Assembly (NCBI GenBank): GCA_035316325.1
Contig: DATHJB010000080.1
Coordinates: 1-64,000 of the forward strand
From: Acidimicrobiales bacterium
GTDB lineage: Bacteria > Actinomycetota > Acidimicrobiia > Acidimicrobiales > VFJN01
Length of the DNA stretch: 64,000 nucleotides
Direction of reading: 5' to 3'
The stretch's first letter is position 1. Each line of letters begins with the position of its first letter. Both the position numbers and the translations under genes were made by a program. This document shows, one piece after another, positions 1 through 64,000 of this stretch. Under the pieces are notes generated by a model. It worked only from the letters and a program-made list of their open reading frames with translations. It was not told the DNA's origin and did no database searches.

Positions 1-686
1 ACCCAGGACCCGGCGCCGTCGATCGCCGCGGCCTCCATCACCTCGCCGGAGATCTGGGTCATGGCGGCGTAGAGGGTGAAGGCCACGAACGGGATGCCCA
101 TCCACACCACGATCAGCAGCGCCACCGTGAAGAACGAGAGGGGTTCGGCCAGCCAGGAGTGGCCCTCGTAGTCGAACCCGAGCTTGGTCAGCGCCCAGTT
201 GACGACGCCGAAGCGGGTGTCGAAGATCCACTGCCACACCACGGTGGCGGTGAGGGCCGGTGTCGCCCAGGCCAGCAGCAGGGACACGCTGAGCGCGGTG
301 CGCATGACCCGGCCGAGCCGGCCGAGCAGCACGGCGACGCCGCAGCCGCCGACCATCGTGAGGGCCACGGCCAGCAGGCAGAACACCAGCGAGCGGCGCA
401 GCACCTCCCAGAAGTAGGTGTCGCCGAGGATGTCGGTGAAGTTGTCGAACCCGATGTACTCCGGCGGGGCGCCGAACTGCTGACGCAGGCCGTAGTCCTG
501 CGTCGACATGATCCCCAGCCGGTAGAGCGGGTAGCCGAGCCCGGCCCCGATGGCGACGAGCGCCGGCACGGTCAGGGCGTACGGGAGCAGGTGCGGGGGG
601 CGCCAGGAGCGGCGCGGCGACGGCGTGCCCCCCGAGGCGGACGGTGGGCCCGGAACCGTCCGTTCCTCGGAGAGCACGGTCGTCAT
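1..686 (-). CDS. Sugar ABC transporter permease, MalF type (3' end cut by window)
   Basis: Inner-membrane permease of a carbohydrate ABC importer. Translating from the ATG at 686 gives a short cytoplasmic N-terminus rich in Pro/Ser, a first membrane segment (LLPYALTVPALVAIGAGLGY), a periplasmic stretch (YIGFDNFTDIL), two more hydrophobic helices and the EAA loop (EVMEAAAIDGAGSW) that contacts the ATPase. The window ends inside that loop, so the last part of the gene is missing. It lies 18 bp downstream of the binding-protein gene on the same strand, so the two form one operon; a second permease (MalG type) is expected just beyond the edge. The sugar cannot be told from sequence. Confidence 0.93.
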   Translation of the reverse strand, partial: MTTVLSEERTVPGPPSASGGTPSPRRSWRPPHLLPYALTVPALVAIGAGLGYPLYRLGIMSTQDYGLRQQFGAPPEYIGFDNFTDILGDTYFWEVLRRSLVFCLLAVALTMVGGCGVAVLLGRLGRVMRTALSVSLLLAWATPALTATVVWQWIFDTRFGVVNWALTKLGFDYEGHSWLAEPLSFFTVALLIVVWMGIPFVAFTLYAAMTQISGEVMEAAAIDGAGSW

Positions 687-704
687 GACGTCAGGTCCTC
701 GGTC

Positions 705-2018
705 CTACTGGTTGAGGATCTCGACGATGGCGTCGTTGGCGGTCGACGCGGCGTCCGCCACGTCGTCGCCGTTGCCGATGGCGGTCCCCATGTCCTGCAG
801 GATGTCGCCACCCTCCACCTCGGCCCAGAACTCGCTGCTGGGCGTGAAGCGGCTGTTCTCCGCCGCCTCGGCCTGGGCGACGGCACCGGGGCTGCCGGTG
901 ACCTTGTCGAGGAACGCCTTCTGGTTGGGGATGAGGCCGGCCTCGGCGTACTGGGTCTGGAAGCCCTCGCTGCTGATCAGCTTGAGGAACTCGTAGGCCA
1001 GCGCCGTGTTCTGGCTCTTGGCCGAGATGCCGACCACCGAGCCGCCCAGGAACGACGGAGCCACGGCGCCGTCGCTGCCGGGGAGGGCGAACACGCCGAG
1101 CTTGTCCTCCATCTCGGGGCACTCCTCGGCGATCTGGCCACTCTTCCAACCGGGGCCCATGAGCATCCCGATCTCGTTGGCGCAGAACTCGATGTAGTCG
1201 TTGCGGTCGTCGCTGTCGGCCGGTGCCTGGTTGGCGTTCTCCATGATGTCCTGCACCGTGGTCAGACCGTCGACGGACCCGTCGTCGGCGAGCTGGCCGA
1301 CCCACTCGCCGTCCTCGCGGACCGCGATGTCGCCACCGGCGTCCCAGAGGAACGAGAGCATGGCCTGCCAGTTGCGACCCGGGAAGTAGATGCCGGAGAA
1401 GTTGGGCGTGCCGGCGTTGTCGGCCTGCAGCGTCTTCCCGGCCTCGACGAACCCCTCGAGGTCGGTCGGCACCTCGATGCCCGACGCAGCGAAGAGGTCG
1501 GTGCGGTAGGTCACCACCCGGGCCCCCGCGTACAGGGGCAGCCCGTAGAACTTGTCGTCGTAGGAGCCGGCCTCCTTGAGGCTGTCGAGCAGGTCGTCGC
1601 CGCCCAGGTCGCCTTCGACCTCGGTCAGGTCGACCAGTGCGCCCGCCGCCTCGAAGCCCTGGGCCTGGGTGTTGCCCATCTCCACGATGTCGGGCGTGTC
1701 GGCGGAGTTGAGGGCGGTGGTGAGGAGCGGCACGATGCCGTCCCACTCCTGCTCCTCGATCTCCACCGTCACGTTGGGGTAGGTCTCCTTGAACGTCTCG
1801 ATGGCGTAGTCGCGCATGGTCTGCGGTGTGTCGGGCCCGTTGAGCCAGACGCGCAGGGTGGCTTCGGTGTCCGGGTCGGGAGCGGCGAACGCGCTGTCGT
1901 TGCCGCTGTCCTCGCTCCCCTCGTCACCGCCGCTCTCGTCGTCGTCGTCCGACCCGCAGGCGGCTGTCAGGAACAGCGTGCCCACGATGCCGACCGCTGC
2001 GAGCTTCTTGAATCTCAC
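705..2018 (-). CDS. Extracellular sugar-binding lipoprotein of ABC importer
   Basis: 437-residue solute-binding protein, SBP family 1 (MalE-like). It starts with a lipoprotein signal: charged MRFKK, hydrophobic core and lipobox LTAAC with the lipidated Cys at 21, followed by an acidic linker (GSDDDDESGGDEGSED). The mature part has the family pattern (ATLRVWLNGPD, ETYPNVTVEIEEQEW, GIYFPGRNWQAMLSFLWDAG, ALAYEFLKLISS). It captures sugar outside the membrane and hands it to the adjacent permease. It lies downstream of the ROK repressor gene and probably shares its control. Ligand unknown; length is normal for the family. Confidence 0.94.
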   Translation of the reverse strand: MRFKKLAAVGIVGTLFLTAACGSDDDDESGGDEGSEDSGNDSAFAAPDPDTEATLRVWLNGPDTPQTMRDYAIETFKETYPNVTVEIEEQEWDGIVPLLTTALNSADTPDIVEMGNTQAQGFEAAGALVDLTEVEGDLGGDDLLDSLKEAGSYDDKFYGLPLYAGARVVTYRTDLFAASGIEVPTDLEGFVEAGKTLQADNAGTPNFSGIYFPGRNWQAMLSFLWDAGGDIAVREDGEWVGQLADDGSVDGLTTVQDIMENANQAPADSDDRNDYIEFCANEIGMLMGPGWKSGQIAEECPEMEDKLGVFALPGSDGAVAPSFLGGSVVGISAKSQNTALAYEFLKLISSEGFQTQYAEAGLIPNQKAFLDKVTGSPGAVAQAEAAENSRFTPSSEFWAEVEGGDILQDMGTAIGNGDDVADAASTANDAIVEILNQ

Positions 2019-2129
2019 GTGTCCTCCACTCTTACTGCCCGGTTGACGGGCGAGCCCGCCGGACTCGCACGGAACAATGACCGCTGTCAGTGGTGGATGA
2101 CCCCAGTCAGCGGTCGCTGGTGTTGCTGA

Positions 2130-3272
2130 TCATGCGACGCCCAGCTCGCGGTCGAGCACGAGCATCGCTGCACCCAGGAGGACGTCGTCCTCGCCGAGCG
2201 AACTGAGCCGGATGTCGACGTTGTCGCCGACCGCCGGCATGGTCCGGCTCTGGACGGCACGCAGCGCCGCCCGCCGGAACGTCTCGTCGAGCACGTCGAG
2301 CGGACCCGACAGGACGACCTCGCGGAGGTTGAGGGCGCTGACCACCGGGGCCAGCGCCACCCCGAGCTTCCGGCCCGCGCCGCTGCGGCTGCCGGTGGCG
2401 CGCCGGAGGACGGGCGCGGCGATCGCCGTCTCCAGGCAGCCCCGGCGCCCGCAGGCACACGGCTCGCCGCGGGGGTCGACCACGACGTGGCCGATCTCGC
2501 CGGCGGCGAAGCGGTCGCCGACCACCAGGTGACCGTCGATCACCACCCCGGCGCCGACACCGTGACCGATCTTGACCAGCAGCAGGCTGCGGCCGCCCGG
2601 GCCGCCGAGGCTCAGCTCGCCCAGCGCCGCCGCGTTGGCGTCGTTGGCCACGTGGGTGGCCGCCGTGGCACCGGCGCCCGGGAGCGTCTGGGCGAGGTGG
2701 CGGGCCATGTCGACGTCGTGCCAGCCCCGGTTGGGGGCCTCGAGGACGACGCCGGCCGGGTCGACCACGCCGGGGCTGCCCACGCCGATGCCGAGGAGGG
2801 GTCGGTCGGCGCGTGCGAGCACATCGGCGGCGAGGCGGGTGACGAGGTCGAGGGCGGCGTCGCCGGTCCGCTGGTCGCGGGGGACGGAGACGCGCTCGAC
2901 GACCTTGCCCGCCAGGTCGACCAGGCCGGCGCGGAACTCCTCGTCGTCGCTCAGGTCGAGCGAGAGGATCGACCGGGAGTCGGCGACGATGCCCACGAGC
3001 GTGGCGGGCTTGCCGACGCCCTGCTCGGGCCGGGTGCCGAGCTCCTCGACCAAACCCTCGTCGAGGAGCTCGCTCACCAGATCCGAAGCGGTGACCCGGG
3101 TGACATGCGTGGCACGAGCCAGGTCGGCCCTGCTCAGCGGTCCGTCACGGAACAGGGTGCGGAGCACGAGTGCACGGTTGTGCCGACGTGCATCGCCGGG
3201 AACCGCCCGGCGAGTCGTTCGACCCCGCCGGCCGAACGGCTCATGGGACTCTCGGTTGCCCTTCCACATCAT
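2130..3272 (-). CDS. ROK family transcriptional regulator (sugar repressor)
   Basis: 380-residue ROK protein. The N-terminal winged helix-turn-helix (about residues 33-80: HNRALVLRTLFRDGPLSRAD, then VTRVTASDLVSELLDEGLVE) is followed by a sugar-kinase-like domain with GIGVGSPGVVD, a GEIGHVVVD motif and the ROK zinc signature (CACGRRGCLE). Such proteins repress sugar-uptake genes and release DNA on binding a sugar or sugar phosphate. The sugar ABC genes follow on the same strand 111 bp downstream, so they are the likely targets. The only in-frame ATGs are at 3272 and 3269, both inside a perfect inverted repeat, which implies a very short or absent leader and autoregulation. Confidence 0.92.
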   Translation of the reverse strand: MMWKGNRESHEPFGRRGRTTRRAVPGDARRHNRALVLRTLFRDGPLSRADLARATHVTRVTASDLVSELLDEGLVEELGTRPEQGVGKPATLVGIVADSRSILSLDLSDDEEFRAGLVDLAGKVVERVSVPRDQRTGDAALDLVTRLAADVLARADRPLLGIGVGSPGVVDPAGVVLEAPNRGWHDVDMARHLAQTLPGAGATAATHVANDANAAALGELSLGGPGGRSLLLVKIGHGVGAGVVIDGHLVVGDRFAAGEIGHVVVDPRGEPCACGRRGCLETAIAAPVLRRATGSRSGAGRKLGVALAPVVSALNLREVVLSGPLDVLDETFRRAALRAVQSRTMPAVGDNVDIRLSSLGEDDVLLGAAMLVLDRELGVA

Positions 3273-3299
3273 TTGTTTGTCTACTTAACGAACAAATGA
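3269..3299. promoter_or_regulatory. Candidate ROK operator, inverted repeat
   Basis: Perfect 9-bp arms TCATTTGTT (3269-3277) and AACAAATGA (3291-3299) separated by 13 bp, AT-rich against a GC-rich background. The repeat overlaps the start codon of the ROK gene on the minus strand and lies just upstream of larB on the plus strand, so a bound repressor could control both directions. Assignment to the ROK protein rests on position and symmetry only. Confidence 0.7.
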
Positions 3300-3337
3300 A
3301 TGTCAAGGGTCGTTCCAACCTGCGTCATGCTGGGGAG

Positions 3338-4087
3338 GTGGACGAAGCGACCATCCGCCGGCTGATCGAGCAGGTGCGCTCCGGGCTCGTCGAACCCGAC
3401 GAGGTGGTGGCCCGTCTGCGGCGCCTCCCCTTCGCCGACCTCGGCTTCGCCCGGGTCGACCACCACCGCGCGCTGCGGCAGGGCCTCGCCGAGGCGGTCT
3501 ACGGGCCCGGCAAGACGCCCGAGCAGTGCGCGGCGATCATCCGCGAGCTGCTGTCGATGGCCGACAAGGGGCCCATCCTGCTCACCCGGGCCGACGACGA
3601 GCAGGTGGCCGAGGCGCTGTCGATCAACCCCGGCGGACAGCGCCACGGCGCCACCGTCGTGTGGCGGCCGGTCACCGAGGACCGCTTCGAGAAGGTCGTG
3701 ATCGCCACCGCGGGCACCGCCGACCTGGCCGTCGCCGACGAGTGCGCCATCACCCTGCGGGCCCACGGCCTCGACGCCGTACGGCTCAACGACGTGGGCG
3801 TGGCCGGCGTCCACCGGCTCCTGGCCTCGGGCGACCAGCTCGACGACGCCGACGCCGTGATCGTCGTCGCCGGCATGGAGGGCGCCCTGGCGTCGCTGGT
3901 GGGTGGGCTCACCGCCGCGCCGGTGGTCGCCGTGCCCACCAGCGCCGGCTACGGCACCAGCTTCGGGGGCATCACCGCGCTGCTGGCGATGCTGTCGTCG
4001 TGCGCGGCGGGGGTAATGGTCGTCGGCATCGACAACGGCTTCGGCGCCGCCTACGCCCTGCTGCGCATGTTCAACACCCGTCGCTGA
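3338..4087 (+). CDS. larB: Nickel pincer cofactor biosynthesis protein LarB
   Basis: 249-residue LarB, the enzyme that carboxylates the pyridinium ring of nicotinic acid adenine dinucleotide and cleaves its phosphoanhydride, the first step to the nickel-pincer nucleotide of lactate racemase-type enzymes. Visible are the N-terminal helical domain ([29 protein letters not shown]) and the PurE-like C-terminal domain ending in [19 protein letters not shown], whose Cys222 matches the substrate-binding Cys of LarB. The GTG start at 3338 matches the family N-terminus ([16 protein letters not shown]). An ATG at 3296 is an alternative that adds 14 residues. It is followed after 15 bp by larC. Divergent from the ROK gene. 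Confidence 0.92.
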
Positions 4088-4102
4088 CCCCCTCCCCTCA
4101 CC

Positions 4103-5311
4103 ATGACGACCGTCGCGTGGTTCCACTGCTTCTCCGGCATCGCCGGCGACATGGCGCTCGGCGCGCTCGTCGACGCCGGGGCCGACCTGGACGAGGTGCG
4201 CGCGCTGGTGGAGCGACTGCCGGTGACCGACTGGGAGCTCGACGTCGAACCGGTGCTGCGCTGCGGCATCGCCGCCACCCAGGTGCACGTGCGGGCCACC
4301 GACCACGCCGTCGTCCGCACCGCGGCGCACATCACCGGCCTGGTCGAGGAGGCGCGCCTGCCGACGCCCGTGGCCGAGCGGGCGCTGGCCACCTTCCGGG
4401 CGCTCGCCGAGGTCGAGGGCCGCCTGCACCGGCGACCGCCCGAGCAGGTCCACTTCCACGAGGTGGGCGGGATCGACGCCATCGTCGACGTGGTGGGCAC
4501 GTGCGCGGCCCTGCACGTCCTCGGCGTCGACGAGGTCCGCGCCAGCGCCGTCGCCCACGGCACCGGGATGATCCGCGCCGCCCACGGGCTGCTCCCCAAC
4601 CCGCCGCCGGCCGTCGTGGAGCTGCTGCGGGGGGCGCCGACCTACGGCGTCGACCTGCCGCTGGAGCTCACGACCCCCACGGGCGCGGCGCTGCTGGCGG
4701 CCAACGTCACCGGCTGGGGACCGCTGCCGGCGATGCGGATCGAGGTGAGCGGGTTCGGGGCCGGGGCCCGGGAGCTGCACGGGCGGCCCAACGCCGTGCA
4801 GGTGGTGCTGGGCGAGGCCATGCCGGAGGGCGACGACGTGGGCCTGGCCCGGCCCGGTCAGCCGGTGGTGCTGCTGGAGGCCAACGTCGACGACGCCACC
4901 GGCGAGATCCTGGCCCACACCGTGCAGGCGCTGCTGGAGGCGGGAGCCCACGACGCCTGGGTGACGCCGGTGGTGATGAAGAAGGGCCGGCCGGCGCACG
5001 TGGTGAGCGCCCTGGTCGACCCGGCGCTGGCCGAGCAGGTGGGTCGCACGCTGGCCTCCGAGACCGGGTCGCTGGGCTTCCGGGGCGCCACGCTGGAGCG
5101 CTGGCCGTCGACCCGGCTGCTGCGCACCGTCGAGGTGGAGGGCCTACCCGTGCGGGTGAAGGTGAGCCCCGGCCGGCTCAAGGTCGAGCACGACGACGCC
5201 GCCTGGGTCGCCCGCCGCCGCGGCCTCCCCCTCCGCGAGGTCCTGTCCCGCGCCGAGGCCGAAGCCCGCGGCGACACCGATCCCCCCGAACCCCCGTCGA
5301 CCCCCGCGTGA
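4103..5311 (+). CDS. larC: Nickel insertion protein LarC (pyridinium-3,5-bisthiocarboxylate nickel chelatase)
   Basis: 402-residue LarC, the CTP-dependent nickel insertase that completes the pincer cofactor. Family motifs: N-terminal WFHCFSGIAGDMALGALVDAG, the metal-site stretch HFHEVGGIDAIVDVVG, ELTTPTGAALLAA, and the C-terminal domain LLEANVDDATGEILAHTVQ with TPVVMKKGRPAHVVSALVD. The gene is one uninterrupted frame, unlike Lactobacillus larC, which needs a frameshift between its two parts. It forms an operon with larB. larE (sulfur insertion) and a larA-like racemase are not in the window, so the enzyme that uses the cofactor is unknown. Confidence 0.94.
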   Translation: MTTVAWFHCFSGIAGDMALGALVDAGADLDEVRALVERLPVTDWELDVEPVLRCGIAATQVHVRATDHAVVRTAAHITGLVEEARLPTPVAERALATFRALAEVEGRLHRRPPEQVHFHEVGGIDAIVDVVGTCAALHVLGVDEVRASAVAHGTGMIRAAHGLLPNPPPAVVELLRGAPTYGVDLPLELTTPTGAALLAANVTGWGPLPAMRIEVSGFGAGARELHGRPNAVQVVLGEAMPEGDDVGLARPGQPVVLLEANVDDATGEILAHTVQALLEAGAHDAWVTPVVMKKGRPAHVVSALVDPALAEQVGRTLASETGSLGFRGATLERWPSTRLLRTVEVEGLPVRVKVSPGRLKVEHDDAAWVARRRGLPLREVLSRAEAEARGDTDPPEPPSTPA

Positions 5312-5347
5312 CTCAGCCCGAGTCCTCGGTGGTCATCCGGCCAAGGC

Positions 5348-5533
5348 TCAGAGCAGGTCGTCTAACTCGCCGGACTTCGCTCCGGCGAGCAGGTCACGCC
5401 AGATCGAAGCCGACAGGGCCACGGCTCCGGCGTCAGGGGCCTTGCTGTCCCGCACGAACACGGTCTCGCCATCCGTAGCCAACTCGACACACGTGCCGTT
5501 CGTGCTGCTAAAGCTGGACTTTCGCCACTGCAT
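5348..5533 (-). CDS. DUF397 domain small protein
   Basis: 61-residue DUF397 protein with the family pattern WRKSSFSSTNGTCVELA, VFVRDSK, SASIWRDLLAGAKSGELDDL. Such proteins are nearly always encoded beside an XRE regulator with a DUF5753 domain in actinomycetes. Here the start overlaps the end of that gene by 26 bp, giving translational coupling. Family knowledge: the pair has been described as toxin-antitoxin-like or as developmental regulators; the biochemical role is not settled. Confidence 0.9.
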   Translation of the reverse strand: MQWRKSSFSSTNGTCVELATDGETVFVRDSKAPDAGAVALSASIWRDLLAGAKSGELDDLL

Positions 5534-6260
5534 CGGACTCCTCCCACAGGTGGCTGAACAGTCGCTGGTACTCCACGATCAGCCTAGGGTCTTCGTCGTA
5601 GCTCGGACCGCGCAAATTCTCCGTGGCAACCACGTAGGGCGCGTCCTCGTCCTCTCCGGTGAACAGGGTGAAGGACCCCGTCCCTGCAGCGTGGGCCCGT
5701 TTGTCGAGCGGCACTACTCGCACCTGCACGTTGGGTCGTCGTTCGCAGAGCATCCGGAGATGGTCGAGCTGGGGCGCCATGACAGCCTGGCCACCCGTGT
5801 CACGTAGAAGCACCGACGCATCGACGAGAGCGAAGAGGCGAAGGCGGTCGAGCACTCGCTGTCGCATCATGCGATGACTGACCCTGCGGGCGATCTCATC
5901 CGGTTCTGCGGGGTCCGGCCCCACGGACTCGACCTCGGCGGCGTACTCGGCCGTCTGCAGCAGACCCGGAAGGCTGATCGGCTGGTACGTGTGGAGCTCG
6001 GTCGCCCCCTGCTCCAGCGAAGCGAACAGCCGCAGCGTCTTGCGCACAACGTGTCCATTTGGTGTCCCTCTAATGGCGCGGCTCACGTCGTCAAGCGAGC
6101 GCCCGTAGATCCTGGCCAGCTTGGCCCGGAGCGCCATACGTGGCGCCGTTCTCCCTGACTCCATGCGGTAGATCGTGCGAACGCTCACGTCCAGCTGGTG
6201 AGCGAGCTGTTCAGGAGTCAGGCCCTTGGACTCTCGCCACTCCACGAGTTCCCTGCGCAT
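5508..6260 (-). CDS. XRE family regulator with DUF5753 (Scr1-type)
   Basis: 250-residue protein with an N-terminal helix-turn-helix (about residues 7-62: WRESKGLTPEQLAHQLDVSV, RTIYRMESGRTAPRM) and a C-terminal DUF5753 region (YQPISLPGLLQTAEYA, LFALVDASVLLRDTGG, VRVVPL, PYVVATENLRGPSYDEDP). It is the usual partner of DUF397, which follows and overlaps it. It faces two small plus-strand genes across a 112-bp gap that probably holds both promoters. Similar pairs are common in actinobacterial genomes and on integrative elements, but no integrase or attachment site is visible here. Confidence 0.92.
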   Translation of the reverse strand: MRRELVEWRESKGLTPEQLAHQLDVSVRTIYRMESGRTAPRMALRAKLARIYGRSLDDVSRAIRGTPNGHVVRKTLRLFASLEQGATELHTYQPISLPGLLQTAEYAAEVESVGPDPAEPDEIARRVSHRMMRQRVLDRLRLFALVDASVLLRDTGGQAVMAPQLDHLRMLCERRPNVQVRVVPLDKRAHAAGTGSFTLFTGEDEDAPYVVATENLRGPSYDEDPRLIVEYQRLFSHLWEESDAVAKVQL

Positions 6261-6311
6261 GTAGGGGTCATCTCACGAAGAGTGTCTCTAACGTGTCGCT
6301 TTGGGCAGTGG

Positions 6312-6331
6312 TTCTGTCGGGCATTCTGTCG
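6312..6331 (+). repeat. Short direct repeat in divergent promoter region
   Basis: TTCTGTCG occurs twice (6312-6319 and 6324-6331) in the gap between the XRE gene and the small plus-strand genes, a possible binding site for the XRE protein. Weak: only two copies and no symmetry. Confidence 0.3.
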
Positions 6332-6372
6332 CATCCTCCCCCTCGGAGAGAGTCCGCCCCGGGAGCGACAAC

Positions 6373-6573
6373 ATGTCCCTACTCACAGATGCAGAAGCGG
6401 CCTATCGACAGCAACGAGCGCAAGCGAAGCTCGTTGGCGCCTTCCACCTGCGCCAGTCGTACAGACGCCTCTACGTACGAGTCGACCGCAACGACAGCAT
6501 CGCCCTTGCCCGCCTAGCTGCCGTGAAGGACGAGCTGGTGATCCGCGGCGTGGAAGTTCCACATGTCGGCTGA
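6373..6573 (+). CDS. Small hypothetical protein, 66 aa
   Basis: Short frame starting at the ATG at 6373 (MSLLTDAEAAYRQQRAQAKL). It is charged and helical, with a C-terminal pattern of Arg/Val (LYVRVDRNDSIALARLAAVK). No family recognised. Position supports a real gene: divergent from the XRE/DUF397 operon and followed after 6 bp by another small frame on the same strand. A longer frame from 6301 is open but starts within the probable promoter. Confidence 0.5.
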   Translation: MSLLTDAEAAYRQQRAQAKLVGAFHLRQSYRRLYVRVDRNDSIALARLAAVKDELVIRGVEVPHVG

Positions 6574-6579
6574 CAGATC

Positions 6580-6759
6580 ATGACCGGCGTCACCCCGGAG
6601 GACATCGGGTTCTTCGTCAGCACGAAGACACCGGAACCCAAGCTCTGGTGCAAGGAATGCGGGCGGTTCACCGTCTGCGACCCGAGCATCCCGGGCCAGG
6701 TGGTCGAGCTCGAGCGGCTGCACGTCCACGGTCAGAGAGACGGCCGCTGGTCGTCGTAG
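6580..6759 (+). CDS. Small CxxC protein, 59 aa
   Basis: Frame MTGVTPEDIGFFVSTKTPEP and onward contains WCKECGRF and one further Cys, suggesting a small zinc-binding or redox fold; the end is His/Arg rich (ERLHVHGQRDGRWSS). It follows the 66-residue gene by 6 bp. Not recognised as a known family. It may be cargo of the same module as the XRE/DUF397 pair. Confidence 0.45.
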   Translation: MTGVTPEDIGFFVSTKTPEPKLWCKECGRFTVCDPSIPGQVVELERLHVHGQRDGRWSS

Positions 6760-7100
6760 GTCGTCCGGCCGGGTTGACTCGGCTGGACATGGACCGGCGC
6801 CGTCGGGCCTGGGGCGTCGCAGCGCTTCCACCGGGCTCGTCGGCGCCGGTCACCCAAGGTCCCGGGGACCGCGGCCAGGAACGCCCGACGCCACGGCGAC
6901 CGCACGGTCGTTACGGCGCCGACGAACCGAAACGGTCGCCCGACGCCGCACCTACCGCTCGGCCAGCACACGCGGCGGCGCCGACGAACCGAAACGGTCG
7001 CCCGACACCGCAACGATGACGACAGCCCGACAACACCACCCGGGGACCCGACCGCGGCTGAGAAGGCGCCAACTGAACGGCATTGCGCCTGTGACGCGGG
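6760..7100. other. 341-bp stretch without a recognisable gene
   Basis: Between the small CxxC gene and the MFS gene. Frames exist on both strands but are Arg/Pro-rich shadows without family features. The only structure I see is the 37-bp direct repeat at 6914-7012. It may be the degraded end of the small-gene module. Confidence 0.6.
6914..7012. repeat. Two-copy 37-bp direct repeat, 62-bp period
   Basis: Copies at 6914-6950 and 6976-7012 are identical at 36 of 37 positions. Both begin CGGCGCCGACGAACCGAAAC and end with CCGCA. The 25-bp spacer differs from the repeat unit. It lies in the gene-free stretch next to the XRE/DUF397 module. Function unknown; iterated regulator sites or element remnants are possible. 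Confidence 0.75.
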
Positions 7101-8558
7101 TCAGGCGGCGGGTTGCGCGGGCTGGCGGGGGGAGGTGACGAGGGTGGGGCCCTCGACGCCGCAGTGGAAGCGGCCGACGTGGTCGGCCGGCTCCTCGGGG
7201 CGGTCGCCCCGGGACGGGTTGCGGATCGTGAGCGCGCCGACGACGCCACCCACCGCCACGATGCCGGCGGCGATGAGCATGCCGGTGCGGAAGCCGTCGG
7301 AGAACGCGGCACCGTCGCGGTAGGAGTTGCCCGAGATGCCCGCCAGCAGCGGTACCACCGCCACCGCAGCGAGCTGGCTGGCCCGGGCCACCGTGGTGTT
7401 CACGCCCGACGCCACCCCGGCGTGGGCCTCGTCGATCGCCCCCAGGGCCGTCGACGTGAGCGGCGCCACCGTCGCCGCCAGGCCGAGGCCCGCCACCAGC
7501 ACCGGCGGCAGCACCGCGGCGAGGTACGAGTCGCCGGCGTCGATGGTCGACATCAGCGCCAGCCCGAGCGCCAGCACCAGCGGCCCGGCGCTCATCTGCA
7601 GGCGGGGCCCGATGCGGTCGGCCAGCTGACCCGACCGCGACGACAGCGCCAGCATGATCACCGTGATCGGCAGCGTCGCGGCCCCGGCCTCGAGCGCCGA
7701 GTAGCCCATCGCCTGCTGGAGCTGCACCACCAGCAGGAAGAACACCACGCCGAGCCCGGCGTACACCGACACCGTCACCAGGTTGGCCGCCCGGAACTGG
7801 GCGTTGCCGAAGATCGCCGGCGGCAGCATCGGGTGCCGTTCCCGCAGCTCGACCACAGCGAACGCCACCAGGCACAGCACGCCCAGCGCCAGCGGCAGCA
7901 ACACGACCGCCGCGCCCCAGCCGTTGTCGCCCGCCGCGATCAGGCCCCAGTTGAGCGCCCCGAGGGCCAGGCACACCAGCACCGCGCCCGGCACGTCGAC
8001 CTTGCGCACGGCAGCGGGGTTCTTCGACTCGGGCACGTGCCGCAGCGTCACCAGGATCACCACCACGGCCAGCGGCAGGTTGATCAGGAACACCGCCCGC
8101 CACGAGCCGGAGTCGACCAGCCAGCCGCCCAGGAACGGCCCGATCGCCGAGGCCACGCCGCTCAGGCCCGACCAGGCGCCGATGGCGCGCGAGCGGTCCC
8201 CGGGTCGGAACGACGCCTCGAGGATCGCCAGGCTGCCCGGCGTGAGCAACGCCCCGCCGACGCCCTGCACCACCCGGGCCACCACCAGCAGCGTGGCGCT
8301 GGGGGCGATGCCGCAGGCCAGCGACGCCACCGCGAACACCACCACGCCTACGAGGAACACGAGCCGGCGGCCGAAGATGTCGCCCAGCGAGCCGCCCAGC
8401 AGGATCAGCGCCGCGGTGGCCAGCAGGTAGCCGTTGACGATCCACTGCAGCCCGGCGAGGTCGGTGTCGAGGTCCTCGCCGATGTGGGGCAGGGCGACGT
8501 TGACGACGGTGGAGTCGAGGAACGCCATGCCCGAGGCGCCCACGGTGGCCAGCAGCAC
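7101..8558 (-). CDS. MFS drug exporter, DHA2 (14-TMS EmrB/QacA) family
   Basis: About 485 residues with the DHA2 signatures: TM1 motif LDSTVVNVALPHIG, motif A GSLGDIFGRRLVF, motif C-like GPFLGGWLVD and about 14 hydrophobic segments. It uses the proton gradient to export a hydrophobic compound; substrate unknown. The frame opens upstream to a CTG at 8621, and the usual cytoplasmic lead of the family suggests the true start lies above the GTG at 8558. It could export the siderophore encoded further right, but nothing in the sequence shows that. Confidence 0.88.
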   Translation of the reverse strand: MLLATVGASGMAFLDSTVVNVALPHIGEDLDTDLAGLQWIVNGYLLATAALILLGGSLGDIFGRRLVFLVGVVVFAVASLACGIAPSATLLVVARVVQGVGGALLTPGSLAILEASFRPGDRSRAIGAWSGLSGVASAIGPFLGGWLVDSGSWRAVFLINLPLAVVVILVTLRHVPESKNPAAVRKVDVPGAVLVCLALGALNWGLIAAGDNGWGAAVVLLPLALGVLCLVAFAVVELRERHPMLPPAIFGNAQFRAANLVTVSVYAGLGVVFFLLVVQLQQAMGYSALEAGAATLPITVIMLALSSRSGQLADRIGPRLQMSAGPLVLALGLALMSTIDAGDSYLAAVLPPVLVAGLGLAATVAPLTSTALGAIDEAHAGVASGVNTTVARASQLAAVAVVPLLAGISGNSYRDGAAFSDGFRTGMLIAAGIVAVGGVVGALTIRNPSRGDRPEEPADHVGRFHCGVEGPTLVTSPRQPAQPAA

Positions 8559-8633
8559 CCAGCGAGCGCGGGCGGACCCGAACGTGAGTTGGGTGTCGGC
8601 GGCGGGCGGAGAGAGGCTCAGACCCGGATGAGG

Positions 8634-9236
8634 CTAGCGGGCTGCCCCGGAGGCGAACCGCTGGAGCACCCGGGCCGCCAGGCGCTCGGCCCAGAACCGG
8701 GTGGGCGAGCCGTCCGGGGCGTCGATCAGCACGTAGAAGGCCCGGCCGTGGCCCAGGACGTAGAGCAGGCCGTCCTGGTAGCGGGCGCTCTCGCCGAGAT
8801 CGACGTCCTCGGCCCGGCCCAGCAGGGCGACCATCCAGTCGTACCAGCGGCGGGCGTCGAAGGGGGTGCGCTCGTCGGCGGCGTGGCCCACGTGGATGCT
8901 GAACGACCAGCGCCGATCCGCACCTCCGCCCGAGGCCTCGAAGCGGACGCCGAGGTCGTCGTCGGAGTAGGTGAGCGACGGGCCGCCGACCGGCAGGCCG
9001 GTGATGGCGACCACCTCGTCGTGGGTCACGAGGGAGTAGGGGTCGGGGGCGCCGAGCGACATGGCGCGGCGGGCCACCTCGATGTCCTGGGGCTGCAGGT
9101 CAACGCCGTGGACACCGTGCGCCGACCGATCGTGGCCCACGCCCTGGGCGACGATGTTGGCCCTGGCCGCCTCCGCAGCCTCCCTGAACCGGTCGTCCCC
9201 GAATCCCACGGCGGTGACATTAGCCCTGGTCCCCAC
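8634..9236 (-). CDS. Hypothetical protein, about 200 aa
   Basis: Unrecognised. The C-terminal 140 residues (from MSLGAPDPYSLVTHDEVVAI) form a plausible compact domain with VRFEASGG, WSFSIHVGHAAD, DGLLYVLGHGRAFYVLID and ERLAARVLQRF, suggesting a small alpha/beta fold like secreted sensor or DUF3558-like domains. There is no signal peptide. The start is uncertain: GTG at 9236, GTG at 9209 or ATG at 9062. Same strand as the MFS and MDMPI genes. Confidence 0.6.
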   Translation of the reverse strand: MGTRANVTAVGFGDDRFREAAEAARANIVAQGVGHDRSAHGVHGVDLQPQDIEVARRAMSLGAPDPYSLVTHDEVVAITGLPVGGPSLTYSDDDLGVRFEASGGGADRRWSFSIHVGHAADERTPFDARRWYDWMVALLGRAEDVDLGESARYQDGLLYVLGHGRAFYVLIDAPDGSPTRFWAERLAARVLQRFASGAAR

Positions 9237-9264
9237 CAGGGGAGGAGCACCTGACCACCCCGGC

Positions 9265-10095
9265 TCAGATCAGGTAGGCGAGGTTCGACAGCACCTGCTC
9301 CGCCAGCTCGTGATCCCCCTCGGTCACGGTGGCAGAACGCACCCACGGGTGGTCCCAGGGACGGCGCCCGCCGACGACCCGGCAGAAGGTGGCGCCTGGC
9401 ATGGTGACGATCAGGTCGGGCTCGCCGGACATCCAGTCGACGACCCGCGCCTTGTCGCCCACCTCGATGTCCCAGCGGTGCGACATCGGGCCCTTCAGGT
9501 CGATCCGGGCCGTGGTGCCGGAGGGCAGCGCGGCCTTCTTGCCCACCACGTAGCCGATCGCGGCGGTGATCTCGTCGAGCACCACCTGGGGCGCCAGGCC
9601 GTCGAGGTGGCCGGGCCGGCCGATCGCCTCGCGCACGTCCTGCTCGTGGAACCACTGGTCCATCACCCGGATGCGCATGTAGCGGCCGTAGGTGTCCTCG
9701 CCGGCGGGGGTCCACGCCAGGGCGTCGAAGACCGCCTGGTCCATCTGGGCCAGCGCGGCCCGGCGCTCGGTCACCACCTCGCCGAGGTCGCCCAGCAGCT
9801 CGGAGCCCGAGCGCTCGCTGTACGACAGCACCCACGTCTCGTTGAAGCGGCCCATGTCGTTGCGGACGTGGGGCAGGTTGGGCGGCAGGCTCACGTCGGG
9901 CGTGGGCCGGCCCAGGAGCATCGATTCGGTGCCGACGATGTGGGCGTAGATGTCCTTCACCGTCCAGCCGGGCAGGTCGGTGGACTGCCGCCAGTCGGCG
10001 CCGTCCATCTCGACCGCCAGCGCCACCAGGGCGTCCCACTCCTCGTCGAGCGCGTTCAAGATGTGGCGCCGGTCGAGGATGGTGAGGGTCCTCAC
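9265..10095 (-). CDS. Mycothiol-dependent maleylpyruvate isomerase family enzyme (MDMPI/DinB fold)
   Basis: 276-residue protein of the actinobacterial family related to mycothiol-dependent maleylpyruvate isomerase. The N-terminal four-helix metal-binding domain shows WRQSTDLPGWTVKDIYAHIV and MDQWFHEQDVREAIG, whose His residues match the family's metal ligands; the C-terminal sterol-carrier-like part holds DKARVVDWMSGEPDLIVTM. The GTG start at 10095 was chosen because it overlaps the HAD stop by 4 bp (GTGA); a much longer frame upstream is an Arg/Pro-rich shadow. Substrate unknown. It implies a mycothiol-producing host. Confidence 0.88.
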   Translation of the reverse strand: MRTLTILDRRHILNALDEEWDALVALAVEMDGADWRQSTDLPGWTVKDIYAHIVGTESMLLGRPTPDVSLPPNLPHVRNDMGRFNETWVLSYSERSGSELLGDLGEVVTERRAALAQMDQAVFDALAWTPAGEDTYGRYMRIRVMDQWFHEQDVREAIGRPGHLDGLAPQVVLDEITAAIGYVVGKKAALPSGTTARIDLKGPMSHRWDIEVGDKARVVDWMSGEPDLIVTMPGATFCRVVGGRRPWDHPWVRSATVTEGDHELAEQVLSNLAYLI

Positions 10096-10796
10096 GATCG
10101 GTGCTCGGGGCCGGTCAGCTCGTCGGCGAAGGCGGCCAGCGAGTCGACGTGGCGGTGGTCGTGGTTCGGGCAGATGTGGAGCGGGTCGACGTGGACGGCG
10201 TGCATGCCGACCGCCGCGGCCCCGTCGGCGTCGAAGAGGCCGCTGTCGCCGATGTGGCAGATCCGCTCGGGTGGGAGGCCGAGGCCGGCGGCGGTGGCCA
10301 GGAACGTGGCCGGGTCGGGCTTGTGCTTGCCGAGCACCCCGGAGTCGGTGATCACCTCGACGGGGACGCCCGGGCCGGGGCCGACCTGGAGGATCTCGTG
10401 GCGGCGCAGCAGGTCCTCGATGGTGCCGTCGGCGTTGCTGGTCACGCCGAGCCGGTAGCCGGCGGCGAGGAGACGACGGGCCGCGTCGACGGCGCCGGGG
10501 AGCCGCTGGCACCAGATGGCCGCGGTGACCTCGGCGAGCAGGGCGGCGCCGGCCTCCAGGTACTCGTCGGGCACCCGCGCTCCGTGGAGGAAGCCCCGCT
10601 GGTAGTCGGTGAAGGTCTCGGGCTCGGATCCCGCCCAGTCGACCTCGGCCATGGCCCGGTAGTGGCCCTCGGTGAAGCGGGAGCGGTCGTGGGGGATGCC
10701 CCGGCGGTCGAAGGCCTGGGCGAGCATTCCTGCGTCGGGGGTCACGAGGACGCCACCGACGTCGAGGCTCACGGCGTCGAAAGCGCGCAAAGACAT
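10092..10796 (-). CDS. HAD family hydrolase (phosphatase-like)
   Basis: 234-residue haloacid dehalogenase-superfamily protein, subfamily IA. Motif I is degenerate (SLDVGGVLVTP, with Gly where the second Asp is usual), motif II is TSNADG, motif III Lys is in GKHKPDPATF, motif IV is ICHIGDSGLFDADGA. Loss of the second motif I Asp, the general acid/base, makes catalysis uncertain. Start at ATG 10796 (MSLRAFDAVSLDVGG); the longer frame to 10871 would run through an inverted repeat. Coupled by GTGA overlap to the MDMPI gene. Confidence 0.85.
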   Translation of the reverse strand: MSLRAFDAVSLDVGGVLVTPDAGMLAQAFDRRGIPHDRSRFTEGHYRAMAEVDWAGSEPETFTDYQRGFLHGARVPDEYLEAGAALLAEVTAAIWCQRLPGAVDAARRLLAAGYRLGVTSNADGTIEDLLRRHEILQVGPGPGVPVEVITDSGVLGKHKPDPATFLATAAGLGLPPERICHIGDSGLFDADGAAAVGMHAVHVDPLHICPNHDHRHVDSLAAFADELTGPEHRS

Positions 10797-10849
10797 ATCC
10801 GGTGGCGGCGAACCAACATGCCCTACAAGGTTGCCGAATCTCGGGCCGC

Positions 10850-10870
10850 TGTCACGTGGGTCACGTGACA
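10850..10870. promoter_or_regulatory. Perfect inverted repeat with two CACGTG cores
   Basis: TGTCACGTG (10850-10858), GGT, CACGTGACA (10862-10870): 9-bp perfect arms in the gap between the minus-strand HAD gene and the plus-strand metallo-hydrolase gene. It has the form of an operator for a dimeric regulator; no regulator is encoded alongside. Confidence 0.55.
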
Positions 10871-10987
10871 CAGAGGTGAAACTTGTCGAGGGGCGCCAAG
10901 GCCGGCAGGTCGGCGACCTGAGTGACCGGAGCGACGCGAGCGACCTGGGCTAACCCCGTCGGGCGGGGCGTCGGTACGCTCGCCCGG

Positions 10988-11713
10988 GTGACCGGGGACG
11001 ACGATCGCCTGTACTTCAAGCAGATCCTGTGCGGGAGGGACATCGCCCGCGACGACCCGATCGCCCGGCAGATGGTGAACTTCACCTACCTCGTGGGCGA
11101 CCGGGAGACGGGCGAGGCCGTGGCCATCGACCCGGCCTACGACATCAAGGGCCTCCTCGACGTCCTCGCCGCGGACGACATGCGACTCGTCGGCGCCCTC
11201 GCCACCCACTACCACGCCGACCACGTGGGCGGCGACATGATGGGCTACCAGATCAGCGGCGTCCGGGAGCTGCTCACGCTCGAGCCGGTGCCCGTCCACG
11301 TGCAGGCCGACGAGGCCCCCTGGGTCCAGCGGGTCACGGGCGCGGGCCTCGGTGACCTGGTGCAGCACGGGAGCGGCGATGTGGTCCAGGCGGGTGGCGT
11401 CCGGATCGAGCTGATCCACACGCCCGGCCACACCCCCGGCAGCCAGTGCTTCTTCGTGGACGGCCGCTACCTGGTGTCGGGCGACACCCTGTTCCTGGAG
11501 GGCTGCGGCCGCACCGACCTGCCCGGTGGCGACGCGGCCCAGCTCTACGACAGCCTCACCCAGAAGCTCGCCAAGGTGCCCGACGACGCCATCCTCTTCC
11601 CGGGCCACCTCTACTCGGCCGAGCCGTCGGCGTCGCTGGGCGAGACCCGCCGGATGAACTTCGTCTTCAAACCCCGCAACGTGCAGGAGTGGCTCGGGAT
11701 GTTCGGCCGCTGA
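10988..11713 (+). CDS. MBL-fold metallo-hydrolase (glyoxalase II-like)
   Basis: 241 residues with the metallo-beta-lactamase metal site THYHADHVGGD, further ligands in IHTPGHTPGSQCFFVDGRYL, the bridging Asp in VSGDTLFLEGCGRTDLPGG, and a last His in LFPGHLYS. Closest in pattern to glyoxalase II / persulfide dioxygenase-type hydrolases acting on thioesters or thiol adducts. The GTG start at 10988 follows the family start (DRLYFKQILCG). It is followed after 8 bp by a lipoprotein gene. Exact substrate unknown. Confidence 0.9.
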   Translation: MTGDDDRLYFKQILCGRDIARDDPIARQMVNFTYLVGDRETGEAVAIDPAYDIKGLLDVLAADDMRLVGALATHYHADHVGGDMMGYQISGVRELLTLEPVPVHVQADEAPWVQRVTGAGLGDLVQHGSGDVVQAGGVRIELIHTPGHTPGSQCFFVDGRYLVSGDTLFLEGCGRTDLPGGDAAQLYDSLTQKLAKVPDDAILFPGHLYSAEPSASLGETRRMNFVFKPRNVQEWLGMFGR

Positions 11714-11721
11714 GGCCGCCG

Positions 11722-12387
11722 ATGTCACGTTCGACGTTGGTCGCGGCGGCACTCGCCATGGCCCTCACCGGCTGCGGTGGCGGTGGCGACGACGACTCCG
11801 ACGACGCCCAGCCGGTCGACCCCCCGTCGACCACGGCGGCGTCGACGACCACGACCACGGCGGCCCCCGACCCGTACGCCGGTGCGACCGCCGAAGGCCT
11901 GCTCCTCACACCGGCCGACCTCGGACCGGGATGGGCCGTCGGCGCCCCACCGTCGCCCACCACCTGCGCGGGCGCACCCCTCGTCGAGGACCCGCTGACC
12001 TACGGCCCGCCCGACGACGCCGCCCAGGCGTCGCTGGAGAACGCCGAGCTGGGCGCCGTCGAAACCGTCGCCCTCCACCCGGACGACGCGACGGCACAAC
12101 GGGCCCTCGACGCCTGGCGCACCCGCATGGCGTCGTGCGCCCGTAGCGGCAGCGACGCCGGCATCGAGTACGTCATACGTATGGAGCCGGCGTCGCTCGG
12201 TCCCTACGGCGACGACTCGTGGGCGTCCCACCTCACCATCGAGGCGGCGGGGCAGACCTTCGCCGGCTACGAGGTCGTGCACCGCCAGGGTCGGGCGCTG
12301 GTCCACTTCAACGTCGTCGGCGCCGCGACGTCGCTGTCCGACCCGCGGGCCGAGGAGCTGATGGCGCTCGTCGTCGCCCGTCTCTGA
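11722..12387 (+). CDS. Secreted lipoprotein, unknown function
   Basis: 221-residue lipoprotein: MSRSTLVAAALAMALTGC with the lipidated Cys at 18, then a Gly/Asp and Thr-rich linker (TTAASTTTTTAAPDP) typical of actinobacterial surface lipoproteins, then a folded domain from about residue 55 (LLLTPADLGPGWAVG) resembling PknH-sensor-like or DUF3558-type extracellular domains. Two Cys (in TTCAGA and SCARSG) could form a disulfide. Start at ATG 11722; a longer frame from 11446 is a shadow of the upstream gene. Confidence 0.8.
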   Translation: MSRSTLVAAALAMALTGCGGGGDDDSDDAQPVDPPSTTAASTTTTTAAPDPYAGATAEGLLLTPADLGPGWAVGAPPSPTTCAGAPLVEDPLTYGPPDDAAQASLENAELGAVETVALHPDDATAQRALDAWRTRMASCARSGSDAGIEYVIRMEPASLGPYGDDSWASHLTIEAAGQTFAGYEVVHRQGRALVHFNVVGAATSLSDPRAEELMALVVARL

Positions 12388-12405
12388 CACGACCCCGCGG
12401 AGCTC

Positions 12406-13872
12406 CTAGCCGCGGTTGAACACCCAGGGGTGATCGGCGCGGAACCAGGCGCGGGCGTCCTTCCAGGTGCGGGGGCCGTAGGTGCGGTTGCTCAGCCGGG
12501 TCTCCTGGCGGGCCTGCTCGGCATCTTCCTGGCTGGGCCGGCACGGCAGCCGCGGGATCGAGATGTCGTGCAGCTGGGCGGAGTTCTGCCAGAAGATCTT
12601 GTGCTTGATCTCCTTGGTGAGCGCCGGGTAGCCGTAGCGCTCCTGCAGCTCCTCGCTGATCTCGAAGGTGCGCAACGCCTGGATCTGGTCCTGCGGCGTG
12701 CCGTACCAGAGCGAGTCGGTGCCCCACAGGATGCGGTCCTCGCCGAACGCCGTGAGCAGCTTGCCGAGCACGTGCGCGGCGGCGTCGGGCTGGGCCATCA
12801 GGACCTTCCACGTGGATCCGAGCTCGGCGTAGACGTTGCCGCCCGGGCCGATGTCGTTGTCCTCCACGGTCTTGATCAGCCGGTCGACGCCGCCGTTCGG
12901 GTTGGCGGGGTCGTACGGCCCCTCCGGCACTCCGGTCTCGAAGCCCGAGTGGTAGATGCAGAAGCGGATGTCGGGGTGGTTCGTGGCGGCGACGCCGATG
13001 TCGACCGGGTCGGCGAACTTCGGGGTGCCGACGCTGCCGAACCCCTTGTGGACGCAGACGATGTTGGGCCCGAGCTCCTCCACCTTGTTGAGGAAGGCCT
13101 CGCCGACCGGCTTGCCCTCGGGGTCGTGGTCGTCGAGGAACCAGCCGTCGCCCACGTTGCAGTAGGCCTTCCAGGCGGAGATCGGGTAGTCGGCGTGCTC
13201 CTGCTCCATCGCCTCCAGCGCCGCCGGCAGCTCGCCGACGTTGGCCCAGGCGTGGCCCTGCACGAGGATCCGGTTGTCGCCGCAGAGCTTCTCGACCTCG
13301 CGGCGGCAGTTGTCCATCACCTCGGCCGACAGCGGGTCGTAGGTGCCGACCGCCGGCAGCGCCGAGAGCACCCCGACCGTGGTGTCGCTGCGGTCGAAGA
13401 TCTCCTCGATCCAGCGCTCGGTGTTGAAGCAGCTGAACAGCTCGGGGTCTTCGCAGTCGCGGGCGCCGGCGAAGATCGAGCCGAAGTTGAAGCCCTCGTA
13501 GCCGGCCGGGTACTCGAGCAGGTGGCACTGCATGTCGATCACCGGCATGTCGTCGCCGAGGGTGTCGAGGGCGACGTCGGGGTCGACCATGGCGTCCTCG
13601 GGCACGTCGAAGTTGCCACCGGGCTTGGTGCCCTCGTCGGACGCCTCGTCGGAGCAAGCGGCGAGGGCGTAGAGCGTGGTGGCCGCGCCCATCGACGACA
13701 GCAGGAAGCGGCGGCGGTCCATGCCGATGCGACGGGCGTTCTCGTCGCACATCTCGCGGGCGCGGCGCTGTGCCTCGCGCACCAGCTCGGACGCCGGCTC
13801 GGGCGCGTACTCGCAGTTGGAGACCGGGTCGAGCTTGATCGGCAGGCCCGGGTCGACGTTCTTCGCAGCCAT
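12406..13872 (-). CDS. Tat-exported amidohydrolase 2 family lipoprotein
   Basis: 488-residue metal-dependent hydrolase of the amidohydrolase 2 (TIM-barrel) family: VIDMQCHLLEYPAGYEG near the barrel start, NIVCVHKGFG, and ILWGTDSLWYGTPQDQ with the conserved Asp. A twin-arginine signal MDRRRFLLSSMGAA with Cys73 (ALAAC) marks it as a Tat-exported lipoprotein. Oddly, 50 residues precede the twin arginines. The start at 13872 has a strong GGGGGGAT ribosome site, while the internal ATG at 13722 has none, so the extension looks real. Substrate unknown. Confidence 0.88.
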   Translation of the reverse strand: MAAKNVDPGLPIKLDPVSNCEYAPEPASELVREAQRRAREMCDENARRIGMDRRRFLLSSMGAATTLYALAACSDEASDEGTKPGGNFDVPEDAMVDPDVALDTLGDDMPVIDMQCHLLEYPAGYEGFNFGSIFAGARDCEDPELFSCFNTERWIEEIFDRSDTTVGVLSALPAVGTYDPLSAEVMDNCRREVEKLCGDNRILVQGHAWANVGELPAALEAMEQEHADYPISAWKAYCNVGDGWFLDDHDPEGKPVGEAFLNKVEELGPNIVCVHKGFGSVGTPKFADPVDIGVAATNHPDIRFCIYHSGFETGVPEGPYDPANPNGGVDRLIKTVEDNDIGPGGNVYAELGSTWKVLMAQPDAAAHVLGKLLTAFGEDRILWGTDSLWYGTPQDQIQALRTFEISEELQERYGYPALTKEIKHKIFWQNSAQLHDISIPRLPCRPSQEDAEQARQETRLSNRTYGPRTWKDARAWFRADHPWVFNRG

Positions 13873-13994
13873 CGCGTCATCCCCCCAAGTGGATTTTGCG
13901 TACGGGGTGCAGTTTGGCGCATGGGGCCGCGCCGCGCTTCTCGAATGTGACCCGAGGTAAGCACGGAACGTCGTCTTCGCGGCCCGTTCGTTGT

Positions 13995-14010
13995 GTTAGG
14001 AATACTTAAC
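13995..14010 (+). promoter_or_regulatory. Candidate iron-regulator box before siderophore operon
   Basis: GTTAGGAATACTTAAC, an imperfect palindrome ending directly before the GTG start of the aminotransferase gene. The TTAGG half and the TAAC end fit half-sites of DtxR/IdeR boxes, but only about 10 of 19 positions agree with the full consensus. Position before a siderophore operon is the main support. Confidence 0.4.
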
Positions 14011-15345
14011 GTGCAGGTTCCCGCTCTGACCCGCCAACGTCATCGTGAGTCCGCGGCTCGCACCTACTCCCGGCGCATCCCGATCGAGCTGGTCTCGGCC
14101 AAGGGCGTCTACGTCCGGGACAGCCACGGCAACGAGTACCTCGACTGCCTGGCCGGGGCGGGCGCGCTGCCGCTGGGCCACGGTCATCCGGCGATCGTCG
14201 CCGCCATCGAGGCGGCGCTGCGCGACGAGCTGCCGCTCACCACCCTCGACCTGACGACCCCCACCCGGGACGCCTTCATCGAGGAGCTGTTCACGGTGCT
14301 CCCACCGTCGCTCCAGGACGGGCGCATCCAGTTCTGCGGGCCCAGCGGGGCCGACGCCGTGGAGGCCGCGCTCAAGCTGACCAAGACCGCCACCGGGCGC
14401 ACCGGCATGGTGGCCTTCGGGGGCGGCTACCACGGCATGACGGCCGGCGGGCTGGCGCTCACCGGCGTCGTCGGCCCCAAGCGCCCCCTCGGCCCGCTGC
14501 TGCCCGATGTCCACCACCTGCCCTTTCCCGCCGGGTACCGGTGCCCGTTCGGCACGACGTCGCTGGAGGAGAGCGCGGTGCTGTGCGCCCGGGCCGTCGA
14601 GTGGGCGCTGCACGACGACCACAGCGGCATCGCCCCGCCCGCCGCCGTGGTGGTGGAGCCGGTGCAGGGCGAGGGTGGTGTCCACCCGGCGCCGCCGTCG
14701 TTCGGCCGGGCGGTGCGGGCGGCCTCCCGGGCGGCGGGGACGCTGCTGGTGGCCGACGAGGTGCAGACCGGGCTGGGGCGCACCGGCGAGCTGTGGGCGT
14801 CAGTGCCGGCGGGCCTGGAGCCCGACGTGCTGGTGCTGTCGAAGGCCGTCGGGGGCGGGCTGCCGCTCGCCGTGATCGTGTACCGGCGGGAGCTCGACGT
14901 GTGGGAGCCCGGTGCCCACGCCGGCACCTTCCGGGGCAACCAGCTGGCGATGGCGACGGGCACGGCGACGATCCGCTGCGTCGTGGGCGAGGGGCTGGTG
15001 GAGCACGCCGCGGTCGTGGGCGACCGGCTGGTCGAGGGCCTGCGGACGGTGTCGGCCGGCTGCCCCTGGGTGGGTGACGTGCGGGGCCGGGGGCTGATGG
15101 TGGGCGTCGAGCTGGTCGACCCGGCGCGGCTGGGACGCACGGGCGTCCCCGAGCCCGACGGTGCCGTGGCGTCGTTCCTGCAGCGGGCGATGCTCGACCG
15201 GGGCGTGATCGTCGAGGTGGGCGGCCGCTCCGACGCGGTCGTGCGCTTCCTGCCACCGCTCGTCATCGGACCGGAGGAGGTCGACCGGGTGATCGACGCC
15301 TTCGCCGCCGCGCTGGCGGTGATCCCCGCCGGAGGCCCCGCTTGA
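14011..15345 (+). CDS. Diaminobutyrate-2-oxoglutarate aminotransferase (RhbA-like)
   Basis: 444-residue class III PLP aminotransferase that converts aspartate semialdehyde to L-2,4-diaminobutyrate, first step of a diaminopropane-based siderophore. Motifs: FCGPSGADAVEAALKLTK, GGYHGMTAGGLALTG, VVVEPVQGEGGVHPAP, ADEVQTGLGRTG, and the PLP Lys278 in VLSKAVGGGLPLAV. The GTG at 14011 was chosen over the GTG at 13993 because the latter lies before the candidate operator and lacks family similarity. It overlaps the decarboxylase gene by 4 bp (TTGA). Order and content match rhbA of rhizobactin 1021 clusters. Confidence 0.92.
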   Translation: MQVPALTRQRHRESAARTYSRRIPIELVSAKGVYVRDSHGNEYLDCLAGAGALPLGHGHPAIVAAIEAALRDELPLTTLDLTTPTRDAFIEELFTVLPPSLQDGRIQFCGPSGADAVEAALKLTKTATGRTGMVAFGGGYHGMTAGGLALTGVVGPKRPLGPLLPDVHHLPFPAGYRCPFGTTSLEESAVLCARAVEWALHDDHSGIAPPAAVVVEPVQGEGGVHPAPPSFGRAVRAASRAAGTLLVADEVQTGLGRTGELWASVPAGLEPDVLVLSKAVGGGLPLAVIVYRRELDVWEPGAHAGTFRGNQLAMATGTATIRCVVGEGLVEHAAVVGDRLVEGLRTVSAGCPWVGDVRGRGLMVGVELVDPARLGRTGVPEPDGAVASFLQRAMLDRGVIVEVGGRSDAVVRFLPPLVIGPEEVDRVIDAFAAALAVIPAGGPA

Positions 15346-16784
15346 ACGCAGAGTTGTTCTACGGCACCCCGGGTCGGTTGCGCGAGGTGGTGGCACCCGT
15401 GGTCGACGCGCTCGACTGCTGGGTGCTGCAGCCCGAACGGGGGCCGGCGCCGGACGTCTCGCCCGAGGCGCTGGCGAAGCTGGTGGGGGCGATCGACGTG
15501 TGCCCGGACGACCCGGTGCCGTTCGACGAGGTGCTGGCCGACGTGGGCGAACGGGTGCTGGCCCACGGGGTGCGGCCGTTCGACCCCCGCTGCGTCGCCC
15601 ACCTGCACACGACCACGCTGCTGACGGCGGCCGCCACGGAGCTGGCGATCGGTGTGACCAACCAGTCGCTCGACTCCTACGACCAGGCACCGGCGGCCAC
15701 CCTGCTGGAGGACCACCTGGTGCGGTGGACGGCGGGGCTGCTGGGGCTGCCGGCCGGGGCGTCGGGCGTGCTGACCGCCGGGGGCACGGCGTCGAACCTG
15801 CTGGGGCTCCTGCTGGCGCGGGGCGACGTGACCACCGACGGTCTCCCCGCCGAAGCCCGCACCTGGCGGATCGTCGCGTCGGAGGCGGCCCACTTCTCGG
15901 TGCAGCGAGCCGCGGCGGTGTTGGGGCTGGGGCACCGGGCGGTCGTGCCGGTGGCGACCGACGGCAGCGGGCGGATCGACGTCGCCGCCCTCGACCAGGC
16001 GCTGGCCGACCTCGACCGCCAGGGCCTCCGCTGCATCGCCCTGGTGGGCACCGCCGGCACGACCGACCTCGGGGCGATCGACCCCCTGCCCGCCCTCGCC
16101 GAGCGGGCCGCCCACCGGGGCGCCTGGTTCCACGTCGACGCCGCCGTCGGTGCCGCCTTCGCCTTCAGCGACCGCCTGCGGCCGTGGCTCGACGGCATCG
16201 CCTCGGCCGACTCGGTCACCGCCGACCTCCACAAGCTGTGCTGGCAGCCGATCGGCGCCTCGCTGCTGCTGGCGCGCGACGGCCGGCGCCTCGACCTCGT
16301 CCGCCACCCCAGCGACTACCTCGACCGCGCCGACGACGAGGACGACGCGGACGACGGCAGCGGCCCGCTGAACCTCGTCGGCCGCTCGCTCGACACGTCC
16401 CGCCGCTTCGACGCCCTCAAGGTGGTGGTGTCGCTGCGGTCGACCGGGCGGCGCCGGATGGGAGCGATGGTCGAGCACCTGGTCGACCTGGCCGCGGCCA
16501 CGGCCGAGGTCGTCGCGGCCACGCCCGACCTGGAGCTGCTGGCGCCCGTGTCGTCGGTGACCGTGCTGTTCCGCTGGCGGCCACCGGGGAGCGACGACGG
16601 CGACGCCCTCGACGCCGCCAACACCGCCATCCAGCGGGCCCTGTTCGCCCAGGGCCGGGCGGTGTTGGGCCGCACCCGCCACCGGGGCCGGGTCGCCCTC
16701 AAGCTGACGCTGGTCAACCCGACGACCACGCTCGACGACCTCGTCCCGCTCCTCACCCTCGTCCGGGAGGCCGGCCATGGCTGA
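15342..16784 (+). CDS. L-2,4-diaminobutyrate decarboxylase (RhbB-like)
   Basis: 480-residue group II PLP decarboxylase making 1,3-diaminopropane from diaminobutyrate. Features: HLHTTTLLTAAATELAIGVT, NQSLDSYDQAPAATLLE, GVLTAGGTASNLLGLLLAR, HVDAAVGAAFAFSD and the PLP-binding Lys298 in ADLHKLCWQPIGAS; His184 in SEAAHFSV stacks on the cofactor. TTG start overlapping the previous stop. Its end overlaps the synthetase gene by 8 bp, so the steps are translationally coupled. Corresponds to rhbB. Confidence 0.92.
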   Translation: MNAELFYGTPGRLREVVAPVVDALDCWVLQPERGPAPDVSPEALAKLVGAIDVCPDDPVPFDEVLADVGERVLAHGVRPFDPRCVAHLHTTTLLTAAATELAIGVTNQSLDSYDQAPAATLLEDHLVRWTAGLLGLPAGASGVLTAGGTASNLLGLLLARGDVTTDGLPAEARTWRIVASEAAHFSVQRAAAVLGLGHRAVVPVATDGSGRIDVAALDQALADLDRQGLRCIALVGTAGTTDLGAIDPLPALAERAAHRGAWFHVDAAVGAAFAFSDRLRPWLDGIASADSVTADLHKLCWQPIGASLLLARDGRRLDLVRHPSDYLDRADDEDDADDGSGPLNLVGRSLDTSRRFDALKVVVSLRSTGRRRMGAMVEHLVDLAAATAEVVAATPDLELLAPVSSVTVLFRWRPPGSDDGDALDAANTAIQRALFAQGRAVLGRTRHRGRVALKLTLVNPTTTLDDLVPLLTLVREAGHG

Positions 16785-18642
16785 CGACGGCCGGGCACTC
16801 GGGGCCGCGACGGCCGCCGCCACCGAGACCCTGCTCAACTGCTACATCCGCGAGGCCGACGGCGGCTCGCACGTCGACGGCGGGGTGCTCACGATCCCGG
16901 TGCGGGACGGGGCGGCGGCCGTCGTGGCGGGGCTCCGGCATCGCAGCGCCGCGTTCCGGCATCGCTACGACCTGCCGGTGCGGCTGGCGGTGGGCGACGC
17001 GGCGCCGACACCGCTGGGCTTCCCGGCGCTGGCGGGGCTGCTGCTGGAGGAGCTGGCCGGGCCGGGGACGGACCCGCCGGTGACGCTGCTCGCCCGGATG
17101 GTGGAGAGCCTGCAGAACGTGACGGAGTACCTGGCGGCCCGGGGCGACGACGTCGACCGGCTGTGGTCGGCCGACCCGCTCGGGTTCGTCGAGTCGGAGC
17201 AGGCGCTGCTGCTGGGCCACCCGCTCCACCCCACGCCGAAGAGCCGCGGCGAGATGAGCCCCGCCGCCCGCCGGGCCTACTCACCCGAGCTGCAGTCGAG
17301 GTTCCCGTTGCGGTGGCTGGCGGCCCGCCCCGAGGTCGTCCGCCACGACAGCGCCACGGGCACCCCCGCTCCCCGGCTGATCGAGGAGATGCTGCGGGCC
17401 GACCCGGGCACCGACCAGCAACGGCTCGACACCCTGCTCGCCGGCCTCGGCGACCGGGTGCTGCTCCCGGCCCACCCGTGGGAGCTGGCCCAACTGCGCG
17501 AGCAGCCGGAGGTGGCCCTGATGTTCGAGCGGGCCGACCTGGTCGACCTCGGCCCCCACGGCAGCCCGGTCACGCCCACCACGTCGGTGCGGACCGTCTT
17601 CCAGGCCGGCTGGCCGTGGCAGCTCAAGTTCTCGCTGCACGTGGCCGTCACCAACTCACTGCGGGTCACGCTGCCGAAGGAGCTCGACCGCGCCGTCGAG
17701 GCCCACCGGTTCCGGCAGAGCGCCCTCGGCGAGGAGGCGGCCCGCATCGCTCCCGCCTTCGCCTACGTCGACGACCCCGCCTACCTCACGGTGGTGTTCG
17801 CGGGACGGGTGGTCGACGGGTTCTCGGTGCTGCTGCGCCAGAACCGCTGGCCGGCCGGGTCGACCGCCGACGTCACCTCGGTCACGAGCCTGTGCCAGGA
17901 CCACCCGTTCGGCGGGGCGAGCCGCCTGCAGGCGATCGTCGAGCGGCTCGCCGGTAGCCGGGGCATCCCACCTGCCGACGCGGGCCGAGCGTGGTTCGCC
18001 CGGTTCTGCGAGGTGGCCGTGGTGTCGATCGTGCGGCTGTACCTCGACGCCGGGCTGTGCTTCGAGGCGCACCAGCAGAACACCCTGCTGGAGCTGGACG
18101 CCGAGGGCCTGCCGCAGCGCTGCGTGTACCGCGACAGCCAGGGCTACTTCCACCGGGAGGCCGCCCACGCCGACGTGGTGCGGGTGCTGCCGGGCCTCGG
18201 CGAGGCCACGGAATCCGTCTTTCCGGAGGACCTGGCCGACGAACGGCTGGTGTACTACCCGTTCATGAACCTCACCCTCGGCGTCGTCGACGCGCTGGGA
18301 GCAGGCGGCTGCGCCGACGAGACCGTGCTGCTGGGCGACCTGCGGCGCTGCCTGGAGACCGAGCGCCAGCTGGGGGGTCGCTACCCGGCGACCCTGCTCG
18401 ACCACCTGCTCGACGACCCCCGCTGGCCCTGCAAGGGCAACCTCCGCACCCGCCTGCACGACATGGACGAGCTGGTCGGCGACATCGAGACCCAGTCGGT
18501 CTACGTGTCGGTCCCGAACCCCCTGAGCGAGCGTCCGCCCGCAGCGAGCGCCAGCGAGCGAGGCCCGGCGAAGAGCGAGCGTGGCCCGAGCGGCCCGGCG
18601 CCGCCAGGCGCCAAGAGCGGGAATGAACAGGGGTTGCCGTGA
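16777..18642 (+). CDS. NIS siderophore synthetase, IucA/IucC type (RhbC-like) with repeat-derived tail
   Basis: 621-residue ATP-dependent synthetase of NRPS-independent siderophore synthesis, joining citrate to an N-hydroxy-N-acyl diaminopropane. Motifs: LLGHPLHPTPKSRGEM, LPAHPWELAQLREQP, TTSVRTVF, WQLKFSLHVAVTNSLR, FEAHQQNTLLEL, VYRDSQGYF. The normal domain ends near VYVSVPNPL; the last 38 residues (SERPPAASASERG and onward, with two SERGP units) are encoded by a dispersed ~105-bp DNA repeat also found at the end of the PKS ketosynthase gene. Overlaps the next gene by 4 bp (GTGA). Corresponds to rhbC. Confidence 0.92.
   Translation: MADDGRALGAATAAATETLLNCYIREADGGSHVDGGVLTIPVRDGAAAVVAGLRHRSAAFRHRYDLPVRLAVGDAAPTPLGFPALAGLLLEELAGPGTDPPVTLLARMVESLQNVTEYLAARGDDVDRLWSADPLGFVESEQALLLGHPLHPTPKSRGEMSPAARRAYSPELQSRFPLRWLAARPEVVRHDSATGTPAPRLIEEMLRADPGTDQQRLDTLLAGLGDRVLLPAHPWELAQLREQPEVALMFERADLVDLGPHGSPVTPTTSVRTVFQAGWPWQLKFSLHVAVTNSLRVTLPKELDRAVEAHRFRQSALGEEAARIAPAFAYVDDPAYLTVVFAGRVVDGFSVLLRQNRWPAGSTADVTSVTSLCQDHPFGGASRLQAIVERLAGSRGIPPADAGRAWFARFCEVAVVSIVRLYLDAGLCFEAHQQNTLLELDAEGLPQRCVYRDSQGYFHREAAHADVVRVLPGLGEATESVFPEDLADERLVYYPFMNLTLGVVDALGAGGCADETVLLGDLRRCLETERQLGGRYPATLLDHLLDDPRWPCKGNLRTRLHDMDELVGDIETQSVYVSVPNPLSERPPAASASERGPAKSERGPSGPAPPGAKSGNEQGLP
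18523..18630 (+). repeat. Dispersed ~105-bp repeat, copy 1 (end of RhbC-like gene)
   Basis: Matches the reverse complement of 48025-48129 almost end to end: both begin CTGA(G/C)CGAGCGTCCG, share an identical core of about 42 bp (starting GAGCGAGGCCCGGCGAAGAG) and end AAGAGCGGGAA followed by AACAG. The copy codes for the C-terminal tail of the siderophore synthetase and ends 8 bp before the next start codon. It contains a small hairpin GGCGCC-GCCA-GGCGCC. Confidence 0.9.
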
Positions 18643-19229
18643 ACTGGTCCGTGACCCTGCCGGGAACCGAGGTCGCCCTGCGCTTCGACCGGGCCGACCC
18701 CGACGTCGACGCCCCCCTGCTGCACGACTGGTTCCACCGCCCGCACGTCGCGCCCTGGTGGGGGCCCGACCGCACGGTCGACGAGACCCGCGACTACCTG
18801 CTGCGCCAGCGGGGCAGCGCCCACCTGGTGCCGTGGATCGTGTCGGCCGACGGCGTCGGGCCGTTCGGGTACGTGGAGACCTACCGCCCGGCCGACGACC
18901 CTCTCGCCGACTGGTTCCCGGTGCTCCCGACCGATCGGGGCTGGCACGTGCTGGTCGGCGAGGAATCGGCGATCGGCTCGGGGCTGCCGCGCCTGATGGG
19001 CCGGGCCGTGCTGGCCTACCTGCTGGCGGAGCCCGGGGCTGCGCGCATCGAGCGGGTGATCTGCGAGCCCAACGAGCTGAACACCCGCATGCTCGGCTAC
19101 TGCAAGGCGCTCGGCTACGACGTGCTGGCCGCCGTCGACCTGCCCACCAAGCGGGCGCTGATCCTGGCCTGCACCCGGTCGACGTGCGTGGAGCGCTGGC
19201 CCGGCGACCTGGCCGCGATCGACCGGTGA
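18639..19229 (+). CDS. GNAT acyltransferase for siderophore (RhbD/IucB-like)
   Basis: 196-residue GNAT that acylates the hydroxylated amine of 1,3-diaminopropane to give the hydroxamate. Features of the IucB/RhbD family: LLHDWFHRPHVAPWWGPDRT, FGYVETYRPADDPLADWF, RGWHVLVGEESAIGSGLPRL, IERVICEPNELNTRMLGYCK and ALGYDVLAAVDLPTKRALIL. GTG start overlaps the synthetase stop. One of two such transferases in the operon, the other at its end. Confidence 0.9.
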   Translation: MNWSVTLPGTEVALRFDRADPDVDAPLLHDWFHRPHVAPWWGPDRTVDETRDYLLRQRGSAHLVPWIVSADGVGPFGYVETYRPADDPLADWFPVLPTDRGWHVLVGEESAIGSGLPRLMGRAVLAYLLAEPGAARIERVICEPNELNTRMLGYCKALGYDVLAAVDLPTKRALILACTRSTCVERWPGDLAAIDR

Positions 19230-19236
19230 CCGGGCG

Positions 19237-20502
19237 GTGACCGACTACGACGTCGTCGGGGTGGGGCTGGGGCCGTTCAACCTCGGGTTGGCGGCGCTGC
19301 TGGCGCCGGTGACCGACGTCGACGCCGTGTTCTTCGAGGCCAAGCCCGAGTTCTCGTGGCACTCGGGGCTGCTGCTCGACGGCACCACGCTGCAGGTGCC
19401 GTTCCTGGCCGACCTGGTGACCCTCGCCGACCCGACCAGCCCCTACAGCTTCCTCAACTACCTGCACTGCCGCAGCCGCCTGTACCGCTTCTACTTCTAC
19501 GAGCGGTTCCACGTGCCCCGCCGCGAGTACGACGCCTACGGCCGCTGGGTGGCCGAGCAGCTGCCGTCGTGCCGGTTCGGGCAGCGGGTCGACGCCGTGC
19601 GCCCCGGTCCCGGCGAGGGCTGGACGGTGGTGCTGGCGTCCGGCGAGGAGCACCAGGCGGCAGCGGTGGTGTTGGGGGTGGGCTCCCGCCCGTCGCTGCC
19701 GGCCGGCGCCGCCGACCAGCCGGGCGACCGGGTGCTCCACTCGGCCGGCTACCTGCCCCGTCGCGCCGACGTCCAGGCCGCCGAGCGGGTGACCGTGGTG
19801 GGTTCGGGCCAGAGCGCGGCGGAGGTGTTCGCCGATCTGCTGGCGGCCCCCGGCGACCGGCGGCTCGACTGGCTCACCCGCAGCCGGGGCTTCCTGCCGA
19901 TGGAGTACTCGAAGCTGGGCCTGGAGCACTTCACGCCGGAGTACACGGCCTACTTCCAGGGCCTGCCCGAGGCGCGGCGCGACGCCCTGCGCGCGGGCCA
20001 GGACCTGCTCTACAAGGGCATCTCGGCCGAGACCAGCGAGGCCGTCTTCGACGCGCTGTACGAGGCGACCATCGACGGCGACGACCCGCCGGTCGCGTAC
20101 CGGTCGGCCTGCGAGCTCCGGGGGATCGAGGTCGCGGGCGACGACGGGCCGCTCCGGCTGGCCTTCCACCACCTCGACGAGGACGTGGCGTTCACCCACG
20201 ACACCGACGTCGTCGTGCTGGCCACGGGCTACGAGCCGGCGCCGCTGCCGCTGGCCCCGGAGCTGGTGGAGCGCGACGGCCGGGGTCGCCCGGTCGTCGA
20301 CCACGACTACCGGCTGCGCCTGGTGGACCGGCCCAAGTCGACGCTGTTCGTGCAGAACGCCGAGCTGCACACCCACGGCGTCGGTGCCCCCGACCTGGGC
20401 CTCGGCGCCCACCGCAACTCGGTGGTGGTCAACGCCCTCGCCGACCGTGAGGTGTACCCGGTGCGCGACCGCAACGTGTTCCAGTCCTTCGGCGCCCCAT
20501 GA
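19237..20502 (+). CDS. Amine N-hydroxylase, IucD/SidA family (RhbE-like)
   Basis: 421-residue flavin N-monooxygenase that hydroxylates the terminal amine of diaminopropane using FAD, NADPH and oxygen. Motifs: FAD site DVVGVGLGPFNLGLAALL, HSGLLLDGTTLQVPFLADLV, NADPH site VTVVGSGQSAAEVFADLL, SRGFLPMEYSKLGLEHFTPE, and the C-terminal DVVVLATGYEP. GTG start 8 bp after the transferase stop; ends with an ATGA overlap on the next synthetase. Corresponds to rhbE. Confidence 0.93.
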   Translation: MTDYDVVGVGLGPFNLGLAALLAPVTDVDAVFFEAKPEFSWHSGLLLDGTTLQVPFLADLVTLADPTSPYSFLNYLHCRSRLYRFYFYERFHVPRREYDAYGRWVAEQLPSCRFGQRVDAVRPGPGEGWTVVLASGEEHQAAAVVLGVGSRPSLPAGAADQPGDRVLHSAGYLPRRADVQAAERVTVVGSGQSAAEVFADLLAAPGDRRLDWLTRSRGFLPMEYSKLGLEHFTPEYTAYFQGLPEARRDALRAGQDLLYKGISAETSEAVFDALYEATIDGDDPPVAYRSACELRGIEVAGDDGPLRLAFHHLDEDVAFTHDTDVVVLATGYEPAPLPLAPELVERDGRGRPVVDHDYRLRLVDRPKSTLFVQNAELHTHGVGAPDLGLGAHRNSVVVNALADREVYPVRDRNVFQSFGAP

Positions 20503-22316
20503 GCCCTCCAGCGCACACCGCGATCCTGGCCGCGCTCGACCCGGTCGTATGGGACCGGGCGAACCGCGAGCTGCTGGCCAAGATCGTCACCGAGCTGACC
20601 TTCGAGGACGTCCTCTCGCCCCAACCCGAAACTTCGACAGAAACGGTCGCTGGAGCGCCATCTCCGTCGAAGTTTCGGTTGCCGGTCGCTGCTGCGACGG
20701 CGCTCACGTACACGGCGTCGCGCAAGCACCTGGGGCACTGGCGGGTCGCACCCGAGTCGCTGCGGTGGGAGGTCGGGGGCGAGGAGCAGCCGCTGCCCGA
20801 CGTCACCGACATCGTGGCGGTCGCGCTGCCGGCCCTGGGCGTCGACGCGCCGACCACGGCCGGGGTGATCGCCGAGCTGGCCAACACCGTGCTGTCGGAC
20901 GCCTGGCAGCTGGCCAAGGGCCGCCCGTCGGCCGAGCTGGCCCACGCCGACACCGCCACCGTCGAGACCGAGATGCGGGGCCACCCGTGGATCGCCGCCA
21001 ACAAGGGCCGCCTGGGCTTCGACGCCGACGACCTGGCGTCGTTCACCCCCGAGGCCGCCCGGCCGCTGCGCCTGCTGTGGCTGGCGGCGGCACCGGGTCG
21101 GGCCGACACCCGCCAGGTCGCCGGGCTCGACCACCACACGCTGGTGCAGGAACAGGTGGGCGACGACGTGTGGGACCAGCTGCGGGACGAGGCCGCCCGC
21201 CGCGGGCTCGACCCCGACACCGCCACCTACGTCCCCGTCCACCCCTGGCAGTGGCGCCAGAAGATCGTGCCGCTCCACGCCGCCGACCTGGCCCGGCGCA
21301 CGCTCGTCCCGCTGGGCGAGGCGCCGGCCCGCTACCTGCCCCAGCAGTCGATCCGCACGCTCGCCGACGTCGACCACCCCGACCGCCGCTACCTCAAGCT
21401 GCCGCTGTCGATCCTCAACACGTCGGTGTACCGGGGCCTCCCCCGGGACCGGGCGCTGGCCGCCCCCGCGCTCACCGAGTGGCTCACCGGCCTGGTCGCC
21501 GAGGACCCCTTCCTCGCCGAGGCGGGGCTCGCGCTGCTGGGCGAGGTGGCCAGCGTGTCGGTCGCCCATCGGGCCTTCTCGGCGATCCCCGACATCCCCT
21601 ACCAGCACACCGAGATGCTCGGGGCGATCTGGCGCGACCCCGTGTCGTCGCAGCTCCGGCCCGGCGAGCGGGCGCTGACGCTGGCCGCCCTGCTGCACCG
21701 CGACCCCGCCGGCGTGCCGCTGCTCGCCCCCCTGATCGCGGGCAGCGGGCTCGACGTCGCCGAGTGGGTCGACCGCCTCCACCGGGCCGTGCTCCCGCCG
21801 CTGGTGCACGTGCTCTACCGCTACGGCGTCACGTTCTCGCCCCACGGGCAGAACTGCCTCCTGGTGCTGCGCGACGACGCCCCGGAGCGCCTGGTGGTGA
21901 AGGACTTCGTGGACGACGCCATGGTGTCGGCCGACGACCTGCCGGAGCTCGCCTCGCTCCCGGCCGACGTGCGGCACGTGCTGGGCGACGGCCTCGAGGC
22001 GCCCGTCATCGTGCAGTGGATCCAGGGCGGGCTGCTGGTGTGCGTCTACCGCTACCTGTCGGAGCTGCTCGACGACTGCTTCGGCCTCCCCGAGCCAGTC
22101 TTCTGGGACTCCGCCCGCCGGGCGCTGCGCACCTACCAGGAGCGCAACGCCTCCGACCTCACCGACCGCTACGAGCTCTTCGACCTCGACGCCCCCGCCT
22201 TCGTGAAGCTGTGCCTGAACAGGGTGCGGCTGTTCGAGCGCGGCTACCGCGACGACGCCGAACGCCCCGTGGCCGCCGCGTCGGGCTGGATCGACAACCC
22301 GCTGGAGCTGGTGTGA
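20499..22316 (+). CDS. NIS siderophore synthetase, IucC type (RhbF-like)
   Basis: 605-residue second synthetase, adding the other hydroxamate arm to citrate. Motifs: KGRPSAELAHADT, HPWIAANKGRLGF, YVPVHPWQWRQKI, QQSIRTLADV, LKLPLSILNTSVYRGL, FSPHGQNCLLVLRDDAP and VVKDFVDDAM. In the N-terminal variable loop (about residues 43-60: PETSTETVAGAPSPSKFRLP) the DNA is a palindrome (see 20626-20678), seemingly an in-frame insertion. ATGA overlap upstream, GTGA overlap downstream. Corresponds to rhbF. Confidence 0.92.
   Translation: MSPPAHTAILAALDPVVWDRANRELLAKIVTELTFEDVLSPQPETSTETVAGAPSPSKFRLPVAAATALTYTASRKHLGHWRVAPESLRWEVGGEEQPLPDVTDIVAVALPALGVDAPTTAGVIAELANTVLSDAWQLAKGRPSAELAHADTATVETEMRGHPWIAANKGRLGFDADDLASFTPEAARPLRLLWLAAAPGRADTRQVAGLDHHTLVQEQVGDDVWDQLRDEAARRGLDPDTATYVPVHPWQWRQKIVPLHAADLARRTLVPLGEAPARYLPQQSIRTLADVDHPDRRYLKLPLSILNTSVYRGLPRDRALAAPALTEWLTGLVAEDPFLAEAGLALLGEVASVSVAHRAFSAIPDIPYQHTEMLGAIWRDPVSSQLRPGERALTLAALLHRDPAGVPLLAPLIAGSGLDVAEWVDRLHRAVLPPLVHVLYRYGVTFSPHGQNCLLVLRDDAPERLVVKDFVDDAMVSADDLPELASLPADVRHVLGDGLEAPVIVQWIQGGLLVCVYRYLSELLDDCFGLPEPVFWDSARRALRTYQERNASDLTDRYELFDLDAPAFVKLCLNRVRLFERGYRDDAERPVAAASGWIDNPLELV
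20626..20678. repeat. Palindromic element inside IucC-type gene
   Basis: Arms CCGAAACTTCGAC (20626-20638) and GTCGAAGTTTCGG (20666-20678) are perfect 13-bp complements with a 27-bp loop. The element is read in frame in a variable loop of the synthetase. Its base composition is less GC-rich than the surrounding codons. The form resembles mobile palindromic elements that insert in frame in coding regions. Confidence 0.7.
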
Positions 22317-22924
22317 CCGCGGTGTCGCTCCTGCGGGACCGGGCCGTCTACGAGGAGCGGGCCGCGACCCGCGACCGGGTGATCTGGACCCGGCCCGTCG
22401 ACCCCGGCCTCGACGTGGCACTGGTGCACGGGTGGATGCACGAGCCCGAGGTGGAGCGCTACTGGGCCATGGCGTGGCCGGTCGACCGCATCGCCGCCTA
22501 CCTCCGGGAACACGACGACGCCCCCCACCGCGACAACTTCGTCACCTTCGTCGACGACCTGCCGGTCGGCTACCTGGAGGCCTACGACCCGGCCCACGAC
22601 GTGCTCGGCGACCGGTACCCGGTGCAGCCCGGCGACCTGGGTGCCCACGTCCTCATCGGCGACAAGGACTTCCGGGGTCGCTTCAGCGTGTCGCTGGGCC
22701 TGGCCACCAACCGGTTCCTGTTCGGCCGGCCGGGCGTCGAGCGGCTCGTGGGCGAGCCCGACGTCGGCAACCACAACTTCCTGTCGCTCCTGGCGTTCCT
22801 CGGCTTCCGCAAGGCCGCCGAGATCGACCTGCCCGACAAGCGCGCCGCCCTGATGATCTGCGACCGGGCGTCCTTCGAGCGCCTCTCCACCCGACCCCGC
22901 CGCCGCCGGTCTCACGCCAGCTGA
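22313..22924 (+). CDS. Second GNAT acyltransferase of siderophore operon
   Basis: 203-residue GNAT of the same RhbD/IucB family: LVHGWMHEPEVERYWAMAWP, PVGYLEAYDPAHDVLGDRYP, LGAHVLIGDKDFRGRFSVSL, VERLVGEPDVGNHNFLSLLA and FLGFRKAAEIDLPDKRAALM. GTG start overlaps the synthetase stop by 4 bp, so it belongs to the operon. Two acyltransferases suggest two different acyl groups, hence an asymmetric or lipid-bearing siderophore. Its end overlaps the convergent reductase gene by 13 bp. Confidence 0.88.
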   Translation: MTAVSLLRDRAVYEERAATRDRVIWTRPVDPGLDVALVHGWMHEPEVERYWAMAWPVDRIAAYLREHDDAPHRDNFVTFVDDLPVGYLEAYDPAHDVLGDRYPVQPGDLGAHVLIGDKDFRGRFSVSLGLATNRFLFGRPGVERLVGEPDVGNHNFLSLLAFLGFRKAAEIDLPDKRAALMICDRASFERLSTRPRRRRSHAS

Positions 22925-23877
22925 GCGAGGACCTCCTCGGCCGGCAGGTGGCCCGGCGGGAGGTGCTCGGCCGCGGCCCGGTGGGCGAGGCGCTGCAGCA
23001 GGACGCTCGCGGGGGTCGGCACGCCGTGCAGGCGGCCGAGGAGCACCACCTCGCCGGTGAGGTAGTCGGTCTCGATGCTGCCGGTGCCCCGGGCCAGGCT
23101 CTGCCACGTCGACCCGCCGTTGTGGGTCACACCCTCGATCGGCCGCAGCTGGAGCCGGTCGCCGCGGCGGGCCTTGTCGTCAGCGACGGTCACCAGGTCG
23201 ATCCCCGCCGCCGCCAGCGCCGCTTCGCCCTCGGCCCGCAGCAGCCGCACGAGGTCGGCGAACCCCGCACCTTCCGCGCACACGGCGGTGGCGACGTTGA
23301 CCAGGTTCATAATGAGCTTGCGGTACTTCCAGCGCATGATGTCCGGCCGGGCCTCCGACTCGAACGTCGCCTCGCGCAGCGCCGCTGCGAGCGACTCGGC
23401 GGTGGCGTCGATGCCCGTGGGGTAGCGGCCGAGGTCGAACATCCCGCCGACCGGCGCCGAGTGCACCACCACGGTGCCCGGCTCGAGGTGGGTGGCCGGG
23501 CACACCACGTGCACGGCGTAGACGTGGGCGAACGACCGCAGCGCCAGCCGCTCGTTCTCCACCCCGTTCTGGGCGCACGCCACGGCGATCCCGGGTGGCG
23601 CGTGGGGGGTGAGCGCCGTCAGCGCCGCCGCGGTGTCCTGGGTCTTCATCGCCAGGATCACCACGTCGCCGTCGTCGAGCGTCAGCTCCGAGGGGTGACC
23701 GACCGCCGGCACCGGCAACGTCGTCCGTCCCTCGGGCGACACCAGCTCGAGGCCGCGCGCCTGGAGCGCCGCCAGGTGGTCGCCGCGCGCGACCAGCGTC
23801 ACGTCGTGGCCGGCCTCGAACAGCCGACCACCGATCACGCCGCCGATGGCGCCGGCGCCGTACACCACGAATCGCAT
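22912..23877 (-). CDS. 2-dehydropantoate 2-reductase family protein (PanE/ApbA)
   Basis: 321-residue NADPH-dependent ketopantoate reductase family protein. N-terminal Rossmann motif VVYGAGAIGGVIGGRLFEAG, ARGDHL, then LAMKTQDT and CAQNGVENERLAL, with the catalytic Lys in RWKYRKLIMNLVN and the C-terminal GSIETDYLTGEVVLLGRLHG. It may make pantoate for coenzyme A or act on a related 2-keto acid; paralogs are common. Transcribed toward the siderophore operon. Start at ATG 23877. Confidence 0.9.
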   Translation of the reverse strand: MRFVVYGAGAIGGVIGGRLFEAGHDVTLVARGDHLAALQARGLELVSPEGRTTLPVPAVGHPSELTLDDGDVVILAMKTQDTAAALTALTPHAPPGIAVACAQNGVENERLALRSFAHVYAVHVVCPATHLEPGTVVVHSAPVGGMFDLGRYPTGIDATAESLAAALREATFESEARPDIMRWKYRKLIMNLVNVATAVCAEGAGFADLVRLLRAEGEAALAAAGIDLVTVADDKARRGDRLQLRPIEGVTHNGGSTWQSLARGTGSIETDYLTGEVVLLGRLHGVPTPASVLLQRLAHRAAAEHLPPGHLPAEEVLAQLA

Positions 23878-24025
23878 CGCCGTCCTCCGTCGTCGGACCT
23901 GCCGGGCGCCCCGGCCCGGCGGTCAGGCTACGAGGCACCGAGCGCCCCACCACGCACACTCTGGGACTCCGCCGACAGTGGTGTCAGTCGTCGTGCGCAG
24001 CCGCGCTCGACGCGCGCGTGAGTAG

Positions 24026-24044
24026 TTGAGTGCGCAAATCTCAA
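24026..24044. promoter_or_regulatory. Small inverted repeat before TetR gene
   Basis: TTGAG (24026-24030) and CTCAA (24040-24044) separated by 9 bp, 33 bp before the TetR start. Candidate autoregulatory site; arms are short. Confidence 0.35.
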
Positions 24045-24077
24045 GGACTTTCACGCACGACTAGCCTGGCCGGACAC

Positions 24078-24704
24078 ATGAGCCAGCGACGACCCTTGAC
24101 CCGTCAAGAGAGTCAGGCCCGCACACGATCACGGCTCGTCAGGTCGGCGGAGCGGGTGTTCCTGAAGCAGGGTTACCTCGCGGCCTCGATAGGCCAGATC
24201 GCCCGCACCGCGGGGTACACCACCGGCGCCGTCTACTCGAACTTCACCAGCAAGGAGGACCTCGGTCTCGCGGTCATCCAGCGCCACATGGTGAAGGGCA
24301 TCGTCGCGATGCAGGAGCAGCTCGACGCGGCCGAGCCGACGGTGACGGCGCGCCTGGCGGCCCTGGGCCAGTGGGTCGACGACCAGCTCGGCGACGAGGA
24401 GTGGGTCGTGCTGGTGACCGAGTTCGCGCTGTCGACGCGGCACAAGCCGGCGATGCGCGCCCAGTCCAGCCAGGGCCTGATGGCGGCACGCATGGCGATA
24501 TCCGGCATCCTCGACGGGCAGAGCCGGGAGCTGGGCGTCCCCCTGCCGATGAGCTCCGACAGGCTGGCCGCGGCGATCCTCGGCCTGGGCATCGGCGTGT
24601 CGGTGCTGCGGATCGCCGACCCGAGCACCGACTCGAGGACGTTCGGCGAGGCCACCGGGATCCTGCTCGCCCAGCTGTCGGCGGGCGTCAACGGCACCCA
24701 CTGA
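24078..24704 (+). CDS. TetR family regulator
   Basis: 208 residues. N-terminal helix-turn-helix: SRLVRSAERVFLKQGYLAAS, then IGQIARTAGYTTGAVYSNFT SKEDL across about residues 15-62. The C-terminal ligand domain is unrelated to named subfamilies. ATG at 24078 chosen because the 16 preceding in-frame residues have no family match. It sits upstream of, and in the same direction as, the secreted polyester hydrolase gene, which it may regulate. Confidence 0.88.
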   Translation: MSQRRPLTRQESQARTRSRLVRSAERVFLKQGYLAASIGQIARTAGYTTGAVYSNFTSKEDLGLAVIQRHMVKGIVAMQEQLDAAEPTVTARLAALGQWVDDQLGDEEWVVLVTEFALSTRHKPAMRAQSSQGLMAARMAISGILDGQSRELGVPLPMSSDRLAAAILGLGIGVSVLRIADPSTDSRTFGEATGILLAQLSAGVNGTH

Positions 24705-24731
24705 CAAAATAGCGGGTACCCCCACCTCTTA

Positions 24732-24737
24732 TTGACA
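24732..24737 (+). promoter_or_regulatory. Possible -35 element before polyester hydrolase
   Basis: TTGACA in an AT-richer gap, followed 18-19 bp later by the T-rich TTGTTAT, 80 bp before the hydrolase start. A partly symmetric stretch (AATCACCCCTTTGGTGTGGT) lies between them. Suggests the hydrolase has its own promoter rather than reading through from the TetR gene. Confidence 0.4.
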
Positions 24738-24816
24738 ATCACCCCTTTGGTGTGGTTGTTATTGAACGTGTCGACGCGACGCCTGTCGGCCGACATCACT
24801 TGGGGGATCAACAAGC

Positions 24817-25692
24817 ATGCGAACTCGACCACGTTCACTCGCCGCGGCCCTGGTCGCCGTGGCACTGAGCCTGGGCGCCCTCGTCGTCAGCCCGACGGCC
24901 AGTGGCGCGCAGACGCCTAACCCGCTCCAACGGGGCCCGGCGCCGACCAGCGCCAGCATCGACGCCGCGACGGGGCCCTTCACCACCAGCTCGGCCGCCG
25001 TCGCCCGCCAGACCAACTTCGGCGGCGGCACGATCTACTACCCGAACGACACCAGCCAGGGCACCTTCGGCGTGATCGCCGTGTCGCCGGGCTTCCTGTC
25101 GCCGCAGTTCATCATCCAGTGGGCCGGGCCGTTGCTGGCCTCCCACGGGTTCGTGGTGATCACCATCGACACGCTGGGCCTCTTCGACCTCCCGAACAGC
25201 CGGTCGCAGCAGCTGACGGCCGCGCTGAACTACGTGGTCAACTCCGCCCCCGCCGCCGTGCGGCAGCGGGTCGACCCGACCCGTCGGGCGGTCATGGGCC
25301 ACTCGATGGGTGGCGGCGGCACGATCGAGGCTGTGCGTGACAACCCGTCGTACCAGGCCGCCGTCGCGCTGCAGCCGTGGGACACATTCGTGTTCTTCAA
25401 CACGGTCAGCGTGCCGACGATGATCATCGGCGCCCAGAACGACTTCATCGCCGGCGTCGGATCGTTCGCCGAGCCGTTCTACGACCAGATCCCGGCCGCC
25501 TCGGAGAAGGCCTACCTGGAGGTCGCGGGGGCCGACCACTTCCTCGGTGGAGCGGCGAACAACCCGCAGGGTCGCATGGCGATCGTGTGGATGAAGCGCT
25601 ACGTCGACAACGACACCCGGTACGAGCAGTTCATGTGCCCACCGCCGGCGTCGACCCGCATCTCCGAGTACCGGAACACGTGCCCCGGCTAG
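24817..25692 (+). CDS. Secreted polyester hydrolase, cutinase/PETase family
   Basis: 291-residue serine hydrolase with a signal peptide (charged MRTRPRS, hydrophobic core, likely cut after SGA31). The mature protein matches actinobacterial cutinases and PETase along its length: PNPLQRGPAPT, FGGGTIYYPND, ASHGFVVITIDTL, RRAVMGHSMGGGG, VPTMIIGAQNDFIAGV, GADHF, MKRYVDNDTRYEQF. Triad: Ser163, Asp209, His241. Oxyanion site near Phe93 (Tyr in the known enzymes) and Met164. Trp188 in LQPWD corresponds to the aromatic-clamp Trp. Cys274 and Cys289 form the C-terminal disulfide. Natural substrate is probably cutin or another polyester; PET activity is unproven. Confidence 0.93.
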   Translation: MRTRPRSLAAALVAVALSLGALVVSPTASGAQTPNPLQRGPAPTSASIDAATGPFTTSSAAVARQTNFGGGTIYYPNDTSQGTFGVIAVSPGFLSPQFIIQWAGPLLASHGFVVITIDTLGLFDLPNSRSQQLTAALNYVVNSAPAAVRQRVDPTRRAVMGHSMGGGGTIEAVRDNPSYQAAVALQPWDTFVFFNTVSVPTMIIGAQNDFIAGVGSFAEPFYDQIPAASEKAYLEVAGADHFLGGAANNPQGRMAIVWMKRYVDNDTRYEQFMCPPPASTRISEYRNTCPG

Positions 25693-25751
25693 TCGCTTAG
25701 CCCACATGCCGGCACTGCCGGCGGCACGCGTCACGATGGCGACCACACGTC

Positions 25752-25994
25752 TCAGGTGGTCGCCATCGTCGCGCCCGGGCCCTGCTCGAGGCGCTCGACG
25801 ACCTCCTCCACCACGTCGGCCACGGGGCCATTGGCGTCGACCACGATCGCCTCGTCGGGGCTCGGGGTCTCCAGGGCGGCGAGGCGGGCGCGGTAGCGGC
25901 GCTCGAGGGCCGAGCAGGCGAGCACGGTGGGCTCGGCGGCGGCGACCCGGGTGGCGATCAGTTCGTGGATCACCACCACGACGGTCACGGTCAC
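25752..25994 (-). CDS. Possible small kinase-like fragment, 80 aa
   Basis: Frame from GTG 25994. The sequence VLACSALERRYRARL resembles the ACSALKRRYRD stretch of gluconokinase-like P-loop kinases, and DANGPVADVVEEVVERL resembles their C-terminal strand and helix. No Walker A motif is present and the frame is too short for an active kinase, so it is either a decayed remnant or an unrelated small protein. Confidence 0.35.
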   Translation of the reverse strand: MTVTVVVVIHELIATRVAAAEPTVLACSALERRYRARLAALETPSPDEAIVVDANGPVADVVEEVVERLEQGPGATMATT

Positions 25995-26057
25995 GCGTCG
26001 GAGCCTGCCCGACCGGGTTGGATCTCACACGGCCGGCGGGGCCAGCGTTGTAGGGGT

Positions 26058-26849
26058 ATGGGCAGCAGCACGTCGGCGACTCGTTGGAAGGGTGTCCAGG
26101 GCCGGGCGAAGGGCGTGCCGACCGTGCTGGGGCCGGCGGCGCCCGACCCGGAGGGGCAGCTGACTCTGGGGCTGCCGGAGGCGGGCGACCCCGCCGAGCG
26201 GGAGTGGTCCGAGGTGCTGCCCGACGTGGAGCTCGTGCCCGGCTGGCTCTCCCTCGGCGCCCAGCAGGCCCTGGTGGCCGACTTCCGACGCTGGTCGGAG
26301 CCGCCCGCGGGGTTGCGGCACCCCCGGATGCCGACGGGCCAGGTGATGTCGGTGCAGTCGGTGTGCCTGGGCTGGCACTGGTCGCCCTACGCCTACAGCC
26401 GCACGGCCGACGACACCGACGGGGCGCCGGTCAAGCCGCTGCCGGCGTCGCTGGCGTCGGCGGCGGTCGCCGCGGTGGGGGCCGCCTACGGGGTCGACTC
26501 GCCGGAGGCCCGCTCGTACGCGCCCGACGCGGCGATCGTCAACCTCTACGCACCGGGCGCCAAGCTGGGCCTGCACCAGGACGGCGAGGAGCCGTCGGCC
26601 GCGCCGGTGGTCACCATCAGCCTGGGCGACACCTGCGTGTTCCGACTCGCCGGGGTCGACCGCCGCACCGGCCCGTTCACCGACGTCGAGCTGCGCAGCG
26701 GCGACCTCCTGGTGTTCGGCCGCTCCCAGCGCCTGATCTTCCACGGCGTCCCGAAGGTCGTGCCGGCCTCGGCGCCCGCCGGGTTGGGCCTGCCGCCGGG
26801 CCGCCTGAGCATCACGGTCCGGGAGACCGGCCTCGTCGACGGCCCTTGA
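26058..26849 (+). CDS. alkB: AlkB-type alkylated DNA repair dioxygenase
   Basis: 263-residue 2-oxoglutarate/Fe(II) dioxygenase that removes methyl groups such as 1-methyladenine and 3-methylcytosine from DNA. Core residues: iron ligands His173, Asp175 (NLYAPGAKLGLHQDGEE) and His229 (IFHGVPKV), 2-oxoglutarate Arg249 and Arg255 (GRLSITVRETGL). The nucleotide-lid region contains MPTGQVMSVQSVCLGWHWSP. Start at ATG 26058. Length is slightly above E. coli AlkB through a longer N-terminus. Confidence 0.92.
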   Translation: MGSSTSATRWKGVQGRAKGVPTVLGPAAPDPEGQLTLGLPEAGDPAEREWSEVLPDVELVPGWLSLGAQQALVADFRRWSEPPAGLRHPRMPTGQVMSVQSVCLGWHWSPYAYSRTADDTDGAPVKPLPASLASAAVAAVGAAYGVDSPEARSYAPDAAIVNLYAPGAKLGLHQDGEEPSAAPVVTISLGDTCVFRLAGVDRRTGPFTDVELRSGDLLVFGRSQRLIFHGVPKVVPASAPAGLGLPPGRLSITVRETGLVDGP

Positions 26850-26863
26850 CAACGCTCAACCCT

Positions 26864-26882
26864 GGCGTTGATCATCAACGCC
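26864..26882. promoter_or_regulatory. Perfect palindrome at ArsR start, probable autoregulatory operator
   Basis: GGCGTTGAT-C-ATCAACGCC: 9-bp arms around one base. A second partial site GTTGATCAT follows at 26886-26894. The TTG start of the ArsR gene (26868) lies inside it, so binding would block both transcription and initiation. Confidence 0.65.
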
Positions 26883-27221
26883 ATCGTTGATCATCTCGAC
26901 ACGACGCTGGTCGCTCTGGCCGACCCCACCCGACGGCGGGTGGTGGAGCTGTTGGGGAGTGACGCGCTCCGAGCCAGCGTGATCGCCGAGCAGGCGGGCA
27001 TGACGCCGGCCGCCATGAGCCGTCACCTCCGGGTGCTGCGCAACGCCGGGCTCGTCGAGGTCGACACACCCGGTGACGACGCCCGCGTCCGTGTCTACCG
27101 GCTGCGGCCCGACCGGATCGTGCAACTGCGGGCCTGGCTCGACCAGGTGCAGGCGTTCTGGTCCGAGCAGCTCGGGGCCTTCGCCGAGCACGCCGAGCGG
27201 CGGGAGCGGAAGTCGCGATGA
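26868..27221 (+). CDS. ArsR family helix-turn-helix regulator
   Basis: 117-residue winged-helix repressor: ALADPTRRRVVELLGSDALR, VIAEQAGMTPAAMSRHLRVL, RNAGLVEVDTPGDDARVRVY, YRLRPDRIVQLRAWLDQVQAFW. No Cys or His cluster, so not a metal sensor; this subtype usually controls adjacent SRPBCC (AHSA1) genes. The TTG start at 26868 is the only usable one ahead of the domain. ATGA overlap with the SRPBCC gene. Confidence 0.88.
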   Translation: MIINAIVDHLDTTLVALADPTRRRVVELLGSDALRASVIAEQAGMTPAAMSRHLRVLRNAGLVEVDTPGDDARVRVYRLRPDRIVQLRAWLDQVQAFWSEQLGAFAEHAERRERKSR

Positions 27222-27637
27222 GCGACCTGGCGGCGGTGCGGGTGTCGATCACGGTGAAGGTCGACCCGGACACGGCGTTCGCGGTGTTCACCGAGGAGAT
27301 CGACCAGTGGTACCGGCAGGGCCTGGGGTCGCCGACCACGCTGCGCTTCGAGCCGGGTGTCGGCGGCCGCCTGCTGGAGGTCGGCCCCGACAACGGCCCG
27401 GAGGAGGAGCGGGCCCGGGTGACGGTGTGGGAGCCGGGGCAGCGGCTGGTGTTCGTCGACTGGCGCGACACCGAGGTCGACATCCGGTTCGAGGCCGCTG
27501 CGGAGGGCGCGACCCGGGTGGTGCTGGAGCACCGCGGCCTCGACCGCGTGCCGCCCGACGTCGCCGTCAACCTCGCCAAGTACGGCTGGCGCCGCCTGAC
27601 CCAGTGGTTCGAACGACACATGGAGGAACGACGATGA
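27218..27637 (+). CDS. SRPBCC (AHSA1-like) domain protein
   Basis: 139-residue START/Bet v1-like fold of the AHSA1 group: VSITVKVDPDTAFAVFTEEI, FEPGVGGRLLEVGP, VTVWEPGQRLVFVDWRD, and the C-terminal helix YGWRRLTQWFERHMEE. Such proteins bind hydrophobic ligands in a cavity; the ligand is unknown. Middle gene of an ArsR-SRPBCC-VOC operon with ATGA overlaps at both ends. Confidence 0.88.
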   Translation: MSDLAAVRVSITVKVDPDTAFAVFTEEIDQWYRQGLGSPTTLRFEPGVGGRLLEVGPDNGPEEERARVTVWEPGQRLVFVDWRDTEVDIRFEAAAEGATRVVLEHRGLDRVPPDVAVNLAKYGWRRLTQWFERHMEERR

Positions 27638-28089
27638 CGGACGCAGCCCCCGGCTTCACCGGCGTGGTGGTCGGCACCCGCTACGAGGACGCCAACACCA
27701 TGCTCGACTGGCTGAGCCGGGTGTTCGGCTTCGAGGAGCGGGCCCGCTACGTCGACAAGGACGGCGTCGTGCGCCAGGCCGAGATGCTCATCGGCGACAC
27801 CGAGCTGTGGTTCTCCGGCCACGGCCCCGGACTGTGGAAGGACCATGGGCCCGACCAGTTCGTCGGCGTGTGGGTCGACGACGTCGACGCCCAGTACGAG
27901 CGGGTCCGGGCCGCCGGCGTGGAGGCCGAGGCCCCGGTCGACCGCGACTACGACGTGCGCAGCTTCAACGTGACCGACCCCGAGGGCTACCTGTGGGGCT
28001 TCATGAAGCGCCTGGGCACGGGTTACGTGCAGACCATCCCCACCGAGGAGGGCGGCTGGGAGGAGATCCTCCCCCCGACCCGCTCCTGA
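27634..28089 (+). CDS. VOC family protein (glyoxalase/bleomycin-resistance fold)
   Basis: 151-residue VOC protein: VVVGTRYEDANTMLDWLSRV, FGFEERARYVDKDGVVR, FVGVWVDDVDAQYERVRAAG, FNVTDPEGYLWGFM, with Glu/His positions for a metal site partly present. Third gene of the ArsR-SRPBCC-VOC operon, a frequent actinobacterial trio. Reaction unknown. Confidence 0.88.
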   Translation: MTDAAPGFTGVVVGTRYEDANTMLDWLSRVFGFEERARYVDKDGVVRQAEMLIGDTELWFSGHGPGLWKDHGPDQFVGVWVDDVDAQYERVRAAGVEAEAPVDRDYDVRSFNVTDPEGYLWGFMKRLGTGYVQTIPTEEGGWEEILPPTRS

Positions 28090-28171
28090 TCCCCCCACGA
28101 CGCGGCCCGGTGCCAGGGTTACATGGGCGGGGCGGTACGTTGACATCGGTCACATCGGGGAGGAGCACGAC

Positions 28172-29626
28172 ATGGACCGCATGAGCCCGCTCGACACGTC
28201 GTTCCTCCACATCGAGGACAGCGATCGGGCCGTCAGCCTGCACATCGGCTCCATCGGGATCTTCGAGGGGCCGCCGCCGTCGCACGACGCGCTCGCCCAC
28301 ACCATGGAGCAGCGCCTGGCGCAGGTGCCACGGTGCCGCCAGCGGGTGGAGTTCGTGCCGTTCGGCCTGGAGCGGCCGCTGTGGGTCGACGACGAGGACT
28401 TCTCCGTCGACTACCACCTCCGCCGCACCGCCCTGCCGGCGCCGGCGGGCACCGCGGAGCTGCGACGGCTGGTCGGGCGGCTGATGTCGCAGCGGCTCGA
28501 CCGCACCAAGCCGCTGTGGGAGATGTGGGTGGTCGAGGGCCTGGCCGACCAGCAGTGGGCGCTGGTGACGAAGGTGCACCACTGCATGGTCGACGGCGTG
28601 TCGGGGGCCGAGATCCTGGCCGTGCTGCTCGACGTGACCCCGGATCCGCCGGAGGTCGAGGCGCCGCCGTGGGTGCCGTCGCGGACGCCCTCCCGCCGGG
28701 ACCTGGTGCTGGGCGCCGCCCGCGACCTGTCGTTCGACAGCTACGAGCGGGTGCGGCTCCTCAGCGCCCAGCTGCGGCGACCCAGCCGGGTGCTGGAGCA
28801 GGTGCGGGGCCTGCTGCCGGGGCTGCTGTCGCTGGGCGGGGTGGCCACCTCGGCGTCGACCGGCGGGCTCACCGGGCCCATCACGCCACACCGTGAGTAC
28901 GCCTGGGCCGACGCCTCGCTGGACGACGTCAAGCAGATCCGCCGGGCGCTGGGCGGCACCGTCAACGACGTGGTGCTGGCCGCGGTGGCCGGCGGGTTCC
29001 GGCACCTGCTGGTCGAGCGGGGCGAGGACGTGCGGGCCGACCGGGTGGTGCGCACGCTGGTGCCCGTCTCGGTGCGGGCGACCCGGCCCGACGGCGCCGC
29101 CACCCACGACGGCTCCTTCGACAACCGGATCTCGGCCATGTTCGCCGAGCTGCCGGTGGGCCTGGTCGACCCGGTCGAGCGGCTGGGGGCGATCACCGCG
29201 CAGCTGGCGGGGCTGAAGGAGTCGGGGCAGGCGGTGGCGGGCGAGGCCCTCACGGCGCTCACGGGGTTCGCCCCGCCGGCCCTGCTGGCGCTGGGGATGC
29301 GGGTGGCGGCCCGGGCGGTGCAGGGGTCGGGCACGGTCCACACCGTGACCACCAACGTCCCGGGTCCCCAGCTCCCCCTCTACTCCTGTGGCCGGCGGAT
29401 GCTCCGGGCCTACCCGTACGTCCCGATCGCGGCCCCGCTGCGCACCGGCGTGGCGATCTTCTCCTACGACGGCATGGTCACCTTCGGCGTCACCGGCGAC
29501 CACGAGGTCTCCCGAGACGTCGACGTCCTCGCCACCGGCATCGAGCTGACCCTCTCGGCCCTGCTGTCTGCGGCGACCCCGAAGAAGCCGAAGAAGAAGG
29601 CGGCGACCGGGAAGGGCGGGGCCTGA
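28172..29626 (+). CDS. Wax ester synthase/diacylglycerol acyltransferase (WS/DGAT)
   Basis: 484-residue acyl-CoA-dependent acyltransferase making triacylglycerol or wax esters. The active-site motif HHCMVDG is at residues 136-142, preceded by LWEMWVVEGL; the C-terminal half has GGTVNDVVLAAVAGG, VRTLVPVSVR, FDNRISAMFAELPVGLVDP, VTTNVPGPQLPLYSCGRRM and PLRTGVAIFSYDGMVTFGVT. The tail is Lys-rich (KKPKKKAATGKGG), which may aid binding to membrane or lipid droplets. The next gene starts 2 bp later and encodes an alpha/beta hydrolase, a likely functional partner. Confidence 0.93.
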   Translation: MDRMSPLDTSFLHIEDSDRAVSLHIGSIGIFEGPPPSHDALAHTMEQRLAQVPRCRQRVEFVPFGLERPLWVDDEDFSVDYHLRRTALPAPAGTAELRRLVGRLMSQRLDRTKPLWEMWVVEGLADQQWALVTKVHHCMVDGVSGAEILAVLLDVTPDPPEVEAPPWVPSRTPSRRDLVLGAARDLSFDSYERVRLLSAQLRRPSRVLEQVRGLLPGLLSLGGVATSASTGGLTGPITPHREYAWADASLDDVKQIRRALGGTVNDVVLAAVAGGFRHLLVERGEDVRADRVVRTLVPVSVRATRPDGAATHDGSFDNRISAMFAELPVGLVDPVERLGAITAQLAGLKESGQAVAGEALTALTGFAPPALLALGMRVAARAVQGSGTVHTVTTNVPGPQLPLYSCGRRMLRAYPYVPIAAPLRTGVAIFSYDGMVTFGVTGDHEVSRDVDVLATGIELTLSALLSAATPKKPKKKAATGKGGA

Positions 29627-29628
29627 CC

Positions 29629-30453
29629 GTGGCTGAGGGTCGGGTCGTCGACGTGGCGGGCCGGGGCCCCATGTACGTGCGTGGTGCCCAGGGGCCGCGG
29701 CGGGCGCCGACGGTCGTGCTCCTCCACGGGCTGGGTGCCACCGCGGCGCTCAACTGGGACGCGGTGATCCCCGCGCTGGCCTCGCGGTTCCACGTGATCG
29801 CCCCCGACCTCCGGGGCCACGGCCGCGGCCCCCGCTGCGGCGGCCGGTTCCGCCTGGAGGACTGCGCCGACGACGTCGCCGCGCTGATCGAGGCCACCAC
29901 GAACAAGCCCGTGCTGGTCGTCGGCTACTCGATGGGCGGGGCGGTCGCCCAGCTGCTGGCCCACCGGCGACCGGACCTCGTGTCGGGCCTGGTGCTGTGC
30001 GCCACCGCCCGCGACTTCCGCGGCCGACCCGCCGAGCGCCTGCAGTTCACGCTGCTGGGGACCCTCACCGCCGCGTCGCACCTGACGCCCGACTGGTGGC
30101 CGTCGCTGCTGCCGTCCGCGGTGCGGGGCTTCCTCCCCACCCTCGTCCGCGAGCTGGGCGGGCACCAGTCCCGGGCGATCCTCGCCGCCGCCGCCAGCCT
30201 GGGCACCTTCACCAGCCGCGCCTGGGTCGCCGAGCTGACACCCCCGGCAGTCGTCGTCGTCACCCAGCACGACAAGCTGGTCCCCGTCCACCGCCAACGA
30301 AAGCTCGCCGCCAGCCTCGACGCCCCGATCGTCGAGCTCCCCGGCCACCACCTGATCCCCCACCGCAACCCCCTCGCCCTCGCCACCGCGATCTCCGCGG
30401 CGATCGCCCTCCTCCCCCGCCGCCCCCGTATCCGCAGACGCAAGGCAGCCTGA
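29629..30453 (+). CDS. Alpha/beta hydrolase
   Basis: 274-residue hydrolase: oxyanion HGLGATAALNW, VIAPDLRGHGRG, nucleophile elbow VVGYSMGGAVAQLL, acid Asp in VVVVTQHDKLVPVHRQ and His in ELPGHHLIPHRNP. Arg-rich C-terminus. GTG start 2 bp after the WS/DGAT gene, so probably co-expressed; esterase or lipase activity on storage lipids is an inference. Confidence 0.9.
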   Translation: MAEGRVVDVAGRGPMYVRGAQGPRRAPTVVLLHGLGATAALNWDAVIPALASRFHVIAPDLRGHGRGPRCGGRFRLEDCADDVAALIEATTNKPVLVVGYSMGGAVAQLLAHRRPDLVSGLVLCATARDFRGRPAERLQFTLLGTLTAASHLTPDWWPSLLPSAVRGFLPTLVRELGGHQSRAILAAAASLGTFTSRAWVAELTPPAVVVVTQHDKLVPVHRQRKLAASLDAPIVELPGHHLIPHRNPLALATAISAAIALLPRRPRIRRRKAA

Positions 30454-30523
30454 GCTCCCGACGCGGGTTGACCGGGGCTCAGGACAGCGGGGAGCGGGCA
30501 GGCATGGCGGGGTGGGCGACACG

Positions 30524-32794
30524 ATGACGACGGCAGCGACGGGGTCCGACGACGGTCGTCGGGCGCGGGTGCGTGTGCGGTCAGGTGCGGCGGCGCGGCG
30601 GCTGCTGAGCCGAGCCCCGGGCGACGCGACGGCCGCCGCGACCGTGCTGGGCATCGCGGAGGAGCGACGGCAGGAGGCCCGCACGGCGTACGAGGCCGCG
30701 AGGGCGGAGGCCGTGCGGGACGAGCTGGCGCGGCTGCCGGTGTCCCGGCTCCGGGAGACGACGAAGGACCAGTTGCGGCTGGGCCCGTTGGAGGCGGTGG
30801 GCTACACCACCGTGGCGTCCGTGGTCGGCGCGAGGGTCGGCCGTCTCCAGGTGATCGACGGAGTGGGGCCCGACACCGCCGCCCAGGTCGTCGGCGCCGC
30901 CTACGCACTCCGCCGGGCGCTCGAGCGGACCGTCCGGGTGCGGTTCGACGTCGACCGTCGCCCCGACACCCAGACCCGGCTGCTGGGCGGCCTGCGCCGG
31001 TTCGAGGAGGCGGAGCAGGCGGTCGGTCCGGTGCGCGACGAGCTCACCGACCTCGCCGGGCGCGTCGAGGGCCTGCTACCGGCGGCGGCGCTGGCCGGCA
31101 GTCGCCTGCGGATGCTCCTCGCCGGGGCCACACGGCGCCGCCGGGCCAGGGCGGCGCTCGACGAGCTCCACTCCGTCGTGGCCGTGTCCGGGATCGACCG
31201 CGGCGACCCCCGCTGGCAGCGGGCACTCGGTCTGCGACCCGACGTTCCGGAGGTCGACGGGTCGATCTGGGACGACTTCCGGGAGCGGGCGGTCGCCTAC
31301 AACGGCCTGCTCGTCGCCATCGCGGGGCTCGACGGCGAGCCCGACGCCGTGCACGGGCACATCCCGTCGGAGATCGCCGAGCGCATCGACACCCACGGGC
31401 TCGACACGTCGTTGCTGGACGTCTCGCTGCGGGGCTACCAGGCCTTCGGCGCCCGCTTCGCCCTCGCCCAGGGCCGGGCGATCCTCGGCGACGAGATGGG
31501 CCTGGGCAAGACGGTCGAGGCGCTGGCCGCCATCGGCCACCTCCACGCGGAGGGCGCCACCCACTCCCTGGTCGTCTGCCCGGCCAGCGTGCTGGCCAAC
31601 TGGGCCCACGAGATCGAGCAGCACAGCCGACTGCGGGCGTTCCGCCTCCACGGCGCCGACCGGCGACACAACCTCCACGCCTGGGTGCGTCGCGGCGGCG
31701 TCGGCGTCGTGACCTACGACTCGCTGAAATCCCTGGTCATCCCCGACGAGCTGGCGGTGGCGCTGCTCGTGGCCGACGAGGCGCACTACGTGAAGAACCC
31801 TGCCGCCCAGCGCACGCAGGCCACGCTGCGGCACATCCGGGCCGTCGACCGCGTGCTGCTCCTCACCGGCACGCCGATGGAGAACCGGATCGAGGAGTTC
31901 CGCAACCTCGTCGCCCACATCCGGCCCGACGTGGCGGCCCGGATGGAGCCGGGCGTCGGGCTGGTGGGGACCGACGCCTTCCGGGCCGCCATCGCCGACG
32001 TCTACCTGCGCCGCAACCAGTCCGACGTGCTGGAGGAGCTGCCACCCCGGATCGACAACGACGAGTGGGTCGAGACGACGTCGGCCGACCGTCGCGCCTA
32101 CGCCCGCGCGGTGGCGTCGGGGAACTTCATGGCCATGCGCCGCGCCGCGTTCGAGGCCGCCGACGTCGGAGAGAGCGCCAAGCTGCACCGGCTGGTGGAG
32201 ATCGTCGACGAAGCGGCCGACAACGGCTGGAAGACCGTCGTGTTCTCGTCGTTCCTCAACGTGCTCCGAGCGGTCGACCAGACCCTCGACCGGCGCTCGG
32301 CCGGCCTCCTCACCGGCAGCCTCGACCCGCTGTCGCGCCAGGCGCTGGTCGACGAGTTCTCGGCGTCGCCGGAGCCGCTCGTCCTGGTGAGCCAGATCCA
32401 GGCCGGCGGGGTGGGCCTGAACATCCAGGCGGCGTCGGTGGTGGTGCTCACCGAGCCCCAGTGGAAGCCGTCGATCGAGGACCAGGCCGTCGCCCGGCTC
32501 CATCGCATGGGCCAGCTGCGGCCGGTCCACGTCCACCGGCTCCTGGTCGAGGACGGCGTCGACCAGCGGATGCTGGAGATCCTGACCACCAAGCGCAGGT
32601 TGTTCGACGAGTACGTGCGGACGAGCGACCTCAAGGACGCCAGCCCCCACGCGACCGACGTGTCGGCCCTCGCCACCGCACCCCAGGCCCAGACCGAACG
32701 CCAGATCATCGAGCTCGAACGCCGCCGCCTCGGCCTCACCCCCGACGACACTCCCGACGACACCAGCCCCGAACCCGCCGCCCACGAGCGCTGA
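30524..32794 (+). CDS. SNF2-type DEAD/H helicase
   Basis: 756 residues from ATG 30524 (GTG 30512 adds four). The N-terminus has a helix-hairpin-helix-like stretch (VGRLQVIDGVGPDTAAQVVG) for DNA contact. The helicase core has LGDEMGLGKTVEALAAI (motif I), SLVVCPASVLANW (Ia), VADEAHYVKN (II), LLLTGTPMENRIEEF (III), SQIQAGGVGLNIQAASVVVL (V) and QAVARLHRMGQ (VI). A DNA translocase or remodeler; the partner is unknown. It stands alone, convergent with the VOC gene. Confidence 0.92.
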   Translation: MTTAATGSDDGRRARVRVRSGAAARRLLSRAPGDATAAATVLGIAEERRQEARTAYEAARAEAVRDELARLPVSRLRETTKDQLRLGPLEAVGYTTVASVVGARVGRLQVIDGVGPDTAAQVVGAAYALRRALERTVRVRFDVDRRPDTQTRLLGGLRRFEEAEQAVGPVRDELTDLAGRVEGLLPAAALAGSRLRMLLAGATRRRRARAALDELHSVVAVSGIDRGDPRWQRALGLRPDVPEVDGSIWDDFRERAVAYNGLLVAIAGLDGEPDAVHGHIPSEIAERIDTHGLDTSLLDVSLRGYQAFGARFALAQGRAILGDEMGLGKTVEALAAIGHLHAEGATHSLVVCPASVLANWAHEIEQHSRLRAFRLHGADRRHNLHAWVRRGGVGVVTYDSLKSLVIPDELAVALLVADEAHYVKNPAAQRTQATLRHIRAVDRVLLLTGTPMENRIEEFRNLVAHIRPDVAARMEPGVGLVGTDAFRAAIADVYLRRNQSDVLEELPPRIDNDEWVETTSADRRAYARAVASGNFMAMRRAAFEAADVGESAKLHRLVEIVDEAADNGWKTVVFSSFLNVLRAVDQTLDRRSAGLLTGSLDPLSRQALVDEFSASPEPLVLVSQIQAGGVGLNIQAASVVVLTEPQWKPSIEDQAVARLHRMGQLRPVHVHRLLVEDGVDQRMLEILTTKRRLFDEYVRTSDLKDASPHATDVSALATAPQAQTERQIIELERRRLGLTPDDTPDDTSPEPAAHER

Positions 32795-32805
32795 GGCGCG
32801 GGCGG

Positions 32806-33195
32806 TCAGGTGCCGGCGGGTTGGAACAGCTCGACGACGTTGCCGGCGGGGTCCTCGAGGAGGATCTGCGAGCCGCCGGGGCCGGTGACGACGTCGTTGC
32901 GGAAGCTCGCTCCCGCATCGCGGAGCCGGGCGACCTCTGCGGTGATGTCGGTGACGAGGAGGTGGATGCGGTTCCAGCCGCCGGGGCCGGGCTTGGTGCC
33001 GTCGGGCATGGGACGCCCGGCCGAGCTGGCCGGCCCGCTGAGCAGCAGCCGCAGGTTGCCGCGGGTGACGTCCGCGAAGGCGGGGGCGGCGCTGGTGCGC
33101 ACCTCGAACCCGAGGTGCTTGGTGTAGAACTCGATCGCGGCGTCGACGTCGTCGACCATGTAGCGGACGTTCACCATCTCGTTCAGTTCCGTCAT
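32806..33195 (-). CDS. VOC family protein
   Basis: 129-residue single-domain VOC protein: NVRYMVDDVDAAIEFYTKHL, GFEVRTSAAPAF, GGWNRIHLLVTDITAEVARL, ILLEDPAGNVVELFQP. ATGA overlap with the upstream ArsR-ArsC fusion gene. Arsenic operons often carry a VOC lyase (ArsI), but this protein has no Cys at all and so lacks the ArsI thiolate pair. Confidence 0.88.
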   Translation of the reverse strand: MTELNEMVNVRYMVDDVDAAIEFYTKHLGFEVRTSAAPAFADVTRGNLRLLLSGPASSAGRPMPDGTKPGPGGWNRIHLLVTDITAEVARLRDAGASFRNDVVTGPGGSQILLEDPAGNVVELFQPAGT

Positions 33196-34004
33196 CGTTC
33201 CTCCTGTGTTGTCGTCGGGACCGGGGCTGTCGGAGCGGCGAGGGTGGCGAGCAGGAACCTGATCCGGGTGTCCAGCTCGTCGGCCGTCTGCCGGAAGGCC
33301 GGGTAGCTCGCCTCGTCGTCACCGCCTGCGTGCCCGACCGCGGGGTCGGGGATGCTCCAGTGGATCGTCTCGGGGCGGCCGGGGAACTCGGGGCAGACCT
33401 CCCGCACCCGATCGCACAGGCTGACCACCCGATCGAAGCGCTGCTCGGCGAACACGCTCAGGTGCTTCGAGCGGTGATCCGTCAGGTCGATGCCGTGCTC
33501 GTCGCGCATCACCCGCACCGCGTTGGCGTGCAGCGCCTTGGGGTGACTGCCGGCGCTGTGGGCCTCGACCGCACCACCGGAGCGGACCCGGGCCAGGGCC
33601 TCGGCCATCTGGGAACGGGCGCTGTTGCCCGTGCACAGGAACAACACCCGCGCGCTCCCCGCCGCCAGCCCGGCGCCGTTCGGGGGCGGCGGGACGAGAC
33701 GCAACCCGGGGTGCAGATCCCCGCCCGTGACGGACAGCATCTCCGCCAGGCGGGCGAGGTCGACGGTGTAGTAGGCGTCGCGGCGGTCGGCCGAGCTGCG
33801 CCGCGCCGAGACCAGCCGGGCGTCGCGCAGCTTGGCCAGGTGGTACGAGACCAGGTTCTGGGGCTGACCCACCAGGCCGGTCATCTCGTGCACCGTGCGG
33901 TCGCTGCGGGCCAGATCGCCCAACAGCCGCCAGCGCAGCGGATGCCCCACGAGCTGCAAGAACTCCGGCGGGGCCAGTTCCCGATCGGCCTGTGACGTTC
34001 CCAC
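33192..34004 (-). CDS. ArsR regulator fused to LMW-phosphatase-type arsenate reductase
   Basis: 270 residues in two parts. Residues 1-95: ArsR winged helix (LVGHPLRWRLLGDLARSDRT, VSYHLAKLRDARLVSARRSS) without an obvious arsenite-binding Cys set. Residues 117-255: thioredoxin-type ArsC with P-loop Cys124 (LFLCTGNSARSQMAEAL), resolving Cys197 and Cys204 (SLCDRVREVCPEF, spacing of 7 as in S. aureus ArsC) and the general-acid DPA motif (WSIPDPAVGH). It would both repress and detoxify arsenate, or sense a related protein state. The VOC gene follows with overlap; no arsenite pump is seen. Confidence 0.9.
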   Translation of the reverse strand: MGTSQADRELAPPEFLQLVGHPLRWRLLGDLARSDRTVHEMTGLVGQPQNLVSYHLAKLRDARLVSARRSSADRRDAYYTVDLARLAEMLSVTGGDLHPGLRLVPPPPNGAGLAAGSARVLFLCTGNSARSQMAEALARVRSGGAVEAHSAGSHPKALHANAVRVMRDEHGIDLTDHRSKHLSVFAEQRFDRVVSLCDRVREVCPEFPGRPETIHWSIPDPAVGHAGGDDEASYPAFRQTADELDTRIRFLLATLAAPTAPVPTTTQEER

Positions 34005-34154
34005 AGCCCATGTCTACATCAAGCTCCTTTGATGCATCAACCCAAACTGTTGGATGTCCTTCAGGGGTCGGCTCGTTGCGGAGAGGCCGGTCGCTGTCGA
34101 TTCGGGGGACTGCCGTTCGTTTCGGAGGTAACCGAACCCGAGAGGACACCAGTC

Positions 34155-34718
34155 ATGCGCAAGTTCAAGCTCCAGGTCCAGACCAGCATCGACGGCTACA
34201 TGGCCGCCCCGGACGGGCAGCCGGGCGGGATGGACGTCCCGTTCAGCCAAGACGTCTACGCCTACATGGACGCGCTCACCGAGTCGGTCGATTGCATCGT
34301 GTTGGGCCGCAAGACCGCCGAGGGGTTCATCCCGGCCTGGGAGTCCCGGCCCGACGACGAGCCCGAGGCGCTGACCGACTGGATCAACGACACACCCAAG
34401 GTCGTGATCTCCAACACCCTCACCACCTCACCGTGGGACAACGCGGTCGTCGCCGGCGGCGACATCGTCGAGACCGTCAACGAGCTCAAGGCCCGGCCCG
34501 GTGGGGACCTGATCGCCTACGGCGGAGGCACCCTGGTCTCGTCGTTGATCGCCGACAACCTGGTCGACGACCTCTACCTGTTCGTCAACCCCACCGCGTT
34601 CGGCGGCGGCATGCCGGTGTTCGGCCCGCTCGACGCCAACCGCCGGTTCCGCCTGGTCGGCGCCCAGCCGTTCGACTGCGGGATCATCGCACTCCACTAC
34701 CAGCCCCATCCCTCCTGA
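34155..34718 (+). CDS. Dihydrofolate reductase family protein (RibD C-terminal type)
   Basis: 187 residues: KLQVQTSIDGYMAAPDGQPG, CIVLGRKTAEGFIPAWE, PKVVISNTLTTSPWDNAVVA, LIAYGGGTLVSSLIADNLVD, DDLYLFVNPTAFGGGMPVFG. This is the small NADPH-dependent RibD_C-like group, usually of unknown substrate and not true folate enzymes. ATG at 34155 preceded by an AGGACA ribosome site. Divergent from the ArsR-ArsC gene. Confidence 0.9.
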   Translation: MRKFKLQVQTSIDGYMAAPDGQPGGMDVPFSQDVYAYMDALTESVDCIVLGRKTAEGFIPAWESRPDDEPEALTDWINDTPKVVISNTLTTSPWDNAVVAGGDIVETVNELKARPGGDLIAYGGGTLVSSLIADNLVDDLYLFVNPTAFGGGMPVFGPLDANRRFRLVGAQPFDCGIIALHYQPHPS

Positions 34719-34771
34719 CCAACCGAACAGGGGCGGGCGTGGGCGCACACGACGGCCACGCCCGCCATGTC

Positions 34772-34800
34772 TTGACATAGGGTGTGACAATTCTTAGGGT
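34772..34800 (+). promoter_or_regulatory. Promoter of TetR gene, near-leaderless
   Basis: TTGACA (34772-34777), 17-bp spacer, TAGGGT (34795-34800), only 7 bp before the ATG at 34808. The stretch also holds a repeated TGACA/TAGGGT pair (TGACATAGGGT, then TGACAATTCTTAGGGT), a possible operator for the encoded repressor. Confidence 0.6.
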
Positions 34801-34807
34801 CGAGGGG

Positions 34808-35377
34808 ATGGAGGCGACGGACGGGCGGGTGAGGCGGCGGGTCAGGAACCAGGACGCGGTCGTGGATGCGATCCTCGGGTTGCTGGACGAGGGACTTGCG
34901 CAGCCGACGGCGCAGGAGGTGTCGGGGCGGTCGGGGGTGTCGATGCGGTCGATCTTCCGGCTCTTCGACGACATGGAGGCCCTGCACCGCACCGCCATCG
35001 AGCGGCAGATCGAGCGGGTGACGCCGCTGCTCGTCGACCTCCCCGCCGACGGGCCGCTCGCCGTGAGGATCGAGACGCTGGTGGTCAACCGGGGCGAGGT
35101 GTTCGAGGCGATCTCGCCGGTGCGACGCCTCGCCGTCCGGCTGGCGCCCACGTCGCCGCCGATCCGGGACGAGCTCCAGCGCTTCGGCCGGTTCTTCCGC
35201 GACCAGCTGGCGGCGGTGTTCGCCACCGAGCTGGGCGACGACGACGAGGTGCTGCTCGAAGCTCTCGACGTCGCCACCTGCTGGGAAGCCTGGGAACGGC
35301 TCCGCATCGGCCAGGGACTGTCGGCCGAGAACGCCGCCGAGGTCACGACGCGCGCCCTCACGGCGCTACTCGCATAG
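34808..35377 (+). CDS. TetR family regulator
   Basis: 189 residues with an N-terminal helix-turn-helix (RRRVRNQDAVVDAILGLLDE, QEVSGRSGVSMRSIFRLFDD) and a helical C-terminal domain. The DNA helix lacks the common YYHF pattern, having IFRLFDDMEAL. Start at ATG 34808, just downstream of a good promoter. The sulfatase gene starts 9 bp later, so the regulator and sulfatase share a transcript and possibly control. Confidence 0.87.
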   Translation: MEATDGRVRRRVRNQDAVVDAILGLLDEGLAQPTAQEVSGRSGVSMRSIFRLFDDMEALHRTAIERQIERVTPLLVDLPADGPLAVRIETLVVNRGEVFEAISPVRRLAVRLAPTSPPIRDELQRFGRFFRDQLAAVFATELGDDDEVLLEALDVATCWEAWERLRIGQGLSAENAAEVTTRALTALLA

Positions 35378-35386
35378 GGAGGGACC

Positions 35387-37009
35387 GTGGGTCGCAACAT
35401 CCTGTTCGTCACCACCGACCAGCAGCGCTACGACGGGCTCGGCTGCAACGGCGGCACCGTCGCCCGCACGCCGGTGGTCGACGCCCTGGCGGCCCACGGG
35501 ATCCGCTACGAGCGGGCCTACAACCAGAACACCGTCTGCATGCCGGCCCGCTCGACCATGCTCACCGGCCAGTACCCCCGCACCCACGGCGTGGTCGCCA
35601 ACGGCATCGCCCTCCCCGTCGACGCGCCCTCCGTCGCCGCCCACCTGGCCGAGGCCGCCGGGTACCGCACGGCGCTCCTGGGCAAGGCCCACTTCGAGCC
35701 CGGCTTCGACCCCCACGGCAAGTTCGAGGAGAACCTCCGCGCCCGGCGGGGCGACACCGGGCCCTGGCGGGGCTTCGAGCGCTCCGTCCAGGTGATGCAC
35801 GCCGCAGCCTGGGGCGACCACCTCATCGCCCACTACGGCCGCTGGCTGTCCGAGCACCACCCCGAGCACCTCCACAGCTACGCCGACCTGCTGCAGGGCT
35901 CGCCCGGCGGCGACACCGGCGCTCCGGAGACCAAGAACAACCCGATCCCCCGCGGCTGGTACCACACCGACTGGGTGGCCGACCTGACGATCGACTGGCT
36001 CGACACCCTGGCCGAGGACGACAGCTGGTTCTGCTGGATGAGCTTCCCCGACCCCCACCACCCGTGGGACCCGCCGGCCGGTGAGCTCGACCGGGTCGAC
36101 TGGCGCGACCTCGACCTCCCGCCCGGCCACCCCGGCGACGAGGCGAGCGTCCGCCGGGTGCTGGAGGGCAAGCCGCCGCACTGGCTGGCCTACTGGGAGG
36201 GCTCGTGGTCGAACGTGGAGGGCGGCCCGGCCGGCTTCTCCCCCGGCCCCCTCACGGACGACCAGCTGCGGGAGGTCAACGCCAAGGTCCACGTGATGAA
36301 CGAGCTGATCGACGAGGCGTGCGGCCGGGTGCTCGACCGCATCGCCGCCCGCGGCTGGGGCGACGACACCGACGTGATCTTCACCACCGACCACGGCGAG
36401 CTCCAGGGCGACTTCGGCCTCCTCTACAAGGGCCCCTTCCACACCGACGCCCTCATGCGGCTTCCGCTGGTGTGGCGCCCGGCCCCCAGCGCGGGCGTCA
36501 CACCAGCGGTCATCACCGACCCTGTCGGCCAGGTCGACCTCGCCCCCACGTTCTGCGCCATCGCCGGCATCGAGCCCGCCGACTGGATGCAGGGCGCCGC
36601 CCTCCCCACCGGCGACGGCCCCGACGGCACCCCGAGCCGCGAGCGGGCGCTGTGCGAGTGGGACAGCCAGTTCCCTGGCCACGGCATGCACCTGCGGACC
36701 GTCTACCGCGACGGCTGGCTGTGCACGGTGTACGAGCCGTCGACGGTCGGGCAGCCGACCGGCCTCGAGAGGGTGTTCGGCGACGGCGTGCTGCGCCCCA
36801 GCGGGGTCGCCTACGAGCGCAGCTTCGACGGCCCGGGCGGCGTCGGCATCGCCACCGGCGAGCTGTACGACGTGGCCGACGACCCCCACCAGTGGCACAA
36901 CCGCTGGGACGACCCGGCCGTGAAGGCCCTGCGTGACGACCTGATCGCCGATCTCTACGCCGGCCTGTCGACCGAGGTGCGCCACCTCGACGTCGAGGCC
37001 CCGGCCTGA
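35387..37009 (+). CDS. Sulfatase (formylglycine-dependent)
   Basis: 540-residue sulfatase/phosphonate monoester hydrolase family enzyme. N-terminal metal site NILFVTTDQQRYDGLG, catalytic Cys51 in VCMPARSTMLTGQYPRTHG (converted to formylglycine by a separate enzyme), GKAHFEPGF, FPDPHHPWDPP and the second metal site VIFTTDHGELQGDFGLLYKG. No signal peptide, so cytoplasmic. Choline-sulfatase or arylsulfatase-like; substrate unknown. GTG start with AGGGAGGGA upstream. Followed after 11 bp by a haloalkane dehalogenase gene. Confidence 0.92.
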   Translation: MGRNILFVTTDQQRYDGLGCNGGTVARTPVVDALAAHGIRYERAYNQNTVCMPARSTMLTGQYPRTHGVVANGIALPVDAPSVAAHLAEAAGYRTALLGKAHFEPGFDPHGKFEENLRARRGDTGPWRGFERSVQVMHAAAWGDHLIAHYGRWLSEHHPEHLHSYADLLQGSPGGDTGAPETKNNPIPRGWYHTDWVADLTIDWLDTLAEDDSWFCWMSFPDPHHPWDPPAGELDRVDWRDLDLPPGHPGDEASVRRVLEGKPPHWLAYWEGSWSNVEGGPAGFSPGPLTDDQLREVNAKVHVMNELIDEACGRVLDRIAARGWGDDTDVIFTTDHGELQGDFGLLYKGPFHTDALMRLPLVWRPAPSAGVTPAVITDPVGQVDLAPTFCAIAGIEPADWMQGAALPTGDGPDGTPSRERALCEWDSQFPGHGMHLRTVYRDGWLCTVYEPSTVGQPTGLERVFGDGVLRPSGVAYERSFDGPGGVGIATGELYDVADDPHQWHNRWDDPAVKALRDDLIADLYAGLSTEVRHLDVEAPA

Positions 37010-37020
37010 CCGGAGGAACC

Positions 37021-37935
37021 ATGGAACTGCTCCGCACGCCCGACGCCCGCTTCGAGGGGCTGCCCGACTTCCCGTTCGCGCCCCACTACGTGGAGGTCGA
37101 CGACACCGACGGCGACCCGCTGCGCGTCCACCACCTCGACGAGGGACCGGCGGACGGCCAGGTGGTCCTGCTGCTGCACGGCGAGCCGTCGTGGAGCTTC
37201 CTGTACCGCACGATGATCCCCGTGCTGGTCGACGCCGGGCTGCGCTGCGTGGCGCCCGACCTGGTCGGCTTCGGTCGCTCCGACAAGCCGGTCGTGAGGG
37301 CCGACTACACGTTCGCCCGCCACGTCGAGTGGATGCGGGAGGCGCTGTTCGACCGCCTCGACCTGCGCGACGTGACGCTGGTCGGGCAGGACTGGGGCGG
37401 GCTCGTCGGCCTGCGCCTGGTGGGCGAGCACCCCGAGCGCTTCGCCCGCGTCGTCGTCGCCAACAGCGGCCTGCCGACCGGCGACCAGCCGCTGACCGAC
37501 GCCTTCCTGGCCTGGCAGAAGTTCTCGCAGGAGACGCCGGCGTTCCCGGTGGGCCGGATCGTCGACGGCGGCTGCACCAGCGACCTGCCGCCCGAGGTGA
37601 TCGCCGCCTACGACGCCCCCTTCCCCGACGACGCGTCGACGGCGGGTGCCCGGACCTTCCCCACGCTGGTGCCGACGTCGCCCGACGACCCGGCGACGGC
37701 CGCCAACCGCGCCGCATGGGAGACGCTGGCGGCGTTCGAGAAGCCGCTGCTGACGGCGTTCTCCGACGGCGACCCGATCACCCGGGGCGGCGAGGGCATC
37801 TTCCAGCGCCTGGTCCCGGGGGCGAAGGACCAGCCCCACACGACGATCGCGGGCGGCGGCCACTTCCTCCAGGAGGACAAGGGCCCGGAGCTGGCCCGGG
37901 TGGTGGCCGACTTCGTGGCGGCGACCCCGCGGTGA
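37021..37935 (+). CDS. Haloalkane dehalogenase, HLD-I (DhlA-like) type
   Basis: 304-residue alpha/beta hydrolase that replaces halogen by hydroxyl on alkyl halides. HGEPSWSFLYR (oxyanion), nucleophile Asp124 in LVGQDWGGLVGLRL with halide-binding Trp125, cap Trp165 (FLAWQKFSQ), acid Asp in FSDGDPIT (249 or 251) and His281 in AGGGHFLQEDKG. The pattern fits subfamily I enzymes. AGGAACC ribosome site. In one operon with the sulfatase and TetR gene, suggesting a route for a sulfated or halogenated compound; that link is inference. Confidence 0.92.
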   Translation: MELLRTPDARFEGLPDFPFAPHYVEVDDTDGDPLRVHHLDEGPADGQVVLLLHGEPSWSFLYRTMIPVLVDAGLRCVAPDLVGFGRSDKPVVRADYTFARHVEWMREALFDRLDLRDVTLVGQDWGGLVGLRLVGEHPERFARVVVANSGLPTGDQPLTDAFLAWQKFSQETPAFPVGRIVDGGCTSDLPPEVIAAYDAPFPDDASTAGARTFPTLVPTSPDDPATAANRAAWETLAAFEKPLLTAFSDGDPITRGGEGIFQRLVPGAKDQPHTTIAGGGHFLQEDKGPELARVVADFVAATPR

Positions 37936-37951
37936 ACCGCTGGTCGGAGCG

Positions 37952-38536
37952 CTAGCGCCGCAGACCCGAGACCACGATCTCGACGAAGCGGTGCCAGTCG
38001 CCGCTGGCCCGGGAGACGACGGTGGCGAGCCCGCAGGTGACGGCCAGGATGTCGGCACCCTCGACGTCCTCACGGATGGTCCCGTCGGCCTGGCCCTTGT
38101 TGATCAGGTCGACCAGCTCGCCCTCGAACTCGGCCCGCAGCTCGCCCGGTGCCTCGCCGGAGCCGACCGTGGCCTCGACCACGCTGCAGAAGCCCCGGTC
38201 GCGCACCTGCGTCTCGCCGATGTGGGTGAGCAGCAGCGACAGCGCCTCGAGCGGCTCGGGGCGCTCCCGGCACACCTCGCGGTAGTAGGTGAGGATGTCG
38301 CCGAAGCGCTGCTGGGCGGCCGCCTCGACCATCGCCTCCTTGGTGGGGAAGTGCCGGTAGAGGGTGCCGATGCCCACTCCCGCCTGCCGGGCCACCTCCT
38401 CCATCGACACGTCGTCGCCCCGTTCGGCGAACAGCGTGCGTGCCGCGTCGAGGACCCGGATGCGGTTGCGCTCGGCGTCGGCCCGTCGGCGGCGGGGCGT
38501 GGTGTCGGTGGTGGCGGCGGAAACAGGGGTTGACAT
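37952..38536 (-). CDS. TetR family regulator
   Basis: 194 residues: RIRVLDAARTLFAERGDDVS, MEEVARQAGVGIGTLYRHFP, TKEAMVEAA; the C-terminal domain includes RDRGFCSVVEATVGSG. Start at ATG 38536; the frame to 38566 passes through the operator repeats. Convergent with the dehalogenase gene, 16 bp apart. Two palindromes directly upstream suggest autoregulation. Confidence 0.9.
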   Translation of the reverse strand: MSTPVSAATTDTTPRRRRADAERNRIRVLDAARTLFAERGDDVSMEEVARQAGVGIGTLYRHFPTKEAMVEAAAQQRFGDILTYYREVCRERPEPLEALSLLLTHIGETQVRDRGFCSVVEATVGSGEAPGELRAEFEGELVDLINKGQADGTIREDVEGADILAVTCGLATVVSRASGDWHRFVEIVVSGLRR

Positions 38537-38581
38537 GCGGAATCTCCTTCCGCCTAATCTAATCACCGGAATCCAATTCCG
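38537..38581. promoter_or_regulatory. Two tandem TetR-type operators
   Basis: CGGAA-N5-TTCCG occurs twice: within GCGGAA-TCTCC-TTCCGC (38537-38553) and within CGGAAT-CCA-ATTCCG (38567-38581). Centres are 29 bp apart, about three helix turns, directly before the TetR start. Confidence 0.7.
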
Positions 38582-38924
38582 CTTCCAAGCCTGGGGAAGG
38601 CGACGAGGTCAGGGCGACCTCATGGCAACCGTGACCGTCGTGGTCCACATCGCACAAGTTGTTTCGAATCTTTCTAGATAAGAAGTGCCCACGAGATTTC
38701 GAAATAGATCGACCGATCGAACCCTGATCGCCGAAAGACGTGACATTTAGCACGTCATGTCGTAGCTGGTTGAACACTCTGCGGGTTGCTGGTAAATTGG
38801 GCCTCGGTCAGTACATATCGGCCGGGCAGCTGGGGCTGGGGATTGCACCGGTCCGACCGTGGCGTTTAGTCGTTCCAGTCGTCACTTTCTGAGCCTATTT
38901 GTCTTGGATGTACAGGGGTCGACA
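38582..38924. other. Gene-free promoter region before PKS-cluster regulator
   Basis: About 340 bp, noticeably AT-richer than the surroundings, with no coding frame I can support. It contains the inverted repeat GACGTG-N8-CACGTC (38737-38756) and several GATCG/TTTCGAA stretches. Probably a long regulated promoter for the OmpR-type regulator gene. Confidence 0.5.
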
Positions 38925-39692
38925 TTGCGCGTACTCGTGGTAGAACCCGATGCAGCTTCGGCGGAGACGCTGATCCGTGGACTCGAAAGGCACAACCACG
39001 ACGCCCAGAGCGTCGGGACGGGAGCCGACGCGCTGCGGGCCTACCACCGCGCCGACCTCCTGCTGCTCGACCTGGAGCTGCCCGACATCGACGGCCTCGA
39101 GGTCTGCCGGGGCGTCCGCAGCGCCTGCGACACGCCGATCATCGCCGTGACGAAGCGCGGCAGCGAGCTCGACCGGGTGCTCGGTCTCCAGGCCGGCGCC
39201 GACGACTACCTGGTGAAGCCGTACTGGTTCCGTGAGCTGATGGCCCGCATCGACGCGGTGATGCGCCGGGCGGCAGGGCCACGCACCGGCCACGCCGCCG
39301 GCCCGGTCGAGCGGGGCCCGCTGCACATCGACCCGGCCCGGCGCGAGGTGCGGCTCCGCGGCCACGTGGTCGGTCTCACCCGCAAGGAGTTCGACCTGCT
39401 CGGCCTCCTCGCCTCCCGGCCCGAGGCGGTGTTCTCCCGCCAGGAGCTGGCGCTGCGGGTGTGGGACGGCAACTGCACCGAGTCGAGCCGCACCATCGAC
39501 ACCCACGTCAGCAGCGTGCGCAACAAGCTGGGCTCCGGCACCTGGATCGTCACCGTCCGGGGCGTCGGCTTCCGCTTCGGCGAGGACCGCGCCGCCCTGG
39601 TCGACGACGACCCCCACGGCCCGACGCGACCGCTCGACGACATGGCCCGGCGGGCACATCGGCGGCGGGCGCCCATCGGCTCAGCGACGTGA
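38925..39692 (+). CDS. OmpR-family response regulator with altered acidic pocket
   Basis: 255 residues from the TTG at 38925, which has AGGGG 8 bp upstream. Receiver domain 1-115: phospho-acceptor Asp49 (LLLLDLELPDIDG), Thr76 and Lys98 (DDYLVKPYWF) are present, but the paired N-terminal acids read VVEPDA, so one acid is replaced by Pro8. C-terminal winged helix (about 135-225): LTRKEFDLLGLLASRPEAVF, SSRTIDTHVSSVRNKLG, TVRGVGFRFGE. No sensor kinase is nearby. Angucycline clusters are often run by such atypical OmpR-type activators (JadR1 type), so this is the likely cluster regulator. It converges on the hydroxylase gene with a 12-bp overlap. Confidence 0.88.
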   Translation: MRVLVVEPDAASAETLIRGLERHNHDAQSVGTGADALRAYHRADLLLLDLELPDIDGLEVCRGVRSACDTPIIAVTKRGSELDRVLGLQAGADDYLVKPYWFRELMARIDAVMRRAAGPRTGHAAGPVERGPLHIDPARREVRLRGHVVGLTRKEFDLLGLLASRPEAVFSRQELALRVWDGNCTESSRTIDTHVSSVRNKLGSGTWIVTVRGVGFRFGEDRAALVDDDPHGPTRPLDDMARRAHRRRAPIGSAT

Positions 39693-41138
39693 CCCGGCGA
39701 CGGCCGGGGCCCCGAACCAGCGGGTGAGCGCCGCCTCGAGGCCCGCGGCGTCGTCGCCGGAGCCGACCCAGGCCACGTGCCCGTCGGGGCGGACCAGCAC
39801 CAGGTCACCGGCGTCGAGGCCCGCCACGCCCAGCCCGGGCACCGCCCGGACCCGGTCGCCCCACGGCACGTCGGCGACGTCGACCCCGCACCCGAGAAGC
39901 AGGCCGTGGTGTCGGGTCGGATCCCACCAGCTGCAGGGCGGGAGGCGGGTGCCGACGAGCGGGTGGTCGTCCGGGTCGGCCGGGTAGCGGACGTCGACGC
40001 CGCTGACCACCGCAGCGAGCTGGTCGCGGGCGGCGGGCAGAGCGAGCAGCTCCCCCAGCACCGCCCGCAGCGGGTCGAGGTCCGCCGAGCCGAGCAGCAG
40101 CAGCTCCTGGGCCCGGACGTCGTCCTGCACCGCGGCGCCGACCGGGTGGCGCTCGTCGTGGTAGCTGTCGAGCAGGTCGAGTGCAGTCGAGCCCTGCACC
40201 ACCGCCGCCAGCTTCCAACCCAGGTTGAAGGCGTCGCCCAGCCCGCTGTTCAGCGCCTGGCCGCCGATCGGCATCTGCCGGTGGGCGGCGTCGCCGGCCA
40301 GCAGCACCCGGCCCCGCCGGTACTCGGCAGCCTTCCGGGTGACGTTGTCGAAGGCGTTCAGCCACCGGGGCGTGCCCGACGAGACGTCCTCGCCGGTGAC
40401 CCGCCTCCAGGCACCGGCCAGCTCCGCGAACGTCGGGTCGCGCCCGGCCGGGGCCCGGCCCGCCTCGTGGACCATCAACCGGGTCACGCCGTCGGGCCGC
40501 CGGGCGGCGATCGCGAGCCCGCCCGGCAGCCGCTCGAAGCGCCGGTTCGGTACGTCGATGCCCGCGACGTCGCCCCTCAGCAGCTCGCGGGTCGCGTCCG
40601 TACCGGGGAACGCGATCCCCGCGAGCCGCCGGACGGTGCTGTCCTGCCCGTCGCAGCCCACGAGGTACGAGCATCGGAGGGTGCTGGTCCCGTCCGGTGC
40701 CGTGACGGTCGCCGCGACGTGGTCGTCGTGCACCTCGAGGGCGACCAGCTCGTGGCGACGGCGGACGACAGCGCCGAGCTGCACCGCCCACGTTCCCAGC
40801 AGGGCCTCGGTGTCGGTCTGCGGCACCTTCCAATGACCGGCGTACGGGCTGGCCACGCCACCGACGGCGAGCGGCAGCCCCCCGAAGTGACCCACCTCCT
40901 CCCGGGGCGGCCTCACATTGGGCGCCCCGCCCAGCCGCTCCACCAGGCCCCGCTGGTCGAGGATCTCCATCGTGCGGGCGCTCAGCTGCGACGCCCGCGA
41001 CTCGTCGTGCGGCGAGGCCAGCCGCTCCACCACCACGACGTCGACGCCGCCCAGCCGCAGCTCGCCCGCCAGCAGCAGGCCGACCGGACCGGCCCCGACC
41101 ACGACGACGTCGGTCGTCAGCTGTCGCACGGAGCTCAC
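39681..41138 (-). CDS. FAD-dependent aromatic hydroxylase, PKS tailoring
   Basis: 485-residue class A flavin monooxygenase (PHBH fold): VVVVGAGPVGLLLAGELRLG (FAD), LVGCDGQDSTVRRLAG (DG motif), RVLLAGDAAHRQMPIGGQAL (GD motif), C-terminal thioredoxin-like part ending RWFGAP. It hydroxylates or rearranges the polyketide using NAD(P)H and oxygen. GTG start at 41138 overlaps the aromatase stop by 4 bp. Last gene of the minus-strand PKS operon and one of three paralogs in the cluster. Confidence 0.92.
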   Translation of the reverse strand: MSSVRQLTTDVVVVGAGPVGLLLAGELRLGGVDVVVVERLASPHDESRASQLSARTMEILDQRGLVERLGGAPNVRPPREEVGHFGGLPLAVGGVASPYAGHWKVPQTDTEALLGTWAVQLGAVVRRRHELVALEVHDDHVAATVTAPDGTSTLRCSYLVGCDGQDSTVRRLAGIAFPGTDATRELLRGDVAGIDVPNRRFERLPGGLAIAARRPDGVTRLMVHEAGRAPAGRDPTFAELAGAWRRVTGEDVSSGTPRWLNAFDNVTRKAAEYRRGRVLLAGDAAHRQMPIGGQALNSGLGDAFNLGWKLAAVVQGSTALDLLDSYHDERHPVGAAVQDDVRAQELLLLGSADLDPLRAVLGELLALPAARDQLAAVVSGVDVRYPADPDDHPLVGTRLPPCSWWDPTRHHGLLLGCGVDVADVPWGDRVRAVPGLGVAGLDAGDLVLVRPDGHVAWVGSGDDAAGLEAALTRWFGAPAVAGSRR

Positions 41139-42073
41139 CGCCGGCTCTCGGCGTACTCCTTGGCGTGGCCCAGCGTGGCGAGGCTGTTGCCGCTGAGCGC
41201 CTTGTGCACGAACTCCTTCGCCTCGGCGACCCCGGCGCCCTCGCCCAGCACCGCCGCCACGTTGGCCTCGTTGATCGCCACCGTGTGCCGCGACGCCGCG
41301 ACCACCCCGTCGTCGGTGTCGGTGAGCAGCCAGCGGCCGGTGTGCAGCGTCATCAGCGCCGGCACCACCACCTGCTTGTAGACGATCCTCGTGGACGGGA
41401 AGCACACCCGCACCGACTTGGTGGTGTGGGTCGACCCGTCCTTCGTCCTCGTGTCCATCTCCAGCACCTGCAGGCCGGGCGTCGGCTCGTCGAGCGCAAC
41501 CCGGCCCACGTGCGGCAGCCGCTCCTCCCAGCGGTCGGCCTCGTTGAGGAAGTCGTAGACGTCCTTCCCGGCCCCCGCGATCTCGACGGTGTCGTCGAAC
41601 GTGAGCACCAGGTCGCGGCGGCCGATCGCCAGCTCGGCGTTGGCCTTCAGCGCCGCCAGCTCCGAGGTGCTGTTGCGGTCGACGGCCTGGTCGATCCACT
41701 CCAGCTTGGCGGGGTCGTCGTCGACGGCGCGGTAGTCGTGCAGCAGCCGCACCCGCGCCACGTCCTCGGCCTGCGGCTCGACGATCCAGGTGCCGCCCAT
41801 CGCTCCGACGGGAGGGGTCGACACCTCCTGGCGGAACTCGATGCGGCGCTCGGCCGAGTCGAGCACCCGGCGCGACGTCCACGCCTTGGCCTCGCCGTTG
41901 GCGGTGGCCCAGATGCGGATGCGCTCACCGGTGTCGCTGCGCTCCAGCTGCTCGACGTGGATGGTGGGCGGGAACACCTGGGGCCAGTTGGTGACGTCCG
42001 CGATGAGGTCGTAGACCTGCGCCGCGGGGGCCTGCACGGTGATCCCGTGCTCGACGTTGCGGGTCTCGGGCAT
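41135..42073 (-). CDS. Two-domain aromatase/cyclase of type II PKS
   Basis: 312 residues with two START/SRPBCC domains: residues 1-150 (HGITVQAPAAQVYDLIADVT, NWPQVFPPTIHVEQLER) and 160-312 (TVEIAGAGKDVYDFLNEADR, WEERLPHVGRVALDEPTPGL). This didomain type (like ActVII or JadD) dehydrates and aromatises the first ring of C9-reduced polyketides. It fits the ketoreductase encoded just upstream, from which it is separated by a strong hairpin. Confidence 0.93.
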   Translation of the reverse strand: MPETRNVEHGITVQAPAAQVYDLIADVTNWPQVFPPTIHVEQLERSDTGERIRIWATANGEAKAWTSRRVLDSAERRIEFRQEVSTPPVGAMGGTWIVEPQAEDVARVRLLHDYRAVDDDPAKLEWIDQAVDRNSTSELAALKANAELAIGRRDLVLTFDDTVEIAGAGKDVYDFLNEADRWEERLPHVGRVALDEPTPGLQVLEMDTRTKDGSTHTTKSVRVCFPSTRIVYKQVVVPALMTLHTGRWLLTDTDDGVVAASRHTVAINEANVAAVLGEGAGVAEAKEFVHKALSGNSLATLGHAKEYAESRR

Positions 42074-42093
42074 GGTGGCTCCTCTCGTCTCGT

Positions 42094-42143
42094 CGTTCTG
42101 TCTTCGCTGAGCCGGCTATTCCGGGCTCAGCGAAGACAGAACG
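42094..42143. other. Strong hairpin between ketoreductase and aromatase genes
   Basis: Arms CGTTCTGTCTTCGCTGAGCC (42094-42113) and its exact complement (42124-42143), 20 bp each with a 10-bp loop. No run of T follows on either strand, and the aromatase gene needs transcription through it, so a simple terminator is unlikely; attenuation, mRNA stabilisation or a remnant of an inverted-repeat element are possible. Confidence 0.85.
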
Positions 42144-42148
42144 CTGGT

Positions 42149-42925
42149 TCAGAAGTTGCCCAGGCCGCCGCAGACGTTGATCGCCTGCGAGGTGACCGAG
42201 GCCGCGGTGTCGGAGAGCAGGTAGCCGACCATGCCGGCCACCTCGTCGGGCGTGGAGTACCGGCCGAGCGGGATCTTGGCCTGGAACTGCTCGAGGATCT
42301 GGTCCTCGCTGGTCTCGTAGGCCGCGGCGTAGCCCTGCCGCACCCGCTGGGCCATGGGCGTCTCGACGTAGCCGGGGCAGACGGCGTTGACGGTGATGCC
42401 GGTCTTGGCCAGCTCGTTGCCGAGCGCCTTGGTGAAGCCGACCACGCCATGCTTCGACGCCGAGTACGGCGCCCCCAGCACCACACCCTGCTTGCCGGCT
42501 GTCGAGGCGATGTTGACGATGCGGCCCCACGGCAGCTCCCGCATCCCGCCGATCGACAGGACGTCGCGGCTCATGAGGAAGACGCTGTGGAGGTTGGTGG
42601 CGACCACGTCGAACCACAGGTCGTCGGCGATCTCGGCGGTCACCCCGCCGCCGCTGCGCCCGGCGTTGTTGACCAGGACGTCGACCGGTCCGTAGGTGTC
42701 GACCGCGGCCTCGACGAAGGCGCGCACCTGCTCGGGGTCGCGGACGTCGCAGGCCACGCCCTGGGCCTCGTGGCCGTCCTCGCGGAGCTCCTTGACGGTG
42801 AGGGCGACGTTGTCGGCGTCGCGGGCGCAGAGGAACACCTTGTTCCCCCCGGCGGCGACGAGCTGGGCCACGGCGCGGCCGATCCCGCTGGTGGCCCCGG
42901 TGACGAGTGCGACGTGTTGTGGCAT
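42149..42925 (-). CDS. Polyketide ketoreductase (SDR, ActIII-like)
   Basis: 258-residue short-chain dehydrogenase: cofactor motif VTGATSGIGRAVAQL, NNAGRSGGG (NNAG), catalytic Ser in IVNIASTAGK, YxxxK in PYSASKHGV, and the PGYVETPMA stretch of PKS ketoreductases. It reduces the C9 keto group of the nascent chain with NADPH. Lies between accC and the aromatase gene in the operon. Confidence 0.93.
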   Translation of the reverse strand: MPQHVALVTGATSGIGRAVAQLVAAGGNKVFLCARDADNVALTVKELREDGHEAQGVACDVRDPEQVRAFVEAAVDTYGPVDVLVNNAGRSGGGVTAEIADDLWFDVVATNLHSVFLMSRDVLSIGGMRELPWGRIVNIASTAGKQGVVLGAPYSASKHGVVGFTKALGNELAKTGITVNAVCPGYVETPMAQRVRQGYAAAYETSEDQILEQFQAKIPLGRYSTPDEVAGMVGYLLSDTAASVTSQAINVCGGLGNF

Positions 42926-42955
42926 GGCTCCTCCTGTGTGGGCAGGTCAGACGGG

Positions 42956-44338
42956 TCAGGCGGGTCGGGTGACTCGGTGGTTGCGGGCGCGGAGCACCTC
43001 GTCGACGATCGACGTGCTGTGCTCCCCGGCCCGGAAGGTCGGGTGGTGGACGACCTCGCGCAGGAAGTCGGTGGTGGTGCGGACGCCGGGGCCGCGCACC
43101 CGGAACTCGCCCAGGGCACGGTCCATGCGGTCAAGCGCCTGGTCGCGGTCGGGTGCCCAGACCACGAGCTTGGCGAGCAGCGAGTCGTAGGCGGCCGGCA
43201 CCCGGTAGCCGGTGAAGCCGTGGGTGTCGACCCGCACGAACGGCCCGCCGGCGGGGACGAACTCCTCGAGCACCCCCGGCGTCGGGGCGAAGTCGCGGTC
43301 GGGGTCCTCCACGTTGATGCGGCACTCGACGGCGGCACCCCGGAGGACCACGTCGTCCTGGGAGAGCTTCAGCGGCTCGCCGGCGGCGACGTGCAGCTGC
43401 TGGTGCACCAGGTCGACGCCGGTGGCCATCTCGGTGACCGGGTGCTCCACCTGGATCCGGCAGTTGACCTCCATGAAGTAGAACTCGCCCTCCGGGCCGA
43501 CCAGGAACTCGAACGTGCCGGCGCCCACGTAGCCGGCGGCCCGGGCGCCGTCGACGGCCACCTGCCCCATCTGCTGCACGATCCCGGGCGCCAGGCGGGG
43601 CGCCGGCGTCTCCTCCAGCAGCTTCTGGTGACGACGCTGGACCGAGCAGTCGCGCTCGCCCAGGTGCAGCACCGTGCCGTGGGTGTCGGCCAGCACCTGG
43701 ATCTCCACGTGGCGGGCGGTCTCCAGGTAGCGCTCGACATACACCCGGGGGTCGCCGAACAGGGCCTGCGCCCCCGCCCGGGTCTCCAGGTAGGCGTCGG
43801 GGAAGTCGGCGCTGCGCTGCACCATCCGCATGCCCCGACCGCCGCCGCCGGCCGCGGCCTTGATGATCACCGGGTAGCCGACCTCGTCGGCGGTGCGATG
43901 GGCCACGTCGACCGACCGCAGCGGCTCCAGGCTCCCCGGCAGCATCGGGAGGCCGGCCCGGGCCATCATCCGGCGGGCCACGGTCTTGTCGCCCAGCTGG
44001 GCGGTCACCTCGGGCGGCGGGCCGATGAGCACGATGTCGTTGTCGCGGCAGACCTCGGCGAAGTCCGGGTCCTCGGAGAGGAAGCCGTAGCCGGGGTGGA
44101 TGGCCTCCGCGCCGGTGCGGCGGGCCGTCTCCACGATGGCCGGGATGTTGAGGTAGCTGCGCTTGGCCGGGGCCGGGCCGATCTGCACCGACTCGTCGGC
44201 GTAGGCGACCACCGCCGAGTCGCGGTCCTCGGTGGAGTGGACCGCCACGGTGGAGATGCCCAGCTCCCGGCAGGCCCGGGCGACGCGCAGGGCGATCTCG
44301 CCCCGGTTGGCGATCAGGACCTTGCGGAACATGGTCAC
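42956..44338 (-). CDS. accC: Acetyl-CoA carboxylase, biotin carboxylase subunit
   Basis: 460-residue biotin carboxylase: KVLIANRGEIALRVARACRE, HPGYGFLSED, ATP-grasp loop IIKAAAGGGGRGMRMVQ, ERDCSVQRRHQKLLEE, EFYFMEVNCRIQVEHPVTEM and GAAVECRINVEDP. It carboxylates the biotin of the adjacent carrier protein. A dedicated carboxylase inside a polyketide cluster raises malonyl-CoA supply, as with JadJ. ATGA overlap with the carrier gene. Confidence 0.95.
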   Translation of the reverse strand: MTMFRKVLIANRGEIALRVARACRELGISTVAVHSTEDRDSAVVAYADESVQIGPAPAKRSYLNIPAIVETARRTGAEAIHPGYGFLSEDPDFAEVCRDNDIVLIGPPPEVTAQLGDKTVARRMMARAGLPMLPGSLEPLRSVDVAHRTADEVGYPVIIKAAAGGGGRGMRMVQRSADFPDAYLETRAGAQALFGDPRVYVERYLETARHVEIQVLADTHGTVLHLGERDCSVQRRHQKLLEETPAPRLAPGIVQQMGQVAVDGARAAGYVGAGTFEFLVGPEGEFYFMEVNCRIQVEHPVTEMATGVDLVHQQLHVAAGEPLKLSQDDVVLRGAAVECRINVEDPDRDFAPTPGVLEEFVPAGGPFVRVDTHGFTGYRVPAAYDSLLAKLVVWAPDRDQALDRMDRALGEFRVRGPGVRTTTDFLREVVHHPTFRAGEHSTSIVDEVLRARNHRVTRPA

Positions 44339-44826
44339 GTCCCGCCTGCGGCCGTCTCGCCGAGGGCGACGGCGAAGAGGCGGTCGCCGAACTCGACCGG
44401 GGCGCCGTCGTCGACCAGCACCTCGACGACGCAGCCGGCCGCGTCGGCCTCGACCGGGATCATCAGCTTCATCGCCTCGATGATCCCGACCTGCTGGCCC
44501 TTCACGACCGTGTCACCCACGTCGACGAACGGCGGGGCGCCGGGCTCGGGGGAGCGGTAGAAGACACCGACCGTGGAGGCCGTGAGGTAGGCACGGCCCG
44601 GTGGATCGGCCTCGGCGGGCCCCGCCGGGGCGGCGGTCGTGGCCACGTCCTGCTGCTCGGTGGCGACGATCGTCCCGGCGGGGCCCTCCGACGCCCACTC
44701 GAGCTCCACGGACACGTCCCCGGCCCGCACCCGCACGGCCCGCGGCCGCGACGGTGCCTGGGCGGCGAGCGCGAGGGCGCTCTCCTGCACCCGCTGCACC
44801 AGCGACGCCAGGGCCTCGTCGGTCAT
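44335..44826 (-). CDS. accB: Acetyl-CoA carboxylase biotin carboxyl carrier protein
   Basis: 163 residues: a helical N-terminal part, a linker rich in Ala/Pro, then the biotinyl domain with [20 protein letters not shown] and the biotinylation Lys120 in [12 protein letters not shown] overlaps both with accC (downstream) and accDA (upstream), giving a coupled carboxylase operon. Confidence 0.94.
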
Positions 44827-46505
44827 GCGACGGCCGAGGTGCCGAAGGCCCGGAACCGGGCGTGGCGGCGGGCGACGAGAGCCGGGGCATCCAACGCGGA
44901 CAACCGGTCGATCGCCGCCGCGATCGCGGCGTGGACCCGACGGGCCGCCAGGGCGTGGTCGGTCTGGCTGCCGCCCTCCGGCTCCCGGACCACGCCGTCG
45001 ACGATGCCGAGCCGCAGCAGCTGCCGGGCGTCGACCCGCAGCGCCGCCGCCGCGGTGGGCGCCATACCGGCGTCGTTCCACAGGATCGACGCGCAGCCCT
45101 CGGGGCTGATCACCGAGTAGACGCCGTTGGAGCAGATCAGCACCTCGTCGGCCACGGCCAGCGCCAGTGCGCCGCCGCTGCCGCCCTCGCCGGTCACCAG
45201 CGTCACCACCGGCACCGGGAGGCCGGCCATCAGCCGGATGCTCTCGGCGATGGCGAGGGCCTGCCCCCGCTCCTCGGCCTCGACGCCCGGGTGGGCGCCC
45301 GGCGTGTCGACGAAGGTGACGACGGGCAGGCCCAGCTTGGCAGCCAGCCGCATGAGCCGCGACGCCTTGCGGTAGCCGCCGGGGGCGGCCATCCCGAAGT
45401 TGCGGGCGCTCAGCTCGCCGATGGTGTGGCCCTTCTGGTGGCCCATCACCATCACCGGCCGGCCGTCGAGCCGGGCGACGCCGCCGACGATGGCGGGGCA
45501 GTCGTCGCCCACCCGGTCGCCCCGCAGCTCCTCGAAGTCGTCGAACACCCGGTTGACGAAGTCGAGGGTGGTGGGGCGGTCGATGTCGCGGGCCCGCTGC
45601 ACGGTCTTCCAGGCGTCGACGTCGGCCAGCTGGTCGGGGTCGCGCACCACGGCGTCGACGTCCCCGCCGCCCGGCGCCGCGGCGGCCACGGCGGGAGATG
45701 CAGTGGCCAGCAGCCGGGACAGGCAGGCGCGCAGGCCGCTGCGCTCGCGGATGATGTCGACCAGGCCGCGCTCGGCCAGGAACTCGGCGGTCTGGAACCC
45801 GGGCGGCAGCGTGCTGCGGATCGTCTGCTGGATCACCCGGGGGCCGGCGAAGCCGAGGCGGGCCCGGGGCTCGCACACGATCACGTCGCACAGCGTCGAG
45901 AACGACGCCGCCACGCCCCCGTACGTGGGGTCGGTGACCAGCGAGATCGTGAGGATGCCGGCGTCGCCGAGCTGGCCGATCGCCTGGCTGGTCTTCGCCA
46001 TCTGCATCAGCGAGATGGCGCCCTCCTGCATGCGGGCGCCACCCGACGCCGACACGATCAGCAGCGGCGTCCGCTCGGCGAGGGCGTGCTCGGCGGCCCG
46101 GGTGATGGCCTCGCCGACGGCGGCACCGAGCGACCCGCCGAGGAACCGGAAGTCCATCACCGCGCACACGACGGGGTGCCCGTCGACGGCGCCGCGGGCG
46201 ATCACCACCCCCTCCTCCAGCCCGGTGGCGGCGCGGGCCTCGGCCAGGCGCACGGTGTAGGGCTTGGTGTCGGTGAAGCCGAGCACGTCGACGCTGCGGC
46301 CCGACACGTCGAGCTCCTGCGGCGCCTCGTCGAGCAGCTGCTCCAGCCGCTGGTGGGCGGTGAGCCGGTGGTGCTCGCCGCAGTCCGGGCAGACGTGCAG
46401 GTTGCGGGCCAGGCGCTTGGCGTAGATCATCCCCCGGCAGCCGGGGCACACCACCCAGTCGGTGTCCTCCGGGGCACCGGTGCCCCGCGTCATCGTGACG
46501 GCCAC
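44823..46505 (-). CDS. accDA: Acetyl-CoA carboxylase carboxyltransferase, fused beta-alpha subunits
   Basis: 560-residue fusion. The N-terminal zinc ribbon has Cys20, 23, 39 and 42 ([18 protein letters not shown]) and the beta domain has [26 protein letters not shown]. From about residue 290 the alpha domain follows: [82 protein letters not shown]. It transfers the carboxyl from biotin to acetyl-CoA. Zinc-ribbon fusion is typical of actinobacterial secondary-metabolite carboxylases. Confidence 0.94.
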
Positions 46506-46514
46506 GACGGCGAC

Positions 46515-46769
46515 CTAGGCGTTCGCCAGCGCGAGCAGCTCGCGTGGCGTCCGGGCGGCGGTGGTGGCGTCGTCGTCGAGCTCGACGCCGTACTCGTGGG
46601 TGATCTGCGCGGCGGTCTCCAGGAGCGCCAGCGAGTCGTAGCCGAGCAGCTCGAACTCGGTGTCGAGGATGTCGGCGTCGAGGTCGACGCCCTCCTCCTC
46701 GCCGGCGCACTCCCGCAGGATGCGGCGCAGGTCGTCGAGCGTGATCTGTTGAATGCGTTGGTCGGTCAT
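46515..46769 (-). CDS. Type II PKS acyl carrier protein
   Basis: 84 residues, acidic, with the phosphopantetheine Ser46 in LLGYDSLALLETAAQI, normal for PKS carriers. It holds the growing chain for the ketosynthase pair. Lies 42 bp downstream of the chain-length factor gene, the standard KS-CLF-ACP order. Confidence 0.95.
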   Translation of the reverse strand: MTDQRIQQITLDDLRRILRECAGEEEGVDLDADILDTEFELLGYDSLALLETAAQITHEYGVELDDDATTAARTPRELLALANA

Positions 46770-46811
46770 CGCGATCTCCTCGTCGGGGGGACTGGATCGG
46801 GGGATCAGGGT

Positions 46812-48023
46812 TCAGTCGGCGGAGCGGACGACCACGGCGGCGTTGAACCCGCCCTGGCCGCGGGCGACGACGAGCGCGGTCCGCACCGGCAGCGGGCGGG
46901 GTTCGCCCACCACCAGGTCGAGCCCGTAGTCGGGCACGGGGGTGACGTTGATCGTCGGGGGGACGACGCCGTCGCGGATCGCCAGCAGGGCGGCCACCAC
47001 GTCGAGGGGCGCGGCACCGGACGTCAGTCGCCCGGTCATGGTCTTGGGGGCGGTGACGGGGACGCCGCCCGGGCCGAACAGGCCGGCGAGGGCGTCGGCC
47101 TCCACCCGGTCGAGGTCGGGGAGGCCGGCGGCGTCGGCGAACACCACGTCGACGTCGGCCGGGGCGACGCCGGCGTCGTCGAGCGCCAGCCGCAGCGCCC
47201 GCGCCAGTCCGGACGGCCCGCGCTTGCCGGGGGCCGGGTCGAAGGTGGCGCCGTAGCCGGCCAGCTCGCCGTAGACCCGGGGTGCGCCCCGCTCGCGGGC
47301 CGAGCCGGCGTCCTCCAGGATCAGCAGGGCGCCGCCCTCGGCGGGCACGTGGCCCCGGGCGTCGGCGTCGAACGGCAGGTAGGCGTGGTCGGGGTCGTCG
47401 CTGGTGCTGAGCCGGCCGCCGGCGATCTCGCCCACCCAGCCCCACGGGCAGACGTTGGCGTCGACGCCGCCGGACACGATCAGCCGGCTGTCCTTGCGGA
47501 TGAGCCGCCGGGCCTGGGCCAGCGCGTCGAGCCCGCCGGCGCCGTCGCCCACCAGCACGCCGCTGGGGCCGCGCATGCCGTGGCGGATCGAGATCTGCCC
47601 GGTGTTCACGGCGTAGAACCAGGCGAACGACTGGTAGGCGCTCACGTGCTGGCTGCCCTTGCTCCACAGGTTCTGCAGCTCGCCCTGGCCGAACTCGAAG
47701 CCGCCCGCCGAGCTGGCGGTGACCACGCCCATGTCGAACTCGGGCAGGTCCTCGGGCCGCACGCCCGCGTCGGCCAACGCCCAGTCGGCGGCGACCAGCG
47801 CCAGCCGGGTCACGTGGTCGGTCTGGGGGATGAGCCGGCTGGGCAGGTGGTCGCGGGGCGCGAAGTCGGGCACCTCGCCGGCGAGGCGCACCGGGTACGG
47901 CGTCGGGTCGAAGCGGGTCACCCGACCGATGCCGTTGCGTCCGTGGCAGGTCGCGTCCCACCAGTCGTCGGTGCCGAGCCCGTTGGGCGCGGTCACCCCC
48001 ACGCCCGTCACGACCACCGTCAT
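46812..48023 (-). CDS. Type II PKS chain-length factor (KS beta)
   Basis: 403-residue partner of the ketosynthase. Same thiolase fold ([64 protein letters not shown]). The nucleophile Cys is absent: the site reads [14 protein letters not shown], with Gly161 where chain-length factors usually carry Gln. ATG at 48023 chosen for the ATGA overlap with the ketosynthase stop; the longer frame upstream is repeat DNA. It sets chain length; the product length is not predictable here. Confidence 0.94.
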
Positions 48024-49384
48024 GCTGTTGCTTCCCGCTCTTGCTGCTCCGCAGCGGGCCGCTCGGGCCACGCTCGCTCTTCGCCGGGCCTCGCTCGGCG
48101 AGCCTCGCTACGGACGGACGCTCGGTCAGCACCCGCCTGCGTGAGGACCATGGCGCTCTGGAAGCCGCCGAAGCCGCTGCCGACCGTGAGCACCGTGTCG
48201 GTGCGCCACTCGCGGGCGGTGAGCGGCACGTAGTCGAGGTCGCACTCGGGATCGGGGGAGTGGAGGTTGGCGGTGGGCGGCACCACGTCGTGGGTCATGG
48301 CCAGCACCGACGCCGCGATCTCGATCGACCCGATCGCCCCCAGCGAGTGGCCGACCATCGACTTGATCGAGCTCACCGGGACGCGGCGGGCGTGGTCGCC
48401 CAGGCTGCGCTTGAACGCCGCCGTCTCGTGGCGGTCGTTCTGCTTGGTGCCCGAACCGTGGGCGTTGACGTAGTCGACCGCCTCGGGCGCCAGCCGGGCC
48501 TCGGCCAGCGCGGTGGTGATGGCCTCGGCCATCTCCCGCCCGTCGGGCCGCAGGCCGGTCATGTGGAAGGCGTTGCAGCGGGAGGCGAAGCCGGCGATCT
48601 CGGCGTAGACGTGGGCGCCGCGGGCCTGGGCTGCCTCCAGCGACTCGAGCACGAACACGGCCGCGCCCTCGCCCAGCACGAAGCCGTTGCGGGTGCTGTC
48701 GAACGGCCGGGAGGCGTGCTCGGGCTCGTCGTTGCGGGGCGTGGTGGCCTTGATGGCGTCGAAGCAGGCCATCGTGATCGGCGAGATCGGCGCGTCGGAC
48801 GCCCCGGCGATCATCACGTCGGCCGACCCCTCGCGGATCAGCTCACAGGCGTGGCCGACCGCGTCGAGCCCGGACGTGCAGCCGGTCGACACCACGGTGA
48901 CCGGCCCCTCCGCGCCCACTGCCCACGCCACCTCGGCGGCGAACGAGCTGGGCACCAGGTAGCCGTACAGGTGGGGCACCGCGTACTCGTGGTCGACGAG
49001 CTCGAGGCGACCGTCGTCGCTGACCACCCGGTACTCCTCCTCCAGGCCCATCGTCGCCCCGACGGCGCTGCCGATGGTGACGCCGGTGCGCTGCGGGTCG
49101 AGGTCGGACGGGGTCAGGTCGCTGCTCTCCAGCGCCTCCCGGGTCGCCACCACGGCCAGCTGCGCGGCGCGGTCCATGCGGCGGATCTCCTGCGGGGACA
49201 GCCCGTGGGCCGCGGGGTCGAAGTCGATCTCGGCGGCGACCCGCGAGCGGAAGGGCGAGGGGTCGAAGAACGTGATGCCCCGGGTGGCGGTGCGGCCGTC
49301 GCTGAGCAGGCTCCAGAACTCCTTGGTCCCGATGCCGCCCGGCGCGAGCACGCCGATGCCGGTGATGACGACGCGCCTGGTCAT
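48020..49384 (-). CDS. Type II PKS ketosynthase (KS alpha) with repeat-derived tail
   Basis: 454 residues. Catalytic Cys169 in [20 protein letters not shown], His in [13 protein letters not shown] and [13 protein letters not shown]. The normal family end is [14 protein letters not shown]; about 39 extra residues follow ([20 protein letters not shown] and onward), coded by the ~105-bp repeat also present in the siderophore synthetase gene but read in another frame. ATGA overlaps with both the chain-length factor and the cyclase gene. Confidence 0.95.
48025..48129 (-). repeat. Dispersed ~105-bp repeat, copy 2 (end of ketosynthase gene)
   Basis: Reverse complement matches 18523-18630 with a core of about 42 identical bases and near-identity at both ends. 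It encodes the ketosynthase C-terminal tail and ends 2 bp before the next start codon, the same placement as copy 1. The reading frame differs from that used in copy 1. Confidence 0.9.
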
Positions 49385-49713
49385 GTGGGTTCAGCCCTCC
49401 AGTGGTAGAAGCGGGTGGCCATGGCGTCGGCCGGGCTGCGCCAGGTGGCGGGGTCGTAGGCGTCGATGTGCGCCTTCAACGCCTCGCTGATGCCGACGAA
49501 GAGCGGGTGGGTCCGGGTCGCCTGGATGGTCTCGCCACCGTCGTCGGTGTCGAAGTCCTGCAGGTGGAAGTAGAGGCCCTGGTAGTGGAAGAGCTGGCGC
49601 CGCCGGGTGCCCATCACGTCGGGCATCTCGGTGGCGTCGAACTCGGCGAAGAGCTTGGCGACGTCGTCGGCCGAGCCGGGCTGCATGCGGGCGACGATGA
49701 GCGTGCTGTGCAT
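49381..49713 (-). CDS. TcmI/JadI-family polyketide cyclase
   Basis: 110-residue dimeric ferredoxin-like cyclase (polyketide synthesis cyclase family): [74 protein letters not shown]. This family closes later rings, including the fourth ring in angucyclines (JadI, UrdF, LanF). ATG at 49713; the longer frame to 49905 is a shadow of the upstream hydroxylase. ATGA overlap with the ketosynthase start. Confidence 0.93.
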
Positions 49714-49714
49714 G

Positions 49715-51190
49715 TCAGGCTCCTTCCGCCGGGCCGAACCAGCGGGTGAGGGCGTCGGTGAGGCTCCCGGCGTCGGGCCCGTCGGGCGCCAGCCAGGCGA
49801 CGTAGCCGTCGGGCCGCACCAGCAGGGCGTCGAGCGGCGACTCGCAGTCGTGCTGGCGGGCGGCCACGGTGTCGACGCGGCCGACCCAGGGAGCGGCGGC
49901 GGCACGCAGCTCGGGATCGTCGACCAGGTCGAGCAGCACCCCGCGCCCGGCGTGGAGGAGCTCGTAGTTGGAGGTCTTCTCGTCGCCCACCACCAGGTCC
50001 TGGTTCGGCAGGCGGTAGCCGAGCAGCGGGTGGTCGCCGGGGCCGACGTCGTAGCGGATGTCGAGCCCGCTGACCATGCCCACGAGCTGCCGCTTCACGT
50101 CGTCCTGGACCATCAGCTCGGTGAAGACGTCGCGCAGCGGCTGCATCTCCTCGCCGGTGAGGTAGAGCGAGCCCTGGGCCTGGGAGTTGGTGAGCACCTG
50201 GGCGCCGACGGGGTGGCGCTCGCGGTGGTAGGTGTCGAGCAGCCCGGGCGGGGCGTGGCCGTGGATCTCGGCGGCCAGCTTCCAGCCCAGGTTGGCGGCG
50301 TCCTGCACGCCGACGCTGAGGCCCTGGCCGCCGGCGGGCAGGTGGACGTGGGCGGCGTCGCCCGCCAGGAGCACTCGCCCCCGGCGGTACTCGCTCGCCT
50401 GGCGGGCGGTGTCGCCGAAGGCGCTGACCCAGAGAGCCGACCCGCCGTGGATGTCCTCGCCGGTGAGGCGCTCCCAGGCGTCGGCCAGCTCGTCGTAGCT
50501 CAGGCCGTCGGACCGGTTGCGCGGCGGCGTGCCGATCTCGCAGACGATGATGCGGTCGACGCCGTCGCCCAGCGGCGCGGCCATCACCATCCCGCCCGGC
50601 ACCCGTTCGCCGGTGAAGCGGGGCCGCAGGTCCTGGCCCACGACGTCGGCCAGGTACATCTCGCGGGTGGCGTCGGTGCCGGGGAAGTCGATGCCGGCGA
50701 GGCGGCGGATCGTGCTGCGGCCGCCGTCGCAGCCGACCAGCCAGCGGGCCCGGAGGCTGCTCCGACCGTCGGGCGTCTCGACGGCGATCTCGACCCGCTC
50801 GCCGTCGTCGGCGATCCCGACCACCTCGTGCCGGCGGCGGATCTCGGTGCCGAGCTCGGTGGCCCAGTCGTGCAGCACCGCCTCGGTGACCGACTGGGGC
50901 ACGCCCCGGGCGCCGAAGTGGCCGCCCTCGACCACCGAGTAGTCGAGCGGGAGGCCGCCGAAGTGGCCCATCGGGCTGGTTTCCAGCTCACCGAAGCGGG
51001 GCAGGAGGCCCCGTTGGTCGAAGACCTCCATGGCCCGGGCGGTGAAGCCGAGGCCGCGTGACTGGCCGGTCGGTGCGGCGAGGCGTTCGACCGCGATCGT
51101 CGCCACTCCGGCGAGGCGGAGCTCCCCCGCCAGCATCAGCCCGGTCGGCCCCGCTCCTACGACGATGACGTCTGCATCCAGCGTGTCCAT
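49715..51190 (-). CDS. FAD-dependent aromatic hydroxylase, PKS tailoring (operon leader)
   Basis: 491-residue class A flavin monooxygenase: DVIVVGAGPTGLMLAGELRL, QSRGLGFTARAMEVFDQRGL, WLVGCDGGRSTIRRLAGIDF, RVLLAGDAAHVHLPAGGQGL, ending RWFGP. ATG at 51190 with leader GTCGAAAGAGGGCAAATGG. First gene of the minus-strand PKS operon. Its promoter and leader closely match those of the plus-strand paralog at 53408, pointing to a duplication that kept shared regulation. Confidence 0.93.
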   Translation of the reverse strand: MDTLDADVIVVGAGPTGLMLAGELRLAGVATIAVERLAAPTGQSRGLGFTARAMEVFDQRGLLPRFGELETSPMGHFGGLPLDYSVVEGGHFGARGVPQSVTEAVLHDWATELGTEIRRRHEVVGIADDGERVEIAVETPDGRSSLRARWLVGCDGGRSTIRRLAGIDFPGTDATREMYLADVVGQDLRPRFTGERVPGGMVMAAPLGDGVDRIIVCEIGTPPRNRSDGLSYDELADAWERLTGEDIHGGSALWVSAFGDTARQASEYRRGRVLLAGDAAHVHLPAGGQGLSVGVQDAANLGWKLAAEIHGHAPPGLLDTYHRERHPVGAQVLTNSQAQGSLYLTGEEMQPLRDVFTELMVQDDVKRQLVGMVSGLDIRYDVGPGDHPLLGYRLPNQDLVVGDEKTSNYELLHAGRGVLLDLVDDPELRAAAAPWVGRVDTVAARQHDCESPLDALLVRPDGYVAWLAPDGPDAGSLTDALTRWFGPAEGA

Positions 51191-51255
51191 TTGCCCTCTT
51201 TCGACGACTGCTTTCCAGTAGTCCCGAGGGCCACCCATGGCGTCAATAGACGCCG

Positions 51256-51280
51256 TTACAAGCTTTGGACAAGTTCTTTC
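51256..51280 (-). promoter_or_regulatory. Shared promoter motif, copy 1 (hydroxylase operon)
   Basis: On the minus strand TTGTCCAAAGCTTGTA is followed about 10 bp later by TATTGAC. Nearly the same order, TTGTCGAAAGCTTGTA then CATTGAC, occurs at about 53322-53357 before the paralogous hydroxylase gene. Likely promoter or operator for a common regulator of the cluster. Confidence 0.6.
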
Positions 51281-51306
51281 AGGGTCGCGTCAAGTGCCGG
51301 AGCCCG

Positions 51307-51337
51307 TTGACAAACGGAATGCCCTTCCACTTATCAT
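51307..51337 (+). promoter_or_regulatory. Putative promoter of MFS exporter
   Basis: TTGACA (51307-51312) and TATCAT (51332-51337) with a 19-bp spacer, about 50 bp before the MFS start, divergent from the hydroxylase promoter. Confidence 0.45.
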
Positions 51338-51388
51338 GGGCACACACGGAAGAGGAATCCTGTTCCGCCTGCCTGCGAGGAGCCCGCC

Positions 51389-52888
51389 ATGACGTCCCCC
51401 GACACGGTCGACCTGACCGACCCGTCCGCCTCCCCGTCGGCGCCACCCACGGCCGCCCGCAGCTCGGGCCTGATCCTGGCGTTCCTGTGCGTCGCCCAGT
51501 TCATGGTCTTCCTCGACGTGTCGATCGTGAACGTCGCCCTGCCGTCGATCCAGCGCAGCCTCGGCTTCGCCGAGTCCGACCTGCAGTACATCGTCACCGC
51601 CTACGGCACCGTGCTCGGCGGGTTCCTCCTGCTCGGCGGGCGCCTGGCCGACACCCTCGGGCGCCGGCGCCTGCTCCAGACGGGCCTCGTGGTGTTCGCC
51701 GGAACCTCGCTGATCGCCGGCCTGGCGCAGGACGACACCGTGCTCATCGTGGCCCGCGGCTTCCAGGGGCTCGGCTCGGCGCTCATCGCCCCCGCCGCCC
51801 TCAGCACGCTGACCACGGTGTTCCGGGAGGGCGCCGAGCGCAACAAGGCGCTGGGCATCTGGGGGTCGCTGGCCGGCATCGCCTCGGTCTGCGGCGTGCT
51901 CTTCGGCGGGCTGCTCACCGAGGGCCCGGGCTGGCGCTGGATCTTCTTCATCAACGTGCCGATCGGCCTGGTCGCCGCGGTGCTGGCGCCCTCGGTGCTG
52001 CCGGAGAGCCGTGACGAATCGCGCCGCGGCAACTTCGACTTCCTTGGCGCCGGGCTGCTCACCGGCGGCCTGCTGCTGCTCATCTACACGATCAACGAGG
52101 CCGTCAACGTGGGCTGGGACACCAACCGGACCATCGGCAGCCTCGTCGCCGCCGGCGTCCTGCTGGTGACGTTCGTGCTGGTCGAGCTGCGGGCCCGCTC
52201 CCCGCTCATGCCGCTCGGCATCTTCCGGCGCTCCACCCTGCGCACCGCCAACATCGCCACCCTGTTCCTGTTCGGGTCGACGGTCACGCTGTTCTTCTTC
52301 GCCAGCCTCTACATGCAGCAGGTTCTCGACTACTCGGCGCTCGAGACGGGCCTCGCCTACCTGCCGCTGGCGATCGTCGTGTCGGTCGGTGCCGGTGTCG
52401 CCTCCGGCCTGGTCACCAAGGTGGCGGCCAAGCCCGTGCTGGCCACCGGCCTGCTGCTCAGCGCCACCGGGCTGCTGATGCTGTCCCAGGTCCCCACCGA
52501 CGCCGACTACCTGCAGCACCTGCTGCCGGCCTTCCTGGTGGTCGGGGCGGGGCTGGGGCTGTCGTTCGTCCCGCTGCAGATCGCCGCCTTCGTGGGGGTC
52601 GAGGAGCGCGAGTCGGGCCTGGCCGCGGGCCTCATCAACACCAGCCAGGAGACCGGCGGGGCGCTGGGTGTGGCGATCGTGTCGACCATCGCCTTCACCC
52701 GCATCGACGACCTGATGGCCAAGGCCGGGGGCGATCCCGCCGCCCTGATCCCCGCCCAGGCGAGCGGATTCCACCAGGCGTTCTTCGTCGGCGCCTGCTT
52801 CGCCGCCGCCTCGCTGGCCCTCGCGGTGGCGCTGCTGCCGTGGATGGGCGCCGAGCAGCGGGCCGAGTCGCCTGCGGTCGCGGCGTAG
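51389..52888 (+). CDS. MFS exporter, DHA2 family (PKS cluster)
   Basis: 499-residue 14-segment antiporter: MVFLDVSIVNVALPSIQRSL, GGRLADTLGRRRLLQTGLVV (motif A), ARGFQGLGSALIAPAALSTL, WRWIFFINVPIGLVAAVLAP. Most similar in type to polyketide drug exporters of actinomycetes; probable product export and self-resistance. Divergent from the PKS operon and followed after 10 bp by the F420-type gene. Confidence 0.93.
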   Translation: MTSPDTVDLTDPSASPSAPPTAARSSGLILAFLCVAQFMVFLDVSIVNVALPSIQRSLGFAESDLQYIVTAYGTVLGGFLLLGGRLADTLGRRRLLQTGLVVFAGTSLIAGLAQDDTVLIVARGFQGLGSALIAPAALSTLTTVFREGAERNKALGIWGSLAGIASVCGVLFGGLLTEGPGWRWIFFINVPIGLVAAVLAPSVLPESRDESRRGNFDFLGAGLLTGGLLLLIYTINEAVNVGWDTNRTIGSLVAAGVLLVTFVLVELRARSPLMPLGIFRRSTLRTANIATLFLFGSTVTLFFFASLYMQQVLDYSALETGLAYLPLAIVVSVGAGVASGLVTKVAAKPVLATGLLLSATGLLMLSQVPTDADYLQHLLPAFLVVGAGLGLSFVPLQIAAFVGVEERESGLAAGLINTSQETGGALGVAIVSTIAFTRIDDLMAKAGGDPAALIPAQASGFHQAFFVGACFAAASLALAVALLPWMGAEQRAESPAVAA

Positions 52889-52898
52889 GGGCCCGGCG

Positions 52899-53309
52899 AT
52901 GTCCCGCCAACCCACCCGACCCGCCCTGTCCCCCTCGCCCGAGGCCGAAGCGTTCCTGCAGGAGCGGCACCTGGGCACGATCACCACCTTCCGGCCCGAC
53001 GGCTCGCCCCACGTGGTGGCGGTGCGCTTCACGTGGGACCCGTCGTCCGGCCTCGCCCGGGTGATGACCGTCGCGTCGTCGCGGAAGGCCCGCAACCTGG
53101 TGGCGCAGCCAGGCAGCCGGGCCGCCGTCTGCCAGGTGGCCGGGAACCGCTGGATCACCCTCGAGGGCCCGGCCGTGGTGTCCGACGACCCGTCGCGCGA
53201 CGCCGCCGGGGCCCGGGCGTACGCCGAGCGCTACTGGTCGCCGCCCCCGGCGCTGCCCAACCGGGTGGTGGTCGAGATCGCGGTCGACCGGGTGATGGGA
53301 CTGTTCTGA
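52899..53309 (+). CDS. F420-type split-barrel flavin/deazaflavin oxidoreductase (FDOR)
   Basis: 136-residue PNPOx-like split barrel of the actinobacterial F420-binding group: FLQERHLGTITTFRPDGSPH, VVAVRFTWDP, SSRKARNLVAQPGSRAAVCQ, WITLEGPAVVSDDP, VVVEIAVDRVMGLF. It may reduce a ring of the polyketide, as F420 enzymes do in tetracycline-type pathways, or act as a general protective reductase. Between the exporter and a hydroxylase gene on one strand. Confidence 0.85.
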   Translation: MSRQPTRPALSPSPEAEAFLQERHLGTITTFRPDGSPHVVAVRFTWDPSSGLARVMTVASSRKARNLVAQPGSRAAVCQVAGNRWITLEGPAVVSDDPSRDAAGARAYAERYWSPPPALPNRVVVEIAVDRVMGLF

Positions 53310-53321
53310 CACTCCCATGAA

Positions 53322-53357
53322 GAGGTTTGTCGAAAGCTTGTATTTCGCTCCATTGAC
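53322..53357 (+). promoter_or_regulatory. Shared promoter motif, copy 2 (hydroxylase gene)
   Basis: TTTGTCGAAAGCTTGTATTT followed by CGCTCCATTGAC; aligned with copy 1, most positions agree over about 30 bp. The leader GTCGAAAGAGGCCAAATGG before the start also matches the paralog. Confidence 0.6.
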
Positions 53358-53407
53358 TTGGCTCCGGGTCGTCATGAGGCTGGAACCACCCCGTCGAAAG
53401 AGGCCAA

Positions 53408-54880
53408 ATGGAACAGCTGGATGCTGACGTAATCGTCGTAGGTGCCGGGCCGACGGGGCTGATGCTCGCCGGTGAGCTGCGGCTGGCCGGCGTGACGGCG
53501 ATCGTCGTCGACCGGCTCACCGAGCCGATGCAGCAGTCGCGGGCGCTGGGGTTCTCGGCCCGCACGATCGAGGAGTTCGACCAGCGGGGCCTGCTGACCC
53601 GCTTCCCCGAGTTCGACACCATCCCCATCGGCCACTTCGGCGGCCTCCCCATCGACTACCGGATCGTCGAAGGCGGCTCGTACGGGGCACGGGGTGTGCC
53701 GCAGTCGCTCACCGAGGCGATCCTGGCCGGGTGGGCCGCCGGCCTGGGCGCCGAGGTCCGCCGGGGCCGGGAGGTCACCGGCATCGAGGTGGGCGACGAC
53801 CACGTCGAGCTCGCCGTGGCGACGCCCGACGGTCCCCAGACGCTCCGGGCCGGCTGGCTGGTCGGCTGCGACGGTGGGCGCAGCGTCGTGCGCAAGCAGG
53901 CCGGCATCGACTTCCCCGGCACCGATCCCGTGATCGAGATGTGGCTGGCCGACGTGCGCGGCGTGCCGCTGCGGCCCCGCTTCGCCGGCGAGCGGGTGCC
54001 GGGCGGGATGGTGATGGTGCTGCCGATGGGCCCGGAGATCAGCCGGGTGGTGGTCTACGAGCGGGCCACCGGGCTGCGCGGCACCAGCGAGCCGCCCACC
54101 TTCCCCGAGGTGGCCGCGGCCTGGGAGCGCCTCACCGGCGAGGACATCCACGGGGCCACCCCGCTCTGGGTCAGCTTCTTCACCGACTCGAGCCGGCAGG
54201 CCGCCGAGTACCGCCGGGGACGGGTGTTCCTGGCCGGCGATGCCGCCCACGTCCACCTGCCGATCGGCGGCCAGGGCATGAGCGCCGGGGTGCAGGACGC
54301 CGTCAACCTGGCGTGGAAGCTCGCCGCCGAGATCCACGGGTACGCGCCGCCGGGCCTGCTCGACAGTTACCACACCGAACGTCACCCGGCAGGGGCCCGG
54401 GTGGTGGCCAACACCCTGGCCCAGCGGATCGTGTACCTGGGCAGCGACGAGATGGATCCCCTGCGGCTCGTCCTGGGGGAGCTCCTGGAGCACGACGACG
54501 TCAAGCGCCACCTCGTGGGCATGGTGACCGGCCTCGACATCCGCTTCGACGTCGGCCCTGGCACGCATCCTCTGCTCGGACGCCGCCTGCCCGATGTCGG
54601 CCTGGTGGTCGACGGCGCCGAGAAGTCGTCGGTGTACGAGCTGCTGCACCTGGCCCGGGGCGTGCTGCTCGACCTGCGCGACGACGCCGACCTGCGCTTC
54701 GCCGCCGCGCCGTGGGCCGACCGGGTCGACACCGTCACCGCGGCCCTCACCGACGACGGCACCGTGCTCGACGGGGTCGACGCCGTGCTGGTGCGACCGG
54801 ACGGCTACGTCGCCTGGATCGCCCCCGACGAGGAGGGCGCCGAGGTCACCGACGCCCTCGCCCACTGGTTCGGCCCTTAA
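53408..54880 (+). CDS. FAD-dependent aromatic hydroxylase, PKS tailoring
   Basis: 490-residue class A flavin monooxygenase, close paralog of the one at 49715: DVIVVGAGPTGLMLAGELRL, QSRALGFSARTIEEFDQRGL, WLVGCDGGRSVVRKQAGIDF, RVFLAGDAAHVHLPIGGQGM, ending HWFGP. Clusters for angucyclines typically need two such enzymes for C12 oxidation and B-ring or C2/C3 changes. Its stop abuts the inverted-repeat element at 54881. Confidence 0.93.
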   Translation: MEQLDADVIVVGAGPTGLMLAGELRLAGVTAIVVDRLTEPMQQSRALGFSARTIEEFDQRGLLTRFPEFDTIPIGHFGGLPIDYRIVEGGSYGARGVPQSLTEAILAGWAAGLGAEVRRGREVTGIEVGDDHVELAVATPDGPQTLRAGWLVGCDGGRSVVRKQAGIDFPGTDPVIEMWLADVRGVPLRPRFAGERVPGGMVMVLPMGPEISRVVVYERATGLRGTSEPPTFPEVAAAWERLTGEDIHGATPLWVSFFTDSSRQAAEYRRGRVFLAGDAAHVHLPIGGQGMSAGVQDAVNLAWKLAAEIHGYAPPGLLDSYHTERHPAGARVVANTLAQRIVYLGSDEMDPLRLVLGELLEHDDVKRHLVGMVTGLDIRFDVGPGTHPLLGRRLPDVGLVVDGAEKSSVYELLHLARGVLLDLRDDADLRFAAAPWADRVDTVTAALTDDGTVLDGVDAVLVRPDGYVAWIAPDEEGAEVTDALAHWFGP

Positions 54881-55041
54881 GGGCGTGTCCTGTGGATCCG
54901 GTGTGCGGATCTCCGAGTCAGGGGCGTCGCTCGGCGTGCCGGGACGACGCAGGAACCCACCAGGGTTTCAATGTCGGCACGGTGCGGCGAGCGGCGTCAT
55001 CTGGCCGGAGAGACGTGCGCCATGATCCGCAGGACACGCCC
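54881..55041. mobile_element. Candidate MITE: ~161 bp with 18-bp terminal inverted repeats
   Basis: Left end GGGCGTGTCCTGTGGATC (54881-54898), right end GATCCGCAGGACACGCCC (55024-55041): 17 of 18 bases complementary. The interior encodes no transposase. It fills most of the gap between the hydroxylase stop and the ABM gene. No clear target duplication is visible, so the age or class is uncertain; a large-loop hairpin is the alternative. Confidence 0.65.
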
Positions 55042-55084
55042 TCCATCACCGCGAATCCCCGACGGACAGCTGGAGGAGAACCAC

Positions 55085-55807
55085 ATGCCCACCATCTCTG
55101 CCGAGGACGGCTACCTCACCGTCCTCAACCTGTTCCTGACCGACACCCCCGAGCGGCAGGGCCACCTGCTGGGGGCGATGCGCGACATCGTCGACACCGC
55201 GGCGTTCCCCGGCTGGATCTCCAGCACCGTGCACAGCGGCCAGCAGCGGCTCGGCACCGCCAACTTCATCCAGTGGCGCAGCCAGGAGGACCTCGAGGCC
55301 CGCTACTCCGAGGACGTCTTCAAGCACCGCACGATGCCGCTGTTCACCGAGATCACCACGTCGATCCGGCTGCTGCAGACCCGGTGCGCCGCCACCTACC
55401 GGCGTTCCGACCAGGGCGACGTCACCGAGATCTCGCCCACCCGTGACGACTACGCGGCCATCGAGATCTTCCAGGTGCCCGACGACGGACACGAGGAGTT
55501 GGTCGCCACGCTGGTCGACGCCGAGGGCTGGCTGCCGGACACCCCGGGCTGGCGGACGCACACCGTGCTGCAGGGCATCGGGGCCCGGAACCTCGACGGC
55601 GCCTTCGTCGTGAGCTACTCGCAGTGGGACGACAAGGACTCCTACGACGCCTACCGGGCACTGCCCGAGGCCGACCAACCGGTGGCGATGCAGAAGGCCC
55701 GGTCCCGGATCGAGGCGCTGCCGACCAGCACGTTCTGGAACACCTACCGGGTCGTCCACACCCGTTCGGCCGGCCAGCAGTCGGTCAGCGCGGCGTCGCT
55801 GGCGTGA
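55085..55807 (+). CDS. Two-domain ABM-type monooxygenase
   Basis: 240 residues with two ferredoxin-like antibiotic-biosynthesis-monooxygenase halves: about 1-110 (LTVLNLFLTDTPERQGHLLG, GWISSTVHSGQQRLGTANFI, QWRSQEDLEAR) and 118-225 (YAAIEIFQVPDDGHEELVAT, GWRTHTVLQGIGARNLDGAF, SQWDDKDSYDAY). Such enzymes oxidise aromatic polyketides without cofactor (ActVA-Orf6, JadG type). ATG at 55085 preceded by GGAGGAG; an upstream in-frame extension lies in the candidate mobile element. Confidence 0.9.
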   Translation: MPTISAEDGYLTVLNLFLTDTPERQGHLLGAMRDIVDTAAFPGWISSTVHSGQQRLGTANFIQWRSQEDLEARYSEDVFKHRTMPLFTEITTSIRLLQTRCAATYRRSDQGDVTEISPTRDDYAAIEIFQVPDDGHEELVATLVDAEGWLPDTPGWRTHTVLQGIGARNLDGAFVVSYSQWDDKDSYDAYRALPEADQPVAMQKARSRIEALPTSTFWNTYRVVHTRSAGQQSVSAASLA

Positions 55808-55849
55808 CCTGAGCGACGTCGGCCGCACCGCCACCGTCACCACCTTCGC

Positions 55850-56449
55850 CTAGCCGGGCGGTGGCGGTAGGCCCGAGGCGAGGTGGACGAAGACCTCGTC
55901 GATGAGGACGGCGAGGCCCGACGGGTCGTCGTGGCCCTGCCAGATCGACATCGCGACGCGGGTGGCGGCCAGGGCGGCGCCGACGACCGTCGCCGGGTAG
56001 GTGTCGCGCTCCGGGTCGAGGCCGAGGCGCCGGCCGACCTCCTCCACCAGGTCCCGCTCGGTCTCCGCCAGGCGGGCGGCGTAGCGGCTGGCCAGGCCCG
56101 GGTGGTCCTGCACCAGCCGGCGGCGGATCGTCCAGCGGTCGGGGTCCTCCTGCAGGCGCTCCACCGACGCCTGCAGCGCCTGTCGCAGCGCCTCGAGGGG
56201 CGGCTCGTCGGCAGGCCGGGCGTGGAGGTACTCGGCGACGGGTGGCCGCAGCGCCGGCGACATGCCGATGATGGCGTCCTCCTTCGACGAGAAGTAGTTG
56301 AAGAAGGTGCGGGGCGACACACCGGCGGCCTCGGCGATCGCCTCGACCGACACCTTGTCGACGCCGTGGCGGCCGGCCAGCCGGAGGGCGGCGTCCTGCA
56401 GCGCCGCCCGGGTCTCCGCCTTCTTCCGCTCCCGGAGTCCGTTGCTCAT
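55850..56449 (-). CDS. TetR family regulator (exporter repressor)
   Basis: 199 residues: RAALQDAALRLAGRHGVDKV, SVEAIAEAAGVSPRTFFNYF, SSKEDAI; long acidic C-terminal ligand domain. ATG at 56449 overlaps the exporter stop (ATGA), so it is co-transcribed with the MFS gene and likely represses it until the polyketide binds. Convergent with the ABM gene. Confidence 0.92.
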   Translation of the reverse strand: MSNGLRERKKAETRAALQDAALRLAGRHGVDKVSVEAIAEAAGVSPRTFFNYFSSKEDAIIGMSPALRPPVAEYLHARPADEPPLEALRQALQASVERLQEDPDRWTIRRRLVQDHPGLASRYAARLAETERDLVEEVGRRLGLDPERDTYPATVVGAALAATRVAMSIWQGHDDPSGLAVLIDEVFVHLASGLPPPPG

Positions 56450-58020
56450 TCGTGGACAAGGCTGCCATGCCGGGCATCGCCGGAGGCGGTTCGCAACGGC
56501 GTCTCCCGCAGGAGCCACGACAGCGCGAAGCCGGCGACGATGACGGGGACGGAGAGCAGGAACACGCCGGGGATGGCGTCGGCGAAGGCGGAGGCGAGCT
56601 GCGCCTGCTCGGCCGCCGGCAGCTCCCGCATCTGCTCGGGCGTCAGGCCCAGCGCCGAGGCATCGCCCAGGAGGTTGGTCAGCCGGGCGCTGACCATCGA
56701 CCCGAACACCGCGACGCCCACGGAGCCCCCGACGGAACGGAAGAAGTTGACGGTCGACGTGGCGACGCCGAGGTCCTCCAGCGGCGCCTCGTTCTGGCTG
56801 GAGACGATCAGGACCTGCATCACCAGACCGATCCCGATGCCGACCACCACCATGTAGCTGGCCGACTGCAGGCGGGAGCTGTCGACGCCGAGCGTGGACA
56901 GCAGGAACATGCCGAGGCTGGCGACCGCCATGCCGGCGATGGGGAAGGCGCGGTAGCGGCCGGTGCGGCTGACCACCTGCCCGACCACCATCGAGGCGCT
57001 GATCAGCCCGATCATCAGCGGCACGAGCAGCAGGCCCGAGTTGCTGGCGGACGCCCCGTTGGCGACCTGCAGGAACGTGGGCAGGTAGGTCGTGGCGCCG
57101 AACATGGGGATGCCGACCACGAAGCTGAGCGCACAGGCGACGCTGACCGTGCGCAGGCGGAACAGGCGCAGCGGCAGCGCCGGCTCGGCGACCCGGCGCT
57201 CGACGAAGATCAGCGCCGCGACCAGCACGATCACGCCGGCGCCCAGCCCCAGGATCGTGGGAGAGAGCCACCCGTAGTCGTTGCCGCCCCACGTCGTGAG
57301 CAGCACGAGGGCGGTGATCGCCGCCGACAGGAGGGCGGTGCCGGCCCAGTCGATCGTGACGTTCCGGCGACGGCTGTTGGCGGGCAGGGTGGCGCTCGTG
57401 ACCAGCAGGGCGACGATGCCGACCGGCACGTTCACGTAGAACACCCAGCGCCACGACAGGTGGTCGGTGAAGAAGCCGCCGAGCAGGGGGCCGATGACGG
57501 TGGCCATGCCGAAGACGGCGCCGAAGTAGCCCTGGTAGCGGCCGCGCTCCCGGGGGCTGACGACGTCCGCGATGATCGCCTGCGCCAGCACGATGAGCCC
57601 GCCGGCGCCCATGCCCTGCACGGCGCGGAAGACGATCAGCTGCCCGATCGTCCCGGCCACCCCGCAGAGGACGCTGCCGACGAGGAAGACTGTGATGGCG
57701 ATCTGGAACAGGGTCTTGCGCCCGAAGAGGTCGCCGAACTTGCCGTACAGCGGGGTGACGACGGTCTGCGCCAGCAGGTAGGAGGTGACGACCCAGGACA
57801 GCCGGTCGAGTCCCCCGAGGTCGCCGACGATGGTGGGCAGCGCGGTGGCGACGATGGTGGCGTCGAGCGCGGCGAGCATCATCCCGAGCATCAGCCCGGA
57901 GAACACCAGCAGCACCCGCCGGTGCTCGAGCTGGCGCTCCTGTGCCCCGTCCGCTCCCTCCGCTGCGAGTACCTCGCCGTCGGTCGACTCCAGGGTCACG
58001 CTGCTCTCGGTCGCCGTCAT
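56446..58020 (-). CDS. MFS exporter, DHA2 family (second in PKS cluster)
   Basis: 524 residues from ATG 58020: cytoplasmic lead, then LAALDATIVATALPTIVGDL, GKFGDLFGRKTLFQIAITVF (motif A), FRAVQGMGAGGLIVLAQAII, WRWVFYVNVPVGIVALLV and about 14 membrane segments. EmrB/LfrA-like multidrug exporter co-transcribed with the TetR gene; probable self-resistance. The upstream ATG at 58038 is an alternative start but lies in the probable operator. Confidence 0.93.
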   Translation of the reverse strand: MTATESSVTLESTDGEVLAAEGADGAQERQLEHRRVLLVFSGLMLGMMLAALDATIVATALPTIVGDLGGLDRLSWVVTSYLLAQTVVTPLYGKFGDLFGRKTLFQIAITVFLVGSVLCGVAGTIGQLIVFRAVQGMGAGGLIVLAQAIIADVVSPRERGRYQGYFGAVFGMATVIGPLLGGFFTDHLSWRWVFYVNVPVGIVALLVTSATLPANSRRRNVTIDWAGTALLSAAITALVLLTTWGGNDYGWLSPTILGLGAGVIVLVAALIFVERRVAEPALPLRLFRLRTVSVACALSFVVGIPMFGATTYLPTFLQVANGASASNSGLLLVPLMIGLISASMVVGQVVSRTGRYRAFPIAGMAVASLGMFLLSTLGVDSSRLQSASYMVVVGIGIGLVMQVLIVSSQNEAPLEDLGVATSTVNFFRSVGGSVGVAVFGSMVSARLTNLLGDASALGLTPEQMRELPAAEQAQLASAFADAIPGVFLLSVPVIVAGFALSWLLRETPLRTASGDARHGSLVHE

Positions 58021-58027
58021 CGCTTTA

Positions 58028-58060
58028 TTGCATATCACGCAACTTTGCAGTCCATGTAAC
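58028..58060 (-). promoter_or_regulatory. Probable operator/promoter of MFS-TetR operon
   Basis: AT-rich stretch before the exporter. On the minus strand TGCAAAGTTGCGTGATATGC AATAAAG holds GCAA-AG-TTGC and TTGC-N7-GCAA inverted repeats sharing a half-site, the kind of symmetry TetR dimers bind. Boundaries approximate. Confidence 0.5.
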
Positions 58061-58115
58061 TATTCGTTGAATCGTTGGTGAAGTCGGGGCCGACGGGTCG
58101 TGGCAGGGTGCGGGG

Positions 58116-59831
58116 GTGATCGACGAGCTGCGGCGGGCCGGGGTGGGACGAGGCGGCCTCGTCGCGGTGACGTTCGCTCCGGGGATCGGGATGGGGCTCG
58201 CGACGACGTCGGCGACGGCGACCGTGCGGCTCTCCACCGGCGACGACCCGGTGGCCGGCCTGCGGCGGGTCGAGGAGGAGCTGCGGCCGCGATGGGTGAC
58301 GTGGTCGGGCGAGACGGCGCTGGCGCTGGTGCGGTCGGGCCTGCGGGTGGCGACGTGCTGGGACCTGGCCGCCGTCCACCGGCTGCTGTTCGGCGGGTGG
58401 CGGGCCGAGCCGGGCCGGGTGTGGGCGCGGCTGCACGACCTGCCGACCGACGACCTCCCGACCGGCGGGCCCGTCGACCTCTTCACCCCGCCCGACGGCG
58501 GCGACGCCGTGCGGCCGGACGGGCACCTCAGCGGCGAGTGGGTGGGCGGCGGCTGGGCCGAGTCGCTCGACCACCTCGCACACTGGGCCGAGCTGGCCCT
58601 CACCGCCGCCACGCTCCAGCAGGCGCGGCTCGACGAACGACCACGGGCCGCCGCCACCGCCCGGGCCGAGTCGACCGCCGAGCTGCTGTGCGCCGAGATG
58701 ACGATCGACGGGCTGCCCGTGGACCGGTCGGTCGCCGAGGCCATGCTCGCCGACATCGTCGGACCGCGGCCTCGCACCGACGCCGAGGTGGCGCAGGGGC
58801 GGGCGGAGCGCGACGCCCGGGTCCTGGAGCACGCCCCCGCCGATGCCGGGCGCTTCGACCTGCGCAGCCCCGGCCAGGTGAAGTCGCTGCTGCGACGGGT
58901 CGGGATCGAGGTCGTCGACACCCGGGCCTGGCGTCTGGAGGCCGTCCGGGACGAGCACCCGCTGGTCGACGCCCTGCTGGCGTGGCGCAAGGCCGAGCGG
59001 GTCGCCACCACGTACGGCTACACCTGGCTCGACGAGCACCTCGGCGCCGACAGCCGGCTGCGGGGCGCCTGGTCGGGGGCCGACGGGGCGGCCGGGCGGA
59101 TGACCGCGTCGGCCGGGCTCCACAACCTGCCCGCCGACATGCGGGGCGCGGTGGTGGCCGAGCCGGGCCACGTGTTCGTGCGGGCCGACCTCGGGCAGAT
59201 CGAGCCGCGGGTGCTGGCCGCGGTGTCGGGCGACCGGGCGCTGGCCCGGGCGACGTCGGCCGACGACATGTACGCGCCGATGGCCGAGCACCTCGGCGTC
59301 GACCGGGCGACTGCCAAGGTGGCGATGCTCGGCGCCATGTACGGGCAGACGACCGGTCACGGCGCCCAAGTGCTGCGGCGGCTCACGTCGGCCTACCCGG
59401 TGGCGATGGGGTACCTGGCCGACGGCGACCGCTCCGGCCAGATGGGCCGCGACCTCCGCACCTACGGCGGGCGGCTGGTGGGGATGGGCGGGGGTGCGGG
59501 GGCCGACGGGGCGAGCGAGCAGGAGGCCCGCAGCCGCGCGGCGGCCCGGGGGCGCTACGGGCGCAACGCCCTGGTCCAGGGAGCGGCGGCCGAGCTGTTC
59601 AAGGTGTGGGCGGTCACGGTGCGGGCCCGTGGCGCCGACCTGGGAGCGCAGATCGTGCTCTGCCTGCACGACGAGCTGCTCCTCCACGTCCCGGTCGCCG
59701 ACGGCGACGCGGCCGCCCGACTGCTCGACGACTGCCTCCGGGAGGCCGCGGGTCGTTGGGCCCCCGACGACACCGTCCGCTTCGTCGCCGACGTCAGCGT
59801 GATCAGCCGCTGGTCCGACGCCAAGGACTAA
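58116..59831 (+). CDS. Atypical family-A DNA polymerase (exonuclease/polymerase type)
   Basis: 571-residue PolA-like protein, shorter than PolI and without the 5'-nuclease. The N-terminal part (1-190) is a degenerate 3'-5' exonuclease-like region. Polymerase motifs: A in VRADLGQIEPRVLAAVSGD (Asp kept; Pro replaces Leu of QIELR), B in KVAMLGAMYGQTTGHGAQ, C in IVLCLHDELLLHVP (HDE kept). Actinobacteria carry such accessory polymerases of unclear role, probably in repair. Stands alone; 95 bp from the exporter start and overlapping the methyltransferase gene by 4 bp tail to tail. Confidence 0.85.
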   Translation: MIDELRRAGVGRGGLVAVTFAPGIGMGLATTSATATVRLSTGDDPVAGLRRVEEELRPRWVTWSGETALALVRSGLRVATCWDLAAVHRLLFGGWRAEPGRVWARLHDLPTDDLPTGGPVDLFTPPDGGDAVRPDGHLSGEWVGGGWAESLDHLAHWAELALTAATLQQARLDERPRAAATARAESTAELLCAEMTIDGLPVDRSVAEAMLADIVGPRPRTDAEVAQGRAERDARVLEHAPADAGRFDLRSPGQVKSLLRRVGIEVVDTRAWRLEAVRDEHPLVDALLAWRKAERVATTYGYTWLDEHLGADSRLRGAWSGADGAAGRMTASAGLHNLPADMRGAVVAEPGHVFVRADLGQIEPRVLAAVSGDRALARATSADDMYAPMAEHLGVDRATAKVAMLGAMYGQTTGHGAQVLRRLTSAYPVAMGYLADGDRSGQMGRDLRTYGGRLVGMGGGAGADGASEQEARSRAAARGRYGRNALVQGAAAELFKVWAVTVRARGADLGAQIVLCLHDELLLHVPVADGDAAARLLDDCLREAAGRWAPDDTVRFVADVSVISRWSDAKD

Positions 59832-60595
59832 TCCCGGCGCGCCGTCCAGAGCTGGGTGACGTAGGGGTAGTCGAAGGTGCCGCCGTGGCGGTCGACCACC
59901 TGGGCGACCCCGGCGAGGACCCGGTCGAGCTGGTCGGGGGCCATCAGCTTGTGGTTCGAGTGGGTGCGCAGGAGCGCCAGCAGCTCGTCGCGGGCGTACC
60001 GGAGGGTCCAGGCGAACACCCGGTGCTCGGCGTCGGCGAACGTCGCGCCCTCGGGAGCCCGGGCGAAGGGAGTTCCCTGCTCGCGGCCGATGGTCGGGCA
60101 GAACGGCTCCCCCGGGGCGATCTCGTCGTAGACGGCGTCGATCTCCCGGCGGACCGGCCGGTCGTCCCCGTCGGCGAGGTTCCAGAACACGGCGATGCGC
60201 CCTCCCGGCCGCAGCAGCCGATGGGCCCGCCACAGCCCCACCTCGGGTTGCACCCAGTGCCACGCCTGGGCGGCGGTGATCAGGTCGGCCGGGGCGTCGC
60301 CGTCGGCGGGCCGCCACCACTCGAAGTCGGAGACGTCGACCCGCCAGCCCGGATAGGGCGCCAGGTGCCGCGCGGCGAGCGCCGCCATGGCCGGGTCGGC
60401 CTCGACGCCCACACCCGTCATCCCGCGCTCGGCCAGCAGCCGGGTGGCCTTGGCGGTGCCGGTGCCCACGTCGATCACCCGCGCGGACGCCCCCACGGAC
60501 CCCACCAGGTCGTCGACCAACGCCGCCGGGTACGACGGCCGGGCGTCGTCGTAGCCCACCGCGTCCTCCCCGAACACCAGCCGCCGTTCCCTCAT
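59828..60595 (-). CDS. Class I SAM-dependent methyltransferase
   Basis: 255 residues: substrate-side YDDARPSYPAALVDDLV, SAM motif I ARVIDVGTGTAKATRLLAER, motif II GVGVEADPAMAALAARHLAP, AAQAWHWVQPEVGLWRAHRL, LRPGGRIAVFWNLADGDD. Type 11 methyltransferase; substrate unknown and probably not part of the PKS cluster. ATG at 60595. Divergent from PadR by 24 bp. Confidence 0.9.
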   Translation of the reverse strand: MRERRLVFGEDAVGYDDARPSYPAALVDDLVGSVGASARVIDVGTGTAKATRLLAERGMTGVGVEADPAMAALAARHLAPYPGWRVDVSDFEWWRPADGDAPADLITAAQAWHWVQPEVGLWRAHRLLRPGGRIAVFWNLADGDDRPVRREIDAVYDEIAPGEPFCPTIGREQGTPFARAPEGATFADAEHRVFAWTLRYARDELLALLRTHSNHKLMAPDQLDRVLAGVAQVVDRHGGTFDYPYVTQLWTARRD

Positions 60596-60619
60596 GCCCG
60601 CCACCCTAGGTTGGTGGTC

Positions 60620-61219
60620 ATGAGCATCCGGCAGGCGCTGCTGGCGTTGTTGAGCGAGGGGCCGAAGTACGGGTTCCAGCTCCGCCAGGAGTTCGAGGCG
60701 AGGACCGGGGAGGCGTGGCCGCTGAACGTCGGGCAGGTCTACACGACGCTGCGGCGGTTGGAGCGCGACGGGCTCGTCGAGTCCGACGACGCTGCCGACG
60801 CCGAGGCGGAGGGCCCCCAGAAGCGCTTCCGGGTGACCGGCGACGGCGAGGCCGAGCTGACCAGCTGGCTGCGCACCCCGCCCGACATGAGCGCTCCCCC
60901 GCGTGACGAGCTGACCATCAAGGTGCTGGTGGCGCTCCACATGCCCGGGGTCGACGTCGCCGGCCTGGTGCAGACGCATCGGCGCTACCTCGTCTGGCTG
61001 ATGCAGCGTCACACCCGGGCGAAGGAGGGCGCCGGCGACGACGACCTGGGCCGCGCCCTGGCGGTCGACGCCGAGCTGTTCCGGCTCGACGCCGTGATCC
61101 GCTGGCTCGACACCGTCGACAGCCACCTCGAGCGCGCCGACGTGGTGCTCCCCCTGCGACCCACCGCCGAGCCGCCCCGACCCCGCAGGGCCCGGAAGGC
61201 GGGAGCCACCACCCCTTGA
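60620..61219 (+). CDS. PadR family transcriptional regulator
   Basis: 199 residues: winged helix MSIRQALLALLSEGPKYGFQ, LRQEFEARTGEAWPLNVGQV, YTTLRRLERDGLVES, QKRFRVTGDGEAEL, plus a helical C-terminal dimerisation domain and a basic tail. Such regulators respond to phenolics or drugs and often control exporters; no obvious target follows. Starts 24 bp from the divergent methyltransferase gene. Confidence 0.9.
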   Translation: MSIRQALLALLSEGPKYGFQLRQEFEARTGEAWPLNVGQVYTTLRRLERDGLVESDDAADAEAEGPQKRFRVTGDGEAELTSWLRTPPDMSAPPRDELTIKVLVALHMPGVDVAGLVQTHRRYLVWLMQRHTRAKEGAGDDDLGRALAVDAELFRLDAVIRWLDTVDSHLERADVVLPLRPTAEPPRPRRARKAGATTP

Positions 61220-61307
61220 TGGACGCGGCCGACGTCGCCGACCGGCACGACGTCGAGTTGCTGCGGCGAAGGTTCGGGGCGGCGGGGGCCGGATAGCGTC
61301 CCTGGGG

Positions 61308-62270
61308 ATGAGCGCCAAGAACGATGGCGAGTCCAGGGACGGGGTGTCGCTGTCGAACCTCGACCAACCGCTGTTCGACGGCGCCGGGGCTACCAAGCGC
61401 GACCTGGTCGACTACCTCGACGCCATGAGCGACCGGATCATCCCGGTGCTGGAGGACCGGCCGCTGTCGGTCATCCGGGTGCACCGGGGTCAGGAAGCGT
61501 TCATGCAGAAGAACGTGCCCAAGTACACGCCGGAGTGGGTGAAGACGGTCGACTTCTGGGCGGAGACCTCGAAGCGGAACGTGTCGTACGCCCTGTGCAA
61601 CGACCGCCGCACCCTCATCTGGTTCGGCAACCAGCGGGCCATCGAGTACCACCCGACCCTCGTGCGGGCGGACCGGCCCGACCGGACGACCCACCTCGTG
61701 CTCGACCTCGACCCGCCTGAGGGCTCCGACTTCGCCACCGTCGTGCGGGTGGCGCACCTGGTCCGCCAGGCGCTGGCCGACGTCGGACTCGAGGGTGCGG
61801 TCAAGACCAGTGGCGCCAAGGGCATCCACGTGTTCGTCCCGGTGGACGACCAGGCGCCGTTGAACGACTCGGCCGCCGCGACCCGTGCCATCGCGGCGCG
61901 GACCGAGCAGCTCGACCCCGACATCGCCACCACGGCCTTCATCAAGGAGGACCGGGACGGCAAGGTGTTCGTCGACTCCACCCGGGTCGGCGGGGCCACC
62001 GTGGTGGCGGCCTACAGCCCGCGGGCGCGGCCGGGGGTCCCGGTGTCGTTCCCCCTCGGCTGGGACGACCTCGACTCGGTGGTGCCGGCCGACTTCACGG
62101 TCCACACGGCCCTCGACCGGCTCGGCGACACCGACCCCTGGGCCACCAGCATGCCCGAGCCCCAACCCATCAGCGCCGACCTCCTCGCCGAGGGCCACGC
62201 CATCCCGGTCGCCCGCGTCCAGGCGATGCACGAGGGCAAGCGCCGCGCCCGCGCCCGCCGCACGACCTAA
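61308..62270 (+). CDS. LigD-type primase-polymerase domain protein
   Basis: 320-residue stand-alone polymerase domain of the bacterial NHEJ LigD family: GATKRDLVDYLDAMSDRIIP, VHRGQEAFMQKNVPKYTPEW, THLVLDLDPPEGSDFATVVR (catalytic DLD), KTSGAKGIHVFVPV, VFVDSTRVGGATVVAAYSPR, PGVPVSFPLGWDDL. It extends or fills ends during double-strand-break repair. Ligase and nuclease domains and Ku are not in the window. End overlaps the convergent VOC gene by 4 bp. Confidence 0.92.
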   Translation: MSAKNDGESRDGVSLSNLDQPLFDGAGATKRDLVDYLDAMSDRIIPVLEDRPLSVIRVHRGQEAFMQKNVPKYTPEWVKTVDFWAETSKRNVSYALCNDRRTLIWFGNQRAIEYHPTLVRADRPDRTTHLVLDLDPPEGSDFATVVRVAHLVRQALADVGLEGAVKTSGAKGIHVFVPVDDQAPLNDSAAATRAIAARTEQLDPDIATTAFIKEDRDGKVFVDSTRVGGATVVAAYSPRARPGVPVSFPLGWDDLDSVVPADFTVHTALDRLGDTDPWATSMPEPQPISADLLAEGHAIPVARVQAMHEGKRRARARRTT

Positions 62271-62650
62271 GGAGTGTCGCCCCCGGCCACGCGGTGGGCG
62301 ATCTGGAACACGTTGCCGGAGGGGTCGCGCACCATCGCCCGACGATCGCCGTAGGGCGTGTCGAGCGGCTCCTCCAGGCTCACGGCGCCGAGTTCGAGCG
62401 CTCGCCGGTAGGTGGCGTCGGCGTCGTCCACGTAGACGTAGAGGAACGCCGGGAAGCGGTCGCGCTCGGCCGTGGAGCTGACCATCACGAGCGAGTCGCC
62501 GACGCGGAGCTCGGCCGGGCGATCGGGGTGGACGTCGCCGAGGGCGTCGAAGACGGCCCGCAGGAAGCCGGCGGCGGCCTCGACGTCGGGCACGAACATC
62601 CGGGGCGTCACCGAGTGGTACCCGGCGGGCGGACGATCGGCGGCAGCCAC
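62267..62650 (-). CDS. VOC family protein
   Basis: 127 residues: YHSVTPRMFVPDVEAAAGFL, RAVFDALGDVHPDRPAELRV, FLYVYVDDADATYRRALELG, AVSLEEPLDTPYGDRRAMVR, DPSGNVFQIAH. PhnB-like single-domain VOC protein; reaction unknown. Confidence 0.9.
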   Translation of the reverse strand: MAAADRPPAGYHSVTPRMFVPDVEAAAGFLRAVFDALGDVHPDRPAELRVGDSLVMVSSTAERDRFPAFLYVYVDDADATYRRALELGAVSLEEPLDTPYGDRRAMVRDPSGNVFQIAHRVAGGDTP

Positions 62651-62693
62651 GCGGCCATCCTTCCACGGTCGGGCCGCCCTGAGGGCGATCTGG

Positions 62694-62714
62694 GAGTTGA
62701 TAGTGCGTCAACTC
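62694..62714. promoter_or_regulatory. Inverted repeat before LLM oxidoreductase
   Basis: GAGTTGA (62694-62700), 7-bp spacer, TCAACTC (62708-62714), between the divergent VOC and LLM genes. Candidate operator; the repressor is not identified. Confidence 0.5.
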
Positions 62715-62755
62715 AGGACTAGACAGCGGGTTTCGGGACGTCGACGGGAGGGCAC

Positions 62756-63613
62756 ATGCGGTTCGGGATAGCGCTCGCCCAGACCCACACTGCCGTGTGG
62801 GCGGACGCCGCGGTGCTGGCCGACCGTCTCGGGTTCGAGTCGGTGTGGCTTCCCGACCACCTCGTCTTCCCGCTCGACATGGCGGGGACGCCGTACGCCG
62901 AGGGCGGGCATCCACCGGTGCCGCCGGAGACGCCCCTGTTCGACTGCCCGGCGTACCTCGGCTACCTGGCGGCGCTCACGAGCGAGATCCGCATCGGCAC
63001 CTTCGTCTACGTCTACGGGCTGCGCCACCCGCTGGTGGCCGCCCGAGGGTTCGCCACCGTCGACATCCTGGCGGACGGGCGGCTGGAGGTCGGGGTCGGC
63101 GCCGGCTGGCTGAAGGGCGAGTGGGACGCCGCCGGGCTCGACTTCGCCACCCGCGGCCGTCGCCTCGACGAGGCGATGGCGGTCTCCCGGCGGCTGTGGT
63201 CCGAGGACGTCGTCGCCCACGACGGGCGGTTCTGGTCGTGGGAACCGCTGCGCTTCGACCCGAAGCCCGCCCAGCCCGGCGGGCCCCCGCTGCTGGTGGG
63301 TGGTGAGTCGCGGGCGGCCCTGCGCCGGGCGGCCACGCTCGGCGACGGCTGGATGTCGATGCCGCACGACTCGCTGGCCACGTTGAACCTGCAGCTCCAC
63401 CTGCTGCGCTCGTTCCGGGAGGACGCCGGCCGGGCCGACGCGCCGTTCTCGGTGACGGCCTGCGTGACGACGCCGCCCCCGGTCGGCGAGGTCGAGCGGT
63501 GGGTCGAGGCCGGTATCGACCGGCTCATCGTCCGCCCCTGGACCCGCACCCGGGAGACCCTCGACGGCCTGCGCCGCTTCGCCGACGACTACGCCGCGGT
63601 CATGAGCCGATGA
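62756..63613 (+). CDS. LLM-class F420-dependent oxidoreductase
   Basis: 285-residue luciferase-like TIM barrel of the actinobacterial F420 group: RFGIALAQTHTAVWADAAVL, RLGFESVWLPDHLVFPLDMA, IRIGTFVYVYGLRHPLVAAR, GRLEVGVGAGWLKGEWDAAG, PPLLVGGESRAALRRAATLG, GDGWMSMPHD. Uses F420 (or FMN) to oxidise or reduce an unknown substrate. The following acyl-CoA dehydrogenase-like gene starts 5 bp later. Confidence 0.9.
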   Translation: MRFGIALAQTHTAVWADAAVLADRLGFESVWLPDHLVFPLDMAGTPYAEGGHPPVPPETPLFDCPAYLGYLAALTSEIRIGTFVYVYGLRHPLVAARGFATVDILADGRLEVGVGAGWLKGEWDAAGLDFATRGRRLDEAMAVSRRLWSEDVVAHDGRFWSWEPLRFDPKPAQPGGPPLLVGGESRAALRRAATLGDGWMSMPHDSLATLNLQLHLLRSFREDAGRADAPFSVTACVTTPPPVGEVERWVEAGIDRLIVRPWTRTRETLDGLRRFADDYAAVMSR

Positions 63614-63617
63614 ACCC

Positions 63618-64000
63618 ATGATCTGCGGAGAGGCCGGCCGCGCCGCGCTGGCCCGCCTCGGGATCGACGCCGGCTCGCGGACCTTCCTGCCGGCGGCCGT
63701 CGACGGCATCGTGGGCACCGTCCTCGACGTGCGGACGGTCGTCGTCCCCCACGGCACGGGTCTGCTGGAGGTGCCGGTCGCACCGGCGGGCGCCGGGATC
63801 GACGGCCGCATCCGGCGGATCGGCCGGGTCGCCGACGGCACGCTGCTCGACACCGCAGCCTCGGTGGACGACGCCGTGGTCGCCTGGTGCACGACCGCGG
63901 CGACGGAGCTGGTGCGCACCGGCGACACCGTGCTCGAGGCGCTGATCGACCACGTCCGCACCCGCACGATCGGCGGCCGGCCGTTGGGCGCCCGCCAGGT
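63618..64000 (+). CDS. Acyl-CoA dehydrogenase-like protein (3' end cut by window)
   Basis: First 127 residues visible: MICGEAGRAALARLGIDAGS, LEVPVAPAGAGIDGRIRRIG, then a helix LEALIDHVRTRTIGGRPLGA RQ. The last part matches the start of the C-terminal helical domain of acyl-CoA dehydrogenases (T-x-F/G-GRPIG-x-x-Q). Only about 125 residues precede it instead of the usual 220, so the N-terminal helical domain is missing or much reduced; such half-size proteins often pair with a full-size partner. Identity is tentative because the gene runs off the window. Confidence 0.65.
   Translation, partial: MICGEAGRAALARLGIDAGSRTFLPAAVDGIVGTVLDVRTVVVPHGTGLLEVPVAPAGAGIDGRIRRIGRVADGTLLDTAASVDDAVVAWCTTAATELVRTGDTVLEALIDHVRTRTIGGRPLGARQ

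Follow-up and report, generated by a model that had tools for sequence, protein, structure and literature searches.

Bacterial cutinases and PET hydrolases act by a canonical serine-hydrolase mechanism, established for the family given its catalytic triad and oxyanion residues. Their solved members include PHL7/PES-H1 (PDB 7NEI, 7CUV and 7E31), a type I compost polyester hydrolase, the Thermobifida cutinases TfCut2 and Cut1/2 (4CG1, 5LUI) with Cut190 (5ZNO), a Thermomonospora curvata triacylglycerol lipase/alpha-beta hydrolase (7YKQ), and the type IIb enzyme IsPETase (5XG0). Type I enzymes have neither a second disulfide nor an extended loop, and carry His at the position of IsPETase W159 and Phe or Tyr at that of S238 (Joo 2018, PMC5785972). 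In PHL7 the sites L93 and Q95 affect stability, which is raised by L93F, while L210F halves activity and H185S strongly reduces it (PMC10076380). PHL7-like enzymes have been read as products of anaerobic Thermoanaerobacterales (PMC11782994, Thb; PMC13151691).

The 64,000-nucleotide stretch of Acidimicrobiales DNA analysed here (the window) encodes, at 24817-25692 on the forward strand, a putatively secreted serine hydrolase of the type I PETase/cutinase-like kind, an assignment drawn from the open reading frame, Pfam PF12740, PDB sequence matches, and an AlphaFold2 model with its fold matches. The frame runs from ATG to TAG (291 residues plus stop) with GC contents of 0.62/0.53/0.93 at the three codon positions, similar to those of neighbouring genes, which in a window of 73% GC identifies it as a real gene. 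PF12740 ('PETase') matches at 332.5 bits (E 2.3e-99) over profile positions 3-263 of 263, bearing out the original prediction of a full-length family match, and against a curated cut-off of 28 bits chance is excluded; the Ser-Asp-His triad and G-x-S-x-G alpha/beta-hydrolase fold that define this PET hydrolase-like family are likewise present. Its best matches among solved proteins comprise reconstructed ancestral PETases as well as PET hydrolases and cutinases, and identity to any match found is 58% or less. By its sequence the protein is a divergent new member, of an ordinary kind, of the type I bacterial cutinase/PET-hydrolase family. It aligns with the BHET hydrolase BdeA equivalog (NCBIfam NF051441) over profile positions 16-304 of 305, but at 351.8 bits, well below the 520-bit equivalog cut-off, it is not BdeA.

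Residues 1-31 (MRTRPRSLAAALVAVALSLGALVVSPTASGA, 24817..24909, +) form a predicted Sec signal peptide, recognised heuristically by hydrophobicity and the -3/-1 rule, with a basic n-region, a hydrophobic h-region (residues 10-24) and a cleavage-like SGA/QT site after residue 31; the signal peptide proposed earlier is thus Sec-like by simple rules only. Cleavage here would leave a mature alpha/beta-hydrolase domain of residues 32-291 (24910..25689, +; 27.7 kDa, pI 5.6).

The triad residues Ser163, Asp209 (25441..25443, +) and His241 (25537..25539, +) align with IsPETase S160, D206 and H237, exactly where they had been placed from the sequence. Ser163 (codon 25303-25305) lies in the GHSMGG nucleophile elbow (25297..25314, +), found as predicted in the form GHSMGGGG, and GHSM is invariant across the 88 aligned relatives. 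The predicted clamp residue Trp188 (25378..25380, +) corresponds to IsPETase W185 and PHL7 W156, and behind it Phe217 (25465..25467, +) occupies the site of PHL7 His185 and IsPETase Ser214. The oxyanion/clamp loop Phe93-Leu94-Ser95-Pro96 (25093..25104, +) aligns with IsPETase Y87-T88-A89-R90. The only two cysteines of the protein, Cys274 and Cys289 (25636..25683, +), align with IsPETase C273 and C289, in agreement with the C-terminal disulfide pair that had been claimed. The triad, GHSMG, the clamp Trp and this Cys pair are all invariant or nearly so among the relatives. By the family mechanism, Ser163, activated by His241 and Asp209, would attack the ester carbonyl, with the backbone amides of Phe93 and Met164 forming the oxyanion hole and an acyl or aromatic group held in a shallow cleft at the surface, with Phe93 on one side and Trp188 on the other. 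We infer export, this oxyanion geometry and esterase activity.

An AlphaFold2 model built on a 50-sequence alignment has a mean pLDDT of 89.7, and most ten-residue blocks from residue 41 onward average above 90. Residues 1-20, within the predicted signal peptide, have low pLDDT, as fits that prediction, and two cleft-lining blocks are lower (residues 91-100, mean 78; residues 241-250, mean 80). Foldseek and VIA-align overlay the model on PHL7, PES-H1, Cut190, TfCut, the Streptomyces lipase 1JFR and LCC with Z of 43-46 and rmsd of 0.9-1.1 Å over 252-260 residues. The comparison with Thermobifida cutinase by which the original prediction was to be judged thus gives an rmsd of about 1 Å; such an overlay speaks for the modelled fold, not for substrate.

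Among the known enzymes, PHL7/PES-H1 has the same fold (0.9 Å) at 52% identity, and shares the triad, the Phe/Trp clamp, the single disulfide, the absence of an extended loop, and a secretion signal preceding an NP..RGP start. It differs in the cleft, where its T-A-G is replaced by L94-S95-P96, Ser by I99, Gln by L125, His by F217 and Leu by F242, and GG244-245 of the window protein is a further difference. The Thermobifida cutinases and Cut190 (about 50% identity) have the same fold and triad, and the former share the His162 and Phe242 states and the one disulfide, but T. fusca cutinase has Tyr and His in place of Phe93 and Phe217. The T. curvata enzyme 7YKQ, at 55% identity the closest of the non-ancestral solved enzymes compared, also has Phe at the oxyanion site, but this is followed by T-A-S, and it has His behind the clamp Trp and another loop past the catalytic His. 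IsPETase (47% identity) shares the fold family, triad, clamp and the Asp following the clamp Trp, but its C203-C239 disulfide, three-residue loop extension, W159 and S238 are absent from the window protein.

Two cleft features had been put forward as substitutions that tune activity. The 88 relatives used here are mainly the best 80 loci of one scan, with the genome's own paralogues and family relatives, and within this set, whose residue frequencies are biased towards near relatives, the oxyanion/clamp site is Phe in 51 and Tyr in 37. Phe93 is indeed present in place of Tyr, but as the majority state, found also in PHL7 (F63), it is not a special tuning change. In the LGLFDLPNSRS loop, F123 and L125 align with the stability-affecting PHL7 sites L93 and Q95 (PMC10076380); F123, common among the relatives, equals the PHL7 L93F change. 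The rarer changes surround the cleft (Leu94, Ile99, Leu125, Phe217 and Gly244-Gly245): I99, A184, L243 and G245 occur in none of the 88, G244 in one, F217 in two, and L94 and L125 in three each. These cleft substitutions offer natural variation at positions already studied in PHL7 and IsPETase, and residues that are bulky or otherwise changed suggest a subsite unlike that of known PET hydrolases.

By every published sequence criterion that could be tested the window protein is type I (cutinase-like). The sites of IsPETase W159 and S238 hold His162 and Phe242, both type I states, and those of C203 and C239 hold A206 and L243, so there is no additional disulfide and the conserved C-terminal one is kept; 16 residues separate His241 from Trp258, as in LCC, compared with 19 in IsPETase, so there is no extended loop, and the subsite I clamp of Tyr/Phe plus Trp is represented by F93 and W188. 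With the second disulfide, extended loop and W159 all missing, membership of type II (IIa or IIb) was rejected.

Placement within the family is less settled. A group of 26 Streptomyces, Actinomadura and Pseudonocardiaceae sequences shares S95-P96, a residue other than Thr at 94 and one other than His at 217, states rare in the 69-sequence group holding PHL7, LCC, TfCut and 7YKQ: IsPETase site 88 is Thr in 66 of the 69 and almost none of the 26, and site 214 is His in 68 of the 69 versus Met in 18 of the 26. A quick 105-row tree joins the window protein to the 26 Actinomycetota sequences (fork 91, drawn open) and puts it on the type I side, a starred branch (99) shutting out the type II references. 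In a careful 61-row tree it adjoins type II with support of just 67/35, and in both trees it is a long branch of 0.6-0.75 changes per column. None of the placements tried was rejected by AU tests: constraining the protein with the 20 sampled members of the Actinomycetota group gave p-AU 0.69 and a likelihood above that of the free search, and constraining it with the PET-active set gave p-AU 0.26. A position beyond types I and II was to count against the original prediction, and the protein shows no such position. Tree support is weak and conflicting, and the shared residues favour grouping with the 26. On this basis a separate type I sub-lineage, uniting the window protein with its Streptomyces, Actinomadura and Pseudonocardiaceae relatives, is a tentative and rather doubtful proposal. 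Its hallmarks would be the oxyanion-loop pattern F-[VIL]-S-P, bulk at the site of IsPETase S93, and Met or Phe rather than His behind the clamp Trp, and no PDB match found falls within it. If the sub-lineage is real, its members would prefer other substrates than the known PET hydrolases do.

We consider it highly probable that the gene, itself probably monocistronic, encodes a serine ester hydrolase that leaves the cell by Sec export and belongs to the type I (bacterial cutinase-like) PETase branch, PF12740, and the most likely natural substrate would be plant or microbial ester material such as cutin or suberin oligomers or acylglycerols. It is very improbable that it is instead a non-catalytic or degraded family member, as its long branch and the two cleft loops of lower pLDDT might suggest, since the catalytic and structural residues are all intact, as is the reading frame with its normal codon-position GC.

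How far activity extends to polymers depends on the cleft. That the enzyme hydrolyses PET about as efficiently as PHL7 or LCC and serves the bacterium on aromatic polyesters could be argued from the 0.9 Å fold match to PHL7, from Phe93/Trp188 and Ile211, which repeat PHL7 F63/W156/I179, from F123 with its equivalence to the stabilising L93F change, and from the presence of PHL7 itself in a genome of the same family. Yet identity to PHL7 is just 52%, Phe242 corresponds to PHL7 L210, a position at which Phe cut activity by half, Phe217 replaces the His whose exchange for Ser strongly lowered it (PMC10076380), I99, L125 and GG244-245 are rare or unique among the relatives, and no evidence of a terephthalate pathway was found. 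L94, I99, L125, F217 and G244-G245 would together lower the odds of strong PET activity relative to PHL7, and given the losses seen with L210F and H185S we regard efficient PET hydrolysis as unlikely. The same losses leave nearly even chances for a lipase or general esterase whose main substrates are acylglycerols or small esters and whose action on polymers is slight, within an F-[VIL]-S-P type I sub-group; this is a narrower version of the extracellular ester hydrolase preferred above, not its opposite. It draws on residues 94-96 and 217, on the quick tree and on the AU test, in which the corresponding grouping had the higher likelihood, and is countered by the conflict between trees and by the likewise unrejected placement with the PET-active set. 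A role on cutin- or suberin-like polyesters we would rank, as a matter of judgement, between these two.

Nothing indicates that the hydrolase gene shares an operon or regulon with its TetR neighbour (24030-24704), which has no counterpart beside the relatives' genes except for one weak local match; a promoter scan gave no signal above chance, and genes for PET catabolism did not turn up in its context. The host assembly (6.37 Mb in 244 contigs, 96.8% complete) gave five ring-hydroxylating dioxygenase hits. The best candidate tested, the other four having been taken at most as far as an NCBIfam scan, matches other oxygenases better than terephthalate dioxygenase and lends no support to a PET-monomer pathway. 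A tannase-family (PF07519) protein on contig C123 (L104:778-2361, -) was considered as an MHETase and rejected, as it looks like a feruloyl esterase, its closest PDB match being fungal feruloyl esterase B with MHETase weaker; such a protein fits growth on plant material. The window also holds an NRPS-independent siderophore cluster (13993-22313, +) with a class-III aminotransferase, a PLP decarboxylase, two IucA/IucC synthetases, a GNAT acetyltransferase and a lysine/ornithine-type N-monooxygenase, and an aromatic (type II) polyketide-like cluster (41138-54877) with paired ketosynthases, a cyclase-like protein, acetyl-CoA carboxylase subunits and two FAD aromatic hydroxylases.

Three genes of the host match PF12740 strongly. 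Besides the window gene there is one on contig C110 and one on C69, whose products are 55.7% and 45.7% identical to the window protein. The C110 paralogue (L001:293-1138, +) is a second type I protein, 65% identical to 7YKQ, with Arg right after the catalytic His and, on its short 5.4 kb contig, a TetR-like ORF downstream (seen by eye only). The C69 paralogue (L003:1501-2427, -; C69:20226-21002) has a lipobox-like LAAC near its start, an extended loop and a Cys pair corresponding to IsPETase C203/C239, yet His at W159; its nearest solved relatives are type II, and it is probably a type II-like actinobacterial enzyme anchored to the membrane as a lipoprotein.

PETase homologues are sparse around this host, present in 3 of 7 genomes of its GTDB family (E 1e-20) and 13 of 397 of the order (E 1e-30), and the exact motif F-x-S-P-Q-F-I-I-Q-W is encoded in no other genome among 395 of the class, so that no close orthologue was found. 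Relatives at order level (L099, L101, L102 and L103, in G047, G300 and G017) include lipobox-bearing homologues that have both Cys of the second disulfide; L101 also carries GWSMGGGG, and L099 shows HSC past the catalytic His, as in IsPETase.

Within the GTDB family, 'Thermoanaerobacterales bacterium ZC4RG19' and 'Acidimicrobiales bacterium Zod_Metabat.708' belong to a single genus. The ZC4RG19 PETase gene (L025:5974-6930, record PKRH01000083.1) encodes a protein about 99% identical to PHL7, differing from chain 7E31 at one of 257 residues, on a contig of 76% GC. In a comparison limited to the window genome and Thermobifida, ZC4RG19 ribosomal-operon proteins are closer to the window genome than to Thermobifida, and a 288-residue ORF near S11 is 85% identical to the former versus 53% to the latter. 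This similarity and the high GC make the Firmicute label of the record look wrong, and the label, repeated in the PHL7/Thb literature, is probably mistaken: it seems that the host is related to Acidimicrobiia and is no anaerobic Firmicute. This suggests that the Thermoanaerobacterales attribution of PHL7-like enzymes deserves a check; Thb, 90% identical to PHL7 (PMC11782994), may come from the same lineage. The literature searched, with most subscription papers outside its scope, nowhere mentions that PHL7 might originate from Acidimicrobiia. In their natural form PHL7-type proteins have a C-terminal tail absent from the solved constructs (HSGSGGGTTPPPEDDCPWWAWWC, L025:6859-6927; HSGGGGTTPTTTPTTLPPDDDCAWWQWWC in the sister L021 protein) that ends in a conserved C-x-W-W-x-W-W-C; as a guess, this Trp-rich tail, which the window protein does not have, might bind surfaces or polymers.

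The single gene described here is one more divergent sequence in an enzyme family already well populated, and what it offers lies in its cleft substitutions and its interesting host. The GTDB family of this bacterium, with PHL7/PES-H1 and close relatives, points to a likely actinobacterial (Acidimicrobiia) source of PHL7, and as PHL7 is one of the best natural PET hydrolases, this family is a place to seek more.

Follow-up and report, generated by a model that had tools for sequence, protein, structure and literature searches.

A probable horizontally acquired cluster for an atypical angucycline in an Acidimicrobiia bacterium

The window analysed here, a stretch of 64,000 nucleotides from an Acidimicrobiales bacterium (GCA_035316325.1, DATHJB010000080.1:1-64000), contains a type II polyketide cluster that extends from 38925 to 58020 (Table 1). 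Both ends are plausible start codons, in agreement with the extent proposed in the initial annotation. Every gene listed there was recovered by third-position GC and start sites and by Pfam/NCBIfam: ketosynthase (KS), chain length factor (CLF), acyl carrier protein (ACP), ketoreductase (KR), aromatase, cyclase, the acc trio, three class A FAD hydroxylases (FAD1 to FAD3), an ABM oxygenase, a flavoprotein and the TetR and OmpR regulators. Both proteins described as DHA2 exporters are MFS exporters, of which at least exporter 2 is DHA2 (TIGR00711) and exporter 1 is recognized as MFS (PF07690). The flavoprotein is assigned to the PPOX class (TIGR03618). No reading frame is interrupted across the cluster. 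The main operon lies on the minus strand, with many of its genes overlapping by a few bases, and reads in transcription order FAD2-PF04673 cyclase-KS-CLF-ACP-AccDA-AccB-AccC-KR-didomain aromatase-FAD1. A divergent plus-strand group consists of MFS1-PPOX-FAD3-ABM. The OmpR regulator, which has no adjoining sensor kinase, forms the left end of the cluster, and TetR with the second exporter forms the right end. A 3'-5' exonuclease/DNA polymerase gene follows on the right, unrelated genes lie on the left, and Rfam and tRNA scans found nothing. As had been annotated, there is no KSIII, starter acyltransferase, glycosyltransferase or sugar gene within 38.9-58.0 kb, which supports the prediction of an acetate-primed decaketide and an aglycone.

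Table 1. Genes of the cluster, with window coordinates and the basis of each assignment (percentages are protein identities; comparison loci are cited by number, L).
Feature	Position	Strand	Basis
OmpR/JadR1-type response regulator	38925..39692	+	PF00072+PF00486; 53-62% to regulators in angucycline loci L010, L015, L016, L071, L185
FAD1, BexE/PgaE-family FAD oxygenase	39681..41138	-	PF01494; best PDB match 4X4J BexE; ~50-56% to FAD1 of angucycline loci
Didomain aromatase/cyclase	41135..42073	-	PF10604, two stretches; ~59-69% in angucycline loci
Polyketide (C9) ketoreductase, ActIII-like	42149..42925	-	PF00106; 73-77% in most angucycline loci
AccC biotin carboxylase	42956..44338	-	PF00289/PF02786/PF02785; 72% to Pseudonocardia L185
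AccB biotin carboxyl carrier, EAMKL biotin site	44335..44826	-	PF00364; 58% to L185
AccDA fused carboxyltransferase (beta + alpha)	44823..46505	-	PF17848, PF01039, PF03255; TIGR00515+TIGR00513 above cut-off; 66% to L185
Acyl carrier protein, DSL serine motif	46515..46769	-	PF00550
Chain length factor (KS-beta)	46812..48023	-	PF00109/PF02801; up to 73% in angucycline clade
Ketosynthase (KS-alpha), TGCTSG active site	48020..49384	-	PF00109/PF02801; 86% to S. exfoliatus, 82% to Amycolatopsis
TcmI/JadI-type cyclase	49381..49713	-	PF04673; 70-79% in most angucycline loci
FAD2, CabE/PgaE/FlsO1-family hydroxylase, proposed prejadomycin oxygenase	49715..51190	-	PF01494; best matches CabE/FlsO1/PgaE
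MFS exporter 1	51389..52888	+	PF07690; 59% to exporter adjoining PPOX/FAD3 block in L176
PPOX-class flavoprotein, proposed flavin/quinone reductase partner	52899..53309	+	TIGR03618; 65% to fluostatin-locus homolog in L016
FAD3, putative FlsO1/AlpK-type C-5 hydroxylase	53408..54880	+	best PDB match FlsO1 7VWP, then AlpK 6J0Z
Tandem ABM oxygenase, putatively ring-B-cleaving, AlpJ/FlsG-type	55085..55807	+	PF03992; full-length match to 5F9P
TetR/MftR-like repressor, probably of exporter	55850..56431	-	PF00440+PF17754
MFS DHA2 exporter 2, OtrB/Tcr3-like	56446..58020	-	TIGR00711 above cut-off

The polyketide synthase core lies firmly within the angucycline clade. A KS scan covering ~85,000 bacterial and archaeal species gave matches of up to 86%, the highest coming from S. 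exfoliatus, Amycolatopsis, other Streptomyces, Actinoplanes and Micromonospora. The initial annotation had suggested a KS/CLF phylogeny as a check. A tree of 65 loci built from concatenated KS and CLF nests the window with support 0.996 among loci that share the angucycline gene set (L009-L018, L020, L021, L053, L067, L071 and L176). Pentangular-type loci are distant in the same tree, which rules out a KS of the spore-pigment or pentangular type; the grouping outside the angucycline clade that would have refuted the initial annotation was thus not observed. The canonical order FAD2-CYC-KS-CLF-ACP-KR-AroCyc-FAD1 is retained, including KR, the didomain aromatase and the PF04673 cyclase, and it is the order of the angucycline group except that in most members ACP and KR are not separated by the carboxylase trio. 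The CLF has the 11-residue motif of the angucycline clade. A Gly at the usual Gln position of the CLF was dropped as a special trait because this position is variable.

The acetyl-CoA carboxylase had been likened to JadJ. The accC-accB-accDA genes are indeed present, located between ACP and KR in the order AccDA-AccB-AccC, but as a trio of separate AccC, AccB and AccDA proteins they rule out a JadJ-type enzyme. Such trios are seen mainly in other type II clusters; in the usual angucycline loci AccC is distant (~50%) and the carboxyltransferase match is 25-34%. The insertion is not unique to this angucycline cluster. A plasmid search identified pBCI1-2 of the ant-associated Pseudonocardia sp. 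EC080619-01 (L185), which has a core order identical to that of the window with the trio in the same place. L185 is the closest core relative and pairs with the window in both the core tree (UFBoot 99) and the ACC tree (100). It carries deoxysugar genes, apparent glycosyltransferase genes and a FAD1-SDR fusion, none of which occur in the cluster of the window, whereas ABM, PPOX and FAD3, all present in the latter, are missing from L185. The cluster in the window is therefore a mosaic. Pseudonocardones are known from ant-associated Pseudonocardia.

The two-domain ABM protein aligns end to end with PDB 5F9P, which is described as 'anthrone oxidase-like' and for which we claim no identity with AlpJ. 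It is 54-61% identical to the ABM proteins of L016, L018, L020, L176, L178 and L179, whereas that of L177, which has the order FAD1-ABM-FAD2 without FAD3, is more distant (46%). A tree of eight ABM sequences (support 0.5; authenticated JadG and GilOII not included) did not separate the AlpJ/FlsG-type from the L177-type. Among the loci compared, the full-length tandem ABM was found only together with FAD3-type or other atypical sets. FAD3 groups with the FlsO1/AlpK clade (support 100), and the FAD3 of L016, the fluostatin (fls) locus of Micromonospora rosaria, matches FlsO1 (PDB 7VWP) almost residue for residue. An FlsO1/AlpK ortholog adjoins ABM in the window and in L016, L018, L020, L178 and L179. 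ABM, FAD3 and PPOX genes co-occur in L016, L018, L020, L176 and L179 and are absent from most angucycline-type loci. AlpJ-family oxygenases open ring B of dehydrorabelomycin/CR1, and AlpJ and Flu17 then give a ring-contracted benzofluorene (PMC11181247, PMC9474520); AlpK and FlsO1 have been assigned as C-5 hydroxylases of the benzofluorene (PMC9474520, PMC11181247). By homology, the ABM protein is a tandem oxygenase of the AlpJ/JadG/GilOII family, characteristic of atypical (ring-B-cleaving) angucycline clusters, and FAD3 is the FlsO1/AlpK ortholog that marks the benzofluorene branch (kinamycin/fluostatin). From this homology and the reported chemistry we infer a product of the benzofluorene type and not an ordinary angucycline.

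Comparison with known systems is consistent with this assignment. The fluostatin cluster has the same core order as the window and also keeps ABM, FAD3 and PPOX together, with identities of 68% (FAD3), 54% (ABM), 60% (OmpR) and 81% (KS). The two differ in that the L016 match to AccDA is only 25%, indicating another type of carboxylase, and in that the L016 FAD2 falls in a clade other than that of the window's FAD2. The kinamycin (alp) cluster and related diazofluorene-type loci (L178) have an AlpJ-type ABM, an AlpK-type FAD3 and the core enzymes in common with the window, and L178 carries in addition a set of methyltransferase, glutamine-synthetase-like, amidase, lyase and GNAT genes. Two proteins of this diazo set had no match in the window genome (a 97%-complete assembly), and no diazo/hydrazine marker genes were found in the cluster itself; the methyltransferase of the set has matches in the genomes of L016, L018 and L020. 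The M. rosaria genome also encodes a homolog (56%) of the AlpH-like protein of the diazo pathway that is absent from the window genome. The glutamylhydrazine/diazo genes and AlpH-like protein of a diazofluorene (kinamycin/lomaiviticin) cluster thus appear to be lacking. As the cluster has no gene for an AlpH-like partner, dimerization or conversion to a different skeleton might be the fate of the intermediate.

The initial annotation had likened the parts to those of jadomycin-type clusters. The angucycline-type core was borne out, but the closest tailoring set is that of fluostatin and kinamycin (FlsG/AlpJ with FlsO1/AlpK), and the product is probably ring-B-cleaved. The jadomycin (jad) cluster has a JadJ-type carboxylase, a JadF-G-H order and sugar genes, none of which we found here. 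Set against the general picture of jad, the enzyme families are similar, and both clusters have a JadG-family oxygenase and an OmpR-type regulator. The cluster in the window differs in its separate ACC trio, its FlsO1-type FAD3 and its lack of sugar genes, and in that ABM adjoins FAD3 and not FAD1. FAD1 itself, after the aromatase, occupies what we take to be the position of JadF. FAD2 is the sister of the FlsO1/AlpK clade (UFBoot 94) and lies outside the JadH/FlsO2-type clade. Its proposed role as prejadomycin oxygenase is reasonable because FlsO1 itself is able to convert prejadomycin (PMC9474520), and is made less secure by the position outside the JadH/FlsO2-type clade.

We suggest a pathway in which AccC/AccB/AccDA would make malonyl-CoA and KS/CLF/ACP would build an acetate-primed decaketide, which KR, the didomain aromatase and the PF04673 cyclase may convert to an angular tetracycle at the level of UWM6/prejadomycin. 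FAD2 (with FAD1) would hydroxylate the tetracycle to give CR1/dehydrorabelomycin. The AlpJ/FlsG-type ABM is predicted to cleave and contract ring B, a step at which the PPOX flavoprotein may provide reduced flavin or hold the substrate in its reduced state, and FAD3 to hydroxylate C-5. The end product would be a benzo[b]fluorene(one) aglycone of the hydroquinone-kinobscurinone type, presumably leaving the cell through the MFS pumps, with TetR and OmpR as regulators. Each chemical step is predicted from sequence; overall, we consider it probable that an Acidimicrobiia bacterium gained this complete cluster by horizontal transfer and that it directs the synthesis of an atypical angucycline, a ring-B-contracted benzo[b]fluorene(one) aglycone.

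An ordinary angucycline(one) cluster of the rabelomycin/tetrangulol type, in which ABM would only oxidize ring C to the quinone and leave the ring system intact, would account for a core order and KS/CLF that are those of typical angucyclines, and some ABM proteins are anthrone oxygenases that form quinones (ActVA-Orf6 matches the window protein weakly). We nevertheless regard it as unlikely, given the end-to-end match to 5F9P of a tandem ABM that keeps company with atypical sets and the orthology of FAD3 to FlsO1/AlpK; moreover, many ordinary loci have an additional SDR after FAD1, which is absent both from the window and from the fluostatin-like loci. Cleavage of ring B could instead lead to a product of the jadomycin or gilvocarcin/WS-5995 type (amine-trapped or lactone) and not to a benzofluorene, since AlpJ shares its enzyme family with JadG and GilOII and all proceed via one aldehyde-acid intermediate (PMC11181247). 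The fluostatin-type FAD3-ABM pair, the greater distance of the L177 ABM and the lack of a methyltransferase or GilM/GilR-like gene in the cluster make such an outcome quite improbable.

A contig that is an actinomycete contaminant of the assembly would explain why all close cluster relatives in named genomes are in Actinomycetia, and why 394 other class genomes gave no KS above 45% identity and no ABM match at E 1e-10 (the survey took 395 Acidimicrobiia genomes, including that of the window, as an even draw and not the entire class). However, the cluster, its flanks and other contigs have a common tetranucleotide use (r 0.92-0.95 with the host for cluster and flanks), the adjoining gene (58116-59831) has its best matches, at 58-62%, in members of the host's order, and contig C80 spans 99.8 kb in an assembly of 244 contigs with a contamination estimate of 1.65%. 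We therefore find contamination very hard to credit. The SNF2 gene at 30512, tried as a host marker, was uninformative, its best matches being scattered in the phylum. The host RpoB is 83% identical to that of an Acidimicrobiaceae MAG (L061) and 64-69% to those of Actinomycetia genomes, which places the host in Acidimicrobiia and not in Streptomyces. RpoB and the gene at 58116 bear out the annotated impression that the neighbouring genes do not resemble Streptomyces; tetranucleotide correlations are r=0.94 with the host and 0.83 with Streptomyces. An old horizontal transfer from Actinomycetia is likely. Type II PKS genes as such already occur in the class, since L061 carries a set of a different kind (KS 61%); a limited literature search found no published angucyclines from Acidimicrobiia.

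Angucyclines are a large class of aromatic antibiotics, and the cluster combines known parts in an unexpected host. It is conceivable, though we hold it doubtful, that it is the first dedicated benzofluorene pathway free of diazo chemistry, in a class not known for angucyclines: an early-branching mosaic in which, with FAD2 sister to FlsO1/AlpK, one ancestral type of oxygenase may catalyse the prejadomycin as well as the C-5 step, the supply of malonyl-CoA is driven by the carboxylase, and a new aglycone is the true end product. The occurrence of a ring-B-cleaving cluster in Acidimicrobiia, complete and apparently intact, suggests that these pathways have passed between classes and been retained for long enough to acquire the composition of the host. 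With AlpJ- and AlpK-type enzymes and without detected diazo genes, the cluster is a naturally occurring case in which to see what the oxidative core produces when hydrazine is unavailable, and the window's FAD2 bears on the origin of the FlsO1/AlpK oxygenases.

The CLF of the window cluster carries a Gly at about position 47540, where Gln or Glu is usual. The same Gly is present in the CLF of six of the loci compared, namely L018 and L179, which both hold ABM, FAD3 and PPOX genes, and L022, L040, L049 and L055. The kinamycin (alp)-related locus L178 lies on a plasmid of Streptomyces sp. NBC_00704 and bears angucycline-type tailoring genes together with diazo-pathway-like genes; no KS/CLF match was found there between the cyclase and the ACP.

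The host genome (6.4 Mb, the largest among the Acidimicrobiia genomes listed) also encodes large modular type I PKS frames of up to 4249 aa, located on contigs C96, C195, C61 and C36. Elsewhere in the class, the Acidimicrobiaceae MAG L061 has a type II PKS of a different kind (61% identity for KS and 50% for CLF), which the concatenated KS+CLF tree placed far from the angucyclines.

The closest relatives of the SNF2-type helicase encoded to the left of the cluster are spread across other families of the phylum and not its own order.

Features of the window to the left of the polyketide cluster
Feature	Position	Details
Siderophore-like (NIS) gene group	13993-22316	Diaminobutyrate aminotransferase, N-monooxygenase, two IucA/IucC-type synthetase-like genes
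Cutinase/BHET-hydrolase-like protein	24817-25692	NF051441, 352 bits (under the cut-off of 520 bits)
SNF2-type helicase gene	30512-32794
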